From Lineus longissimus (Eukaryota > Nemertea > Pilidiophora > Heteronemertea > Lineidae), in NCBI RefSeq assembly GCF_910592395.1, contig NC_088312.1:6944001-7008000 (forward strand): a stretch of DNA of 64,000 nucleotides. Direction: 5' to 3'. The notes beneath the pieces are model-generated. The model searched no databases and was not told where the DNA came from. It saw only the letters and a list, made by a program, of their open reading frames with translations. Shown here piece by piece: positions 1-64,000 of the stretch (within the stretch, counting starts at the first letter, position 1; the number at the start of each line of letters is the position of its first letter). The translations under genes were made by a program, and so were the position numbers.

Positions 1-640
1 GTCTTGGACAAACGGTTTGATGATGGACTGGAACCTAGGCCTACCTCCAAGCAATTGCGGTAGACTTTTTGACAATGGAACCTACCTCAGCAAACGCTTC
101 TCTATTAAGAACACTAGCTTTAGTCCCAAAGTTGTAGTTCCCATTAAATTTTACCTCTCTAAGCAGGACACCTCTAGGACAGCACTTGTCAGTCCGAAGT
201 GTCCTTGACAGAGCAGGTCTACTGTACTCCTTTTTATGGGGCATCTGAAGCTGATAATCAGAATCAAGCACTCCAAGCAAATGGATTTACCAGCTCTTCT
301 ACTGTATTAGAGGGGACTGAGGGCTTCACTTCCCTCAAAAAGACGATGTCACAACCTACTCAACACCAGCTTGAGCATGGGCTAATCTCAGGTTGTGACA
401 TTGTCCCTATCAACTGGTTTGCAGCATGGTGAACAATTGTCAGACAGCTAGGCCATAATCACCGGTTGCGACATTGTTCCCGTGGCATATACCACACTAC
501 TACTACTCTGTGCAAATCTTCACGTCACACCCCAAGACAAATCTGAATCAGATTCATTAGTGTCCTTTATAGGTTGTGACATTGTCCCAATCATGCCACC
601 CTAAGTGAAATTTAAAAGACACCTACGCATAATTTTCAGG
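1..640. repeat. Repeat-rich left edge
   Basis: No gene is supported here. Positions of about 70-240 hold a diverged copy of the dispersed repeat seen elsewhere in the window (blocks such as CCTCTCTAAGCAGGACACC). Positions 345-590 carry several copies of GGTTGTGACATTGTCCC and one reverse copy (GTCACAACC at about 349). Short open frames in this stretch are low-complexity and lack splice or homology support. Confidence 0.5.
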
Positions 641-1835
641 TATGCAAGGACATCTCATTAATCGATTCTGAAAATGCAGTTTTTTTAGAGCAGTACTAGT
701 TCGCTCAGAAACAGATGCAGAGATCAGTCCCTACAAAATATTTCTTCTGATTATCTACTTAGTTTATTCTGCAGCTCTAATCTAACAATACAAAGCCATA
801 AACACTAAAGCAACAAAATGACACTTGCATACTTTACAATTTTGTTCTTAATTGAAATTTACAACAATGACAGGTTTTAGAAAAGGGGCCTGCCCATGAT
901 AAAAGGAATCACAGAACTACCCCAAGTGATTATGATCTTTAGTCAAAGACCAACAACAGGAAGCATCAGGACTCCACCCAACTGTTCTTTCTGCCCATGA
1001 GATGCGAGGTAAAACGACCAATACTACTTAATGAATGACACGAAAGAGTAAACAGTTTGAAGGAATGCCACATAAATATCAGGTATTTTCCCTCTGGACT
1101 AGTGACATCAAACTGGCCTGAAATTCTCATTATCGACCACTCCTCAGTGGAAATGAATCCAACAAAAAATGGGGTCATTGTATACAGTGGTACTGTATTA
1201 CCCCGATGAGAAGCACTTTACTGATGTCCCCCACTCTCAACTAAGATATTTGTGCATGTACCGGTTTGACTACGGGCTGAAGTTGACGATGTACTCCTGA
1301 CGGAGCCATTGGGTGCTTCGCCCGCTCATTGACCGAGGCATGGTGACCTGGAGACAGTGACCGGATTAGCACTAGCTGGTCGAAGGACACTTCACAGGGC
1401 GTCAATTCGCAACTTCTCATCATTTTTAAGGCACGACCCATTCACGTGGACCAAGGCTTACCCGTCAACCTACTCCTTACGTAGCGTGGGGTACCAACCC
1501 ACCGCAGATTCAGGAGTGTGCAATGGTTTCCGAATATCCTACACCCAATTGTGCTGCCCATTCGCAATAGGTTTAACCACCGTCATGCACCCCTGACATC
1601 GCCATCTCTCAGACGGTCAACAGGAAATGGTGCAATCTGGCTGCAAATTTTTCCCAGAGGGGCGTGATAATGATTATTTCAGACCGATCAGAGTGTCACA
1701 AGTTCAGAGCGAAATCACCTAACAGTTATATGGAGTTGCACCAAAATGCAGACTCTTCATTTCATTTGTAAATAGGCATCGATTATTTTTGTTACATTCA
1801 ATGGACCCAGTCCTACAATCTCAGGAAGAGCCAAG

Positions 1836-2260
1836 TCTGCACATAATTACTGGTATGCAGATTTGCCCGCGAGGCAGAAAAGACCTGAACATTGCCACCG
1901 CTTTAGGAGTGTAGCAGCAATATTGCTTCAAAGCAAGAAATGAATCTGCACATATTTACTGGTATGCAGATATGCCAGCAAGGCATCAAAACCTTCGTAA
2001 GCCCTTGATGAGTAACTAATTTATAAAATTACAAACAGGATTTATCTTACAACTGTACTGCTCCAAAGAAAGAGCTAAGTCTGCACATAACTACTGGTAT
2101 GCAGATATGTCAGCGAGGCAGACAAGACCTGAACACTGCCACTGCTTTAGGAGTGTAGCAACGATATTGCTTCAAAGCAAAAATGATGTTTGCACATAAC
2201 TACTGGTATGCAAATGTGCCTGTTCGACAAAAAGACCCTGAACACTACCAAGCAACACTA
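1836..2260. repeat. Hairpin subrepeats inside array copy 1
   Basis: Four copies of a block centred on TCTGCACATA-N2-TACTGGTATGCAGA start at 1,836, 1,945, 2,080 and 2,189, giving spacings of 109, 135 and 109. TCTGCA and TGCAGA form a six-pair stem. In the fourth copy both arms change together to TTTGCA and TGCAAA, which keeps the pairing and creates ATGCAAAT. A second inverted repeat, TTGCTTCAAAGCAA, follows two of the copies. Confidence 0.75.
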
Positions 2261-3070
2261 ATTTACAATTGACATGAAAGAGTATACAGTTTGAGGGAAA
2301 GCCACATAACTATTAGATAATTGCCCTCTGTACTGGTGATAATCAGACTGGCCTGAAATTCTCATTATCGACCACTCCTCAGTGGAAATGAATCCAACAA
2401 AAAATGGGGTCATTGTATACAGTGGTACTGTATTACCCCGATGAGAAGCACTTTACTGATGTCCCCCACTCTCAACTAAGATATTTGTGCATGTACCGGT
2501 TTGACTACGGGCTGAAGTTGACGATGTACTCCTGACGGAGCCATTGGGTGCTTCGCCCGCTCATTGACCGAGGCATGGTGACCTGGAGACAGTGACCGGA
2601 TTAGCACTAGCTGGTCGAAGGACACTTCACAGGGCGTCAATTCGCAACTTCTCATCATTTTTAAGGCACGACCCATTCACGTGGACCAAGGCTTACCCGT
2701 CAACCTACTCCTTACGTAGCGTGGGGTACCAACCCACCGCAGATTCAGGAGTGTGCAATGGTTTCCGAATATCCTACACCCAATTGTGCTGCCCATTCGC
2801 AATAGGTTTAACCACCGTCATGCACCCCTGACATCGCCATCTCTCAGACGGTCAACAGGAAATGGTGCAATCTGGCTGCAAATTTTTCCCAGAGGGGCGT
2901 GATAATGATTATTTCAGACCGATCAGAGTGTCACAAGTTCAGAGCGAAATCACCTAACAGTTATATGGAGTTGCACCAAAATGCAGACTCTTCATTTCAT
3001 TTGTAAATAGGCATCGATTATTTTTGTTACATTCAATGGACCCAGTCCTATAATCTCAGGAAGAGCCAAG

Positions 3071-3490
3071 TTTGCACATAATTACTGGTATGCAGATTTG
3101 CCCGCGAGGCAGAAAAGACCTGAACATTGCCACCGCTTTAGGAGTGTAGCAACAATATTGCTTCAAAGCAAGAAATGAATCTGCACATATTTACTGGTAT
3201 GCAGATATGCCAGCAAGGCATCAAAACCTTCGTAAGCCCTTGATGAGTAACTAATTTATAAAATTACAAACAGGATTTATCTTACAACTGTACTGCTCCA
3301 AAGAAAGAGCTAAGTCTGCACATGACTACTGGTATGCAGATATGTCAGCGAGGCAGACAAGACCTGAACACTGCCACTGCTTTAGGAGTGTAGCAACGAT
3401 ATTGCTTCAAAGCAAAAATGATGTTTGCACATAACTACTGGTATGCAAATGTGCCTGTTCGACAAAAAGACCCTGAACACTACCAAGCAA
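3071..3490. repeat. Hairpin subrepeats inside array copy 2
   Basis: The same four blocks recur at 3,071, 3,180, 3,315 and 3,424. The first has an unpaired change (TTTGCA with TGCAGA), while the fourth keeps the compensated TTTGCA and TGCAAA pair. Copy 3 of the array is truncated before this part. Confidence 0.7.
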
Positions 3491-4250
3491 CACTAATTTA
3501 CAATTGACATGAAAGAGTATACAGTTTGAGGGAAAGCCACATAACTATTAGATAATTGCCCTCTGTACTGGTGATAATCAGACTGGCCTGAAATTCTCAT
3601 TATCGACCACTCCTCAGTGGAAATGAATCCAACAAAAAATGGGGTCATTGTATACAGTGGTACTGTATTACCCCGATGAGAAGCACTTTACTGATGTCCC
3701 CCACTCTCAACTAAGATATTTGTGCATGTACCGGTTTGACTACGGGCTGAAGTTGACGATGTACTCCTGACGGAGCCATTGGGTGCTTCGCCCGCTCATT
3801 GACCGAGGCATGGTGACCTGGAGACAGTGACCGGATTAGCACTAGCTGGTCGAAGGACACTTCACAGGGCGTCAATTCGCAACTTCTCATCATTTTTAAG
3901 GCACGACCCATTCACGTGGACCAAGGCTTACCCGTCAACCTACTCCTTACGTAGCGTGGGGTACCAACCCACCGCAGATTCAGGAGTGTGCAATGGTTTC
4001 CGAATATCCTACACCCAATTGTGCTGCCCATTCGCAATAGGTTTAACCACCGTCATGCACCCCTGACATCGCCATCTCTCAGACGGTCAACAGGAAATGG
4101 TGCAATCTGGCTGAAAATTTTTCCCAGAGGGGCGGGATAATGATTATTTCAGACCGATCAGAGTATCACAAGTTCAGAGCGAAATCACCTAACAGTTATA
4201 TGGAGTTGCACCAAAATGCAGACTCTTCATTTCATTTGTAAATCAGTGTA

Positions 4251-4960
4251 GATTATTTATCAAGTTCAGTGGACCTAGTCCAACAGACTCAAGATTATTG
4301 ACTAACCTTGTGGATTTTAACTCTTTGAGATCGCATTATTTTTTCTGTCGCAATAGCAGGATGTGATTTTCTTCAAAAACACTATTTTGAACAATTAAAA
4401 AAAAAATCAATCAATCATCAAAGCTACTTGCATTATTTACCTTCTGAAAGGACTTTCTGAGTACTTTTATTTTCAACATAGCATTCCAATTTAGGTAAAA
4501 CACCTCATTTACAGTATTTTTAGAAAGAAATATAGTTTTCACCCCTCACCGAATTCCAGAATAATTGGCAGAACTAGACATTCAACTATGATGATTTTAT
4601 CACATTCAGTGGACCGAGTCCAACAGTCTCAAGGTTAAATGCGACTAACCCCATGGATTTTAATAACTGGATACAACCACATCTAGGTCACTACACTACT
4701 TAAGCTACAATGGCTGCAATACCAAGACATTGGTTCCTCGCTTGAGAAGGACCTTCAGTGGCTTCACTGCCGATTCACATCTGTGTATGTATCCTTCAAC
4801 AGTGAAAACTAACACTCAAACTAATTAACAAGTAATCCAACTACAGTCTTTCTCTGCATCCAGGATGAAATGTTTTTAAGGCTACCTTAAGAGTAAGCCA
4901 TAGTCCTGAGCAATTTACAACATCTAAACCTTTTGGCCGACAATTACAAAGTCATTCTTA
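4251..4960. other. Spacer with short direct repeats
   Basis: No gene seen. A block resembling CAGTGGACCnAGTCCAACAG occurs at about 4,268 and 4,608 and is related to a sequence at about 1,800 in the array, so this flank is partly made of older array-derived sequence. Confidence 0.4.
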
Positions 4961-4970
4961 GCTGAAAAAG

Positions 4971-5068
4971 TCAATCTTCAGGTATTTTCGGTGCCACACA
5001 GTTCTTCTTGACATTTTCCATGTCCTGCATGTTCTGTATCATCTGAGGATGTAACGCTTTAACCAAAG
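4971..5068 (-). CDS. Unassigned exon-like segment (possible terminal exon)
   Basis: On the minus strand an acceptor (ATTATTTCAG) precedes a 31-codon open stretch ending in TGA, in the phase that leaves two bases of a split codon at its start. The peptide (LVKALHPQMIQNMQDM and on) has balanced composition and looks protein-like. I do not recognise the family. No clear partner exon was joined with confidence, so this may be a fragment or a chance frame. Confidence 0.25.
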
Positions 5069-5889
5069 CTGAAATAATGATAAGGACTGAATGTGAGTAA
5101 AAGAAAAAGATGTTCAGCAGTTTTCTGTCAAGTGATTTCAATGATCTCCTCTTGCACTCATTTGTAACCAGTCATTGACAATTCTTGGTGCGATTGCGAT
5201 TCTTCTCTGACCTCTTGAATTGTTTATCCTCCCCTCCTGAAGTTTTCAATTTCTGAAGATTAAATCAACCCTCAGCCACAGTGCGATACAACATCAAATT
5301 CTATTAACTGCAAGGAAATCTCACCATTGGCAAAAAACAATTTTCAAAACACTCTTGCTGGTGGCATTGGCAATATTGGTGGGGGAATTTTTTTTTAAAT
5401 GTTCTTGGTGCAAACCTAGGTCTCGTCCAAAGTAGATGTTCCAAATGTGAGCTTCGAAGTGCATCACTGCTAAGTGATGGTTTCACCAGGCCTCTCTTGT
5501 TTTGTCCCTGTCCTCATATCTTGAAACCATGCTGGAACAGAAATAGACCTATCATAAATCAGTAAGCCATTACACAGTCATAAACTTTTCTCCAACTTTG
5601 ACATCCTGGTCGCATTCATCCTTTCATCGAGTGGCTCTTCTCTCAACATTTGCCTAAGTGAGGCAGCTACCATGTAGATATGTGGCAAGGCATCCTGTCA
5701 CAGACTCGTCCTCACTCTCAGTGGCCTAGTGATGTTGTCAATGCCTGTAAATGCAATGCCAATGTGGTGTCAACTTTTGGTTGTCCTTAAATTGGCCAAT
5801 CGCAAATTTTTGTTCCTGTGCAGGCAAGCCATCACTGTCACAAGTCCAATGACTGGCATCTGTTTCAGCAGCCTTCACTTTGCCTTAGA

Positions 5890-6086
5890 TCACAGGCAAG
5901 GAATCATTTCAAGTTGTATATTTACAGGGGAGCTGGGAGGCACACAAGTCGCCATCCCTTTTTGACAGTTTGTCAGTGGATACTTAGCCATGTAACGAAA
6001 CCGCGTAGTCTTTTCCTGCAATAATATGGTGCCGGGTCTCTCTTGGGCAACCTTGGTGACATCCATACCCCGGATCTTGAAATAGG
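5890..6086 (-). CDS. Unassigned exon-like segment
   Basis: A strong minus-strand acceptor (TTCTTTTTCAG) opens a frame in the same phase as the segment at 4,971-5,068. It encodes a protein-like peptide (YFKIRGMDVTKVAQERPG and on) of about 64 residues before TGA; a possible donor (CCT then GTAAAT) lies inside. Just downstream another minus frame is protein-like but is separated by a stop. The family is not recognised. It could belong to a decayed or partly seen minus-strand gene. Confidence 0.3.
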
Positions 6087-6449
6087 CTGAAAAAGAATTC
6101 GAAACATTGAATTGTCACAAAGGTGATTTGAAGACTATCACACAAGATTCTTTGACATCACGCTGAAGCATGTGGCCTTAAGCTGACCAAAGGCCACGTT
6201 GAAAGCAGAAGTTTCTTTTGGGGACTCCATAGTTTTTTCTCACATTACATTACAAATCGCGTGTTTTAAGAAGAGCGTCCTTATTGAAGCCAAGTTATGA
6301 ACTCAATATTTTCATTTTCGTATTGGGACCTGTCAAAGGTGAAGACATATGTTCTATTCATCATGAAGGTGAATGAGTTTTCTGTGAGCACCAATATACA
6401 AAATGATAATTACCGAGAACCTCTTGACTTTGCAGACAGTCGTCCACTC

Positions 6450-6534
6450 TTAACATCTCGGGCCACTATTCCAGCCTAAGTCCTTGTTTTTCACCATGCT
6501 CTTGCATGTAGGGAACCAGTCTTCAATCATGATC
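6450..6534 (-). pseudogene. Duplicated exon-like segment, copy A
   Basis: A minus-strand acceptor (TTCTGCAG) is followed by a frame starting with a split codon and then I-M-I-E-D-W. The frame runs about 26 codons to a stop, and the protein-like reading seems to continue in another frame, which suggests decay. A related acceptor and I-N-I-E-D stretch lies at 7,176. The family is not recognised. Confidence 0.25.
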
Positions 6535-6647
6535 CTGCAGAAGAAGACAAATTCAATTTACATTGCAAGGCCAAATTTGGACCTGTAGAAGATAAACATT
6601 CAGGACAGTTACTTTTGGAGCTTCCAAACAAACAGACCCAGATTGTG

Positions 6648-6795
6648 ACAGGTGAAGACACAAATTCCCTCAAGGTTGTGACTCCTGAAACGTCTTACAT
6701 TCATGGTTGCTAAACAAGTCCCTGTTCAGGATTGGGAGAGTTGAAGATATAAATTCCCTCAAGGTTGTGACTCCTGAAAGATCTTACATGTTTAT
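6648..6795. repeat. Direct repeat pair, 89-bp spacing
   Basis: The block AATTCCCTCAAGGTTGTGAC followed by TCCTGAAA occurs at about 6,663 and again at 6,752 with flanking similarity. It contains the GTTGTGAC core that recurs elsewhere in the window. Confidence 0.6.
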
Positions 6796-7096
6796 AACCT
6801 ACACCAGACATGGGTCTTTTGAATAGAGTGCGACATCATCCACAGCATCAGACCGTCAGCGAAGCAGAGCAAAGGAATCGTGCCTGCTTAAGAACCACAT
6901 TGGGAAACATGGGCCTTTCTTTCAGTCGTGAGAAGACTAAAAGAAACGAAGATGCTTTGTGGCCTTATATTCCAGAATGGATGAGGAGCATGGTCTTTCC
7001 ATAAAATTGGTTGAAGACAATTACATACTGCTCACAAAGTTCACAGAGTTGTCAATGCTTAACTTTGTAATACCCTACCAGAGATGCTTCGCCAAA

Positions 7097-7176
7097 CAGT
7101 TGTCTAAGGTGCAGCTTGGTGCAACCATCCTGGCCAGTCGTTCTTTTTAGCCCAGTTTTCGTCTTCAATGTTGATC
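7097..7176 (-). pseudogene. Duplicated exon-like segment, copy B
   Basis: A minus-strand acceptor (ACTTCTGCAG) precedes a frame starting with a split codon and I-N-I-E-D-E, then 18 more codons to a stop. The acceptor and first codons match the segment at 6,534, so the two are related by duplication. Neither can be placed in a known family. Confidence 0.25.
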
Positions 7177-7179
7177 CTG

Positions 7180-10100
7180 CAGAAGTAAACCATTTCGTTG
7201 ATTACAAGGAACTGGACAATAAAATTGGCTCCAACAGATCACAGAGTAACAGCCAGAGCCCAGCCATGGGCTGTGTCCCCGAGTGTCCTTTTATAATAAA
7301 TTAATATCCAAACAAAATCTCGCATACCAGCTGACCATTGTAGTTTGTCCACAGATGTGATCTTCTCTTGCTTGTGAAGTATAGTCCATGTCATTTTTTC
7401 CCGTTCTGTATTTGACGGCAACTGAAAAGACACCTGCCAGTTCCAGTCTCTTTGGAAACAACACAGATTTCATGGGTTTGAAATCTGTCCTTTTGCCAGA
7501 TCGGCAAGGTATCGGCAGGCAGAGCTATTCCCATCTAATGAGGTGCGATTATGGGAAGAGGCTGGACCTCACCTTGGCCTGTTAATGAAAGAACAGGAAG
7601 TTTGCCCGAGTACGTAATCGAAGGCCACAAAGTCTTACGACTGTGGAATATTTCAATGGGGAAAGGACACTTTGAATTTTACCTCATTAAGTTCACAATA
7701 TGAATTAACCCCTCCAAGAAATTGGGGATGGTGGTGAGGTGAAGTGAATCCATAGCTCAGCACTCTTCACTACACAAGGAGAAGCATCTCTGGCTGAGCG
7801 TTCTGAAATAAAACAATTCAAAATCATTGATTTGAATACTGAAATATATCGGATTGGTCAAATCCAGAGTTCCCTCATGTCAATTGTCATGCATGTCCAA
7901 CTTCAACTCTACAAGAGTAATTCTTCACATAACACTGTGGATGTCCACCTTGGGAACAAATTACATTTGACTTAGAAAATTTGAGATGAACCAGCTTGTA
8001 CCAGCTTTGTGTCCATCTTTGACAGCCCCCCCTCCCCTCCCCCCGGAGGAGGCAACAAAGATCTCAGCAGGTTTAAATCATTCAAAATTTTACCTTGATA
8101 TGCTCTCTTACTGAAGTGGTTCTTGCATGGAAATTGGGATGGTGCTGCTAAGTACTTGTCATTATACAAAACTATTCATCTTGTGCCAGCCAGTCTGCAA
8201 TAAAAAAATGTAAACTTTTAAATTGAATACTAAAATGTGTCGGACCAGTCATGGACAAAGCAAGATGGCCGAAGACAGAGTCACTAAGGCAATCAACACA
8301 ATTTGCTTTGTATGATTAAGTATGCATTCCACCTTTATTTCATATTGTGATTTCTCTCTCAAAATCAAAGGAATCAACCAATAGACCGTATCCGCGTATG
8401 CAAAAATAAACATCGGCCATCTTTTCACAGGCAGCGTAAATTGACCATGACACAAGATAGGTTTAAATCAAATCCTCACCACAAGCATTCAAAATATCAT
8501 GAATATTGAATTGAACGGCATGGACAACTTCAAGTAGAATAATCTTGTATATTTTTACTGAATCATTCAATTCACGAATTCCTCCCGACATTTTCATGAA
8601 AAACAAAGTCATGAAGTGGGGACATAGTAAATCCCCAAATTCAACCTAAAAACCAAAAGAAAAACTTACAATGACGAATAACAAGTTCTGTTCACTAGTT
8701 TTTAAGTTTCAAGCAGGCAAACAGTAGGCCTAGTCTAATTCATGTTTACAAACAAGAGTGTGCATCAAAGCATGTGATGCAATGTATCGTGAACACAGCT
8801 TCCACGAGGTTCTGTTTAAAATTTTCGTGTTCAAAATCCCTTCCATCGCACACATATTTTTTCACAATATTTGTTTCTTGAAAAGTAGAATTTCACATAG
8901 AACTCAAAAAGTAGTATTATTGATGCTAATTGACAAGGATGTTGACGGATTTTGATCGGTTTTCGCGACCGATTTTTTGCTCTATGCAGTGAAGCCATTT
9001 TGCGCATTGCCAAATTTTGCGCAGAACAACCCGCCAACTTCTCCAACGGCAAACAAGTGAACACGTTGACTTAAATCAAAGTAAATGTAATCCACATGAT
9101 CACAATATCATAAAGAAGAAATTGGACATAACATTTCTCTTACTTACTCATCAAAAGCTGTCTTTGAGGACAAAAATTAACCACGAAATATCAAAAGTTG
9201 CGAAATGTCCATCGTCTGCGGATACGGGGGCTCCCATGAGGGTTGAAACGGGCGCCGAAATTACCCGAAATATCACGAAATATTACGGGCTCGTCCAAAA
9301 CATTTTGCGGGGTGTTGGGTCACAAATCAATCCTCAAATATGTGTTTTGCTTCACAAACCGGGCCATTTATAGTCTGAACTGACAATCTTATAGAAAAAA
9401 CTTTACATTGTCTTTGAAGATAAAGGCTGCAATGACCCCGTTTTTTAGTTTTGAGAGATTTTTCACTTTTCTCCCTCAGTGTAGGGCGGGTCCATTTTCT
9501 GAGCAGAAACGGCCAAGAGCCGTCTCGGCTTTCTGCTCCAACGTGTAGGTTCGCCAGATCGCAATCGGAGATAGCCTATCAAAATGGCCCAGCCCATGGC
9601 ATGGCAGTGATCATTAGATTGACAAGTCACATTCTTTTTAAGATATAGGCGCAGCCGGTGTCTTAGGGATTTTGTTTTATTCTCTGGCATGGTATTGATA
9701 GATTCGGGGCCTAATGGCCTCGAAGACAGTGGTTGAGTCAAGAGGGTATCACATTGCTGGAAAAAATAAGTAATATGGAATGTCACATTCGAGTTAAAAA
9801 GCAACGAATGCCTGGGAGCATTATAGACGGACAAAACCAATCACAAGTCATATATAGCATGTCAAAAATGAATGTGAGATTAAGGTCACATAACAGTAGT
9901 GAACGTCTCTATGATCATAATTGGACAAAATCACATTCAGGATAGTCGAAACAAATGAATGTGATATCCCCCAGTCTCACATAGATGCGCTGATGTGCCA
10001 TTGTCTTGCGGCCCATCGCGACCACTCCGGAATTTCACCATGCTTTGGCTTTGATTGTTCCTGGAAGGGCTGTGGTGGTCTCAAAACGGGGAGGGGGCAG

Positions 10101-11430
10101 AACAATCCCTACATACATTCTGCAAAGGGGAATGTCATTTTGGGCGAGCCAGAATAATCACAAGAAATCACATGGGCTCATCAGATGACGACGATGACAC
10201 ATTCAGGTCAACAATCGGGGAAACGGAACACTCCCTATGCACCTAGGAAACATGAGGACCCTCACCTTCTCTGCCTTCATTGATGTGCCCTTTGTCACAA
10301 CTAGTGTCTTTGTGACCATCACCGCTACTCCTGAGCAATTTCAAACGCATCATGGTCTCAAAAGACAAAGGTTGCGACTGCAGCACACAGAGTATCTTTG
10401 CTACGACTTCTCTACGACATATCTCTGTATCTAGGGGTAACGGGGACAATGACACAATCTTTGGTGAGGTAATCATGTCTTTATAAGATTGACCAAGCTA
10501 GCTATAAGAACTGGGACAACATCACAACCTCTTCACATCTTTACTGTGACTAGGATAGGAAAAATCCTCACATCTTTATTATGCTGTGGACAAATACAAG
10601 TACTAGTATTTTTATATGTGTACCAACCACCGGGGATATCGACAGTCTTTGCAAGATTATCAAGATTGTATAAAAGACGACTTAGCCATAACAGGGATAG
10701 CTTGAGGCATAAGATTTGACCAAGCTCTAAAGGCCCCGGGCAACCGACACGAGGTAGTCTTTCAATTCCTGCTGAGGCCTAATCATACATCACAGGCACC
10801 ATAATCTATACATTTCTGGGTTCGTATGAATCCAGAGAAAAAGTCTACAGCATTTTCATTCTGACTTGCACATCCTGAAAAGTGTCCTCGGATATTTTAT
10901 TTCACCAACTGGCACACAGAGATATTAAGCTGGCAAAGATCAACAGGTTTGCATTAAGAGTTTTCAGCTGAGCGCCAGACGCTTGGGCCTCTTGGCTTTA
11001 AGACTATCATTGGAGCATTTCAAGGAGGAATGGGTAAGCCCAATGAGCCAAACAAAGGTTCAGTTTGAATGCGGCGCATCGCAAACAGTCTGGATATGCA
11101 GCCTACATGCACTTCTATAGTGTGCCTTGGCCGCTATGCTATGCTCTGGTCAAAACTTTATGTCCTAATGTTCCCGCTCCATGATGTGCCACAACACTAT
11201 TGCATCATTTTAAGTTTTAGTACCCCCCTGTTTTTCTCCTCCGATCCTGCTGAGGGACTAAAGGGGGATCTAATCAGTTACGTCCCTTGTTGACCAAATA
11301 TTGCATAGTCTGGGAAGTATCCTGTGGGATGACTTTCTGACAAATGCAATCAAAACATGGTACTCTGCATGAGAGGTTTCCAGCTTTTTCGTAATCGAAA
11401 CAGTTCAAAAACAACAAAATATTCATCAAA
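7180..11430. other. Long stretch without a recognised gene
   Basis: I see no supported coding gene. A CpG-containing segment at about 8,940-9,320 includes the hairpin ATCGGT-TTTCGCG-ACCGAT at 8,955-8,973 and could be a promoter region, but no transcript start can be assigned. Scattered open frames of up to 125 codons here overlap on both strands and show no family features. Confidence 0.4.
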
Positions 11431-11435
11431 TATAT

Positions 11436-11441
11436 TTTATT
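11436..11441 (-). terminator. Poly(A) signal for the last L1 exon
   Basis: TTTATT on the plus strand reads AATAAA on the minus strand, 222 bp after the stop codon of the last L1 zinc-finger exon. Confidence 0.5.
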
Positions 11442-11662
11442 TCGATATATGTCATAAATAATTTGTTCATAAAACATATATCTTGGAATATCAAATACTC
11501 TAAAACCTTGTTTTTATGGGTACAAGTGTCCACCTCATTAAAATCTTGCGTGACCGGCCCACTCATTTCACATGCATGGTGTCTTTACAGCAAGTCCTCA
11601 TCCTGAGGAATTAGGGTTTAATAAGGCCTTTACCAAACATGTCCATATGTTGCCATGCAGTG

Positions 11663-11992
11663 TCACTCCCGCCTGTCCTTCATATGGATGGCGATCTCGT
11701 GACGTTTCATCCCCGTCATATCGGCAAATGCTTTCCCACAGTGGCCACAGACGTAAGGTTTCTCGCCAGTGTGGACCGACTGGTGTCGATCATATGAACA
11801 CTTATGCGAGAACTGCTTTCCACATGCGACGCATTTGAACGGTTTTTCACCGGTGTGACGTCGGATGTGAACCCGCAGCGCATAAATAGACGACAAGATT
11901 TGACCGCATATTCGACACTTTGGTATGTGTATTGGCATGGTACCGGTAGACGTCTTTGCTGCTTGAATAACCACTTTTGTTGAATAAGCCAT
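11663..11992 (-). CDS. L1 alternative terminal exon 6, three C2H2 fingers
   Basis: The acceptor TTTATCTTTCCAG is followed directly by ATG in phase 0. The 109-residue end contains three C2H2 fingers joined by TGEKP linkers: C-x2-C with Y-A-L-R-V-H-x3-H, then C-V-A-C and C-G-H-C. The last finger has an H-x4-H ending (H-E-I-A-I-H), a feature of most L1 last fingers. It would give the L1 protein sequence-specific DNA binding in the nucleus. The ATG could start a stand-alone short protein, but splicing to the linker is more likely. Confidence 0.8.
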   Translation of the reverse strand: MAYSTKVVIQAAKTSTGTMPIHIPKCRICGQILSSIYALRVHIRRHTGEKPFKCVACGKQFSHKCSYDRHQSVHTGEKPYVCGHCGKAFADMTGMKRHEIAIHMKDRRE

Positions 11993-12124
11993 CTGGAAAG
12001 ATAAAAGTATGGAGATTATCTTCATGACAGATACTAATTTACAATTCCTTTTGGGCATGATCATCCTTCTTCCTTCTCAGTCTTCATACATCTATCACAG
12101 GACTTGTTACTTACTTACTGAAAC

Positions 12125-12240
12125 ATTACATGAAATTATTAGAAAAATCTATTATCTCATGACACTTCACACCACTGATCACAATTGAATTATTAGAAAA
12201 ATCTATTATCTCGTGACACTTCACACCACAGATCACAACT
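12125..12240. repeat. 54-bp tandem duplication
   Basis: Two adjacent copies of a 54-bp block containing ATTATTAGAAAAATCTATTA differ at only a few bases. It lies between two L1 terminal exons. Confidence 0.8.
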
Positions 12241-12264
12241 TTCTTATTTGCAACCTCAAGTACG

Positions 12265-12620
12265 GTCGAACCTCTCTACAAGGAACACCCTTGGGGACTG
12301 AGAATGCTGTCCTCCTGATTACTAAGGCAAATTGAATAGAAACAACCATTTTGGGACCAAAATCAGTGTCCTTACGAGAGAAGGTGTCCGGCTGGCTGAG
12401 GCATTTGCTAAGGGAGGTTAAAAGGTGCATGCATGACGACCAGCAGTCATAGATATTTTCAATCTACTCATTGATGGTCAGATAATCAGTGTCCTCAGTA
12501 GAGAAGGTGTCCGGCTAACGGAGGTGTCCGCAAAGGGAGTTTCCAAGGTACATGCATGACAACCAGTAGTCATAGATATTTTCTATCTACTCATTGATGG
12601 TCAAGACAATTTTCAGTCAG
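12265..12620. repeat. Dispersed repeat copies within a 123-bp duplication
   Basis: The stretch 12,265-12,430 is a copy of the dispersed family (CCTCTCTACAAGG ... GCTAAGGGAGGTT). A block starting CATGCATGAC at 12,428 recurs at 12,551, 123 bp on, together with flanking CAGTCATAGATATTTTC, and encloses a second partial copy of the same family. Confidence 0.7.
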
Positions 12621-12729
12621 AAATGCACAAAAATGCCTATTATTTTTTTGGTAAATGATAAATGCAAAACCACCCTCGATGGTTCTCCAACCCAATAGTC
12701 AAATGAACGGTTCATCACCAGTCGGCATT

Positions 12730-13071
12730 CTACTTCTTCATGTCTGCCTTCTTCACATCACACCGTAGGTGATATTTCTTATGTCTATTGAGGTTTGAAT
12801 AGTCGCTATATAACTTCCCACAGAAATTACAGCCGTATTTTTTTTCCCCAGTGTGTGTTACAATATGACGTTTCATATTCGACGACTGCGTAAATGTTTT
12901 AGAACAAAATTTGCATTTATAGGGTCGTTCCCCTGTGTGGATTCGTAGGTGAACTTGTAGCCGATAAGTCCCAGCAAGCATTTTCCCACAGTACTCGCAT
13001 TTTTTCATCGTTGATCCAAGTTGTGATAGGTCGATGCTGCTATTTATTACCGTCATATCGTCTATTGTTCC
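12730..13071 (-). CDS. L1 alternative terminal exon 5, three C2H2 fingers
   Basis: The acceptor TTCTACCTTCAG opens phase 0. The 113-residue end carries three fingers (C-E-Y-C, C-K-F-C, C-N-F-C) with TGERP and TGEKK linkers and a basic tail, K-K-A-D-M-K-K. It is an alternative to the other L1 terminal exons. Helix residues follow S-S-N-M-K-R in the middle finger and Y-S-N-L-N-R in the last, without the R-x-D signature common in L3. Confidence 0.8.
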
Positions 13072-13459
13072 CTGAAGGTAGAAAGATGGAAAGGCTTGTG
13101 AGCTTTTTCATTGAGGGCAATGCACCAGTTTTTGATACTGTTTATATTACCGTATTTGTCACTCCCACTCACAAAGATGCAAATCAGATTTCATTGGGGA
13201 GAGATTGAGGAGAAAATGTGTCGACAGGAATACCCTCAACCAAAACAATTGATTGCTAGGCCTATATATCTTCTCTAAGTGCACTCCATCTTGTACCGCC
13301 ACACACGTGCCTTGTATCTATACAAAGAACTACAAAACGTAGAGGCCCCCAAAGTAGTGTCTGAATGTTCCATTCCAATATCTCTCCTGTAAATAACATG
13401 AACACTTGACACTCGCGTATCATACATCCAGAATAGAATCATATTGATGATGGGGCAAA

Positions 13460-13798
13460 CAGTGAATTGGCCTCTCATAAAGGATTTGATGCAAAATTAA
13501 ATGCCAGTCGAAAGTCCAAATCCACAGTGAATCATCCTCTAATGACTGTTACGATTACATTTAGATGCCAAATTGAATGCCAGTCTATGGACGAAATCTA
13601 CAGTGATTCCCCCACTCATGAACATTACAACTTGATGTCACATTGAAAGCCAGTCTATGGACCACATCTACCATGAATCATACTCTCATGAACGTTATGA
13701 TTTGATGCCACATTGAATGCCACTCTATGGACCAAATCTACAGTGAATTGACCTCTCATGAACATTACGATTTGATGCCACATTGAATGCCTTTCCAC
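13460..13798. repeat. 70-bp tandem repeats derived from a zinc-finger coding end
   Basis: Blocks with GATGCCACATTGAATGCC start at 13,774, 13,704, 13,634 and 13,564 (exactly 70 bp apart), with a fifth, more diverged, at 13,488. The copy at 13,704-13,798 is the end of the coding sequence of the L1 exon at 14,063-13,725, and the others lie in its 3' untranslated region. Since 70 is not a multiple of three, the copies are non-coding. The array arose by repeated duplication of the last half-finger and stop codon. Confidence 0.85.
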
Positions 13799-14063
13799 AA
13801 ACTCTACACTTGAATGGTTTCTCTCCTGTGTGGACCCTCATGTGATTCTTGAGGTGCATCGACTGGCAGAACTGTTTGGTGCATTTCAAACACTTGTAAG
13901 GCTTCTCTCCTGTGTGGATACGAATGTGTACAGCCAGATATTGTGCCGTTGAGAACTTTTTGCGACAGAGAGGACAAGTTTGTTTTGGTACACTAGTATC
14001 ACCTGTTCCTTGGTGTGATGAGTGCCCTTTTACCAGTTTCAACTGTTGATGACCCGTTGAAAA
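13725..14063 (-). CDS. L1 alternative terminal exon 4, three C2H2 fingers
   Basis: The acceptor ATTTATTTTTCAG opens phase 0; the end is 112 residues. Three fingers (C-P-L-C, C-L-K-C, C-R-V-C) are joined by TGEKP linkers, and the last ends H-E-R-S-I-H (H-x4-H). The sequence coding for the last half-finger is the source of the 70-bp array immediately downstream. The stop lies inside the newest copy, so further duplication there could alter the protein tail. Confidence 0.82.
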   Translation of the reverse strand, partial: FSTGHQQLKLVKGHSSHQGTGDTSVPKQTCPLCRKKFSTAQYLAVHIRIHTGEKPYKCLKCTKQFCQSMHLKNHMRVHTGEKPFKCRVCGKAFNVASNRNVHERSIHCRFGP

Positions 14064-14188
14064 CTGAAAAATAAATCATAAGGGGTCATCAGTTCTTATC
14101 ATGTTTGCAGCAAAGACCCCATCCTTATAAATAAGGCAAACACCAACACAGAGAGAGACACAGACAAAATGAGTATGAATGTCATGCA

Positions 14189-14194
14189 TTTATT
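14189..14194 (-). terminator. Candidate poly(A) signal, L1 exon 3
   Basis: AATAAA on the minus strand (TTTATT on plus), about 400 bp after the stop at 14,596 and before the next acceptor at 14,063. Confidence 0.4.
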
Positions 14195-14595
14195 AAAATA
14201 AAAGGTTGTATTTTGTAAAATAAAAAGAACAGGAACAGAGGTTTCAATTCGCATTGACGAGCCTAATAAAACTACATCATATACATTTACATTAAACAGG
14301 ATTCAGCCGTCATTTCTGACAATGCTTGTCCTGTTGCACGCACTTGGTACTGGATACACCACAGCAGGATGTTACTCTGAATGCGCGTGTCTGTTCTGTC
14401 ATTATATTTCCCTACCCTTTGACAGTCTAATAGCGACTTGAGTTGGCTGGCAGGAGCCCTGCGATGTTCAAAATCTCTACGGTACATTCAAGGTAGACTT
14501 GGTAAGACAAACTCCAGAATTTAGTGATATAACGCAGGTCTGTTTTCAACAAAACGTTTCATAGTTGATCCTTTGTCACAGACCAAGCTAGATCC

Positions 14596-14928
14596 CTAGG
14601 TCTTAGTTTTTTTCATACAACAGAGGGACTTATGTCTCCTGCAAGCAGACGAGTCACTGAAAGCTTTGCCACATGTATTACATTTAAATGGTTTCTCTCC
14701 TGTATGAATACGTAAATGAGTCTTCAAATGCGGCGACTGCGTGAATCTCTTATGACAGAAAGTACACGGAAACGGTCTCTCTCCGGTATGTAAACGTTTA
14801 TGGACATCCAGATAAGCCTTGCTTAGGAAAGTTTTCCCGCACTGTCTGCAGCGCAAAATATTCTGGTCTGACGTCGTCTGATTTGCTGGGAAAGATGTGT
14901 TAATCCTCCGATTATGAGAACCACCAAA
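14596..14928 (-). CDS. L1 alternative terminal exon 3, two C2H2 and one C2HC finger
   Basis: The acceptor TTTTTTCTTCCAG opens phase 0; the end is 110 residues. Fingers one and two (C-R-Q-C and C-T-F-C) are standard. The third (C-N-T-C) ends H-K-S-L-C, so the last zinc ligand is Cys instead of His, which still allows zinc binding. Linkers are TGERP and TGEKP. The exon is an alternative to its L1 neighbours. Confidence 0.82.
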   Translation of the reverse strand, partial: FGGSHNRRINTSFPANQTTSDQNILRCRQCGKTFLSKAYLDVHKRLHTGERPFPCTFCHKRFTQSPHLKTHLRIHTGEKPFKCNTCGKAFSDSSACRRHKSLCCMKKTKT

Positions 14929-15118
14929 CTGGAAGAAAAAATCAGAGGAACTATTAGACAAGGAGCATCAATGTCATAGTCAATGCTGAATAGACGGCCA
15001 AAGGTTTTATTGGCTGCACAGGCTGAAAAAGTTCTGGGGGAAAATGCCTCGTGTTGTTTGAAATGACAGAAAGTGAATCGACTGTTCTGACGTGTCTGAC
15101 CAGGAGAATGTTCAGGCC

Positions 15119-15472
15119 TCAGAGCTGACATACTTTTGCCACAGGCAATCCCGTTCTTGCTTCCTTCATGTGGATGACAGCAACATGTCTGGCCATCGAC
15201 GAGCTCACGTTGAACATCCTGCCACAATATTTACAGGTGTATGGTTTCTCTCCTGTGTGCACCCGTAGGTGGCGCTTCATGTTACATTCCTGACTAAACG
15301 ATTTCCCGCAGAATCTACATGTATGCGGTTTTTCTCCTGAATGAGTCCCGAGATGTAATTCCAAGTCATTCCATGATTTAAACTGTTTGCGACACACAGT
15401 GCAGTTCAGTTTGCTACCGTACATGCATCTGCTTCGGCAGTTCGACAAGCGACTGCCCAGAGGCACCTGGTG
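15119..15472 (-). CDS. L1 alternative terminal exon 2, three C2H2 fingers
   Basis: The acceptor TTTCTTTTTCTAG at 15,473 opens phase 0, and a second in-phase acceptor, CAG, lies six bases further on, so two adjacent start points are possible. The end of up to 117 residues has three fingers (C-T-V-C, C-R-F-C, C-K-Y-C) with SGEKP and TGEKP linkers and an H-x4-H ending (H-V-A-V-I-H). The decayed exon at 15,627-15,499 resembles its first finger and lies only 26 bp upstream. Confidence 0.82.
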   Translation of the reverse strand, partial: HQVPLGSRLSNCRSRCMYGSKLNCTVCRKQFKSWNDLELHLGTHSGEKPHTCRFCGKSFSQECNMKRHLRVHTGEKPYTCKYCGRMFNVSSSMARHVAVIHMKEARTGLPVAKVCQL

Positions 15473-15498
15473 CTAGAAAAAGAAAGAGAAAGGAATTG

Positions 15499-15627
15499 TT
15501 ACTGGTAGTGACTCTGAAATCTATCTGCACTTTTGAAGTGTTTGTTACACACTATGCAGTCGAGTTTAATTGTTGTAATCGTACAGATGTTTGCTGCAGA
15601 AGGTGGCGGATGACTGTCCAATTGACT
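15499..15627 (-). pseudogene. Decayed L1 zinc-finger exon
   Basis: A phase-0 acceptor (ATTACAGCACAG) leads into 42 codons ending K-L-D-C-I-V-C-N-K-H-F-K-S and Q-S-H-Y-Q before TAA. The finger has both Cys and one His, but the stop comes before the second His. It resembles the start of the neighbouring exon (K-L-N-C-T-V-C-R-K-Q-F-K-S). I read it as a partial duplicate that has lost its fingers. If spliced it would give an L1 form without DNA binding. Confidence 0.6.
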
Positions 15628-15759
15628 CTGTGCTGTAATTCGAAAAAGAAGGGGTGAAACATGCATGACTTTCATGCCAAGAATTATTTCCATGCTCATG
15701 TATATTTTTTTGGCAGACTTAGTTGCATACTTACCAACGTTGCCTTGGTAGACATCTGG

Positions 15760-16075
15760 TGCAACGCCCAACTCCTCTAGTATTCGGAGTCTGGACATAA
15801 GAAGCTTTGTACGAGTCCTGTGCAACGTACCACCCCCCTAGTGTAAGAGTTTCTCGATGTAGGCAGTTTTGAACGAGTCCTTTGCAACGTGCCACCCCTC
15901 TGGTGTAAGAGTTTCTTGATGTAGGAAGTTTTGAACAAGTCCTGTGCAACATACCACCCCTCTAGTGGTTTTGAATGAGTCCCCTACAACGCCGCGTATG
16001 CGCCACCCCTCTAGAGTTAGAGTTTCTGGACGTAGACCAGTTTGGATCGAGTCCGATGTAGCGCCCGCGTATGCC
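15760..16075. repeat. About 62-bp tandem repeats derived from a zinc-finger coding end
   Basis: The block GAGTCC with its flanks occurs at 15,813, 15,875, 15,937, 15,977 and 16,049 (spacings 62, 62, 40 and 72). The copy at 16,017-16,075 is the coding end of the L1 exon 16,340-16,017, which encodes L-H-R-T-R-S-K-L-V-Y; the other copies lie beyond its stop. Minus-strand readings of the array repeat the L-H-R-T-x-S/T-K-L pattern in shifting frames. Confidence 0.8.
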
Positions 16076-16340
16076 TCATCAGGTTATCCCGCCTGTTGAA
16101 CTTTTTCCCGCAGAATTGACACTTGAATGGCTTCTCACCGGTATGAATCAACGAATGTTTCTTCAGGTCATAATGAAGAGCAAACGCGTGCTGGCAGATA
16201 GGACACACATAGCGCCGCCTTGACAAGTTCTGAGCAGCATCAGGCCCGTGTCCAAGTACATCTTCAGTCCAATGTCTAGGTCGCTGTCCAGACACCCTTA
16301 AAGAGCCGACGAGGTAACCAGGTCTTTCAGTGTGGACGGA
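16017..16340 (-). CDS. L1 alternative terminal exon 1, two C2H2 fingers
   Basis: The acceptor GCCACTTTTTTCAG opens phase 0; the end is 107 residues. A non-finger lead of about 45 residues precedes two fingers (C-P-I-C and C-Q-F-C) joined by TGEKP. The second has helix R-R-D-N-L-M-R and an H-x4-H ending. It is the first terminal exon after the linker. Its last codons seed the 62-bp array downstream. Confidence 0.82.
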   Translation of the reverse strand, partial: SVHTERPGYLVGSLRVSGQRPRHWTEDVLGHGPDAAQNLSRRRYVCPICQHAFALHYDLKKHSLIHTGEKPFKCQFCGKKFNRRDNLMRHTRALHRTRSKLVYVQKL

Positions 16341-16449
16341 CTGAAAAAAGTGGCAAAAAATACTGTCAGTACTCGTTAAAATGGTGGTTACATGTACCTT
16401 CCATGAAGGACATTGTAAACTGTGGACTAATTCTGTCATGTATCCCATT

Positions 16450-17390
16450 TGTGATCAATGACTACTTTTCCATTGACCTTTTTTTCCACACATGAACAAA
16501 ACCACCATTCAATTGAGCTTTTTAACAGTATTTCTTACCATTTCTTTGCATCGAGCCTTGATATGGAGCAAAGAAAAGAATTGCTCAACGAGCCAACTCT
16601 GCGACATTTGATGACAATGGACACCATGACAAAATCATCCATTTGTGCGAGACAGATTATTAATACTTTCAAAACATCAAATTATTCAAAAGTTTTCTGA
16701 CAGAGAAAAGTCAGAAGTAGCATAGTAAGGAGAACGATATGGCCAATTCCCATTCCTTGCAAGTTCCTTAAATTTCTTGTCTTTTGAATACATGTTGCAA
16801 GTATAAAATAATTCATTACATGTGGAAATATAACTTTTGAAGTTGAATTTATTCAAATTCCTACCAAATTTGAATCCTCAACATTACCATCAAGCTAAAC
16901 GTAGTAAAATGCACTGCAAATACATGTACTTCAAGGTTCTGCATGCAAAATTCCTACATGAACATCTGAACTTCTATGAAAAAGATATGACAGGATGAAA
17001 GGCCATATCATTCCCCAGATATCAGAAGTCTTTGATTGAGTGATATTGGTGGATAAGAAGATCTTCGGGGGTTTGCCTTAAAAATGAGAACTCCGTGTAA
17101 ACGTCACCTCGGACAATCAACTTTTCTGCCACATTATACGGTATCGAGAGTGGACAGTCTCCTTCACTCAGCCAAACACTTACAGTACATGTACATGTAC
17201 AAAGACCATTTCTGTTGACAATGACAGCCTCATTTAAGCTGTTTGGATGATATGTACCAGCAGCACTCACAATACCGCACAGTGGCATTTCGATTTGGTG
17301 ACAAAGACTATGTCTTCTTAGTATCATACAGTGCATAGTATTACTTGACCTTTTTCCAAAGAAAAGGTCTCAACCACATTCGGTCAGTTT
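16450..17390. other. L1 intron sequence, no exon supported
   Basis: Between the linker exon and the first terminal exon I see no phase-0 terminal exon. A minus-strand open frame at 17,336-17,022 is 104 codons long and protein-like in parts, but no acceptor in its phase was found. Confidence 0.4.
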
Positions 17391-17402
17391 CAGGCAAACA
17401 CA

Positions 17403-17570
17403 TAAGGTAAATTGGTACAATTATAGCCGCAGACGAAGTGCAATTGTTACCCTTTACAGTGGTGAAAGCAGCTGGTGGCACACATCAGTGCACCCTGAGG
17501 ACCTGCTACATGTATAATTGTACCATGGCAGCAATAACTGTACCACTTTACTTTAAATCAAGCATTTCCA
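17403..17570. repeat. Inverted-repeat transposon-like element, copy 1
   Basis: GGTAAATTGGTACAATTATAG at the left pairs with GTATAATTGTACC and TGTACCACTTTAC at the right. A related element at about 33,430-33,560 shares the same ends and inner blocks, so this is a small dispersed family, probably a non-autonomous DNA transposon. Confidence 0.55.
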
Positions 17571-17696
17571 GGGAAGAGGGCTGCATGTGTCAATTTACAG
17601 GATGAAGCCAATGTATTAACCAATAACAGGCTAAACCACTCACTTAATCAACGACTTCTAATATTTTATCAACGTTTGATAAAACTCCATCCCTAC

Positions 17697-18194
17697 CTTT
17701 CCATCCTCTAGATCACCCCCTGGTGACATCCTGATAGAACTGAACTGTTCATTACTGTCAAAGTCTGTGCGAATCAGACCTGATACAGGAACAGGTTCAG
17801 TCATTTCTGTATCAGTCAGTGTGGTGTCTATGCCACTCTTTGTGTCTTGTGGTGAAATACTCAACGGAAAGAACACCTCACTTGCTGAGGTACATGTAGC
17901 GGAATCGTTAGAAGTTTGAAAATTTTGTTCTTGTGTTGGGGTAGATTCTGTCATTCGAGAAGCACCAGAAAATTTTGATGAAGATGAGGTTGACTGGGCC
18001 TGAGATGTCAAGGCCCATGTATAATGGCTTCTCCCAGAATGTTCAAATCTCGTCCGTGCCCCAGAATTTGGAGGTGACTGAGTACCGGTATGGGAAATTA
18101 TGTTTGCCAGCGCAAAGTCTGTCTGTTCGACGACCGAGAGATCTAACGTCGGCGGGGAATCAGGAATCTCTATCACAGATTTACCAAAAGAATT
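17697..18194 (-). CDS. L1 linker exon (exon B) with SIM-like block
   Basis: The acceptor TTTCTTCTTTCAG and donor AAAG/GTAGGG bound 166 codons, phase 0 at both ends. The exon starts near V-I-E-I-P-D-S-P-P-T-L-D-L-S, whose V-I-x-I core followed by acidic and Ser residues fits a SUMO-interacting motif. Later blocks F-F-P-L-S and P-V-P-V-S-G recur in the L4 linker, as does the end G-G-x-L-E and D-G-K. The rest is Ser/Thr-rich and probably disordered. It joins the coiled coil to whichever terminal exon is chosen. Confidence 0.82.
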
Positions 18195-18618
18195 CTGAAA
18201 GAAGAAAGGAAGACATATTAAACAGGTAAATTCTGAGTGAATGGGTACCGCCGAATAGGGGGGTCACATGTGCCTGTGGTACTAATGCAGTGCACTACAT
18301 GCAACACTTGGATGCAAAACTACATGCAGGACTTCCCTTTTGGCCAACAGTTTTACACCTCTGGCATGTCACCTTTACACAAGCCAAGAACTGCCAGGCT
18401 GGTTTGAAGGAAAATCTGTTTTTGAGAAATGCCTGTTACAATAGTTGAGTCAATGCCAACTGGCATCATCTTCTTTTCCCCATGTAGCCATAGGAACCAA
18501 TCTCGTTCGAAAATCACATTACAAATTTGTACGCTAATTGTACTTGTATGACCATGACATCACACATTTCAAAATGTAGCGCACTGCAACTAAAGAAATT
18601 ATGATCATTTATAATTAC

Positions 18619-19285
18619 TAAAAGCGTTTTCTTTGTTGCTTCATGTGCCCTCCTCTCCATCTCTAAAGATCGAACTTTCTCCTGATGTGCTCTTCGCTCC
18701 ATCTCCAACTGCTCTTTGAGTTCTGCATTCTCCTGCATCAGTTGATTCTGTAACTTCTTCAATAAACTGTCTTTAACAGCTATTTGTTCTTCTTTTAAGG
18801 TCAATGTCGATTTTAATTTTTCATATTCGCCTTGATGTTTTATCAATTCGGTACGTTTGTCTAAAAGTTCTAACCGCGTTGAATCTAAAAGTCCAATATT
18901 GCTAGTCAAATCTGATTGCACATGCTGTAACATTTGTTCTTTCACATTGAGTTCTGAGTGTGTTTTATTCAACAGTCTCTCTTTAGCATGTACTTCATCC
19001 TGCAGTCTAGAAATCTCTTCTGATCCAGCAGCAACTGCAGGTTTCAATTCTTCCAACTGCTTCTTACGAATGTCGATCTCGTTAGCAGCAATTTCCACTG
19101 AGTTTTCTTTCAATAAGAGTTCACCTTGGTACTTCGTCAGAAATGAAAAAAGTTCAGACCAGGCTTTTGTCAGAACTGCCCCCTTTTGGTGTAGCTCCAT
19201 TTGCATAGTTCGAAAAGCATTCTGTTCCATCATTTCTTGAGATTCTGGCAGAACTCCGTCCTTCATCTTCTCCTTCTCCATCAAT
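18619..19285 (-). CDS. L1 coiled-coil exon (exon A), start of protein
   Basis: The acceptor TCTCGATTGACAG is at 19,286 and the first ATG at 19,281 opens 221 codons to the donor (TTTTA/GTAATT). Residues 33-45 form the family block K-G-A-V-L-T-K-A-W-S-E-L-F (Trp 41). Residues 100-183 are six 14-residue repeats such as KERLLNKTHSELNV and KEQMLQHVQSDLTS, followed by a charged helix. This should form a parallel coiled coil for self- or partner association. The donor is weaker than in the other loci, so the exact end is less certain. I know no named family for it. Confidence 0.8.
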
Positions 19286-20293
19286 CTGTCAATCGAGAAA
19301 AACGGGGAATGGAGTAAGAAATCGAACAATATCATCACAACTAAACAAAACAAAAGTGACGAAAGGTCACATGTGGATGTGAATATGAAACAATGTAGGA
19401 GGTCCTATTTTTGCCACGCAGAGCAGTCGAAATACGATGTGATGCGCAATAATAAGAGTGTCATGGCATGGCAAATGGAACTTATTTCTTTTATGCATGT
19501 ATAGATATAGGACAACCTCCCTATAAGGACACTTGATTTGGTCCCAAATTGGATCTTTCCATTCAATTAGACCTCTCTAATCAGGACGCCTCCGTATTAA
19601 GGACAGCACTTTTCAGTCCCGAGGGTGTCCTTAATTAAGTTAACAGAAGAGAGGGCTTTGCCATTATTTTATTACATTCGTAGATATCAATCAACTGGTC
19701 TTAGATCGGTGTAACTAGAGTATTATATTACACATATATATATTGTCACAGATGTCTCTCTGCATTTGGAAACAATAACTTTTGTTTTCCTAGAGAAGCA
19801 ACGCAAAGGGTACAGAACACGTTTTCGGGTACACACTGTACATGTATAAGTGGTAGTGTATGATACACTAGAGCGTGACTATGCCAAGGATCCATTAGAG
19901 TCTCACAGGCCAATCTGTCATTCAAATGCAAAGTAGGTGATATAAATACATGGGCAATATGATTACTCACCAATAAATGTTATGAAGGGCACAATTATGC
20001 AATCAATAAATGAGAACCAGATGCTTTTTAAAGAGAACCCAGGTAATTTAATTGGATGTACGAATGGACTTTCGGAATTGAGAATCTGACTTCTATGGGG
20101 CGCAAATCCAACAAACATTTTCAAGCACTGTGTACGATAAAAAGGGAGGAAAGGAAAATGACACAATTCAGAAATCTTTTATCTATAATGTAAAGTGTAT
20201 ATTTCTACGGATTGTGCAGATTGATGGGTTAACTTCTTGATCAGTGTTGCTTTGGCAAGACTAATACCTCCTTGGCGCCCCATTATAAACAAC
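19286..20293. promoter_or_regulatory. Head-to-head interval between L1 and CDK5RAP1
   Basis: L1 runs left and CDK5RAP1 runs right from this 1-kb interval, so it should hold the L1 5' untranslated exon and one shared or two separate promoters. A dispersed-repeat copy occupies about 19,505-19,640. No TATA box could be assigned with confidence. Confidence 0.45.
19505..19640. repeat. Dispersed inverted-repeat family copy
   Basis: It contains ACCTCCCTATAAGGACAC and AGACCTCTCTAATCAGGAC with GTGTCCTTAATTAAG, matching copies at about 26,125, 45,545 and 48,785. Confidence 0.6.
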
Positions 20294-23200
20294 ATGGCTA
20301 CTCATGTGCGGTTTGGAGCAAAATTTATGCAACAAAATGCTAAAATACTCAATGAATATCAAAGACATCTTTTCGGACAGGTCATTCGAAAGAAGCATGT
20401 TTGTGGAACATTTTCGTGCCAAACTTTCCGAGTGGCACGGCGTAGCTTTAGTTCAGGGACAGTAAATAGATCAGAAAATGCCAACCTTTCAACAAAAACT
20501 TGCCCCGGTTGTTGCTGTTTGTGTTCATGTCTTTACTCTATTGATGGCACTGTCAACGGGAATGGTTCATATTCCATAAACACTAAAGACATTCATCCTG
20601 ATATCCGACCGCTCGTCCATGCAAAAACGTCAAATGTTTTTCAAGGGGGTGGTGGTTGTAGTTCATCAGCAGCATCGCCTTCAGAATCCTCATCCCAGAA
20701 ATCAAAGGTCACCTCTGGACCTGGTTTCCATGAATTCATGGCGGCAGGCAAAGATGATCTCAGTTTGGACAAGGGTGTGTTTGTGAATGAGGAGACTGGC
20801 ATTCCTTATGTGGAAGAAGCAAATATTGGTGGACATGGTAGGAAAGGTGTGTGTACAGACTAAGTCAACAAATAAACTAAAAACCATTTGTTCGTCTCAT
20901 GAGATTTCTCAAAATATGGTTATGTAGACAGAGGAAATTCTGTATGCTTACATTATTCAGGTATTGACGGTGCAATTTGGGAAATTTGAGAATTGGTGTT
21001 TGTAACCGTTCATGGTATAGCCTAAGCCACACAAAGTGGACTAGTTATGTATTTCGATAAAATCCTCACGAAGTATAAATGTTGTAACTCATGATATCTT
21101 TTTCAGTTCACATTGAAACATATGGCTGCCAGATGAATGTGAATGACACAGAAGTTGTTTGGTCCATATTGGAGAAAAATGGTTTCAAGAAAGCTGCTGA
21201 TTTGACTGAGGTAAGTCGACAGTAGGGTCAAGTTCCTTGGCTAGTTCGATATCAGATTCCAAAATCCTCAAGATATTGTTTTTCAGTATTTCACTTCTTT
21301 CACTTATTCTGACCTTAGGTTCCTAGCTATCATTTGGCAAGGATATAACTATTTTGCCTGTCTTGTACCTCATATCAACTTCGTCAGACTGACTACATGA
21401 AGAAAAACTAGTGATGACCATTTATTTATTTTGCAGAGCGATGTGACATTGCTGATGACATGCTCAATTAGGGAGGGTGCAGAACAGAAGATCTGGCATC
21501 GTATACAGTACTTGAAATCTCTGAAGAGACGAGGGAGAAAAGATAGGCCTGCAATGAAAATAGGTGTTTTAGGTAATGTTTTACCATCACACCGTGACAT
21601 ATTTTGCAAAATGTACCAAATGTATCTCAATAGCCAATCAAAAAGTGTTGTACGGAAAAGACAGCTCAACCCCTGTGGTGAGGCTTTTGATTGAAGAATT
21701 ATAAGAAACTGGCCATCAGCGCTGATATGTCAGCATTTGTCTTATCATGTCGGAGGTTATCAGAAGATAGTGATGTATGAAAATAAATGTTGGGGAAGAG
21801 CATAAATGGGCCCAATATCATTATCTTAAACTTCATCATGGCATAGTCTATGATTCATTGCTAAAGCACATCTACTCTTGATGACCGTGGGCCTACTGTG
21901 GGAGGCTTGTTTTCATCACTTCAAATTACATTAGATTGTGGAGAGTTCAAGTTTCCCTTTCCCGCCCTCACAGGTTGTATGGCAGAACGACTGAAAAAAA
22001 AGCTCATTGAAAAGGAGAAGATGTTAGATTTGGTCTGTGGTCCAGATGCATATCGTGATCTCCCACGGATGCTTGCCCAGACAGAATCTGGACAAGCAGC
22101 TGTAAACGTGCTATTGTCTCTCGATGAAACGTATGCTGATATAATGCCTGTGAGATTGAATCAAAATTCACCTTCGGCATTTGTGTAAGTTCATAATAAG
22201 TGTCTGGCCAAATCTTGTTTGAGAAGAAACCTTTTAAACATGGGGCATCACTTGACTTACTTCTACTACAAAGACCATGGCAGATTTGCTGAATCGGCAT
22301 TCAGCCATGCTGTTCAGAATACTTGACACAGATTTTCCAAAGCACTGATCCAAGGGGAGCCCGGTGGCACAATGGTTGTGCATTTCGTGCGCTAGATTGT
22401 GACTGCCCTTAGTTCTTCAGAATGGTTTCTAGATAGGCTTGGTAATACTTTATGTGATTGTAAAGTGCTTTAAGACAGTAGTTAGGATAGTGAAAAGGGC
22501 TGTATAAAAGCTCACTGTTATTATTATTGTGCTCTTCCTAGTTCTTCTCTTTGTGTTCAAGGTCAATAATGAGAGGCTGTGATAATATGTGTAGTTACTG
22601 TATTGTCCCTTTCACCCGTGGACGAGAGAGGAGTCGAGATATTGAGTCGATTCTAGAAGAAGTTAGGGAGCTTTCTAATCAGGTAAGGAGAAGAAGTCAC
22701 CTCCAGCAGCTCCTGGTGACAGCCTGAGAGACTATTTCTGTCAGCAATTCTTGAGCAGTTCATCGACCATTAAACTTTCCTAATGTTGTGCATGTTAGGC
22801 TGTTTTTGACGGAAATTTTGTACTATTTTGTGCACCGAAGTTGTCAAGGTGAATCTTTTAGTCATGATCACCTTCTTTATTATGTGATGGGCATGAAAAC
22901 CTCGAATGAGATTTTAAGCATGTAGGGATTGATGCAATTGATGAACTTATTTGTTCTCAAACAACTCCATTCAAGCTATGTTTTTGTGTACATCATATTC
23001 TTCTGTCCATCTAGGGTATAAAAGAGGTGACATTACTTGGCCAAAATGTGAACAGCTACCGTGACTTGTCTGAACTGCATCACAGCATCAGTGAAGACGA
23101 GGCATCAAGACTGAGTAAAGGCTTCAGTACTATTTACAAGCCGAAGAAAGGGGGAAGACGATTCAGTGATCTCTTGGATAAGGTATCACTTGTCGATCCA

Positions 23201-24661
23201 GAAATGAGGATACGTTTCACCTCGCCACATCCTAAAGACTTTCCTGATGAGGTGCTGCAGTTGATCAAGGAACGTCCTAATATCTGCAACCAGATCCACC
23301 TGCCTGCCCAGAGTGGTAACAGTGACATCCTCCGAGCCATGAGAAGAGGGTACACGAGGGAGGCATATCTTGATCTCGTCTATCATATATGGGAAACCAT
23401 CCCTGGTACGTATCTTAGCAGAGAGGTGTCCGCTAAGGGAGGTTCCACTGTAGATATAATTGGACCAACAGTTGATATATGTGACAGCGTTCCCCTTCAA
23501 GAGAGTGACACTTGGTATGCTACTGCCTGTATACTATACAGTGTCTTGACTCATTGACTCTAAAAAACAGAATTGTGTTTGTAATGCATTTTTCTATAAT
23601 TTTATTCTTTCTAAACTTTTCAGACGTATCACTTTCGAGTGATTTCATAGCAGGATTTTGTGGGGAAACTGAAGCAGCCCACGAGGAAACTGTATCGCTG
23701 ATGAGACTAGTCAAATATAATTTTGCATTCTGTTTTCCCTACAGTATGAGACAGGTGAGAGAACATTTAATCCTCGCAGCCAATCAGTTGTTCATTATTA
23801 CGGGAAAAATAATGAGCAAAATCAATGCTCTTACCGGGTAATAGCGATATGGGAATTAACTATAGTATTCTAGTTGCTATGATATTTTGTGACTCTTTCT
23901 TGATTTTGTTGTGACAGCCTTCTCTTTCTCCTCTCTCAGAAAACACACGCATACCACCGTTTGGTGGATGACGTCCCTGAAGACGTGAAGCAGCGCAGAC
24001 ATGAAGAACTGATCTCTGTATTCAGAGAGGAAGCTCAAAAGAAGAATATTGCGCAGGGAGGACAGGTGCAGCTCATTCTCATTGAAGGGGTAAGAGTTGA
24101 TCTTCATTCATGCGGAAAAATCGAAAAAAATGGCCCCTTACAGACGTAGTATGAATTACAGCTCCTATCCGATTTTACAGTATTTGAAAACTTGTCATGT
24201 GATGAAGTCATTTTACACCGGCAGCCATTTTTTGATAGGTTCAACAGTTAATAAACCCTTGTCCTTTACAGGAAAGTAAACGTTCTCCTCTGGATGTAGC
24301 TGGCAGAAATGATGGCAACACAAAAGTGATCATACCCAGAATTGATATCCCCTCGGATGATGGAAGATCTGCCCCACATAGCATCAAAACTGGAGATTAT
24401 GTTGCAGTTGAGGTAAGAGAACCACTTGTTATTGATTCATTTTCATTCTTTGTATTTACTCAAGCTTCCAGGACTTCAAGATTGTGTCTTTGTCTTAAAA
24501 GTGTGCAAAACTTATCTCAATCTATAGCTGACATCTTTCTTTTTGTATTTCAGATTACTGGAGGTAGTTCTCAGACCCTGAGGGGAAAGCCCCTATATCT
24601 CACAACACTGGAGAGATTTCATCGGCAGCCAGCTTTGGGTAGAGCAAAGGAAAACTGTTGA
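20294..24661 (+). CDS. CDK5RAP1: CDK5RAP1, mitochondrial tRNA methylthiotransferase
   Basis: A radical-SAM enzyme of the MiaB family that adds the 2-methylthio group to N6-isopentenyladenosine 37 of some mitochondrial tRNAs. Ten exons join in frame to 678 residues: 20,294-20,837; 21,107-21,210; 21,437-21,572; 21,974-22,184; 22,562-22,682; 23,015-23,405; 23,624-23,754; 23,940-24,089; 24,272-24,412; 24,554-24,661. The ATG at 20,294 starts a basic, mitochondrial-type leader. Visible are E-T-Y-G-C-Q-M-N, the second and third cluster Cys (T-C-S-I-R-E and G-C-M-A-E-R), the radical-SAM [10 protein letters not shown], and a C-terminal TRAM region. An unusual Cys-rich run ([10 protein letters not shown]) lies near residues 70-80. 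It is the only conventional gene here and unrelated to its neighbours. Confidence 0.93.
22353..22532 (+). mobile_element. tRNA-derived SINE in CDK5RAP1 intron 4
   Basis: GAGCCCGGTGGCACAATGG resembles the start of a tRNA gene and holds an A-box-like TGGCACAATGG. The 3' part (AAAGTGCTTTAAGACAG ... GGGCTGTATAAAAGC, then ATT repeats) is the kind of tail seen in invertebrate SINEs. It is in the sense direction of the gene; the B box is degenerate. Confidence 0.65.
23410..23455. repeat. Dispersed-repeat fragment in CDK5RAP1 intron 6
   Basis: GAGAGGTGTCCGCTAAGGGA followed by GGTTCCACTGTA is one end of the dispersed inverted-repeat family. Confidence 0.6.
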
Positions 24662-25051
24662 ATGCATTGGACTCCTTGGCATTTTGGTGTGTAATGGCAA
24701 GAACTCAAGAAAACTGATTTGAAGTGGAGTTGAATGCAGCCTATAGTTCTCCCGTGGTCTCTAGCTTTGGCTCTTTGCCTTTGAGAGCCCTGATGGAGAG
24801 CTCACAAGAACTGCTTACCTGTCTCAATAGTATGCGTATGGACTTGCACTTGTCACAAGCTGCCATTGAGAAAGTTCAAGAAAAGTGATGAATGCTCTGG
24901 ACTTGTAAGCAATTGGAGAGCTCAGAATTTCTGCATGAAATTTTCTAGTGGTTGTGTTGATATCAACAAAGAAATTTGTGATGTAGTGAGTGTTGGTTGA
25001 GTAAAAAAGATGTAAATTTCTTTGATAGATCTTGTTATGGATTTGAATTTT

Positions 25052-25057
25052 AATAAA
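25052..25057 (+). terminator. Poly(A) signal of CDK5RAP1
   Basis: AATAAA lies 391 bp after the CDK5RAP1 stop codon, in AT-rich 3' untranslated sequence. Confidence 0.6.
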
Positions 25058-25514
25058 GATATGAAGGAACACTTATTTCTTAATCGTTTTGTTGTGCTGA
25101 TGGGGCATAAATAGGTCAATCACAATGTAGACAATGGTACAGTGATGAGACACACCTGCACTGCAGGAACAGTGGTACACATTCACCTGAAGCAGATCCT
25201 CGTAAGCCTATTCTGTAAAGGTGTTTTCCAAGTCCGCAGTGCCCTGTTCATAGACGGTAGATCGTCACCTGTGGCTTCCTGTCGAGCTTGGTGACCAGTG
25301 AGTCGAAAAGTCTGTGTCTCAGCATTGGGATGCAGATTTGCTAGTCTCATGTAATACTAATAATCTGTAATAGTACATGTGTACCATTGTCAAAATGCAT
25401 CAGTATTTAGTCTTTCTTGGGGAAAATTGAGGGTCAGTGTCTGTTCTGTGCCGATCATGTTCTTGGAGAGGTGAAATTCTTGATTGCCATTACCACTGGA
25501 TGGTTGCACATTTC

Positions 25515-26120
25515 CAGTGCACAAGAAGTGAACAAAAGTGGTTGGTTGTGACAACTCTCAGTTATCCGGGCTAATTGTACAGTAGATCCTCTCTTTTACT
25601 TCTCTGATCAGGAAACTTCAGGGATTCATCCAAGAAGTGGACAAAAATGGTTGGTTGTGACATCTCTCAGTTATCCGGGCTAATTGTACATTAGATCCTC
25701 TCTATTACTTCTCTGATCAGGAAACTTCAAGGATTCATCCAAGAAGTGGACAAAATTTGTTGGTTGTGACATTTCTCGGTTCGCCAGGCTAAATGTACAT
25801 TAGATCCTCTCTATTACTTCTCTGATCAGGAAACTTCAGGTATTCATCCAAGAAGTGAACAAAAGTGGTTGGTTGTGACATCTTTCAGTTCGCCAGGCTA
25901 AAAGTGCAGTAGATCCTCTCTACTACTTCTCTAATCAGGAAACTTCAGGGATTCATCCAAGAAGTGAACAAAAGTGGTTGGTTGTGACATCTTTCAGTTC
26001 GCCAGGCTAAATGTGCAGTAGATCCTCTCTACTACTTCTCTAATCAGGAAACTTCAGGGATTCATCCAAGAAGTGGACAAAATTAGTTGGTTGTGACATC
26101 TCTCAGTTCGCCTGGCTAAA
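25515..26120. repeat. 109-bp tandem array, about 5.5 copies
   Basis: The anchor GAAGTG-(G/A)-ACAAAA occurs at 25,525, 25,634, 25,743, 25,852, 25,961 and 26,070, exactly 109 bp apart. Each unit has GTTGGTTGTGACAT and TAGATCCTCTC. Copies differ by a few bases. It lies in the tail-to-tail interval between CDK5RAP1 and L2. Confidence 0.92.
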
Positions 26121-26124
26121 TGTA

Positions 26125-26275
26125 CAGTAGGGCCTCTCTATTAAGGGCACCCTTAAGACTTGCAAGTAGTGTCCTTATTGGAAAAGTTTGCTGATTAGAG
26201 AAGTATAATGGAATGAATTCAATCAACTTTTGAGTCCTTGAGAGGTGTTTGCTAAGGGAGGTTCCAGTGTACTTG
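26125..26275. repeat. Dispersed inverted-repeat family copy
   Basis: The ends CAGTAGGGCCTCTCTATTAA and GCTAAGGGAGGTTCCAGTG are roughly inverted. It directly follows the 109-bp array. Confidence 0.65.
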
Positions 26276-26562
26276 GATGAATCCGAGAGATCACTCATCC
26301 TGTCATTGGCCATCAGCTGTCACTAGAATAGCCCTTGGTTTGGAACAATCAAATGGCAGAAATGAAACTTGGGCGAGTTCATGCCCAAACCATTCACGTA
26401 AAAATGTTTTCTGAGCAGGTCTGGTATAATCTTCTGCCTGAAGCACTTTCTATCCAACAGTCACCAGGAGAACTCTTGCACTCTTGTATTGGACATTTTT
26501 AGCCCTCTCAACCAAAATAGGGAAAAAAACAAGATGATTTATAAATATCCTATGAATGATTA

Positions 26563-26568
26563 TTTATT
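26563..26568 (-). terminator. Candidate poly(A) signal of L2
   Basis: AATAAA on the minus strand, 291 bp after the L2 stop codon at 26,859. Confidence 0.45.
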
Positions 26569-26858
26569 TGATTGTGATCAAACATTTGACAGTGGCATGA
26601 ACATTCAGGTATAAAATTAGAAGATTGGTGATGTCACAATGCATAAGGCTGATGCACAATGACAACCAGTTATATGTGCACATGGTACTGATCAAGGACT
26701 GAACATCAGACTAACTACACTCAAACCTCATTTTATTGGTGATTGGAGTCTCTTACCACGCCAGGATAAAATGTCTTGAAGCAACCATTGTACTATCTGG
26801 CACTGGTCGTAAACATGCAGCCCAACCTGTAAAGATTGTCATCAAAGTAGTCCATACA

Positions 26859-27500
26859 TCATTCATCCATGTTTGAGTTCATGAGTGGGCCATAAATCCC
26901 TTGTGAAGACAATCCAGAGTTACCCACCCCCGTCCTAGCTGCCATCTGTAAAACATCCAAACCAAAACCTACAGAATTTCTACTCTCATTCATCGAGACA
27001 CTCAAGTCAAATTCATCCTTTACTGTATTAAGTTCACTGGCACTTGTGTTCGACTCATTCACGTATTGCATTTTAACAGCAAGACTCTTGTTCGGCGCTT
27101 TCGATTTTATCTTGATCAAATCTGGGTGTCTTTTGCGCACGTTCAACCACCAGTCTTTACCAGGTAACCCACACTTGAAAGGATTCGGCATCTGCTTCGA
27201 ATCGAAGTATTGTGCCAATAAATTTAACAATTCCTTCCTGCCAAACTTCAGTCCTTTTTCAGTGTACTCAAGGCTCAGTTTGATGACCTCACGCTCGTCC
27301 TCCAAAGATATACATCCACCTCGACCATGACGTCCTCCCGGTTTCTTCAACTCCTTGACATATGTACCCAGTGTTGTTTTAGGTACGTTATAAATTTTTG
27401 CAGCCTTCCGAAGTGACATTTCACCTGTTTTCACTTTCGTCATGGCAATTTCCAATGTTGCTAAATCGTATGCATTGTTCAAACCTCTCGGACCCTTATT
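26859..27500 (-). CDS. L2 terminal exon: psq-type and CENP-B-type helix-turn-helix
   Basis: The acceptor TTATTGTTTTTTCAG opens phase 0; the end is 213 residues. Residues of about 10-50 form a psq-type helix-turn-helix (L-R-K-A-A-K-I-Y-N-V-P-K-T-T-L). Residues 65-130 match the second, CENP-B-like domain of pogo, Tigger and Jerky-type proteins, ending G-L-P-G-K-D-W-W-L-N and R-K-R-H-P-D-L. No transposase catalytic domain follows; a Ser/Asn-rich tail ends the protein. It replaces the zinc fingers of the sister loci, so L2 would bind DNA with a captured transposase-type domain. It is the only terminal exon I can find for L2. Confidence 0.85.
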   Translation of the reverse strand, partial: NKGPRGLNNAYDLATLEIAMTKVKTGEMSLRKAAKIYNVPKTTLGTYVKELKKPGGRHGRGGCISLEDEREVIKLSLEYTEKGLKFGRKELLNLLAQYFDSKQMPNPFKCGLPGKDWWLNVRKRHPDLIKIKSKAPNKSLAVKMQYVNESNTSASELNTVKDEFDLSVSMNESRNSVGFGLDVLQMAARTGVGNSGLSSQGIYGPLMNSNMDE

Positions 27501-27839
27501 CTGAAAAAACAATAATCCCAGGTTTAAACAACAGAGAGCAGTTCGCACAAAAAGGCATTTACATGAATAAGAGTAAAGAAACCGTCCAAGTCGAGCAACA
27601 ACAGCTAAAACAAATTTAAGTGCTTCAGAGAAGAGATCATCCCAGACAGTTTGATTTTAGATCATTCCTTTCACTAACTCGGAAACACATTTTGCAGTAG
27701 TATTAAAGCAGCTTGGCTGAATGCGATGGAAATTTAAAATGGTAAGAAAGTATCACAACATTCATCCGTTCCACATAACCGAGTATGACTGCATTCATTG
27801 AAAGCATGACCCACAATATTTAGGATAAGCTTCACTTAC

Positions 27840-28313
27840 GCGTGTTCTGAGAGCCTCGGATTGTTGTCCAGCTTCCTCTGCAGCTATCCGCAATAAAGAC
27901 GTACTTGGTACTGGATCTGAAACTGGCACAGGCATCTGGAGTGCTGCAGTAATGGCATCTTGTCCACAAATCGCAGGGTTTCCGTCACAGTTTAGTTGAC
28001 TTGGGTCCGGATATTTACGGGTATGCTGCGGTGTCGAAGTCTGGGGTCTCCAGTCTTGATTTTTAGTGATCGAGTAGGACTCATTGTACAAGGCCATGGC
28101 CTTGTCAAGTTTTGCATCGAGTGATTGAGTTCTTTCTGTATTACTATCATGCTGATCTTGTACTTTCCGACAAACTGCCTGATTGCTGGTTGGCTCATTT
28201 AGTGATGTGAACCCAGTGTATTGGTAGTCAGAAGTTGATGTCGCCATTTCTGGTGCTCCAACAGAATGGAACAAGGGCACTTGCATTTTGGCAGAGGTCA
28301 CTGAACCATATCG
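27840..28313 (-). CDS. L2 linker exon (exon B)
   Basis: The acceptor ATTTGTTGTTTCAG and donor CACGC/GTAAGT bound 158 codons in phase 0. Its content is Ser/Thr/Gln-rich and probably disordered. The block P-V-P-V-S-D-P near the end matches P-V-P-V-S-G in the L1 and L4 linkers. The I-P-D-S-P-P block of the other loci is missing, so any SUMO-related contact would be absent from L2. Confidence 0.78.
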
Positions 28314-28578
28314 CTGAAACAACAAATAGTGCTAGCTATATAGGTAAACACTGAAGTAATGATTTCAAGCATTGTCTGAGGAAGAGTTCCTCATATTCAT
28401 ACTGCTAGTGATTTGTAAAGGCCACAGTGCCAATCAAATTTCAGTGCAATAGTTCCTGATCGGCTGAAAGACAATTTGAATTCGCAACAACTTCGTTCTC
28501 TTAATAGCACTTCGTCATTTGAGTTGTTGTCGTAAGCACTATTATACGCATGTAGCAGCATAGAATCGGGAAGCTTAC

Positions 28579-29272
28579 CTGATGAATCTGAAGCTTGCGC
28601 CTTGTTTCTTTATGGGCGTCCCTCTCATCATCCAATGTCTTTGTCTGCATATCAAATAATTCCTTCAATCTTGCTGCCCCAGTGTTTGCATCAGCCATAT
28701 TTGATGATTCACTCAGATTCTCAGCTTGTAATTTTTGAATAAGTCTATCTTTGATTTCACTCTCTTCTTCTTTGACTTGGAGATCAGATTCAAGTCGGGC
28801 GATTCTATTTTGATACTGCAAAATCATGTCCTCCTTTTCAAGTTTTTCTGAGGTCACTTTTTCTAGATGTTCAGCTTGACTACTAAGTTCGGCTTGTACA
28901 CTCTGAAGCATTTGAGTGGCATTTAGCAACTCTGTCTCACACTTCGATAGAAGCTGATCCTTGATTTCGCACTGGTCCTGAAGTCTTTCATAAGAAGACG
29001 GAAGAGGTACACCATCCTTTAACATTGCCAATTGCTTTCTTTTCGATTGAATTTGTTTCTCCGATATGTCCAGCTGGTTCTCTTTGACCATCAGGCGAGC
29101 TTGATAGGTAGTAAGCAAGGAAAACAAGTCGGCCCAAGCCTTGCTCAAGCCATTGCCTCGATTCCGGAGGTCATCCTGAAGGAATCTGAGGTCATCATCC
29201 TGCCTGAAGGTAGCCTGTTCCATCATGATGCCAAGTACTTCTTGAGGTATTAATGCAGAATCAGGCGAGTCT
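28579..29272 (-). CDS. L2 coiled-coil exon (exon A)
   Basis: The acceptor CATCCATTTCAG precedes a frame open from the first base; ATG at 29,226 aligns with M-M-E-Q in L1, so I take it as the start (216 codons to donor CATCAG/GTAAGC). If an upstream coding exon exists, 16 more codons could join in frame. The family block is G-L-S-K-A-W-A-D-L-F-S (Trp 31). Residues 89-172 form six 14-residue repeats such as KDQLLSKCETELLN and KEDMILQYQNRIAR. It is the most diverged copy of the coiled coil. Confidence 0.8.
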
Positions 29273-29965
29273 CTGAAATGGATGAATCAGGACATTTTGT
29301 ATAAAAATCATGTTTAAACAGAAAAAGACACTAGTTCACAAGAATAGCCAAGTCATTGGCAGGAGGGATTAAAGTTTACAACCAGATTGATGAGAAACTG
29401 ACCAAAGATGCATCAAAAGGTTTACAAATGGCTCCTAATTTTAGTATATCCAACCTCAAAATACTACCAAAAAGAGTATGTGGCCTCTTCAAACACTAAT
29501 AACGAGATTGTAGCCGATGAATTTAAAATCAACCACATACATTTCGTTATATGATTGATATTCTGCTAAGAATACTCAAAATTTATAAAACCCGGAAATG
29601 GCACATTGATTGTGATCGTCGTTCTCTGTTAACAACCGCTACCTTTCCAGCGTAACCGAACACAGGTCCGAACACCCTTACGGATGAAAATTCAATTAGC
29701 GTCACTTAGGACTTCATTACATCGGTGTCGGAACCTTCCGTCTTTGTTTTCATTTTCTCGTTTTGGCCGATTTGTTGACCCTTCCTACACATAGTTACAT
29801 CATAGTTGGAATTTAGAAAGGTGAATGTCATGATTAGTACAAAATATTTGCAATACACGTAAAGTAGAGCTGTTTTTAAACGTTGGTAAATGACACGACT
29901 AAATGTATGGGTGTTTAATTGAATTAATATTTTGATGGTACACCCTGTAGACAGACAGTACACTA

Positions 29966-30052
29966 CAGGGTGGCCAAGAATTAGTTCCCCTCACACAATG
30001 GATTCACAATGGAATTCTATTGTGCAAGGGAAAATAATTCTAGGCCACCCTG
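29966..30052. mobile_element. Foldback MITE with TA target duplications
   Basis: The 87-bp element starts CAGGGTGGCCAAGAATTA and ends TAATTCTAGGCCACCCTG, giving inverted arms of about 38 bp around a loop of roughly 12 bp. TA dinucleotides flank both ends (29,964-29,965 and 30,053-30,054), as expected of a Tc1/mariner-type non-autonomous element. Confidence 0.85.
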
Positions 30053-30236
30053 TAAAGTGAATTTTGTGATACAATACACTGTTATTATACATATACTTTT
30101 CTGCAATAAAGAGGCTTTTTAGCCTGTGGTGTGGTGGCCAAGGGACAGCCAACTTTTTCATAGTAGATTGCTGGTTACGAAGTCCCCTACCCGGCCAGTC
30201 TTTTTTACTCTTTGTCTTATGTATTGGGCTACGTCG

Positions 30237-30455
30237 CCCCCCGCCCCCCCCCCCCCCCGCCGCATCCCCTGGCCCCCGGCCGCATCCCCGGCCCCATCCC
30301 CTGCCCCCCACCCCCACCCCCATCCCCGCCCCAACTCCTGCCCCTGCCCCGCCGCATCCTCTGGCCCCCCTGCCCATCCCCTGGCCCATCCCCAGCCCCC
30401 TCCCCCGCCGCATCCCCTGGCCCCCCTGCCAATCCCCTGGCCCCCCCCACTCTTA
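30237..30455. repeat. C-rich low-complexity block
   Basis: Imperfect repeats of CCGCATCCCCTGGCCCC and long C runs. Glycine- or proline-rich open frames on both strands here are artefacts of composition. Strand-asymmetric C/G runs of this sort can form G-quadruplexes; that is inference. Confidence 0.85.
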
Positions 30456-30563
30456 GCTAACAAAGACAATTGATGAAGTCTTTTTTGCGCCATGGTTGCG
30501 GATTGTAAACTCATTCCCTCTACGATTTCATGTGGTAAAGTTTCCCCTCTTCTTTCTTTCCAG

Positions 30564-31233
30564 ATATGATCTTTTCAATCAGATGCCAACCGGAGACATA
30601 ATACAACAACATAAAATGCCAGAGTCCCGCATTTCTAGCGGTGAATTAAAGATCACCCAATCAAGTCTTCATGAAAAAGGATGCCAGCTTACGAAAGTAT
30701 GGTCAGACCTCTTCAGTCTGCTGTCGAAATACCAAGCAGATCTTATGGTCAAGGAAAACGAAATCGAAGTCTTAGAACAACAGCTGGAGTCGAAGCAATC
30801 AATGCTAAAATCAACATCGGACAATGATACACGTGAGGTGACCAATCTTCAAGGAGAGCTGCAAGCGAAGGACTTAGAATTAGCAAAATATAGAGCTGAT
30901 TTATTGAACAGTGAAGAAGCCATGAATCGACTTCAAACAGAGATGCGGAATAATTCAGAACTGCTGACACAATGTCGGACTGAAGTTTTAGAAAATCAAG
31001 AAAAATTGATAAAGACTCGTAACGAAGTTGATAGGTTGAGATTTGAATTGACGAGTAAGGATGAAGAGCTAAGAGTGAAGGACACTCTCTTGGAAAAGTT
31101 GCAGGCGCAAATGCTAAAAGAGGTCTCGGACTTGACTGCGGATGTGAATACACTGAAACATAAACTGAATTTAGAAAAAAATGCCCACGACGAGACAAAA
31201 AAGACGTTATTATCAATTTCAAAACAAAACCAG
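30564..31233 (+). CDS. L3 coiled-coil exon (exon A), start of protein
   Basis: The acceptor CTTTCTTTCCAG is followed by 19 untranslated bases and ATG at 30,583, then 217 codons to the donor AACCAG/GTAAGG. An earlier ATG at 30,566 opens only a short out-of-frame reading. The family block is C-Q-L-T-K-V-W-S-D-L-F-S (Trp 40). Residues 96-179 are six 14-residue repeats, for example NSELLTQCRTEVLE and KDTLLEKLQAQMLK. It is predicted to be an oligomerising coiled coil common to all L3 isoforms. Confidence 0.83.
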
Positions 31234-31467
31234 GTAAGGACATTTAGAGAAGTACTATACATGTAGCTTTGTTTTACTGTGACTGCATGTATGTACATGT
31301 AATACACCTTGTTAATCCATGAGCCGCAGAAGCCGCTATTAGGCAGGGTGTTGTGCCCTGCTTGAAACACTGGACATTTTGGCATGCTTTCATCACATTA
31401 TCTTTAGTCTTACTACTGTTTAGATAATTTCTGAGTTTCATATTCCCCTATTCTTTGTACGTTTCAG

Positions 31468-31971
31468 AGAACCGATGTGATAAATATTCCCGACTCCCCA
31501 CCGATGTTGGACCTGTCATGTGATGCAACAGATGAATTCAACATGCCAAATGTGACGAAATCAAACGAATCTGGTTTTATACATTCCACTAAGACGCATT
31601 CAAGACTTTTACCAAGTGGCACTACCAGTACTCCATCTCATTCTCAATATCATCCGTACCAAAGAAAATCAAACTTTTCCATGGCATCTGCGACGAAATC
31701 TCAAGCTGATGCTTTATCGCATGCCTCTAATACGTTTGGTGCGCAAAATACGCAGCCAAGCTGGACTTCTACTACGTCTAGTAGCGCCTTATCGAGACAA
31801 CCTGAACAGAACGAAAGTGACGTTTTTAGTGCCTTGTCTGCGGACAATTCTAAAGAATCTGCTGCATTTAAAACTGAGGCGAGTGATTCGGTGCTAGTGT
31901 CATTATCAGGTCCGCTGTCGTCCGAGTCGTTCGATGACAGCAGTCAGTCTTTAGGAATGGATTCATCTCAG
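31468..31971 (+). CDS. L3 linker exon (exon B) with SIM-like block
   Basis: The acceptor TTGTACGTTTCAG and donor TCTCAG/GTGGGT bound 168 codons in phase 0. It opens with D-V-I-N-I-P-D-S-P-P-M-L-D-L-S, the same block as in L1 and L4, and later has S-D-V-F-x-A-L-S where they have S-D-V-F-F-P-L-S. Very Ser/Thr-rich, likely disordered and phosphorylated. It connects the coiled coil to the chosen terminal exon. Confidence 0.83.
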
Positions 31972-34806
31972 GTGGGTGTCCTTTTGTCTCCTCTCTTTCA
32001 TTTCCTGAGAATTCATTTGCCAACACATGGAATGGTCTCTTGCTAAACTGGGTAGAAATTGAAATGAAACAATTTCATGCTAAGTGACACATTGTCATCA
32101 CAAGTGCTGATCATTTAACTCTTTGGATTGAATTTAGCATCGGAGTCCGGCGATGTTTAAAACCAGCGTGACGTACCGACAATCACAAGCATACCTGGTA
32201 CCAGTTCATTGTGGTAAAACTTAACTAGCAGATGACTGACTGGTCCAATCTAACCATTTTGTGACAAAAATGTATCCAATTGTTGTGTTTTATCACTGAA
32301 TTATCGTCGGGTAAAGAAGCAGAATGTTTTGCACGGAACCAATCTCAGTTTAGCAAGGGTGTGTCATGTATGATGCATTTCATGATTGTCGTGACTGAAT
32401 GCTCAGAAGGATAGTCACGGTTGTTGATATGCTTGTAAGTTTAGCTGCATTGTTTATCTCTACTAACTTATGTATCCTGTTGAGCTGACAACAGTTTGTG
32501 CAATTAGGATTGTTTGGATCATGTAATAGTAATGTTGTACCCTTGTGTGCATGGTAACATTCTACATGTACATAACTGGCAAAGCTTTTGAAATTTTAAA
32601 CTTGAGATTTCTGGCAGTTGTACCTTCATACATTAGTCTAGCGCTTATTCAGCAAGCTACATGAGCAGTTGTATTCAGGCATTGCAGCTATACTTATGGA
32701 ATATCCACTCCGTGATTATCAATGTTGTATCGAGACCAAAGTTTGGACTAGGTAACTTACAATGTACTTAATTATGGCAGTTTATAACTTACTTACCCCT
32801 CTTACTTACGTCGAAATGTCACTTGGCGGTAACCTGATTTCACAGGGCGGCCATCATCAAGATAATGATAAAAAATCTGTGCTCCAAACTTTGGTGTCTG
32901 TTTGTGTTGGTGTTTCTCATGGAGGCAATGTTAGAACGTCTGGAAGTACTCTCTACTGTACTGTAGCCTTCGCATGAATTGGCTGGTCTGTGATGGTCTC
33001 AGCAAGCCATTCTGTGATACTACATGTCTCTGGTACGACGACGACTTACAGTGTCACCCTGAAGATTTGTATTAAACTTAGTGAGTGGATGTAACTTCTC
33101 CCTTTTAAGACAGTAGAATCTAATTCTATTTCTAACAATTAAGGGACACCACATTTTTGCTGTGTAAAAAAGCTTTTTAAGTGGAGACAGTTGGCCACCC
33201 AGTCTTCCAGGAGACCGAGATCAAACTGTGCTCGAAACTAAATAAAATGACCTTGTCTCTTGGAAGCTACACTATAGCTACACTATGAAATGTGGTGTCC
33301 CAACTGTAGGGAAAAGGTAGCATGTAGAGGAGTTCCATCCACCTTCGACACTCTGATTTTGAATGGAATATTTCTCAAATTCTTCATTCTCTGCTGTGAT
33401 TGTGTAGCCAATTTGGCCTTCAACTGTAAGTAAGGTAAAGTGGAACAATTATAGCTCCAGTACAATTGTGCCCGATCCAGTGTTGAAAACAGCTTGCAGT
33501 ACACAATATTGCACACAGAGGCTATAATTGTACTGGGCTTCAATGTATGATGGAACCACTTTTACCCCACAAATATCGAAGACATCTTGTGCATTATTCT
33601 GTTTTAAAAATACCTGCCGCACTTGACAATGGACAAGCAACTTGTTTGTTATGAGATGTATTCCATTCTTTGTCTCAGGCCACACCAATTTAGAGGATCA
33701 GTATAGATGATATGCATGGCGTAATGGGACACAGTGTAGTCATAAACTCAACCAAGCCTCATTGCTTATGATGTCTGGTAGAATAAAGGAATGCCGGCAG
33801 ATGTCTAGCGATATTGCTCTGTTGCATTCCAAACTCTGTCTTCCATTTCATCATGCAGGTCCTACATATTATTATTGGTATGGCATGCAAAATTGGAATG
33901 TTTTCAACTGCTTCCATCTAAATAGATGGACTTCGCACATCACATGACGATTGGAATGTGTGCCACCAATTTACTTATCAAGCTGCTGACCTGTTACAAT
34001 CAACGGATGACTCATTTCTCTCAAAATTTAGAAGCCGTTTGAAAATTACTGTTGGATCACATTTGCATTCTTATATGTGTTATCGAAAGTGGGACCTCCC
34101 TTTTCAGACACTCCTGACCAGAAGACAACTACCCCACACAGCTTTGGTCCCAACTTCGTTTCCGGTTTCCAAATTTGACCTTGCTTATGCTTATTATAAT
34201 ATTTTCTAAAAGACAGCTCTACTGACTGACTGTATTTCAGAATTCTCATTCACACTTATCGATAAAAATCCTCTAGTTGTGCCTGCTGTGCTGTACATAT
34301 TTGGGCAGCTTAGGCTTGGCGGGGGGGGGGGGGTCTCTGAAATGCCATGGGTGAATACTACATGTGCGTCTTGGACAATCCAGGATCAGCAGCATGATCC
34401 GCTTTGGGGGAAACAGTTTGGGTTCCGTCTTAAGTGATTTGAAAAGTACATGGAATCGTATGAATCATTGAATGCGAGGACGCACTTTGTTGGTTAAAAA
34501 TCTCCAGGGTTTACAGATTTTTTCCAGCGATTGTGTTTATAGCAACTTGGTTGGTCTGACCAATCGTCTTCGACTGATAATGAGAGTTATACTAGTTTAT
34601 AAACTAAGGTGCAAAAGGATAGATGGTGCTTCTATATAACATTTAAACAAGGCTTCATGTAGATTCATGTAAATATCTCCTAGTAGGCATCATGCGCTTG
34701 GTGTACCGGTGTTATCTTGAACAGAGACCTACCATCTCCTTCCATGCATGAAGACAGACTACATCGAAAATGTGACGTTAAAAGTATTTTATTTTCTATG
34801 TGACAG
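31972..34806 (+). other. L3 intron before the terminal-exon array
   Basis: No further phase-0 exon with DNA-binding content was found in this 2.8 kb. A transposon-like element lies at 33,430-33,560 and a run of twelve G at about 34,320. A good acceptor at about 34,241 leads only into an 11-codon frame. Confidence 0.45.
33430..33560. repeat. Inverted-repeat transposon-like element, copy 2
   Basis: GGTAAAGTGGAACAATTATAG on the left and GCTATAATTGTAC plus CCACTTTTACC on the right form inverted ends; shares inner blocks with the element at 17,403. Confidence 0.55.
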
Positions 34807-35217
34807 ATGGCCGATCACACCGTCACTGGCGCTGTCCCAAACCCCCATGGCTGGCAATTACATCAACATTCACCGCACGTCTGGCGCAGTAAGTCTGATC
34901 GACTGGACAAAGATGTCCTAGCGGCCATGACCCCCGAAGAAAGACTGCTCCTACGCAGGAAGCAAGCTACAGAAAGACAGCGGCGCCATCGTGCACGATT
35001 GAAAAACGACCCTCAGAAACTGCAGGAAGTGAGACAGCGACAGAAGATGTACGCGCAGAAAAATCGTCAGATTATGCTCGATCATTTGGAATTGTTTGCA
35101 AACAAGGGCGGCACTTGGAAAGACGGTGCTCCAGTATGGCAACATAATCAGGATTCCTCAAGTCAGGATTTTGATGCAACATTGAAAAATGTTGAGGAAA
35201 AAAGTGATTCATCTTGA
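34807..35217 (+). CDS. L3 terminal exon T1: basic helical domain, no zinc finger
   Basis: The acceptor TATGTGACAG is followed by ATG in phase 0; 136 residues. Residues of about 33-80 form a long Arg/Lys/Gln-rich helix (E-R-Q-R-R-H-R-A-R-L-K-N-D-P and R-Q-R-Q-K-M-Y-A-Q-K-N-R) resembling a repeated R-x-R-L-K-x-D-P motif I associate with uncharacterised invertebrate proteins. It has no C2H2 finger. The charge pattern allows nucleic-acid binding, but that is inference. It is the first alternative end of L3 and its ATG could also start an independent short protein. Confidence 0.72.
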   Translation: MADHTVTGAVPNPHGWQLHQHSPHVWRSKSDRLDKDVLAAMTPEERLLLRRKQATERQRRHRARLKNDPQKLQEVRQRQKMYAQKNRQIMLDHLELFANKGGTWKDGAPVWQHNQDSSSQDFDATLKNVEEKSDSS

Positions 35218-35382
35218 AAACTCTGACTGCAGACTGATGGAACTGTGGGGCGATATTAACCATCTCACTTGCATGGAGGTCAGCCGCTATCCCTGCTGGT
35301 AGCTCTTGATTTTGACAGCATTATTCCCCAATATTCATACCAATGAAAACAATAATGGGTTGCTCTATCTGACTATTTGCAG

Positions 35383-35640
35383 TTTGTCAATGACGGGGAT
35401 GGACTAAATCTGGACACAACGAAAGGCCCAACATGTCCACACTGCGGTGGATCGTTTTCGACTAACTTTGCGTTGCGACGGCATATTCGTATTCACACGG
35501 GAGAGAAACCATATGTGTGTCCTGTTTGTAATAAACGCTTTAATCAGCGTTATAATGCCAAACTTCATATGAGGGTGCATGTCGAAGAGAGAAACAGTCA
35601 ATTATTATCGAAGGGAACACCGCGTGATTGTACCTCATAA
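35383..35640 (+). CDS. L3 terminal exon T2, two C2H2 fingers
   Basis: The acceptor CTATTTGCAG opens phase 0; 85 residues. Two standard fingers (C-P-H-C and C-P-V-C) with a TGEKP linker and H-x3-H endings. Their helices (T-N-F-A-L-R-R and Q-R-Y-N-A-K-L) lack the R-x-D pattern of most L3 last fingers. Confidence 0.82.
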
Positions 35641-36042
35641 ATTTTACTTCTATCCTGGTTTGCTGTCTGCTGTTCAACACCGCACGTGGAAGAATCTGAA
35701 CCGTTAGTTCACGGTGACTCACCCAGGTAGCTTTCTTGTACATAGTATGATAATGCATTGCATGATATACTACAAGAACATCCACCTGTGGTGCTCCAGC
35801 AGGAATTGGCAAGGCGATCTGTTCATCTCCACTGTTCACAACTGCAAACCTATAGTGCAATTGGGTATAATATAGAATCCATAAAAACCTTAGCAGTAAC
35901 TTTTATGCTAAACATTAAGGTTTGTACTAAGTAAAGTCTGTTTCAAGATAAACTTTTGATTAACAAGAATCTGATTGGTGATAACTTATGGATGTTGAAG
36001 ATTAGGAACATTGTAGCCTACATGTACACTGCAGCTTGTAGT

Positions 36043-36048
36043 AATAAA
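36043..36048 (+). terminator. Poly(A) signal after T2
   Basis: AATAAA, about 400 bp after the T2 stop and upstream of the T3 acceptor. Confidence 0.45.
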
Positions 36049-36864
36049 CTGCTGATGTACATGTACGTGTATTTATAAATTTTGAATTTACTCTATAAAA
36101 CTCAATGTGATTGTGATGCATTCCTTTGTCTTCATTTGTTGAAACTTTCCCTTGGCGCCTCCCCCTCGACTTAAGTCTTTGTCCTCAATACTTCTGCCAG
36201 AAGCCCCCTCCAACTGATGTCTACCCCCATTGTTCACATTTCCATGAGCGACCCCCTCCCATGTTTCACATCTTCATAGAAGGTTATTGAAAGGTCAGAA
36301 CACTCCATGTTGTCCCCAGTGACTGGTCAGAATGGTCTGAGTGATATCTGGCGGTGTCACAACAAGATTGCAGGCTTTTGTTTCGTTGTCATTGTGTTGG
36401 TGAATTGGGGCCATCTCCCCCTGGTTGTGTTGTGGAGATTCTGGGTGATCACTGGGGAGCATGAATTGAACGGTGGAGAATTATTTACATGGGGTGCCAG
36501 AGTCATGTGTCTTGGCATATATCAATAAATAAGATGGATCTATTCTTACGCCTTATTACACATTCCAAACTCGGAACTGAAAAAATGTTGTTCAAGCACC
36601 AAACACTATTATGTTTCTGTTTTGTTCCGTTCAAATATGGGGTTATAGTCGGTAAAGATGATAAAAACTGTATAGCAGTTACCTATCCACGATATCCTAG
36701 GATCCATATTGACTGTTTAATTATGGTGGTGGTCTCTCTCAGTCATGGTTTCATGTTTCAGGCTCACTGTTACTGGAAGCTAATCTGAGTTATGCTGTGA
36801 ACAATTTTAACGCCTTTAACATAACATGACAATTTGACAAGAGAGTTATCACTCTTCGTTCCAG

Positions 36865-37281
36865 ATGGAGGCAGATTTGAGGATATTTGATCAAAACGAA
36901 GACCGCCAAGTGCATTTGTCACCACCACATCGAACCGCCTCTCTGTGGCCAAAGGATGTCAGTTTTAAATCCATGCATGTCAGCAGGACTAAGCCAGTTG
37001 CTCTATTTAATCAACTTGGACCAAATCCTGCAGTCAAGCAACAGGGAGCTCAACTCGATCGATTGTTATTGTCAACAAGAAAAGCAAGGAAGAAATCATT
37101 GATTTGCGACATTTGTGGGGCTGAATTTGTTAATCGTTTCACATTGAGGCGGCATTTCAACACCCACAAACAAGAGCGCCCACTCGTGGATTGTAAATAT
37201 TGTGATAAGAAGTTTACGAGGCTTGACAATTTGAGGGCTCATATCAGTGTGGTCCGTGCTAAGGAAGTCGGCATAGCGTAA
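36865..37281 (+). CDS. L3 terminal exon T3, one intact and one altered C2H2 finger
   Basis: The acceptor CTTCGTTCCAG is followed by ATG in phase 0; 138 residues. A lead of about 80 residues precedes two fingers. The first (C-D-I-C ... H-x3-H) is intact. The second (C-K-Y-C, helix R-L-D-N-L-R-A) ends H-I-S-V-V-R where H-x4-H would place His, so the fourth zinc ligand is missing. One base change (CAT to CGT) would explain it. Zinc binding by that finger is doubtful. Confidence 0.8.
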   Translation: MEADLRIFDQNEDRQVHLSPPHRTASLWPKDVSFKSMHVSRTKPVALFNQLGPNPAVKQQGAQLDRLLLSTRKARKKSLICDICGAEFVNRFTLRRHFNTHKQERPLVDCKYCDKKFTRLDNLRAHISVVRAKEVGIA

Positions 37282-37373
37282 TGAGATGTCGAAAGTTGTA
37301 TGTTGATTGATATAGAAATGTTGATTGATATAGAATATTTGTAATTGTCAGTGCTTGAACGTGAAATAATTTA

Positions 37374-37379
37374 AATAAA
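37374..37379 (+). terminator. Poly(A) signal after T3
   Basis: AATAAA, 93 bp after the T3 stop codon. Confidence 0.6.
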
Positions 37380-37729
37380 GATGTAAAAATTGTTAAAGAC
37401 AATTGAAGATTTCTGTCCTTTGAGTTCACTGTTTGATTGATGGCGGGGGGGGGGGCGGGCAATAATTGATCGATGCCGGTGTGTTATTTGTTTAGATTTC
37501 AGAAGGACGTCAAATTATGTTGAAATATTTTCTATAGCTGACCAAGTATAGTTTGGGCTGAAGTGACAGGTGTTGGTGTCAGATGTGTCTGCCACATTGA
37601 TTTTATAATTGCTGCACCAAACCTAACTGCACCTGTAGACTAGAACCGTGAATACGACTTGTGACTAACCAATGAAATGCATCATGTCGCTTGTTACGAC
37701 TTACGGGCATCTCCTTCTCTATCTTACAG

Positions 37730-39316
37730 AGTGCGTTTTGGTACAGTCAAGGATTGAATCCATTCAAGAGTATGATGTATGGCAAGTTTTCACCTCAGAA
37801 GCTTGCCCAGGGCCTCATCCCTCCTCAGCCCAACACGGATCTAAAAGCAGGTCCAACATTCTCATGTCAAGTCTGTGGTCAGACGTTCAAGAGGCCGTAC
37901 CGTCTAAAACGTCATAGTTTGATTCACACAGGAGAACGACCACATGTTTGTGAAGTCTGTGGGAAGTCTTTTGCCCGTTTGGATAAGTTGCGACGGCACT
38001 CGTTGATCCATATCGGAGTACGACCATTCTCTTGTCCTAGTTGTGACAAGTCTTTCACTCGCAAGGACGAACTGACGAGGCATCTTGTAAAACACAGCGA
38101 GGAGAGGCCGTATAAATGTGGGCTATGTCATGCCTCGTATCTGAGGTCGGATGCGCTAACCCGACATATCACATCAATGCATTCAAGTCTGTTTGTACAC
38201 CAACATAGCACTACAAAAAGTTCAACCAGTCAGCCTGCAAATAATGCACTGCTAAGCCTGGCTCAGAACATGAAAGATAAAATGAGTAATGAATCACCCC
38301 AAAAGGAGGGAAGCATTACCCCTGGTGTGCCCAATGAACAAACATCTCCCACCAGCATGGCAAGTGCTGCCTCAATCATCAAGCAAAACCAGTCCCCAGA
38401 GTTTCAAAGGATTTTAACCAAGTATCACCAGGCTGGGGCTCAACTCATGGGCTCAGCATTTTCACCACCTGGCTCTGGACTAATAGACAATACCTCCTCC
38501 CACTCGCCGTCTGATAGCAGAGATACACTTGCGTATTCACAGGCTGAGATGCGACCTCTAGCAACGAAATATCACCAGGGGGCTTCTGACATGCCGCCTC
38601 TGTTTCAACCAAGTATAAGCAAACCACTGGGTGGGATTGAGAGCCCCAGCCTAAAGGCAGATGCCTCTCTGGCCACAAAATACCACCTAGCAGCTGCACA
38701 GATGTTTCAACAAAATAAACTGCAGAATAACACTGGGAAGATGTCTGAATCTCATGGCTCCTTGGCTACCAAATATCACCAAGCAGGAGCTGAAATGATG
38801 AGTGCAGTAGGCCTGTTCCCACCATCCATGGTTGATAAATTGCAGTCAATGAGTTCCGATTCCTCCCCCGAGAGTGAACCAGATATGTCTGCTGAGTTCT
38901 CACTTGCAGATGTGCAGTCAATGACAACGAAATATCACCAGGCTGCAGCTCAAATAATGGGCGGTGCCTTTCCTCAAAGTGAGCCTCTCCCCCAGGATAA
39001 GATCACATGCTCATCCCCAGTTGATAGTACCATGGCTACCAAGTACAGGCAAGCTGGAGGCCAGCCCATGAACGCGATCTTCCCGGGAAATGAGATGCAG
39101 GATATGAATGCAAATCCCACGCACCGTAACGAGCAGCAGACACCCTTGTCATATTCTCTTGCGGGGATGCAGCAGATGATGCCCAAGTACCAGCAGGCCA
39201 GTTTGATGAGTCCTGCATTTCCACAGACGGTGTCCCCAGATGTGAATAGAAACTCGACAATCGGTCAACCCTGCGAGCAGCAACCATTCTCCCAGACTGG
39301 GGAGGTGCAGCAATGA
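37730..39316 (+). CDS. L3 terminal exon T4, four C2H2 fingers and a long repeat tail
   Basis: The acceptor CTATCTTACAG opens phase 0; 528 residues, by far the longest terminal exon. Four fingers (C-Q-V-C, C-E-V-C, C-P-S-C, C-G-L-C) occupy residues of about 45-160, three of them with R-x-D helices. A low-complexity tail of about 365 residues follows, rich in Ser, Pro, Gln and Met, with seven spaced copies of a motif near T-K-Y-H-Q-A-x-A-Q-x-M (DNA about 38,410-39,215). The tail could be an activation or interaction region; its function is unknown. An isoform using T4 would be about 913 residues. Confidence 0.85.
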   Translation, partial: SAFWYSQGLNPFKSMMYGKFSPQKLAQGLIPPQPNTDLKAGPTFSCQVCGQTFKRPYRLKRHSLIHTGERPHVCEVCGKSFARLDKLRRHSLIHIGVRPFSCPSCDKSFTRKDELTRHLVKHSEERPYKCGLCHASYLRSDALTRHITSMHSSLFVHQHSTTKSSTSQPANNALLSLAQNMKDKMSNESPQKEGSITPGVPNEQTSPTSMASAASIIKQNQSPEFQRILTKYHQAGAQLMGSAFSPPGSGLIDNTSSHSPSDSRDTLAYSQAEMRPLATKYHQGASDMPPLFQPSISKPLGGIESPSLKADASLATKYHLAAAQMFQQNKLQNNTGKMSESHGSLATKYHQAGAEMMSAVGLFPPSMVDKLQSMSSDSSPESEPDMSAEFSLADVQSMTTKYHQAAAQIMGGAFPQSEPLPQDKITCSSPVDSTMATKYRQAGGQPMNAIFPGNEMQDMNANPTHRNEQQTPLSYSLAGMQQMMPKYQQASLMSPAFPQTVSPDVNRNSTIGQPCEQQPFSQTGEVQQ

Positions 39317-39319
39317 AAG

Positions 39320-40371
39320 AACTGGCCCTGGAGCTAAAAACTCCCCCAGACTGTTCATCTGCTTCAGGGCTTTGTTCAGTTTCCTTGGAAGCATGTTTTC
39401 AAAGGAAGTGACCTTGCGTGGTTGAGAGTTTGTGCTACTGAGAGCATTATTGTCTGAATGTGAATAGAGATGTAACGCAATCAGTACCATTTCAAATCTT
39501 TTGACTATTCCAGTAAAAAGGACTGTTCGAGTATCTTCAGATTTGTACTTGGTAATCTTGCGCTATTTATCAAGTATGGACTTGTGTGCTTGATAAAAAG
39601 ACCCAGCAGGAGGATCTAATAGAAATATAATGGATTGAGTTTATATTGTGGACAAAAAACAGTGCAGTGGTATTGTGTAGAACTGGTCACAGTGCATAAC
39701 GCCATTGTGTTATGGGAGGACATAAATGATAAAACTATGAGACTTCCCTTTGGCTATGATCAAATTGAGTTGTGCACAATTAGTAGTGATGTACTAGATT
39801 CCAATACAGATAAGTGAGAAAGAAAATCAGAGTTAAAATGAACTCTTACAATCTGAATGGAACTTGCCCCTGGTGAAATACAGCTTATGACCCAGTCAAG
39901 GATTGGTGGGGGGTTCTGCTGAAAATGTCATTTCACAGTGGGCATCCATCCCTATTTATAAAATGAGCTTCATTGTGGCCTAGCTGTGTTTGTGGAATGG
40001 GCACCTTATATTGTTGAGAATGCTGTTCTTGTTGATTTAGTGTAGAAGGTTGAACTGTGAAGAACAAGTTTGCTTTATGTGTAATTGTTTGGTATCTCAA
40101 CTGTAGAGGTCTTGTCAAAGGCTATGACATGATAGTGGAGGAGCAGTGATTGACAATCATATAAATTAATGGTTTTTGGTATGAAAAAAGTACCAAACTC
40201 AATCTTTTGCATTTGTATCAAGTTTAGTTTGGTGGTGGAACAGGCATTTCAAACAATGGTTGGTTGTTGTTTCAGGATTAATGCTGCCTTGTGCTGGGTG
40301 TGAGGGTGCGTGGATTATAAAACTAAGCAATACACTCCATGCCAATTCATAGCTGTCATTCTCTCTTGCAG
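39320..40371 (+). other. L3 spacer T4 to T5
   Basis: No gene or finger exon seen. Likely T4 3' untranslated region followed by intron; no perfect AATAAA was noticed. Confidence 0.4.
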
Positions 40372-40713
40372 TCATGGATGCAGAAATCACCCGAGAGGGG
40401 CAGCCATGCCCGCAAAACTCTATTCATACCTCGTTTCCAGTGTGATGACTGTGGTAAACACTTTACCCGGAAAACTAGTCTGGCTCGTCACATGCCAATC
40501 CATACTGGGGTCCGCCCATTCATCTGTCACATATGCGGAAAGGCTCTGTCGCGTGCGGATAAGTTACGCGCTCATTTGAAGCGACATAGCGAAGATTTTA
40601 ACAAACTGTCGCCGGAGAAGAGCGCTGCAATTTTAAACCAAGACAGTTTCGTCGTCGGTCAGAATCGGTCGGCGAAGAAACTAACCTATGAAGAAACCAA
40701 GCCTATTTTATGA
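40372..40713 (+). CDS. L3 terminal exon T5, two C2H2 fingers
   Basis: The acceptor TCTCTCTTGCAG opens phase 0; 113 residues. Fingers C-D-D-C (helix R-K-T-S-L-A-R) and C-H-I-C (helix R-A-D-K-L-R-A) are joined by TGVRP; a Lys/Ser-rich tail of about 45 residues follows. Confidence 0.82.
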   Translation, partial: SWMQKSPERGSHARKTLFIPRFQCDDCGKHFTRKTSLARHMPIHTGVRPFICHICGKALSRADKLRAHLKRHSEDFNKLSPEKSAAILNQDSFVVGQNRSAKKLTYEETKPIL

Positions 40714-40722
40714 TTCAAACTC

Positions 40723-40728
40723 AATAAA
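40723..40728 (+). terminator. Poly(A) signal after T5
   Basis: AATAAA begins only 10 bp after the T5 stop codon, implying a very short 3' untranslated region. Confidence 0.6.
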
Positions 40729-40729
40729 G

Positions 40730-42457
40730 AGAAAAAATTTACAGCACAGTGACACCTTCCTTAGTAGAGACCTCTATTAGCAGGACACCCTCTTCAGTTT
40801 TGGATCAGGTTCAATTCTAAGAAAAATAGTATCAAGTTGTTGTGTTATGATGCCAACGGCATATGACTTTTATCATATCATCATACAAGACTATTTTAGA
40901 CTTTGGTTTCTGTATGTGTAGATCATCAACTTCAAACCTGGCGTCTGTTGCTTCAAGAAACTGTGAGAAAAATTATAAAAAGAAAGAGTATTTACATTGA
41001 TGAGATCAGTCATACTACTAAAGTTTGTTTTAGATAATCGTATTGTTTGCAATGTTGCACAGATTTTCGACTTATGTAGCATTCAGCACTCAATGTAACC
41101 AACTTCACAAAGTCAGTTTTGTGAACTTTTCTATATATGAATACAAGTAGTGACATACATGTACCGGTAGTTAGTCAAATTTTTGTTTTATTTTTCTTCT
41201 GATTGGAATAGCTGTTTTGTAACAGTGATTGGAGTAATTTGACTTGCCCAAGGACTCAAACAAAAGTTCCAAGTGTTTGCTGGTCCCACACATCTGTGGT
41301 TTACAGCCTGGTAAAATAGAGCCAAATAATGACCATTAAAGATGGCATATTTTGAAACAGTGATTGGAGTCATGTGACTAGCCCAAGAACACAAGGAATT
41401 AAAGCGTTTTAAGCCTGTGGCGTACAGCCTGTTAAAAAAGAGATTGGCCATTAGTGATGGCAGCGACATCCAGTATGCCCAACATTGCTAATGTGAAACG
41501 GCATATACCATATATTGGCTCTTGGTATCCCGTGCTACATGTAACATCCATCCGCTGCAGGATGTTCTGGTTGCCTAGTGATGCAAATCGCTCCTCCAAC
41601 TCCCCACTGCGTCCTCTTGCAGGTTTTGTGAAGACAGATATGCTTGGTTCACTCACTCACTCCCTGCAACTTGACATTTCTATGCCACAATTTGCATGGC
41701 AGAGTTGGAAATGAGATAATTAGAACGATTTTACCCAGAAGTCACATTTCTCATGATTCATGTGTTGTCATATGAATTATCGAAGCAACACATTGACACT
41801 TATGAAGCAAGCACTTCTGCAATTCCTTGATACTTCAATTCACGCATGAATCAAGACAAAGACCTTTCAGCCAACTTGGTATACATTCCAACTAAAAATC
41901 ACTTCAATCGACCTTTTCTATCAGGCGATACCCAACCCAACCCCTACTGTTTTGGAGATTGAATTATTTGATACACTCTGCTTTGGGGAGTTTTGGTTGC
42001 CTGGCAACTGAAATCTCTACTCCACCCCCACTGTGTCCGAATATTCAGATTGTATAGCAGGGATTTCCTTCAGGTTGATTAATTTTCTCTTGGCTACATT
42101 CCTTGCCATGGAAATTATTCTCTTTATTTGCTGGGGGGGGGGGGAGGGGGGCATTCATAGAAGATGGACATGATGAATAGATGAGGTGATTAGCTGCCAT
42201 TCAAGTTGATAACAATGTGTTTACTCCTATAGAATCCAACTCTTCATTGACACAAAAGCTTTGCTGCTCGGCTGAAGTGTATTTCCCCCCCCCCCCCCAA
42301 TATCCTCCCCCAATACTGAAAGACAAAGGGGAAATGGCAGTGTTTCGAGCCCAACTTTGACTGATTCCAAACTTGATAGTTTTGGGACAGGGTGTTGGAA
42401 ATTCCCAAAGTGCTCAAAAGTACCACTTGGCTGACACATATCCTTGTATTTTTACAG
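40730..42457 (+). other. L3 spacer T5 to T6
   Basis: No exon supported in 1.7 kb. It contains a dispersed-repeat fragment at about 40,755-40,830, a G-rich run at about 42,133 and a C run at about 42,287. A duplicated block (AACAGTGATTGGAGT) occurs at about 41,221 and 41,357. Confidence 0.4.
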
Positions 42458-42727
42458 AACTTCATGTGTCTCTGGAATGATGGATCAAACTCAGCCAGAA
42501 AATGCCATCCGTGTAACATTTGCGGGAAAGTGTTTATCAACGCCAAGAGTTTCAGTCGCCACAAGAGGGTTCATGATCCGAGTAAATTTCTAAACTGTCC
42601 GATTTGTGGAAAGGTGTTCCATCGGAAAGATCGCTACACACATCACATGATAAAGTCACATGGTGTTACGAAAAAGAATGCTCTTGAAGTTGAGGCATTT
42701 GGCCATGGGGGAGAGGGTCCCGTTTAG
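42458..42727 (+). CDS. L3 terminal exon T6, two C2H2 fingers of the HDPS subgroup
   Basis: The acceptor GTATTTTTACAG opens phase 0; 89 residues. Fingers C-N-I-C and C-P-I-C are joined by an H-D-P-S-K linker rather than TGEKP; the second helix is R-K-D-R-Y. It is the first of a run of five closely similar exons up to 44,815. A Gly-rich tail ends the protein. Confidence 0.83.
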   Translation, partial: NFMCLWNDGSNSARKCHPCNICGKVFINAKSFSRHKRVHDPSKFLNCPICGKVFHRKDRYTHHMIKSHGVTKKNALEVEAFGHGGEGPV

Positions 42728-43053
42728 GATGATCATGGTCCAAAGTGGGAAGGGGATGAAGGAGTCTGTCAAAATCAGAGCAAACACCGAGAGGGTCTGA
42801 CTCTGTGGAAACTGAAAACCCTTGAATGTCTGTGGAACTATGGACTTCTGAGATGTGACTATTGTTCTCTTCGTAGATTTGGTGGAGTAAGCATGTCATT
42901 TCGATTCAGATTCTGGTGATGGTGGGTCTCTCTTACAGCCCTAAATACCTATTTTCCTGTAGTTGGTTGCATTTATTGCAGCATCTTTCAGGAACATCAT
43001 CCAGATGTCAAAGGAGTATAGTCTACTGGGTTATTGATAGCTATGTTGCCACA

Positions 43054-43059
43054 AATAAA
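43054..43059 (+). terminator. Poly(A) signal after T6
   Basis: AATAAA, 327 bp after the T6 stop and 42 bp before the T7 acceptor. Confidence 0.5.
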
Positions 43060-43101
43060 ACCTAACAGTCAAAGTTCAAAGTTTTCTTTGTATTTTTGCA
43101 G

Positions 43102-43368
43102 ACTTTTCGTCCTCTTTGGATTGGCAACAGCCCAGTGGCGCCACCTTTAGATAGAACTCTGTACCCTTGTGATATTTGCGGCAATAGCTACCAGAACAAC
43201 AGTAGTCTCGTCCGCCATAAGAAAAAGCACGATCCGAGCCAACAGAAGCCCTGCCCCATATGTCAGAAAACATTCTATCGTGAAGACTCGTTCAAGGAGC
43301 ATATGATGATGACACATAAACTTGAGCTTTCTGGTGATGTGCATGTCATGGGATACCTTGCTAAATAA
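43102..43368 (+). CDS. L3 terminal exon T7, two C2H2 fingers of the HDPS subgroup
   Basis: The acceptor TGTATTTTTGCAG opens phase 0; 88 residues beginning T-F-R-P. Fingers C-D-I-C and C-P-I-C with an H-D-P-S-Q linker; second helix R-E-D-S-F. The stop codon overlaps an AATAAA. Confidence 0.83.
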   Translation, partial: TFRPLWIGNSPVAPPLDRTLYPCDICGNSYQNNSSLVRHKKKHDPSQQKPCPICQKTFYREDSFKEHMMMTHKLELSGDVHVMGYLAK

Positions 43369-43369
43369 A
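43364..43369 (+). terminator. Poly(A) signal overlapping the T7 stop
   Basis: AATAAA contains the TAA stop of T7 (43,366-43,368). A second AATAAA follows at 43,425-43,430 and may be the one used. Confidence 0.5.
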
Positions 43370-43590
43370 CAATTCATGGTACTGAAATCCCAAGCATGAG
43401 AAAAACCTTCAATTACATGTACATAATAAAAAACTTAGGTCAGGAGCTGTGATGTGATTCAGTTGACTTCCAGTGTTGTCCACTTCAGATGCAGCATGCA
43501 CGATTCTGTTTTCTTTGAATGAATTCATAGTAGCAGCAATTGAGGTTGATTATCACAAAATCTAGGAAGGTTTTCTTTATATTTTTGCAG

Positions 43591-43818
43591 ACAATCCCTC
43601 CTTGGGCTGCTGACCTGGGCAGAAAAGCTCCATTTTGTTGTGGCATCTGTGGTAAAGGTTACCAGAATAGCAGCAATTTGACCCGCCATAGACGCATACA
43701 TGATCCAAGCAGAATGAAGCCATGCCCAATCTGTGGGAAGTTGTTCCATCGGGAAGATAAATATAAACAGCACATGTTCTTAGTACACAAGCAATTTGGA
43801 GGCCACTTAATCGGTTGA
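43591..43818 (+). CDS. L3 terminal exon T8, two C2H2 fingers of the HDPS subgroup
   Basis: The acceptor TTATATTTTTGCAG opens phase 0; 75 residues beginning T-I-P-P-W. Fingers C-G-I-C and C-P-I-C, linker H-D-P-S-R, second helix R-E-D-K-Y-K-Q. It closely resembles T7, T9 and T10, including the intron end just upstream. Confidence 0.83.
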   Translation, partial: TIPPWAADLGRKAPFCCGICGKGYQNSSNLTRHRRIHDPSRMKPCPICGKLFHREDKYKQHMFLVHKQFGGHLIG

Positions 43819-44071
43819 CCCAGCGGAAGGACATAGCTTCAGACGCCACCAACCCACTGGGCACTGAACATACTGACCTGAGCTAGGCTGGACTTTAGTC
43901 CCAACTTGGAGTGGGATATCCAACATGCTCAAAACACTGTGACACTAGGACATATTTCGTACTTCTCTCTTGTTGATTAGTTTCAGTATTATGAATGCAG
44001 AGTAAAGACTGACAAAGTGACCTTCAAGACCAAGCAAGTTGGACATGTAATGAATGATAAAAAATTAAATG

Positions 44072-44077
44072 AATAAA
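44072..44077 (+). terminator. Poly(A) signal after T8
   Basis: AATAAA, 254 bp after the T8 stop and 33 bp before the T9 acceptor. Confidence 0.5.
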
Positions 44078-44110
44078 GATTTCACAAGAAACTTTCCTTT
44101 ATATTTGCAG

Positions 44111-44347
44111 ACCTTTCCATCCTCTTTGATACCGCAGGGCAAGAGGCTCAATGGTCCCTTTCGCTGTAACATATGTGGAAAAGTATACCAGCATAGCAAT
44201 AACCTCACTCGACATCGACGAATACACGACCCAACCAAAATCAAGCTGTGCCCGATATGCGGGAAAAAATTCCACCGCGGGGACTCACTCAAGGAGCATG
44301 TGTTTCTTACTCATGGACAGTTCAGAGGACAGGCTCCTATGGAATAA
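44111..44347 (+). CDS. L3 terminal exon T9, two C2H2 fingers of the HDPS subgroup
   Basis: The acceptor TTTATATTTGCAG opens phase 0; 78 residues beginning T-F-P-S. Fingers C-N-I-C and C-P-I-C, linker H-D-P-T-K, second helix R-G-D-S-L-K-E. Confidence 0.83.
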   Translation, partial: TFPSSLIPQGKRLNGPFRCNICGKVYQHSNNLTRHRRIHDPTKIKLCPICGKKFHRGDSLKEHVFLTHGQFRGQAPME

Positions 44348-44596
44348 GTCCAGTCTCTCTACTTGACCTCTTCATGCCTCTCTTCTGGTGTAAGGGTAGC
44401 TCTGGTGTCTCCTCAAAATTCTTGGGAGAGTACCTGCAGTGGTCCTGCAGCATATGATCCTCACAATTCCTGCTCATCTATGGCAAGAGGTCGATGCTAC
44501 TTGACTTGAAATTGGATGTTAGGCCTACCTGACCATGCAATCAACTGAGGCTTTACTTGGGGCTCATTGGTCAACAATTTTCTTCATATTTTGCAG

Positions 44597-44815
44597 ACAT
44601 TTACTCGTTCATTACCAGAACAAGGAAGGAAGGCGTTTGCTTGTGACATATGCGGCAAATCGTACCACCATCACAATGGTCTCTGGCGACACAAACGGAT
44701 ACACGACCCGAGCAAGTTCAAGACATGTCCTCTCTGTGGCAAAAAGTTCCACCGCGATGACCGTTATAAAGAACACATGTTTATTGTACACAAACAAGCT
44801 CCTTTGGACACATGA
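44597..44815 (+). CDS. L3 terminal exon T10, two C2H2 fingers of the HDPS subgroup
   Basis: The acceptor TTCATATTTTGCAG opens phase 0; 72 residues beginning T-F-T-R. Fingers C-D-I-C and C-P-L-C, linker H-D-P-S-K, second helix R-D-D-R-Y-K-E. Last of the tight HDPS run. Confidence 0.83.
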   Translation, partial: TFTRSLPEQGRKAFACDICGKSYHHHNGLWRHKRIHDPSKFKTCPLCGKKFHRDDRYKEHMFIVHKQAPLDT

Positions 44816-45118
44816 GTGCAAAGGGAAATGATAGACTCCCGAGCCAGTTCATTAGTCATCTGATTGTTATGACAAGAGGTTCGGCTGACGCAACTTGTTG
44901 AATAGTCACAAAGTATTGCATCGGCGAAAATGATACTTTTAGTTTTGGGACATCCATGTGAATTTGCTCTTCAGTATGAATGTTTGGGTGTTGTGAGGTT
45001 ATTTTGTGACAAGCCTTTTGACCTTCCTCAGTGTGAAGACCCTCCCCCCCTTGCCCATCAACTGCATGTTATGACATGGTGACTTCATTCTAAGCAGTAC
45101 TCACTTTGTCCATTGCAG

Positions 45119-45511
45119 AATTTTCCTCCTGAAAGTCGTCAATTTGTGATTGGGTTTTCACCACTTAGTCCCGGACGGTCTGTCGTGCGACCAATATTTT
45201 CACAAGAGGCTAGATACATGTGCAAAACATGCGGGAGGAAGTTTAAGCGAGGTTACCATTTGAATCGCCACCACCAGGAGGTCCATGCACAGTCGCGGCC
45301 CTTCATGTGTACGCAGTGTCCGAAGGGTTTCAGCCGACCTGAGCACCTCAAAGCCCACCTTCTCAAACATGCAGAAGAGAGACCGTATTCCTGTGAAACA
45401 TGTGGAAAATCTTTTACGCGCCCGGACACGCTCAAGTCGCACAAGCTTCTACATCAGATACCTGATGTACCTAAACCTAGCTTTGACACCTTCCATGATG
45501 GTGGACAGTAA
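45119..45511 (+). CDS. L3 terminal exon T11, three C2H2 fingers
   Basis: The acceptor TTTGTCCATTGCAG opens phase 0; 130 residues. Fingers C-K-T-C (H-x4-H), C-T-Q-C (helix R-P-E-H-L-K-A) and C-E-T-C (helix R-P-D-T-L-K-S) with QSRP and EERP linkers. Confidence 0.83.
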   Translation, partial: NFPPESRQFVIGFSPLSPGRSVVRPIFSQEARYMCKTCGRKFKRGYHLNRHHQEVHAQSRPFMCTQCPKGFSRPEHLKAHLLKHAEERPYSCETCGKSFTRPDTLKSHKLLHQIPDVPKPSFDTFHDGGQ

Positions 45512-45544
45512 TGAACCTAGACCTGTCTCATATATGGCTTTGAC

Positions 45545-45650
45545 TCTGGATTTCCATTCAATTTGACCTCTGTAATCCAGACACCTCTCAATTATGGACA
45601 ACATTTGTCAGTCCAAAGGCTGTCCTTAACATAGAGGCTGTACTGTATGT
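45545..45650. repeat. Dispersed inverted-repeat family copy
   Basis: TTTGACCTCTGTAATCCAGACACCTCTC and ATAGAGG blocks match the family; it lies just after the T11 stop. Confidence 0.55.
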
Positions 45651-45806
45651 TGAATGTAAGAAAAAATTTGCATAAAGATACAGGTTACAAATATGGATAA
45701 TGTTAGAGGTATTTAATTGGTCCTATTCGCTGAAACAGTAGTAAAAAATATGTCAATGCTGCTACTTATATTTGCACTGGGTAATTTCAAGTCCTCTGTT
45801 TTGCAG

Positions 45807-46079
45807 GGCATGCCTCCATGGCACATACATGCAACCACATGGAGACACGTCCCAAGCAGCCTGGGGTTACCCTGCAAATATTGTGGAAAGGCATTTTCGA
45901 GCACGTCGAATCTAAATCGTCATCTGAGGAAACATGAACTCGGCTCCAGTGGGGAAGTTTTCACGGATAACAAGTATAGATGCCATGTCTGCCAGAAACA
46001 GTATTATCGCTCGGATATGCTGAAGGACCATCTTATTTCTAAACACACATTTTTGAGGGACGAGTCTGGGTCTTTTTAA
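45807..46079 (+). CDS. L3 terminal exon T12, two C2H2 fingers
   Basis: The acceptor CCTCTGTTTTGCAG opens phase 0; 90 residues. Fingers C-K-Y-C and C-H-V-C are separated by an unusually long linker (about 14 residues) instead of five to seven. The second helix is R-S-D-M-L-K-D. Confidence 0.82.
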   Translation, partial: GMPPWHIHATTWRHVPSSLGLPCKYCGKAFSSTSNLNRHLRKHELGSSGEVFTDNKYRCHVCQKQYYRSDMLKDHLISKHTFLRDESGSF

Positions 46080-46304
46080 TTTTCCAGAAAAATATGGCAG
46101 TTCTTTGAAACATTTGAAAATGTTTTTCAGGTCAAGGGCACACCAGTCAATTTAGAAGATTTTCCCCCAAAGGTCATTCGCTACCCAGGTATTCCATGCC
46201 ATGCTAGAGCAGTGGGTTGGGAAGATGGCAATGGGTGACATGTTTTTAGTTGGCATTTGGCTTTCCATAGGTAATGGTTGATGCCCCCATAAATGAATGG
46301 CCCA

Positions 46305-46310
46305 AATAAA
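46305..46310 (+). terminator. Poly(A) signal after T12
   Basis: AATAAA, 226 bp after the T12 stop and 46 bp before the T13 exon. Confidence 0.45.
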
Positions 46311-46356
46311 AGCGACACTTCAAACTGATAGATTTGTGATTCTTTGTATTTTGCAG

Positions 46357-46620
46357 ATGCCTTCTTCTGGAAAAATGACCAAATTTGGAAAGTTTGGGCA
46401 GTTTGGGTGCAACATCTGTGGAAAGGTGTACACAAAATCCAGTGCCTTAAGTCGCCATAGAGCTTTTCATAGGAATGAGAAAAAGCACACCTGCGAAATT
46501 TGTGGGAAGCAGTTTCATCGTGCCGATGCATATCGTGGCCACGTGTTCAGTCACAATAAGGGCAGCTTGGATTTGGAGGCCTGGACCCTTGAAACGCCAG
46601 ATATCCCCAAAAACCAATAA
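46357..46620 (+). CDS. L3 terminal exon T13, two C2H2 fingers
   Basis: The acceptor TTTGTATTTTGCAG is followed by ATG in phase 0; 87 residues. Fingers C-N-I-C and C-E-I-C, linker H-R-N-E-K-K; second helix R-A-D-A-Y-R-G. The stop overlaps AATAAA. Confidence 0.83.
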   Translation: MPSSGKMTKFGKFGQFGCNICGKVYTKSSALSRHRAFHRNEKKHTCEICGKQFHRADAYRGHVFSHNKGSLDLEAWTLETPDIPKNQ

Positions 46621-46621
46621 A
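46616..46621 (+). terminator. Poly(A) signal overlapping the T13 stop
   Basis: AATAAA spans the TAA stop of T13 (46,618-46,620). Confidence 0.5.
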
Positions 46622-46882
46622 GTATTGCCGGACTCTGTTGTGGCCAAGTGTCCTATTGAGGGCTTTTAAAAATCTGTTCTCTATCCTTGCACTTGGCACG
46701 TGGTCCCTACTAACAGCATACACTGCTGCTACTAACAGAAAATCCTCTTTAGGGCCAGTTTGATCTTTTAACCAGACTTGGTACTGTTTTTTACAGACTG
46801 TTGTCATGATCAAGCACCAGATCTTGTATCAAATGTAATATTAATGGAAAGTTACATAGCATGTCTCCATTTCCACTTCCAG

Positions 46883-47101
46883 GCTCCAAATATGAATCCG
46901 GGCCTTGGAAAGAACACAAGAAATCGCCACACATGTGGTATTTGTGGCAAGTCGTATGCGTTTCAGAATACGCTAGTCAGGCACATGGGCACTCATGAAG
47001 CGAGGAAACACGCTTGTAACATATGTAACAAAAAGTTCCATCGGAAGGATTCGGTTCGCCGACATTGTTTAGCTGTCCATCAGATTCAACAGAGACTATA
47101 G
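46883..47101 (+). CDS. L3 terminal exon T14, two C2H2 fingers
   Basis: The acceptor TTTCCACTTCCAG opens phase 0; 72 residues. Fingers C-G-I-C and C-N-I-C, linker H-E-A-R-K; second helix R-K-D-S-V-R-R. An earlier acceptor at about 46,796 would be out of phase. Confidence 0.82.
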   Translation, partial: APNMNPGLGKNTRNRHTCGICGKSYAFQNTLVRHMGTHEARKHACNICNKKFHRKDSVRRHCLAVHQIQQRL

Positions 47102-47333
47102 TGTAGCTCTTGTAACATGGAGTTAACAGATAACAGTTTACAGAAAAAGCTGAATGCACATGAGAATGTGTGCAAGTTGAATATGCTTTCTGGAGACAGG
47201 TCAGATTACGCCTGAGCTTTGGTAAATGTAACTTATTTTCCAGATGTGACTTCCAAAGCTGTTTTTCCCCCCCCAAAAGAAAATGATCTAAAACTGGAGA
47301 CAATTTATAAATCAAGCCTTCCCTATTTTGCAG

Positions 47334-47648
47334 ATCGGCCAAAGCAAGAGACCACCTTACATTGACTCCTCTTCCGGCCCAGTCAGATATCCCTGTAACG
47401 AATGTGGACAGATCTTCATGAATATCCTCGCCCGCAATCGCCACAAGTTGATGCATGAGAAAAAATTATTATTCACCTGCGCAGAATGCGGCAAATGCTT
47501 TGCCAGAAAAGATTACATGAAATGGCATGTGACGAATGTCCACATTAAGGGGGGAAATCTTGAATGCATTGTGTGTGGGAAGCTGTACAAGAACAAGAAG
47601 TCACTGCAGCGACATCATGTTGACATGCACAACAAGCCGATGGCATGA
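47334..47648 (+). CDS. L3 terminal exon T15, three C2H2 fingers
   Basis: The acceptor CCTATTTTGCAG opens phase 0; 104 residues. Fingers C-N-E-C, C-A-E-C (helix R-K-D-Y-M-K-W) and C-I-V-C, the last two with H-x4-H endings. Confidence 0.82.
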   Translation: MGQSKRPPYIDSSSGPVRYPCNECGQIFMNILARNRHKLMHEKKLLFTCAECGKCFARKDYMKWHVTNVHIKGGNLECIVCGKLYKNKKSLQRHHVDMHNKPMA

Positions 47649-48068
47649 TCGACCTTCATTCTGGGATATGCTGTCTAGTGACATGTTCAGATGGGATGAT
47701 TCTGACCCTTGGCAGTTGTAGAGACCACTAGTTAAGCCAGTGTCGAACTCATGTTTTGTAAGGACAGGAAGACGATTGATCTAACTGTGCTTCAGTCATA
47801 TTCTGGGATATGTGTCATTGTGATGGTGTAGATCTACAGGTTAAAAAGTTCGAGTCCCTTGACAAGACAAGTAGGACTATGTTAAGACATGAGTGCAAGT
47901 GTTAGTATTTTGGAGAGAAAGAATATATTCTGATGTTCTATTATTCTTTCATATATCTCTGTGTCCTTGGGCATAATGCTTGTGGTGAAACTGTTCAATC
48001 TTCTGAAAGGATCACAGTCGTATGTCACAACTCCCATTCACCCAGCGGCATCTCTTATATATTTTCAG

Positions 48069-48317
48069 ATGTCTGAACTGGGACTGCATCCATCGGGACA
48101 CCCAGGCAAAAAACACTGCACGATATGTCGCAAAGAATTCGCCTCCCGCAGTGGTCTCTGGTACCACATGATGAAACACAAGACAGTCAAACCTGTGTAT
48201 AAGTGTCAATATTGTGGCAGAGAGTACGCTAGGAAAGACAGCCTATCACAGCATGTCATGCGCATGCACACTTATGTTGCTCAATTTCAGAACTTTTTGG
48301 AAAAGCCCACGAGTTAA
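48069..48317 (+). CDS. L3 terminal exon T16, two C2H2 fingers
   Basis: The acceptor TTATATATTTTCAG is followed by ATG in phase 0; 82 residues. Fingers C-T-I-C and C-Q-Y-C; second helix R-K-D-S-L-S-Q, ending H-x4-H. Confidence 0.82.
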   Translation: MSELGLHPSGHPGKKHCTICRKEFASRSGLWYHMMKHKTVKPVYKCQYCGREYARKDSLSQHVMRMHTYVAQFQNFLEKPTS

Positions 48318-48488
48318 TAGTCTTGGTGTCACTGTGGAATTCAACTGAGTACAGTTTTCTGCAGACACTTCCTAGTTGGTTTTAAAAATGGTGCAACATG
48401 CTTGAACTGCCAGGGTGTTTCTTGACTCGTACACTCCACCAGATCACCAAAAAATTATTGAAACAACTATTCTTTGTTTATTTTACAG

Positions 48489-48767
48489 GCCTATGTAAAA
48501 AGTCAAGTGACTGCCGTGACCTCCGCACTGGTTGCAAGTTCAAGGTCAAAGATTCAATTCTGCTTTGCATGTAACAGAAAATTCAGCTGCAAGTTTAACT
48601 TTGATCGTCATATGAATTTACACCGTTCTGATGGCTTTCAATACAAGTGCCCTCATTGTGCTGTGACGGCAAATCGCAAGGACAATTTAGTCAAACATGT
48701 GAGGAGTGTCCATAAATTTTTGTTCACAGATTCAGGACAATTCCTAAAAGTCTCCCGAGTCTCCTAA
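48489..48767 (+). CDS. L3 terminal exon T17, two C2H2 fingers
   Basis: The acceptor TTGTTTATTTTACAG opens phase 0; 92 residues. Fingers C-F-A-C and C-P-H-C. In the second the usual Phe is absent (A-V-T-A-N-R-K-D-N-L), a form also known from Drosophila lola fingers. Basic tail. Confidence 0.8.
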   Translation, partial: AYVKSQVTAVTSALVASSRSKIQFCFACNRKFSCKFNFDRHMNLHRSDGFQYKCPHCAVTANRKDNLVKHVRSVHKFLFTDSGQFLKVSRVS

Positions 48768-48784
48768 AGCTGATTACAGTAGAT

Positions 48785-48935
48785 TACAGTAGACCCATGG
48801 GACTGACAAGTGCTGTCCTTAATAGAAAGATGTCCTGACTGGAGAGGTCAAATTGAGTGAAAATGACCAATTTTGGACCTAAACTAGTGTCCTTAATAGA
48901 GAGGTGTCAGCTTAATGGAGATTCCACTCTACTTC
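48785..48935. repeat. Dispersed inverted-repeat family copy
   Basis: GTGCTGTCCTTAATAGAAAG and GTGTCCTTAATAGAGAGGTG blocks; begins near the T17 stop. Confidence 0.6.
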
Positions 48936-48939
48936 AAGG

Positions 48940-50110
48940 TCAAACCCCAGATTGTCATTGTGAACAATCGGTTGATGGACAGAGGGTTTTTGTAGCAAGA
49001 GGAAATACCTGGTTGTGACTTTTGGACCAATTCCAGGGTTATGTGTGTCATGGACGTGCAGATCAAAGCAAGTGTCTTCATGTCACATCCTGCTCTGCAT
49101 GACACATCTTGAAAGTAAAAGTCAGTCCTAACCCCCAACACTACCCCCACTATGACAAAACGTAAAAGTAGGGGGTCACAATGCCATTCTTTTACGTGTG
49201 TTGTCAGTGGGGAGGGGTTGTCTGCCGATAGGGGGGCTATTGAGCTCTTAATTTCACGTGCCTGTGTACAGAGGTGTTGTTGAGGTGCATTTACGGCCTT
49301 TATTGGTCAATTTGTCCAGTCCTATATGTTTCCTTGATAATCATTAAACAGGTAGATTAAATGTTCTTGTTTTGTACTGTACGTAAATCCATACTGAATA
49401 AAAGTTTTTTATCAGAGTCTGTTTGTTTTGTTAAATTTGAGATGATACCGACCCCTGAATTACCTGAGCTATAAGCCTAACATGAAACTTTATTCAGATA
49501 AGGAAGGTATTAGGTGCATGATATTCTAGAATCTGGTGATTGCAAAGTAACGAGGAAGATGACAACGTACTGCTTGTCAGCTCTTGGGACAAAAGAGCAT
49601 AGACCTCTAAATGCAGAGCAACACTGTATCCCCTTAATACACCCCCTCTCGCATGTGGAGTTATTGCTTGGAATATTTAAAGGACACCTGATGTATAAGG
49701 CAGAGACAAAGACACCTATTTCTTTTGCATTAGAGTGTCTTTTAGTCTTCCTACATTGACTAAGCCAATCCCTTGGCTCATTTCAGCATCCTCGGCATAT
49801 ATAGTCTTTTCATGCATATAGTCTTCTCATGCATTCACATTCTTGCCATAATGTGTAATTAGAAAACAAAATCGCAGACAATATCCTGAAAACCGTATTG
49901 GAATTGGTGTACTAGTTTGGAGATATTGCATGAAGTGGGTGTTGATATTAATATGATTAGGACTGTACATGGAAGTCACAATCAGTGACAGACTTTATTT
50001 GTCATAGCAGATTTATATCGGTAAGAATATATGGTATTTTCTTCCAGATGTTCATGAGACAACCTGTCATTCTCTGTTGCTGCTTAATCAACATCTTGTC
50101 CCTTCTCTTT
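48940..50110 (+). other. L3 spacer T17 to T18
   Basis: No exon supported. An 81-codon plus frame at 49,514-49,759 has no finger motif or good phase-0 acceptor. Confidence 0.4.
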
Positions 50111-50114
50111 GCAG

Positions 50115-50387
50115 GCAAGTACGCTCAACATCCCAAACCCTCCCTCAGGTGCGCTGAGCCGGATGCAACGTGGCGTCCAACGATTCTGCAAGCTCTGTGG
50201 CAAGTTCTGCCAGACGAAACACACGTACAATGTTCACATGAGAACACACACGGGCGAGAAACCATTCAAATGCAATGACTGTGGACGCCTGTTTGCCCAG
50301 AGGTCTAATCTTCGAACACACGTGAAGAACAGACACAAGAAGATATTGCCAATGTTGCCTACACATCGTGCAGGACGTCTTCAGTGA
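50115..50387 (+). CDS. L3 terminal exon T18, two C2H2 fingers
   Basis: The acceptor CCTTCTCTTTGCAG opens phase 0; 90 residues. Fingers C-K-L-C and C-N-D-C with a TGEKP linker. The second helix (Q-R-S-N-L-R-T) lacks R-x-D. Last L3 terminal exon. Confidence 0.83.
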
Positions 50388-52569
50388 GCCGTGTTTCACA
50401 AGGCAATGTGGATGTGATACTCCTTGTAGATTTCGTTTTAGGTTGTGACATTGTCCTGGCCTGAAGGAAATGCCAAGAAAACTGGTTGTGAGAATGAAGG
50501 TATTAGTTTTTGTGTGCATTGCAAGCCTGTGGTTCCATTTATTATCATAAGTGTAGCTTTAATGAAAAATGCACTTCATAATGTACAGTCGATACTATTT
50601 ATGTTTGTATACATACATATCAACAATACTGTACATTACCAATAAAATGTAAAGAGCCTAGAATCAGTGTGTTTCCTTAATGATTCATCCGTCTCGCAAA
50701 TAACAGAGACTGAGATGGTCTTTTCATTGTTTTTGCATTGACAGCTTACATCTTGGAGATGACTGGGGATCAACTCACATTGCTGCTGGTCCTGTTGCAG
50801 AAGTGCGAATCCGGAGTCCTGGCCGCCTCCGCCCATTGATTATGCTAGGGCATTGTTTCCACATTAAACTTGTCCTTTAATTGATCCTAGCTAGTTGTGA
50901 CGAAAATTGTTGTACCACTGTCTGATGTGACTAGTGAGGAGTTGAGTTGGCCCAGGTTGGTTGGTTGTGACAACCAACAAGGACTGAGACAGATCGTCCT
51001 CCAAACATTGGATAATGGTCCTCGATCCACACTCTCAATCTCATCAGTTCTGGTTGTACTTGTAAACATCTGCAATCACATCAGGTCTGATTGTGGCAGA
51101 TATTATGGTATGGTTGCGGTGTCTGCTGTCTCTTCAGGTCTGGTGTTCTGATTTCATGCAATCCCTTTATGAAAATGATTAGGTATTCACCATGTGAAAA
51201 TGAGACACATTTTTCCTAAGGGAGGAGACAATAGGTCCACCCTGTTGAAATATGGTGCACTACATTGGGAGAGTACACATCTAGATCAGACAGAGTACGC
51301 ATATTGAAGGGGCATGGCACATCCAGCAAAGACTTGGTGCGCTCTTTGGCAACATGGCGAGCTATGAAGGGGAGGGCACATCCAGAAGAGATATGGTGCA
51401 CAACTGGCCGGTACAAATTGCCCCTCATTTACCTTAGAACACCATACAAATACCTTACAGTACCCTAGCCAAGGGTAAATTTTTTTTAGCCTAAAAGCCT
51501 ACGGTAGGGGACAGAGACGGTTCTCCCATGGTGTACTGATCTGCTGACAGCTTAGTTGTGACAATGGGAGAGACATGTCTCTCCTATTATAACATGCACA
51601 TAAAGCTGGATGAAGTCCTATTCCCAATGGGGTCACTTCCAAAGAGGTGGTATACACATCTGTCTCCATGGAGCTTCTTAAGCCCCCGGCCCTTATTCAT
51701 TGTCTCTGCTTGCATGTCGATTGTGACCCAGGGGTGTACGACTTGGAGTAAACACTGATTGTGACAACTGTTGCAGAGACTGATAAAGGTCCCCTACTGG
51801 TTACTTGTGGTCAACAAAAGAGACAGAAAGCCGAGTGCGTTGGGGGGGGGGGGGAGTTTGTGGCACCCATGCGGGTTGTGGCAAGCTGATCACAACCATG
51901 GTCACAACCAACTGCCTATCATTTCGAAAAGACCGCCCGAGGCTTATAACAGTTCCCAATTCCCTGTCGTCCACTGTGTCTACTCGTAACAGCGCCAACA
52001 ACAATGCGCCAACGAGATAACGGTGCGCTTTGTCCGATTTTGCACTAAATAACACGCTAAAGAAACAAGAAAACGAAAAGCAACCAATTTGTTCGCATTC
52101 GAAGGTAAAGTAATTTTCATGTATCTTAAACTGCCATTCTGATCGATGTGAATAAGCAAGAAAATAATGAATTGAAGCCATAAGCGCTCAACATTCGACC
52201 CACGCCCGGCCCGCTGATCCTCCTGTACAGTACACACTACATCCTATGTGTGTACAATGTATACCGGTGTAACAGGAGTAATTGTCCCCTAAGAAATTTA
52301 GTTTGTTTGACTGAAGGTGATGCTGTATGGGTAATGTAGACCTTGCCACTTCTTTTTATCAATCCCAGATAATATAGTCAGTAGTGTTAGGTTTTCTTGA
52401 CTTCAGATGAGATCATGCTGCAGTGGGTGGGAATTAGGAGCCGGCAGGGGCTAGAAAAAGAGATGTCCTTTCATCCAATTTGATTGCTCGATTCATTGCG
52501 GTGTCCAATCCATCTGAGAGCCACTTGTGGTATGCAGTCTTCCTATAACGCATGTGTTTTATCTTGCAG
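50388..52569. other. Interval between L3 and L4
   Basis: It holds the L3 end, then presumably the L4 promoter and 5' untranslated exon. Repeats: several GGTTGTGACA-type motifs, including the perfect palindrome GGTTGTGACAACC at about 50,964, a 60-bp imperfect duplication (GAAGGGG ... CACATCCAG) at about 51,306 and 51,366, and a G run at about 51,842. No gene seen. Confidence 0.45.
50641..50646 (+). terminator. Poly(A) signal at the end of L3
   Basis: AATAAA, 254 bp after the T18 stop. Confidence 0.55.
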
Positions 52570-53278
52570 ATTTGACTGCCTCATTTTGATGTAGACTCGG
52601 GTAATGAAGGTCGGGACAATGCCTGAATCTCAAGACATGCAAGAAGAACAGAACAACCAGTTCATCAACATGCAGACTGAACTCCACAGCAAGGGCGCTG
52701 TGCTTACAAAAGCATGGTCTGATTTGTTCAGCTTTATAACGAAATACCAAGCAGAACTTATGGTAAAGGAAAACTCGGTGGAAATCGCAGAAAAAGAGAT
52801 CAGTGTTCGGAAAAAGCAGCTGGACGATCTGAAACCTGCTGTTGCTGCAGGGAACGAAGAAATCGCAAAGTTGCAAGAAGAAATTAACACCAAGGAACGA
52901 TTATTGTCAAAATCGCAATCAGAACTTTCTGTGAAAGAGTCAATGTTACATAGAGTGCAATCAGACTTGTCTAGTCACATGGAACTTTTAGAGAAATCTC
53001 GATCCGAGATTTTAGAAAAGCAAAGTGATCTTATACGACATCGTGGTGACTTAGAACGGTTAAAATCAGAATTGACCATCAAAGAGGAACAGATTCAAAT
53101 CAAAGACAATCTATTGCGAAAGTTACAAGATCAGTTAATGAAAGAGAATGCTGAATTGAAAGAACAATTAGATTTCAAATCTCAGTGTCTTGACGCAGAG
53201 CGTCGCTCGCTGGAAGCTGAGAGACGGTCACATGAGCTGTTGAAAAGGAGTCTTTGTGATAGGAATTTGCCATCATCA
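52570..53278 (+). CDS. L4 coiled-coil exon (exon A), start of protein
   Basis: The acceptor TTTATCTTGCAG precedes a short untranslated stretch and ATG at 52,604; 225 codons to the donor CATCA/GTAAGT. A second ATG at 52,619 aligns with the family start P-E-S-Q and is an alternative. The family block is K-G-A-V-L-T-K-A-W-S-D-L-F-S (Trp 38). Residues 97-180 are six 14-residue repeats such as KERLLSKSQSELSV, KESMLHRVQSDLSS and KDNLLRKLQDQLMK. It is closest to L1. Confidence 0.84.
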
Positions 53279-53613
53279 GTAAGTTGTTGAATCATAGGTA
53301 GTAATTAGTGCATACATGTTTGAAATATCTCCTTTTATCAGACAGACTTATAGAGCGTTGTTACGATTTTGAGCCTCGTTGTGTGTCTTTTTTGTGTCTT
53401 TTTTTAGAATTACATTTATGATGGATAAGTTGTTTCAGCTAAAAATTAGATTGCTCGTCTATTAAACACTGCAAGGAGTTTGTTTCCTTGCCCTTGGCAA
53501 GAACTGATCCTGACCAAATTTCTGTTGACTGCAATATTGGTATTGGGGACCATAGCAGCTGGTACAGTGTAGACTCTTATAAAACCCTCACAATCTCTCT
53601 CTTCTTCTTTCAG

Positions 53614-54228
53614 AAATCTTCCAGTACTGCCAGCCGAAATGTGATTGAAATTCCTGACTCCCCTCCAACGCTAGATCTTTCCGTTGAGCAAGGTGACTTC
53701 GGCCTTTCCAACATCATCTCAATGACAAGCGAGCAGCCACAGCCAATGGACCATGACTCACAACTTGATTCCCTTTCTCGCCTCGCCAGCAATACCTCTG
53801 CTTCACTTTCAGACTTTTCTAGAAGACTGACCTCGACAACAGGGAAGATACGCGATACCTCACAATCTTGGCGATCGTCACATTCAAAAGGCCCAAACGT
53901 GACACCAACAAAATCAAACGATTCCATGTTCGATTCAAATATTACACCGTCAAAATCAAGTGATGCTTTGTTCGGTGATAATGAGCCCTCCTCCGCAAGT
54001 GACGTTTTCTTTCCACTCAGTGTTTCACAAGACTCTAAAAGTGAACTTGACACTTCTGGTGCTATGTTGACTGATGACTTTAAATATTCACAATCTGGGC
54101 AAATGCCGGGCACGCCTGGTTCAGGGACAAGTGACAGTAATCAAGGCCCAGTGCCAGTATCGGGTCCGATTCCGAGTTCAGCGTCCATGTCCCCAGGTGG
54201 CGGTCTAGAAGGCGGAGGAGATGGAAAG
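53614..54228 (+). CDS. L4 linker exon (exon B) with SIM-like block
   Basis: The acceptor TCTTCTTCTTTCAG and donor GAAAG/GTAGGG bound 205 codons in phase 0. It carries N-V-I-E-I-P-D-S-P-P-T-L-D-L-S near its start, S-D-V-F-F-P-L-S in the middle, P-V-P-V-S-G towards the end and a final D-G-K, all shared with L1. T-P-T-K-S-N-D and T-P-S-K-S-S-D form a small internal repeat. Mostly Ser/Thr, likely disordered. Confidence 0.84.
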
Positions 54229-54640
54229 GTAGGGATCGAGTTTTTAATTCTCTTGTTTTCTTTGTCTAACACAGTGTTGGGAGTCTTTTATCAGATAATG
54301 AAGAGTCCGGGTGTCAAGAGCTACATTGGACATTTCCTTGTGTATAGGGTCAAGGCAGGGGATTCTAACATAACCTTAAAGGCAGTCTGATCTGTCCTGG
54401 AGAAGTAGACATCTTTTCCACTAAACTGAATTTTCAATGAAAGCCGTGAAAAACTGATTACAGGAGTTTGCAAAGTGAATGATTGCAGGAGTTTGCAAAG
54501 TGTAGTAGACGGTAGAATATCTGTGGAAAAATTCACCTAACCGCAGTACAACTTGTTCATTTTAAAGATGGAAAGAAATTGAAGCAACCATTCTTGATGC
54601 TCATAACTGACATCCTTACTCTTCTTTGTTCTGGAATCAG

Positions 54641-54814
54641 GCTTCCCACACACCAGGAAAACATGGTGACATGCTTTTGAACTTAGTGTTTCTGGCCAAG
54701 AATTCTACAGTCTCTACTTGGAGAATCAGTTCACAAAATACCACAGGTACTCATGTACTAGGGGTAGGATTTTCCGATGAGTTCTGTTGCCATTTTGCCA
54801 GTGTGGAATCTTAG
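54641..54814 (+). CDS. Possible L4 short terminal exon without zinc finger
   Basis: A good acceptor (TTCTTTGTTCTGGAATCAG) opens phase 0 into 57 codons before TAG. The peptide (A-S-H-T-P-G-K-H-G-D and on) has no recognised domain. Use of this exon would give an L4 form with coiled coil and linker but no DNA-binding end. It could be a chance open frame. Confidence 0.3.
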   Translation, partial: ASHTPGKHGDMLLNLVFLAKNSTVSTWRISSQNTTGTHVLGVGFSDEFCCHFASVES

Positions 54815-57800
54815 TGGCTTCTACATAGGCAGACGGCTACAATGTAATGGAACATACCAGGGAAATCTCGACTCTGGTACATAGAGAACAGTGTTACCTG
54901 GAAAATGCTATTAGTGGTGCACCAGGTTGGTACATGAAGGCACATGTTCCAAGATAAAGGGAACTGTTCGTCTATGAATGATCTTATTGCATCACCTCAA
55001 GATGTACCAGTACAGTGAATGTACATGCGATGATTGAAGAAGGTCGAATACAAAAAAGAATATGACTATCAAGACATGTCAGAAGATTCCAATTCAATGC
55101 CATGGAAAGAAACTAATTGAATTCCGACTGTCACAAACAACAGATTTGATAGAAGTTTGGTCAGAAGCACTGCAAGGGTAACACATCCTTCGAACTGTCA
55201 CCAGAGTTATGAATAAGAAACAGATGAAACCAGTCTACTAAAGCTGCAATGTTCAATATACATGTACAACATCCTACCAAAAACAAAGAACTGGGGCTGT
55301 CAACTCCAATTTGTAGTTCAAATTTTCAAATAATCAAAATCAGTTGAGAAAATTTTGCTTTAAAAATCCTTTAGAAAAGCTTCATTCATTTTTGCAATAC
55401 AGTTAGTTGAGTTTTGAACCAGAAGCAACATACAGTTTGCACTTTGAGGTATCATTTGGTCCTATACTCTGGCTCTGGAGGCAGTTCAATGATGGTTTGT
55501 CCTGGTTCCTGAGCATTGTCACGATCGCTTCCTGTTAAGTTTACAGTAGTTTAAATGCTTACTCTGCACTGGCAGCTGACAGGTTTTGGGGAAGAGTTTA
55601 TTCTGGCTATTGATCAAAACATTTTAAGAATGGTTGAGTATGCTTTGAAAACAGTCCTTTCCATGTTGACTTCGAATTGTAACAGTTGATTGAGGCTGAT
55701 CAAGACAGAGAAAAGTTGAGCTTTTTTCCAGTCCATGAAACTGTTTCCTGATGGACAAAACTCTTTTTGCCTGTGAGCTGTCAACTTCTGGTTCTTCTTC
55801 TTGTGATGAAAAACAAAAGTAAAATTTCACTCCTATTTTTTTGTCAGTTAAGAAATAAATCTCAATCACCAAAATTGTCTCAATAGTGAATGGGATGCAT
55901 TTCATCTTGGTGCTTAAGATAACGTTTGGGGAGAGGTGTGACTAAGTGGTTTAAAAAAATTACACGGATTCTGAAATCGTACTTAAAAAAAAACCTGACC
56001 AAATATTGAATTGGTTTCAACAGATTTGTAACAGTATCAGAAAAAAGCAAATCCCAGTGATATTTTGAAATTTTCTGGGGTGAATGTTCGGAGAAGAACA
56101 AGAGTAGGTGTAGATGTTGTTGTTGTTGTTTTTTGTTGTTGTTGTTAATTGTTATGACAAATGGACTGTGACGGTTTGTTAAAATATCCGGCAAGGAAAA
56201 TGCTAGAGTTAATTTCCTTTGATTTTGATTGCCAGATTGGTGTGTTACTGCTAAAATTGTCAAAATGTTCAGAGAAACATGGCTTGGCCAAGTCCATTTG
56301 TCAGTTTATACCTTTTGGTTCGAAAGAGAAATCATGTTAGATTCACATTTTCAATTGATGTTCTTGTTGGCACCAGCAGTTATTTGATTTTCAGGCTTCG
56401 AACTTACATGATAAAAAAAACTGGCAATGGTATTTGAAAAAACACAGGCTTGGATGAGATACTGAATGCATTACAAAATTGGCCAGTTTTTCTATAAGCC
56501 CCCCCCCCCCCCCCCCCCCGCAGTGTTTTCCATATACAAAAAGAAAGATGTTTTTGGGCACATGGAGCTACCATATTGGTTGAGAATGAAAAGACTGAGG
56601 GCTCATGGTGTCACCCTGTGTTTGAAGTTGAATAATTTTGAGATTTTCGACATACAACATACTAGCATGTACATCTTTCTTCTTGTCATTTGAGAACTTT
56701 GCATTGATGCAGCAGGAACAGAAGATCATCATCATCAACCACAAAAAGGACCAATTCCACCTTCCAGAGAAAGTGCAACCTTTTAGCAATGATTGCCTGT
56801 CAAACTGTCAGGACATTTGAATGTCAGTAAATGTACTGTCTCAGTGTCTTGTGATTGGGCTCTCTGGTTTCAGCCATTGCCCCTTACCCGTTTGATCAAG
56901 GACTTGAATGTCCATTTGATTTCAGATATCCTTCAGAAGGGATGTAGTTATGGATTAGAACCATTTCACTGATCGATCGGAAAGTCACATTTTCCTCAAA
57001 TTTATGAAATGCAAAGGTGCATGTTGAGAGAGAGATATTCCGAGGATCATCACCTCACTCCTGCTTTCGCAGTACGTTAAAATATTGCACTTGCTCTCAC
57101 TAGTCTCAGTTAAATTCTAGGCCTATTTTCACAGGTAAGGTAATGGTGTCTCTTTCCAACCACTCTTGAATCAGCATTCTTGAATTGCAGGAACAATGTC
57201 CAAGTGATGTTTTTGCTGCAAGAGATTACAGTAGAATCCACTATTTTTCACAGCCACGTTTCAATGATTTTCACTTTCTATAATGTCTTTCTTGCTCATT
57301 GATTTACTGATTTTGACAATGCATTCTTTGAAAATTGAAAAATCTGGGATAATGGCTCTGAAAGATTTTTGGTTCCACAGTACAATATATTGCATATCAG
57401 GTGGTTTGCTATACCAACATAATAACATAATTTCTGGGGTCCAAGGAGGGAGAATTTGTGTGAAATGTTGGCATAGGGAACCACCTCAAATTCGCTGTGA
57501 ATGATATTTTGCATTGTCCTGTCAAGTCGGTCTTGCTAGATATCTGGTAAGGTTGACTCGTTTGACCTCTGAAGTGTATTAAGCCATGCATTGAGGGATA
57601 ATTGGATGTGAGGGGTGGGGTTGTTATCATCCTAATGTTTCTAATGATGATTGATTTTACGGGGAGTCATGGTCAACTTGTTTAGGAAGAGCATACACTA
57701 CTACACTTCAGAGGGTTGCGCTCATTATTTATGCAAAAACGAAGTTGAAGCCCATTGATAAGGCTATCAGAAGCCATCATAATCTTGGATCAAAACTTTT

Positions 57801-58036
57801 CATCTTCCCCAAACAAGTTATGACATGAAAATTTCCCTTTTGGTGCGGTGAACTTACATGGATATTGCATTGCACTTTGGGCTTTATGCATGTCATACTG
57901 CACCTGAAATAATGTTGGAATGGTCAGCTTCATTTTTGCATCCCACCTTCATAACTATCAACAGAAAGGAAGCAGAGACCTATTACATCATAAAATTGAC
58001 AAAGCAAGCAGTTTGCTTGCATACTACTCTGTACAG

Positions 58037-58141
58037 GCATCCCACAGCTGTCTCCAAAAATGTCACATCTGTGGTTCTCAGATTGCCACACACCAGAGGC
58101 ACATCCTGTGTAGAAACAAGTCAAGAAACCAGCCAGGGTGA
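58037..58141 (+). CDS. Possible L4 mini terminal exon with Cys/His cluster
   Basis: The acceptor CATACTACTCTGTACAG opens phase 0 into 34 codons ending TGA. The peptide includes K-C-H-I-C-G-S-Q-I-A-T-H-Q-R-H-I-L-C, a compact Cys/His cluster but with only six residues between the second Cys and first His, so it is not a standard finger. It may be a shrunken zinc-finger exon. Confidence 0.35.
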   Translation, partial: ASHSCLQKCHICGSQIATHQRHILCRNKSRNQPG

Positions 58142-58942
58142 CGCTTGCACTATACATGTATGTTGCTGATGGTGTCTCAAACAGTTGTTGCCGCATGGGG
58201 CATCCGTTTCCCTGCTCTCCCTCCTCAAGTTGTTGGTGGTTGTGACTGTACTATTGCATGTTCTTTTATCAAATTAGGGAGAACTCCAGAGAAATAGTTT
58301 ACCAGAGTGACTACGATTTCTTCCTGATCATTCTGTTTAGTCCGTCTCCATTCATTTAAGATATGACAGAGTAATTAACTATACTAGGCTTGTGAAAACG
58401 ATAGTGTCAATCATAATGACCACAAACATCAGAAAGATAACAAACAGTGTGTCATTTTCCAATATGCCAACTGCGTATAGTTCTTATGATATCTCAACTA
58501 GTCATTTGCGATCAAGGAAAAGAGGATATCTCTGAATGCAGAGATATCAGACGAACTACTGATAGGACTGCTGAGACGTGCCGTTTCACTAGTTTCTAGA
58601 CAAGACCTTTGGAAGTAGGTGTGGAGGTGTAACTATCAGATATCTCTTTATCAGTTGCTTTCTGTGATTCAAACTTTCTGATTCTGTTCATCTGAAGACA
58701 TGGAGACCTATGTCTTTGCAGTTGTCTGGGTTTATCATTTTGGAAAAGCTCAACAAACTACCTTGGTACATGTGTTATGAAATAAAGGAGTCACTATCTG
58801 CTTGGGGTGAAATCTATGGGCATTCTCCAAAACTGTTATAGAGCAAACCAAGCTTTTGCCAAGGGATCATAATACCTGTAAGTCAGTACTGTAAAGCCTG
58901 TGGGGTCAGGGCCTACCATAACGATTCTATTTGTCCTTGCAG

Positions 58943-59284
58943 CTGCTGGTTGCGGCGAAAGGAAACACAGGAGCTTGGACAATTATAGACGTTGATCACG
59001 AAGGTGTTCCTCTGCTATGCAGATCCCATGTTTGCACATGGTGCGATAAGAAGTTTTCCACCCTTACCTCGTTGCTTGATCATCTGAGAGCTTGTCATTT
59101 TGGTCAGAAGCCCTATGGGTGTAAGCTTTGTGGGAAGGGGTTCACACAGTCTGCAAGTTTGACCCGCCATGCTAGGTGTCATACTAATGCGAGGCCATTT
59201 GTTTGTCGGGAATGTGGCAAATCTTACCAGAGGCTTGATCATCTCAAGAGACATATGGTGCACAGTCACCTCTTTAAGTCTTAG
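58943..59284 (+). CDS. L4 terminal exon, three C2H2 fingers
   Basis: The acceptor TTTGTCCTTGCAG opens phase 0; 113 residues. Fingers C-T-W-C (H-x4-H), C-K-L-C and C-R-E-C (helix R-L-D-H-L-K-R, H-x4-H), with GQKP and NARP linkers. Confidence 0.82.
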   Translation: MLVAAKGNTGAWTIIDVDHEGVPLLCRSHVCTWCDKKFSTLTSLLDHLRACHFGQKPYGCKLCGKGFTQSASLTRHARCHTNARPFVCRECGKSYQRLDHLKRHMVHSHLFKS

Positions 59285-59450
59285 CAAGTATAGGTCGAGA
59301 ACTCAGTTTGTTTTGTTGAAGAATCTTGTCTGGCAAAACAATATTGAGGAATTCCAAGTCTGAAGGAAAAGAATGATTTAGGGGACCTTGAAGGACTGTC
59401 CATGCTTTCAGGGAACTCTTGGTGTACTGCAAGGCATTGTATTGCTGTGA

Positions 59451-59456
59451 AATAAA
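59451..59456 (+). terminator. Poly(A) signal after the first L4 finger exon
   Basis: AATAAA, 167 bp after the stop at 59,284. Confidence 0.55.
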
Positions 59457-59579
59457 TGTATAAAAGGCGTGTTGAAAACATTCTCAGTTCCCCTCGTCTA
59501 TACTTGCACTTGTGTGCGAGCCCCCAGGCAAAAAGTGAATGTCTTGGTGATACTGGTTCTAGCTGAAAACTCAGGTCAG

Positions 59580-60054
59580 ACCATGCCGACAGCTGTGACA
59601 GTGGTTATGCCATCGATGCCTTCAGCAACCGCCACCATGGCAATGTCATCAGCTATGATCCATGAGGCTGTGCCTGCAGCAACAACCACTGTGGCACTGC
59701 CATCAGTGACGGCCACAGTGGCAATGAAGTCGGTGGCTGTGACTGGCAATGACAATGGTGACAACAACAGTGGTGATGCCATCAGTGACCGCGACGACGG
59801 CTTCAACGAGAGCGGTGACCACGATGACTGCAACGGCAGCTACAGGGGCAACGCTGCCAATGACCACAACCTCTGCTGATGCAGGGATGACAATCCCTGT
59901 TGTCTCAACTGAAACATGGCGAAAATTTGAGAGAATTGGAACACGATATTCATGTATACAGTGTGGTATGCAATACAGGAAACAGACTGCCTTCGATCGT
60001 CACTTAGAGGTGCATCAGAAAGAGAGACCATTCAGTTGTCCTGTGTGTAGATGA
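59580..60054 (+). pseudogene. Decayed L4 zinc-finger exon with frameshift
   Basis: From a weak phase-0 acceptor at 59,579 the frame encodes a Thr/Val/Met/Pro-rich stretch (V-V-M-P-S, P-S-V-T-A-T). The same style of peptide continues one frame over from about 59,740, leading into one complete finger (C-I-Q-C ... H-x3-H) and then C-P-V-C-R followed by a stop. The frame change and the finger cut after its two Cys suggest a dying terminal exon. A sequencing error or extra intron could mimic the frame change but not the early stop. Confidence 0.5.
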
Positions 60055-60468
60055 GCATATTGGAGCCTTTGTCATCTGAGGGACAACAGTTACAGTATTA
60101 CCACTTTCCGTGAGGCTGAGGAGAATGGATGGAAGTACCTGTGATGAGATAGTCTATCTGATCAAATTGTGTTTCGCTGTTATGATGAGACATTTGAAAC
60201 TTTGGCAATCATATTGACTTTATCGGGGGTTTCACAATCACAGCAGGATTCTCTGCTGTCGGCGTTTGGTGCTGAGGCAGTGTTGCTTGTCCTATTCTGA
60301 CAGATGGAAAAAAATCATGTGATGATTTGATCAATTTAGGTTGTGGCGACGTAAACCCTAGTCAATACATGTTGTGGTATCCTTTATTGCACACGAGTCA
60401 CAAGAAAACAGCTTCTTGGCCAGCAAAAAAACAAAATAAAGTAAACGTTTTCTGTCTTTCACTTCCAG

Positions 60469-60834
60469 AACATTACATGGAATGTGAAGAGACCTGTTTC
60501 TGTGGAATGGAAAGACCCCTCTCGGCCTTCACAATACAAGCACATCCCCTGCACGCTTTGCAAAAAGTCATTGTCATCACAAAAGGCATTGAGCCTTCAC
60601 CTTCGTACACATACAGGAGAACAACCTTTTAAATGTTCTGTATGTAAAATGTGTTTTTCTCAAGAAGGGAATTATGTTCGCCATATGAGACGACATACGG
60701 GCGAGAAGCCTTACATCTGTGCGCAGCCTCAGTGTGGGAAAGCCTTCAGTCGGAAGGACACACTCAAATTACACTTCATAAAGGAACATACACGTAGTGA
60801 CAAGTTGTATTTGCCTCCCCATCAAAATATCTAG
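60469..60834 (+). CDS. L4 terminal exon, three C2H2 fingers
   Basis: The acceptor TCTTTCACTTCCAG opens phase 0; 121 residues. Fingers C-T-L-C, C-S-V-C and a third with C-x4-C spacing (C-A-Q-P-Q-C), helix R-K-D-T-L-K-L, H-x4-H. Linkers TGEQP and TGEKP. Confidence 0.83.
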   Translation, partial: NITWNVKRPVSVEWKDPSRPSQYKHIPCTLCKKSLSSQKALSLHLRTHTGEQPFKCSVCKMCFSQEGNYVRHMRRHTGEKPYICAQPQCGKAFSRKDTLKLHFIKEHTRSDKLYLPPHQNI

Positions 60835-61247
60835 TGTGCCTTTCCTCAAACTGTGTTCGTACAAATCAGTGTTTCACCACGTTCAAGGAGATATCTACAT
60901 GTAGTTCACATGTTTTACAGAAACTCTAGTGTTACTTTTGATGACCATAGCAGTGTTCTGTAGCACAAATTTCTTCAGTGTGGTGCTGCAACCTTGTTTT
61001 GACACATTTCAGACTTCATATACAGTGTTGACCGGGTTGACTACTAAATCTTTCTGGGTACTCAATCGGAGAATCCACAACCAACTCATGAATTAGTCAG
61101 GGTGCTAAAATGGAAAAATATGTATTTATTTGGTTGCTGTGCAGGGAAAAAAGTCTAGCGGAGAATTCTATGATAGTATCAATGCCTTATCTTACATCTT
61201 GATCTCCTTCATCTAAAGATTTTAGCTTTCCTACCTTTATCTTACAG

Positions 61248-61562
61248 AGATTCTTGTATGGCCAAGCCAGGGACCTAACCCGGATGCCACCCCCATTCAG
61301 ACGCCCTCAGTCATTTGAACAGAAAATAAGGCCTGCAGACCACGTAGACAGGGGTGATGTGTTTGGCTGTCCGTTCTGTGAAAAAACTTTTCGTCTCCGT
61401 CCAAATTTGCGGAAGCATCTTCGTATTCATACCGGGGAAAAACCGTATGCTTGTTCTCATTGTGGCCGAACATTCAATCGGAGTGAAAATCTTAAACGAC
61501 ATGTGGTAACACTTCATGGTCTCGCTGTGTTGGCCAAATATGGTAGTCCTGACAAGGGTTGA
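61248..61562 (+). CDS. L4 terminal exon, two C2H2 fingers
   Basis: The acceptor TTTATCTTACAG opens phase 0; 104 residues. Fingers C-P-F-C and C-S-H-C (helix R-S-E-N-L-K-R, H-x4-H) with a TGEKP linker. AATAAA sites at 61,661 and 61,874 follow. Confidence 0.83.
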
Positions 61563-61660
61563 GACAATTGTTGACCTGCAAAAGAAAGCTCATTTTTAGC
61601 TGCATTTGATATTATCATTGATATTGATGTTTCCTTACAAGTGCCATTGCCGGGATAGAT

Positions 61661-61666
61661 AATAAA
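61661..61666 (+). terminator. Poly(A) signal, L4
   Basis: AATAAA, 98 bp after the stop at 61,562. Another AATAAA at 61,874-61,879 lies just before the next acceptor. Confidence 0.5.
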
Positions 61667-61891
61667 AAGGATATTCATGAATTCCCAAATGCTTCGGTGT
61701 GGGCTTGTGTGAGATTCATGTTGTCAACATAAAGATTTATGAAAGTGAATGATGTTTGGTTTGAGTTGTATTAAAAGGTTATCATACCAGCTGTGGTCAG
61801 TTTCAGCCGATTATCTGTTTATTTTCTGTTAGAAACTTGTAACTGAATGTTGTACCAAGATGCGCAACGCTTGAATAAAGTTGTGTTCTAG

Positions 61892-62098
61892 CTCTACTCG
61901 GTTCCACTTGTCTCTCTGTTTCAATTAAGTGTTAGTCTTCGGGCAAAACAAATGGGTATTTCATCTTATAGAGTATTCAAGTGTCATTTCTGTGCAAAGG
62001 AATTCCTATTTCAACGTAGTCTCTGTGTTCACCTTTCCACACACACTATCAATATGATGCAACATAGCAGGCAGAATCCTCGCCAAACCCACGTATAA
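61892..62098 (+). CDS. L4 terminal exon with a single C2H2 finger
   Basis: The acceptor TTGTGTTCTAG opens phase 0 into 68 codons ending TAA. It contains one standard finger: C-H-F-C, twelve residues, then H-L-S-T-H. It has no early ATG, so a search for ATG-started frames would miss it. The finger uses [11 protein letters not shown] better-looking acceptor at 61,971 is out of phase. Likely a real but minimal alternative end. Confidence 0.6.
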
Positions 62099-62123
62099 TA
62101 CACCTGTCTTCTATTCTTTGCAG

Positions 62124-62453
62124 TTCTCATCTCCCCTCGTGTCAAGACTATCTCATGGCCACGTTATCCGTACATCTCACCCTGCTATAAAAGTCCCTTC
62201 AGACCTCCAGATAGCTCGGCAGGCCCATCGTCTTGGTCTTGATCAAAAGATTGTGGCAAAATTCAGGGATAGTGATGAAGATAGTTGTCGGTATTGTAAG
62301 AAATATTTTGGACCTTTCCGCAAGGCCAATCTGAAGAAGCACGAAAGAATACACACAGGAGAGAAACCATACGCATGCCACGTCTGCGGTCGTCAGTTCA
62401 GTGATCCGTCGTCGAAAATCCGCCACATGCGTCTGCATAAAATTCCAAAATAA
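62124..62453 (+). CDS. L4 terminal exon, two C2H2 fingers, first one enlarged
   Basis: The acceptor TTCTATTCTTTGCAG opens phase 0; 109 residues. The first finger (C-R-Y-C) has fourteen residues between Cys and His instead of twelve; the second (C-H-V-C) is standard. Linker TGEKP. The stop overlaps AATAAA. Confidence 0.82.
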
Positions 62454-62454
62454 A
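62449..62454 (+). terminator. Poly(A) signal overlapping an L4 stop
   Basis: AATAAA spans the TAA stop at 62,451-62,453. A second AATAAA at 62,576-62,581 may be the active one. Confidence 0.5.
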
Positions 62455-62727
62455 CAGTCGTCTATGGCAAATGTGTTCTTTTTGTCAGTCCCAGTTGGTC
62501 TTAAAAATTCATCTGTGTTTCATTCCTTCCATTTGACAGACTTGAATCTCTGAGTTCTTGTAAAGATCTTTGACCAATAAAGTAGGTTAGATATGAATTG
62601 AAGTCTCAGTGTTTCTCTTTCCAAGGTCTACCCAAGTCAATTCCTGTAGATATTCAGCATAGTAACAACCCTGCATGGTCTCTGTAACAAAATTTATACA
62701 ACTAGTCTTCGTCTTTTGTTCTTGCAG

Positions 62728-63027
62728 TCCCTACCTCAAATCCCTGCTTTCAAAAGGCACATGGGATTTCATGTGTGTCCCACATGTGACAGGCTGTGCA
62801 GAACACGCAAAGCACTAGAAGAACACTACACTATGCACACTGGGGAAAAACCATTTAGATGCACATATTGTGGAAAGTGTTTCAGTCGGCGTGAATACTG
62901 GGAGAAACATCAACGCGTTCATACTAAGGAAAAGCCTTATAGGTGTAGCTTCTGTGATCGGGCGTTCAGTGATAGGGCAGCATTATCGAGGCATCGGCGA
63001 ATTCATACAAGGGAAATGGGAAAATGA
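62728..63027 (+). CDS. L4 terminal exon, three C2H2 fingers
   Basis: The acceptor TTTTGTTCTTGCAG opens phase 0; 99 residues. Fingers C-P-T-C, C-T-Y-C (helix R-R-E-Y-W-E-K) and C-S-F-C with TGEKP and TKEKP linkers. Almost the whole exon is finger, with little lead sequence. Confidence 0.83.
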   Translation, partial: SLPQIPAFKRHMGFHVCPTCDRLCRTRKALEEHYTMHTGEKPFRCTYCGKCFSRREYWEKHQRVHTKEKPYRCSFCDRAFSDRAALSRHRRIHTREMGK

Positions 63028-63414
63028 AAGAAAGTGGGGACCCCTGCAATGTGCTGCTGACATTTTTCAAGCGAGGACTTGGGTTGTTCCAGTTTGGAAA
63101 GTGCAATCTCGAAAAGATGCATCATGCAGTAATTTTGATAGTAGCAACAATCAGAAGGCCTTGTTTTGATCTTGCCTGATTGATCATGGATGTTGAGTTG
63201 GTATAGAGTCCCCAGGTTCATTTGACTGGTCATTATCTTGTGATTCGTTTGATAATATCTTATGATACCTTCTCTGATGATGTCAACCCTGATTTTCCAT
63301 CATTCAACTTCAGCATTTTTTCTTCAACAATATTTTGAAAAGCATTCGTTTGTCTATTGCAGCTAACATACGGTTGTCAATTTTCGAAGTGTATTCTCTT
63401 CTACACAGAACTGA

Positions 63415-63420
63415 AATAAA
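63415..63420 (+). terminator. Poly(A) signal, L4
   Basis: AATAAA, 388 bp after the stop at 63,027 and before the next acceptor. Confidence 0.45.
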
Positions 63421-63525
63421 ACTGGCCTATCTCTTCTTATTTCTTAAGTAGCTATGATCTCACGCTCTCACTCTCAGCTAACACAAATTTTCCAAAACTC
63501 AGCTGAAAACTTCTTACTTTTTCAG

Positions 63526-63801
63526 TTCCAGTTCAAAGTCGTGCTATCAGCGCCTAGTAAGAAGAGGAAACGTGATTGGAAAATAGGGAAATACGGCGAC
63601 TTCAATTGTGATATCTGCAATAAAAAGTTCCTTCGGCGGGATTCATATTCAAGACATATGAGATCACATAACAATGACCCATATGAATGTCCAGTTTGCT
63701 TGAAAAAGTTCAACGATCGTTCCAATTTCAAACGTCATTGTCGTTCTATGCACCCAAATCAAATCGGCGAGGATTACAGCCCCCTGAAAAGTTCAAAATG
63801 A
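63526..63801 (+). CDS. L4 terminal exon, two C2H2 fingers
   Basis: The acceptor TTCTTACTTTTTCAG opens phase 0; 91 residues. A Lys/Arg-rich lead (P-S-K-K-R-K-R-D-W-K) that could act as a nuclear localisation signal precedes fingers C-D-I-C (helix R-R-D-S-Y-S-R) and C-P-V-C. Last exon seen before the window ends. Confidence 0.83.
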   Translation, partial: FQFKVVLSAPSKKRKRDWKIGKYGDFNCDICNKKFLRRDSYSRHMRSHNNDPYECPVCLKKFNDRSNFKRHCRSMHPNQIGEDYSPLKSSK

Positions 63802-64000
63802 CTTGTGATGAGAACTCGGATAAGTTCAAAGTTTGTGTATAGATATTTACGAATGTAGGATTTAAATTATATATAGTATAGACAAAGAAACAATGTATTC
63901 CAATTTATACAAAATATTTTATATTGCTCATGCTGCATGTATTGACGAAGAAATGTATGGCGTCTCCTGATACCTTGATGTGTTTTGTAAACTGTGATCA

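Follow-up and report, generated by a model that had tools for sequence, protein, structure and literature searches.

Four neighbouring loci, L1 to L4, on chromosome 5 of the ribbon worm Lineus longissimus are very probably members of a large gene family, which encodes transcription-factor-like proteins with interchangeable ends generated by alternative cis-splicing. Each locus comprises a single predicted coiled-coil exon (A), a single linker exon (B) and between one (L2) and many terminal exons (C), which are located on the same strand and connected through phase-0 junctions. In each pre-mRNA, the constitutive exon A and the regulatory linker B would be spliced to a single C exon out of the one to dozens available.

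Results

Gene plan and inventory of exons

The window, i.e. the whole stretch of DNA analysed here, comprises 64,000 nucleotides. Profiles of exons A and B were searched against a span of 154 kb, in which the window is flanked by 30 kb on its upstream and 60 kb on its downstream side. The profiles detected four A exons, four B exons and no others, all of them at L1–L4, and together with the acceptor phases in this span they confirm the shared A/B/C design that a preliminary description had proposed for these loci. The estimate of about 32 intact terminal exons was right, since 31 are counted in the window (six in L1, one in L2, 18 in L3 and six in L4). Pfam C2H2 models matched 29 of the 31 (E ≤0.01) and HTH_psq matched one, leaving one exon unclassified. 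All four loci had been placed within 52 kb, but L4 continues beyond the window to about position 89471 with 32 further C exons, amounting to at least 38 in all (38 catalogued). L2 possesses a single end.

L1 is encoded on the minus strand. The N-terminus MQRDICDNIY of RefSeq proteins P0044–P0046 maps to a short 5' coding exon (19733..19765, end approximate). Exon A (18619..19285) has a weak donor, gtaattataa, and its predicted acceptor at 19285 is also used by RefSeq. Exon B (17697..18194), a linker containing VIEIPDSPPTLDLSV, ends at the donor GTAGGGATG. The C exons are located at 16017..16340 (tail of RefSeq P0045), 15119..15472, 14596..14928 (P0044 tail), 13725..14063 (P0046 tail), 12730..13071 and 11663..11992. 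L2 is likewise encoded on the minus strand, with exon A at 28579..29226 (from the first ATG) and exon B at 27840..28313, the latter lacking the VIEIPDSP/LDLS block and carrying the ordinary donor GTAAGT. Its only terminal exon (26859..27500) encodes a Pipsqueak helix-turn-helix (HTH_psq, E 5.9e-9).

L3 and L4 occupy the plus strand. Exon A of L3 (30564..31233) is 86% identical in a metagenome relative, P0072, and exon B (31468..31971) ends at the donor GTGGGTGTC. A possible C exon at 34807..35217, which is basic, without Pfam match and has a weak acceptor, is followed by C exons at 35383..35640, 36865..37281, 37730..39316 (528 aa), 40372..40713, 42458..42727, 43102..43368, 43591..43818, 44111..44347, 44597..44815, 45119..45511, 45807..46079, 46357..46620, 46883..47101, 47334..47648, 48069..48317, 48489..48767 and 50115..50387. 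Exon A of L4 (52570..53278, ATG at 52604) is found with 100% identity in RefSeq P0001–P0005, and exon B (53614..54228) carries the donor GTAGGGATC at a junction used by RefSeq. Its C exons within the window are located at 58943..59284 (phase-0 acceptor second best by score), 60469..60834, 61248..61562 (P0002 tail), 62124..62453 (P0003 tail), 62728..63027 and 63526..63801.

Acceptor phase and isoform models

The C exons start in phase 0, and each has a stop codon and a DNA-binding domain of its own, in most cases with two to four C2H2 fingers. Splice sites were scored with a generic consensus. In the 154-kb span, a pattern for C2H2 fingers occurs at least twice in 59 open frames, 53 on the plus and six on the minus strand, all of the latter in L1. 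The highest-scoring acceptor was in phase 0 in 55 of these frames, and a phase-0 acceptor weaker by 0.3–1.9 bits is present in the remaining four. Finger-less frames of 80 aa or longer served as a control; among their acceptors scoring above 3 bits, the best one was in phase 0 in 24 of 87 frames. When all stretches read were considered, loci elsewhere included, 99 of 108 frames with at least two fingers had their best acceptor in phase 0, and in these other stretches the C-exon arrays were likewise same-strand.

NCBI isoform models of L4 (P0001–P0005) have residues 1–430, corresponding to A+B, in common and proceed into five different C exons, and those of L1 (P0044–P0046) share residues 1–399 ahead of three different C exons. 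In these predicted models the junctions are exactly as predicted here, divergence occurs only after B, and all placeable RefSeq tails (8/8) fall within their own locus. This is the opposite of zinc-finger exons with their own first exons, which the preliminary description had named as evidence against it. The joining of A, B and C is thus supported by predicted models at L1 and L4, while the joins at L2 and L3 rest on phase and homology. No protein containing A+B of L3, which provides 18 of the 31 window C exons, was present among RefSeq proteins of 212–674 aa, and no L2 protein appeared among the RefSeq matches listed. Taken together, the data support the earlier interpretation of L1–L4.

Exon A, exon B and the donor of the branching intron

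The heptad contrast of exon A exceeded that of all 200 shuffles in each of the five A sequences tested, which suggests that this exon forms a coiled coil. Sequence comparison with known families and solved structures yielded no relative of exon A. Pfam detected no BTB in the A and B frames of L1–L4, the best matches remaining below the cut-offs; no family surpassed them in the four A frames, in line with the proposal that a coiled coil takes the place of BTB. KRAB or SCAN domains were also absent from A and B of the four loci. The coil may pair subunits, perhaps even across isoforms and loci.

Exon B had been described as a Ser/Thr-rich linker. The linker is indeed present, but most B exons carry in addition a conserved block, VIEIPDSPPTLDLSV, which is SIM-like and CtBP-like. 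The motif [LFM]DLS occurs in 25 and the SIM-like stretch in 24 of 31 B exons, L2 having neither. Through this block, B might recruit partner proteins, and its SIM-like and CtBP-like character suggests repression.

The donor of the B–C intron is conserved and deviates from the general consensus. It follows the consensus GTAGGGATC and has G at position +4 in 21 of 22 RefSeq-mapped B donors, whereas the A–B intron has an ordinary donor, mostly GTAAGT, with A at +4 in 19 of 21 cases. The +4 G is present in the B donors of L1, L3 and L4, but not of L2. The choice of the end may be tuned at this site, the non-consensus start of which has been conserved among the paralogues. The hnRNP A1 motif UAGGGA/U resides inside the B donor at about half of the loci. 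A concentration of hnRNP A1-type sites (TAGGG) in the C arrays was considered and rejected, the sense and antisense counts being 15/12 in L4, 4/5 in L3 and 5/2 in L1; within 200 nt upstream of 61 C acceptors, three sense and six antisense sites were counted. Apart from acceptor-like k-mers, a search with k-mers of 6–8 detected no common selector element upstream of the C exons.

Ends and evolution of the C exons

Some C exons begin only 65–190 nt downstream of the preceding one. Poly(A) hexamers follow 29 of the 61 catalogued C exons, as compared to 22 of 61 in antisense and a shuffle mean of 23.3 (maximum 32). The idea that each C exon has its own poly(A) signal was therefore rejected, the enrichment not being clear.

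The contact-residue signatures differ among all 61 catalogued C exons. In five of the closest C pairs, 8/12, 8/12, 5/12, 6/12 and 6/8 contact positions are identical, in comparison to 13/24, 12/24, 14/24, 11/24 and 10/16 of the other core positions; three of eight pairs were left out of this comparison because of unequal finger numbers. Faster change at DNA-contact positions was rejected on the basis of these five pairs. The dN/dS ratio is about 0.2 in two C pairs, and synonymous change is saturated in the other four pairs listed. Some finger exons in the window look broken (15502-15837, 59743-60051 and 61892-62095). One end, P0012, contains transposase-type DNA-binding domains.

The family in the genome and beyond

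The picture of four loci proved incomplete, as the Lineus longissimus genome contains about 43 A exons, 42 of which are located on chromosome 5. Of 30 loci read, 29 have a B exon following A in the same orientation, as do L2 and L3, and the best B acceptor by score is in phase 0 at 25 of 29 loci. Relatives were found only in Lineus and in metagenome contigs. RefSeq has assigned automatic and unrelated names to the family proteins (sal-like, Krueppel-like, zinc finger 853-like, ERC-like), and these scattered names conceal the family in databases. No description of an A-B-C family was found in the literature, as judged mainly by titles and the beginnings of abstracts, with few subscription journals represented.

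Discussion

Could the ends be joined in other ways than by cis-splicing? In Drosophila mod(mdg4), every isoform is produced by trans-splicing, and the acceptor exons are partly located on the opposite strand. By analogy, C exons of Lineus could have their own promoters and be joined to an A+B transcript, possibly even between loci because all junctions share phase 0. The uniform phase and the lack of clear poly(A) signals of the C exons' own would fit, but every C exon read is found on the strand of its own A and B and downstream of them, so that cis-splicing suffices, and the eight RefSeq tails placed at L1 and L4 stay within their locus. We consider trans-splicing improbable. Even less credible, and indeed very unlikely, is that A+B is a gene apart and that the C exons, those of L3 in particular, represent independent zinc-finger genes or relics equipped with their own first exons. 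Such a reading could draw on the absence of L3 A+B from the RefSeq proteins in the size range mentioned and on the broken appearance of some finger exons. However, at both L1 and L4 the RefSeq models connect A+B with C exons, the L3 exons match the rest in phase and strand, the B donor of L3, gtgggtgtc, is identical to the one that RefSeq employs at locus L044, and a metagenome relative retains exon A of L3 with 86% identity.

A further alternative accepts the gene structure and differs in the role assigned to it. Clustered KRAB zinc-finger genes of mammals recognize and silence mobile DNA, and the Lineus family might do the same rather than exert a lola-like control of cell identity. The clustered expansion on one chromosome, the broken C exons, the different contacts of all 61 catalogued exons, the CtBP-like and SIM-like block in B and the transposase-type domains of end P0012 are all compatible with this role, which we nevertheless regard as rather unlikely, since contacts of the closest C pairs change no faster than other core positions and dN/dS in two C pairs is about 0.2. 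For the family as a whole we favor interchangeable ends; cis-splicing, dimerization and repression are inferred.

Tentatively, and with some doubt, one chromosome could represent a combinatorial regulatory system, in which about 40 loci provide probably several hundred swappable ends, subunits are mixed via related coiled coils, a dedicated 5' splice site of the branching intron (consensus GTAGGGATC) governs end use, and the origin in ribbon worms is independent of the insect BTB genes. A presumably oligomerizing front with many DNA-binding ends is encountered here in a phylum distant from the insects, where the front part is an unrelated one and dozens of loci follow the plan. It thus becomes testable whether the cause is the same each time, be it the recognition of mobile DNA or a code for cell identity, and the contrast between A–B and B–C donors within the same genes offers a concrete way to approach how a single terminal exon is selected from dozens.

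Several known systems resemble the family in part. Vertebrate KRAB and SCAN zinc-finger genes form lineage-specific chromosomal clusters encoding C2H2 proteins, with a finger array per gene. Clustering is common to both, and RefSeq gives Lineus isoforms such names, but in Lineus many finger exons share one front instead of each gene having its own array. In Dscam-type exon clusters, a single gene offers numerous alternative exons of matching phase; these are internal, whereas the phase-matched C exons of Lineus are terminal. Drosophila tramtrack, fruitless and Broad attach alternative zinc-finger ends to a common BTB front, which is the same plan as in Lineus, but with BTB and few ends each.

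The closest counterparts are lola and mod(mdg4). For lola, PMC11426971 gives 20 isoforms, 17 of them with fingers; for mod(mdg4), it gives a common BTB front that is combined with 30 or more alternative 3' ends, mostly of the FLYWCH type; and TTK-type BTB was, according to the same paper, not found outside Arthropoda. As in lola, a common N-terminal part, which in Lineus would oligomerize as well, is combined with alternative C-terminal ends, mostly C2H2 fingers. However, lola is one gene with a BTB front, while the Lineus family has a coiled-coil front, about 43 loci and 38 catalogued ends in L4 alone. Control in mod(mdg4) is exerted at the last common intron, and the start of the corresponding intron is conserved in Lineus; in contrast to the opposite-strand acceptor exons of mod(mdg4), the Lineus arrays are same-strand and downstream only. 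Common 5' exons with alternative DNA-binding ends, as in lola, mod(mdg4) and tramtrack, are found in the models of L1 and L4 and are indicated by phase and homology at L2 and L3. Since A and B of L1–L4 gave no BTB match, the Lineus family does not belong to the lola/mod(mdg4) group despite its similar working, and the plan of a front with swappable ends seems to have been invented twice, in insects and in a ribbon worm.

Reading phase of exons A, B and C

Each of the four loci L1 to L4 comprises a single coiled-coil exon (A) and a single linker exon (B), and the 154 kb read yielded no additional copy of either exon type. The A exons of L1, L2 and L3 exhibit 63%, 41% and 36% identity to that of L4, respectively. 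Throughout the four loci, phase 0 is allowed at the A donors, the B acceptors, the B donors and the acceptors of the alternative terminal exons (C); the A donor of L1 is weak. By pattern, the 154 kb contain 59 frames with at least two fingers, and phase 0 provides the best acceptor in 55 of these, the remaining four possessing a phase-0 acceptor that is weaker by 0.3–1.9 bits. Finger-less frames from the same 154 kb served as control (length of 80 aa or more, acceptor scoring over 3 bits within the first 150 nt) and yielded phase 0 as best acceptor in 24/87 cases. Other clusters gave 24/27, 13/13 and 7/9 finger frames, resulting in 99 of 108 overall; for finger frames taken from other chromosomes the value was 2/4. 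For the catalogue of 61 C exons, the four frames of the 154 kb with a weaker phase-0 acceptor were moved to that site and the exons at 35383 and 36865, carrying one finger by pattern, were added.

Isoform models support alternative ends

Exons A and B of L4 are 100% identical to LOC135487574 isoform X19 and other NCBI L. longissimus proteins. The L4 query retrieved 71 proteins, i.e. six JGI metagenome frames and 65 Lineus NCBI clusters, which represent 188 member sequences (summed by hand) and sort into 24 groups when compared at exon A. The NCBI models of L4 (P0001–P0005) are identical through residue 430 and diverge thereafter, and the same pattern was seen in P0006–P0009, in the L1 models P0044–P0046 and in other groups. 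The exception is P0048, which already separates from P0029 where A ends (residue 236). Five tails start exactly at acceptors predicted beforehand: 61248 (P0002) and 62124 (P0003) on the plus strand for L4, and 14928 (P0044), 16340 (P0045) and 14063 (P0046) on the minus strand for L1, all of these isoforms being annotation models rather than reads. The remaining L4 tails start beyond the window, also on the plus strand, at 68391 (P0001), 69484 (P0005) and 71148 (P0004). In the RefSeq models of L1, a short coding exon at 19765 is spliced to the predicted acceptor at 19285.

When A and B of L3 were used for searching, no RefSeq protein of 212–674 aa was detected among 3,754 candidates scored; a longer L3 protein, e.g. 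one ending in the C exon of 528 aa at 37730, would escape this range. The sole match was metagenome frame P0072, 86% identical to A of L3. Among the 7,999 candidates scored in a profile search, no L2 protein appeared. Both negatives weigh against the A-B-C gene model.

A family concentrated on chromosome 5

The genome read comprises 391,118,348 bases, 23.93 Mb thereof in chromosome 5, which carries the window at 6944001–7008000. The genome note gives 391 Mb, 19 chromosomes and 23.94 Mb for chromosome 5, and its main text lacks the term 'zinc' (PMC8593623). Searching the whole genome with exon A of L4 yielded 48 matches. Omission of the second piece of one frame and of four weak or fragmentary matches (chromosomes 1, 12 and 5, the latter at E 6e-5 and 1e-4) left 43 distinct A frames at E < 1e-8, of which 42 reside on chromosome 5 and one on chromosome 11. 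All 43 are free of internal stops; the weakest could be other coiled coils. A B exon follows downstream on the same strand at 29 of the 30 A loci fetched. Chromosome 5, representing 6% of the genome, also accounted for 69 of 150 scored C2H2 matches (counted by eye; 150 of 3,917 candidates scored).

A second cluster carries 17 C exons in 5736501–5756500 and 10 in 5762501–5772500, all on the plus strand, two of which correspond by eye to the tails of the related proteins P0030 and P0032. At the chromosome 11 locus, no fewer than five C exons lie in phase 0. Outside L. longissimus, only JGI metagenome frames were found by the word-based search, which can miss distant relatives; each frame covers one exon, either A or B, and identity reaches 80–86% for the closest.

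A exons occur in six head-to-head pairs 1.4–3.6 kb apart, namely L2/L3 (window 28579–31233) and pairs at 6.73, 9.22, 11.35, 11.39 and 22.47 Mb of chromosome 5, for which two-way promoters in common are possible. A low-complexity G- or C-rich repeat (30070–30460) lies between L2 and L3, directly upstream of A of L3. Between L1 and L2, a multi-exon gene of ordinary type is located at 20225–24661 (+). Judged by eye, we take it to resemble CDK5RAP1, a radical-SAM methylthiotransferase; Pfam returned no match for its first frame.

The branching donor at exon B

RefSeq-derived junctions could be mapped at 25 of 30 loci. Leaving out L024 (cut off), L025 (partial) and L043 (ambiguous), and with L022 moved one codon by hand, 22 B donors were usable. 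Position +4 is G in 21 of these (consensus GTAGGGATC), and by eye 19 start with TAGG, 11 contain UAGGG and eight match GTAGGGATC exactly. Common descent of the paralogues weakens the statistics, although synonymous sites are near saturation (pS 0.83 for A of L4 and L1). Among 21 usable A donors (omitting L025, L027, L041 and L046, whose junctions allow sliding), A occupies +4 in 19 and GTAAGT occurs in 15. Within the window, the B donors read GTAGGG (L1, L4), GTGGGT (L3) and GTAAGT (L2, one end). An earlier scan detected GTRGGNAT in 21/29 by a rule favouring this motif. Seven metagenome B frames continue by eye with V-G-I beyond the donor, which would fit the same donor motif. The SELEX motif of hnRNP A1 is UAGGGA/U (PMC4932749). 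No TAGGG enrichment was detectable in the C-exon arrays.

Coiled coil and conserved linker block

Heptad contrast exceeded all 200 shuffles in each of the five A sequences tested. Near the start of A, the residues L, K, W, LFS, YQ, L and KEN are invariant across L1 to L4. In B, [LFM]DLS is present in 25/31 exons and [VI][VIE][EN]I[PS]DSP, which resembles a SUMO-interaction motif, in 24/31, both usually joined as VIEIPDSPPTLDLSV; B of L2 lacks the block conserved in other B exons. TLDLS is the commonest form, while PPLDLS occurs in one exon (locus L035). PLDLS motifs are bound by CtBP, which is present in nemerteans (PMC9907507). Since most B copies read TLDLS and one PPLDLS, putative CtBP binding is a lead only.

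Diversity of the DNA-binding ends

Of the 31 C exons in the window, 29 match C2H2 models and one Psq. P0012, with an end from another locus, combines a Tc5-type domain with a CENP-B-like stretch slightly below cut-off. Contact-residue signatures, at the finger positions assumed to contact DNA, differ in all 61 catalogued C exons. A candidate L3 end at 34807–35217 (+) contains the very basic stretch ERQRRHRARLKNDPQKLQEVRQRQKMYAQKNRQ and gave no match in Pfam. The L3 end at 37730–39316 (+) encodes four fingers and, downstream of them, several TKYHQA-like repeats. Three finger exons appear broken, their frames stopping within or after one finger (15502–15837 on the minus strand; 59743–60051 and 61892–62095 on the plus strand), a sign of birth and death of exons.

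Poly(A) hexamers follow 29/61 C exons, as compared to 22/61 in antisense and a shuffle mean of 23.3 (maximum 32). This is no clear enrichment, and the spacing between some C exons is as short as 65 nt; both points weigh against the gene model, which leaves the mRNA 3' ends unaccounted for.

Comparison with BTB genes

In Drosophila, lola produces 20 isoforms, 17 bearing fingers, and mod(mdg4) at least 30. The Lineus genes share this principle, using another front part and occupying many loci. We file them as a variant of the lola/mod(mdg4) plan, outside the membership of these genes.
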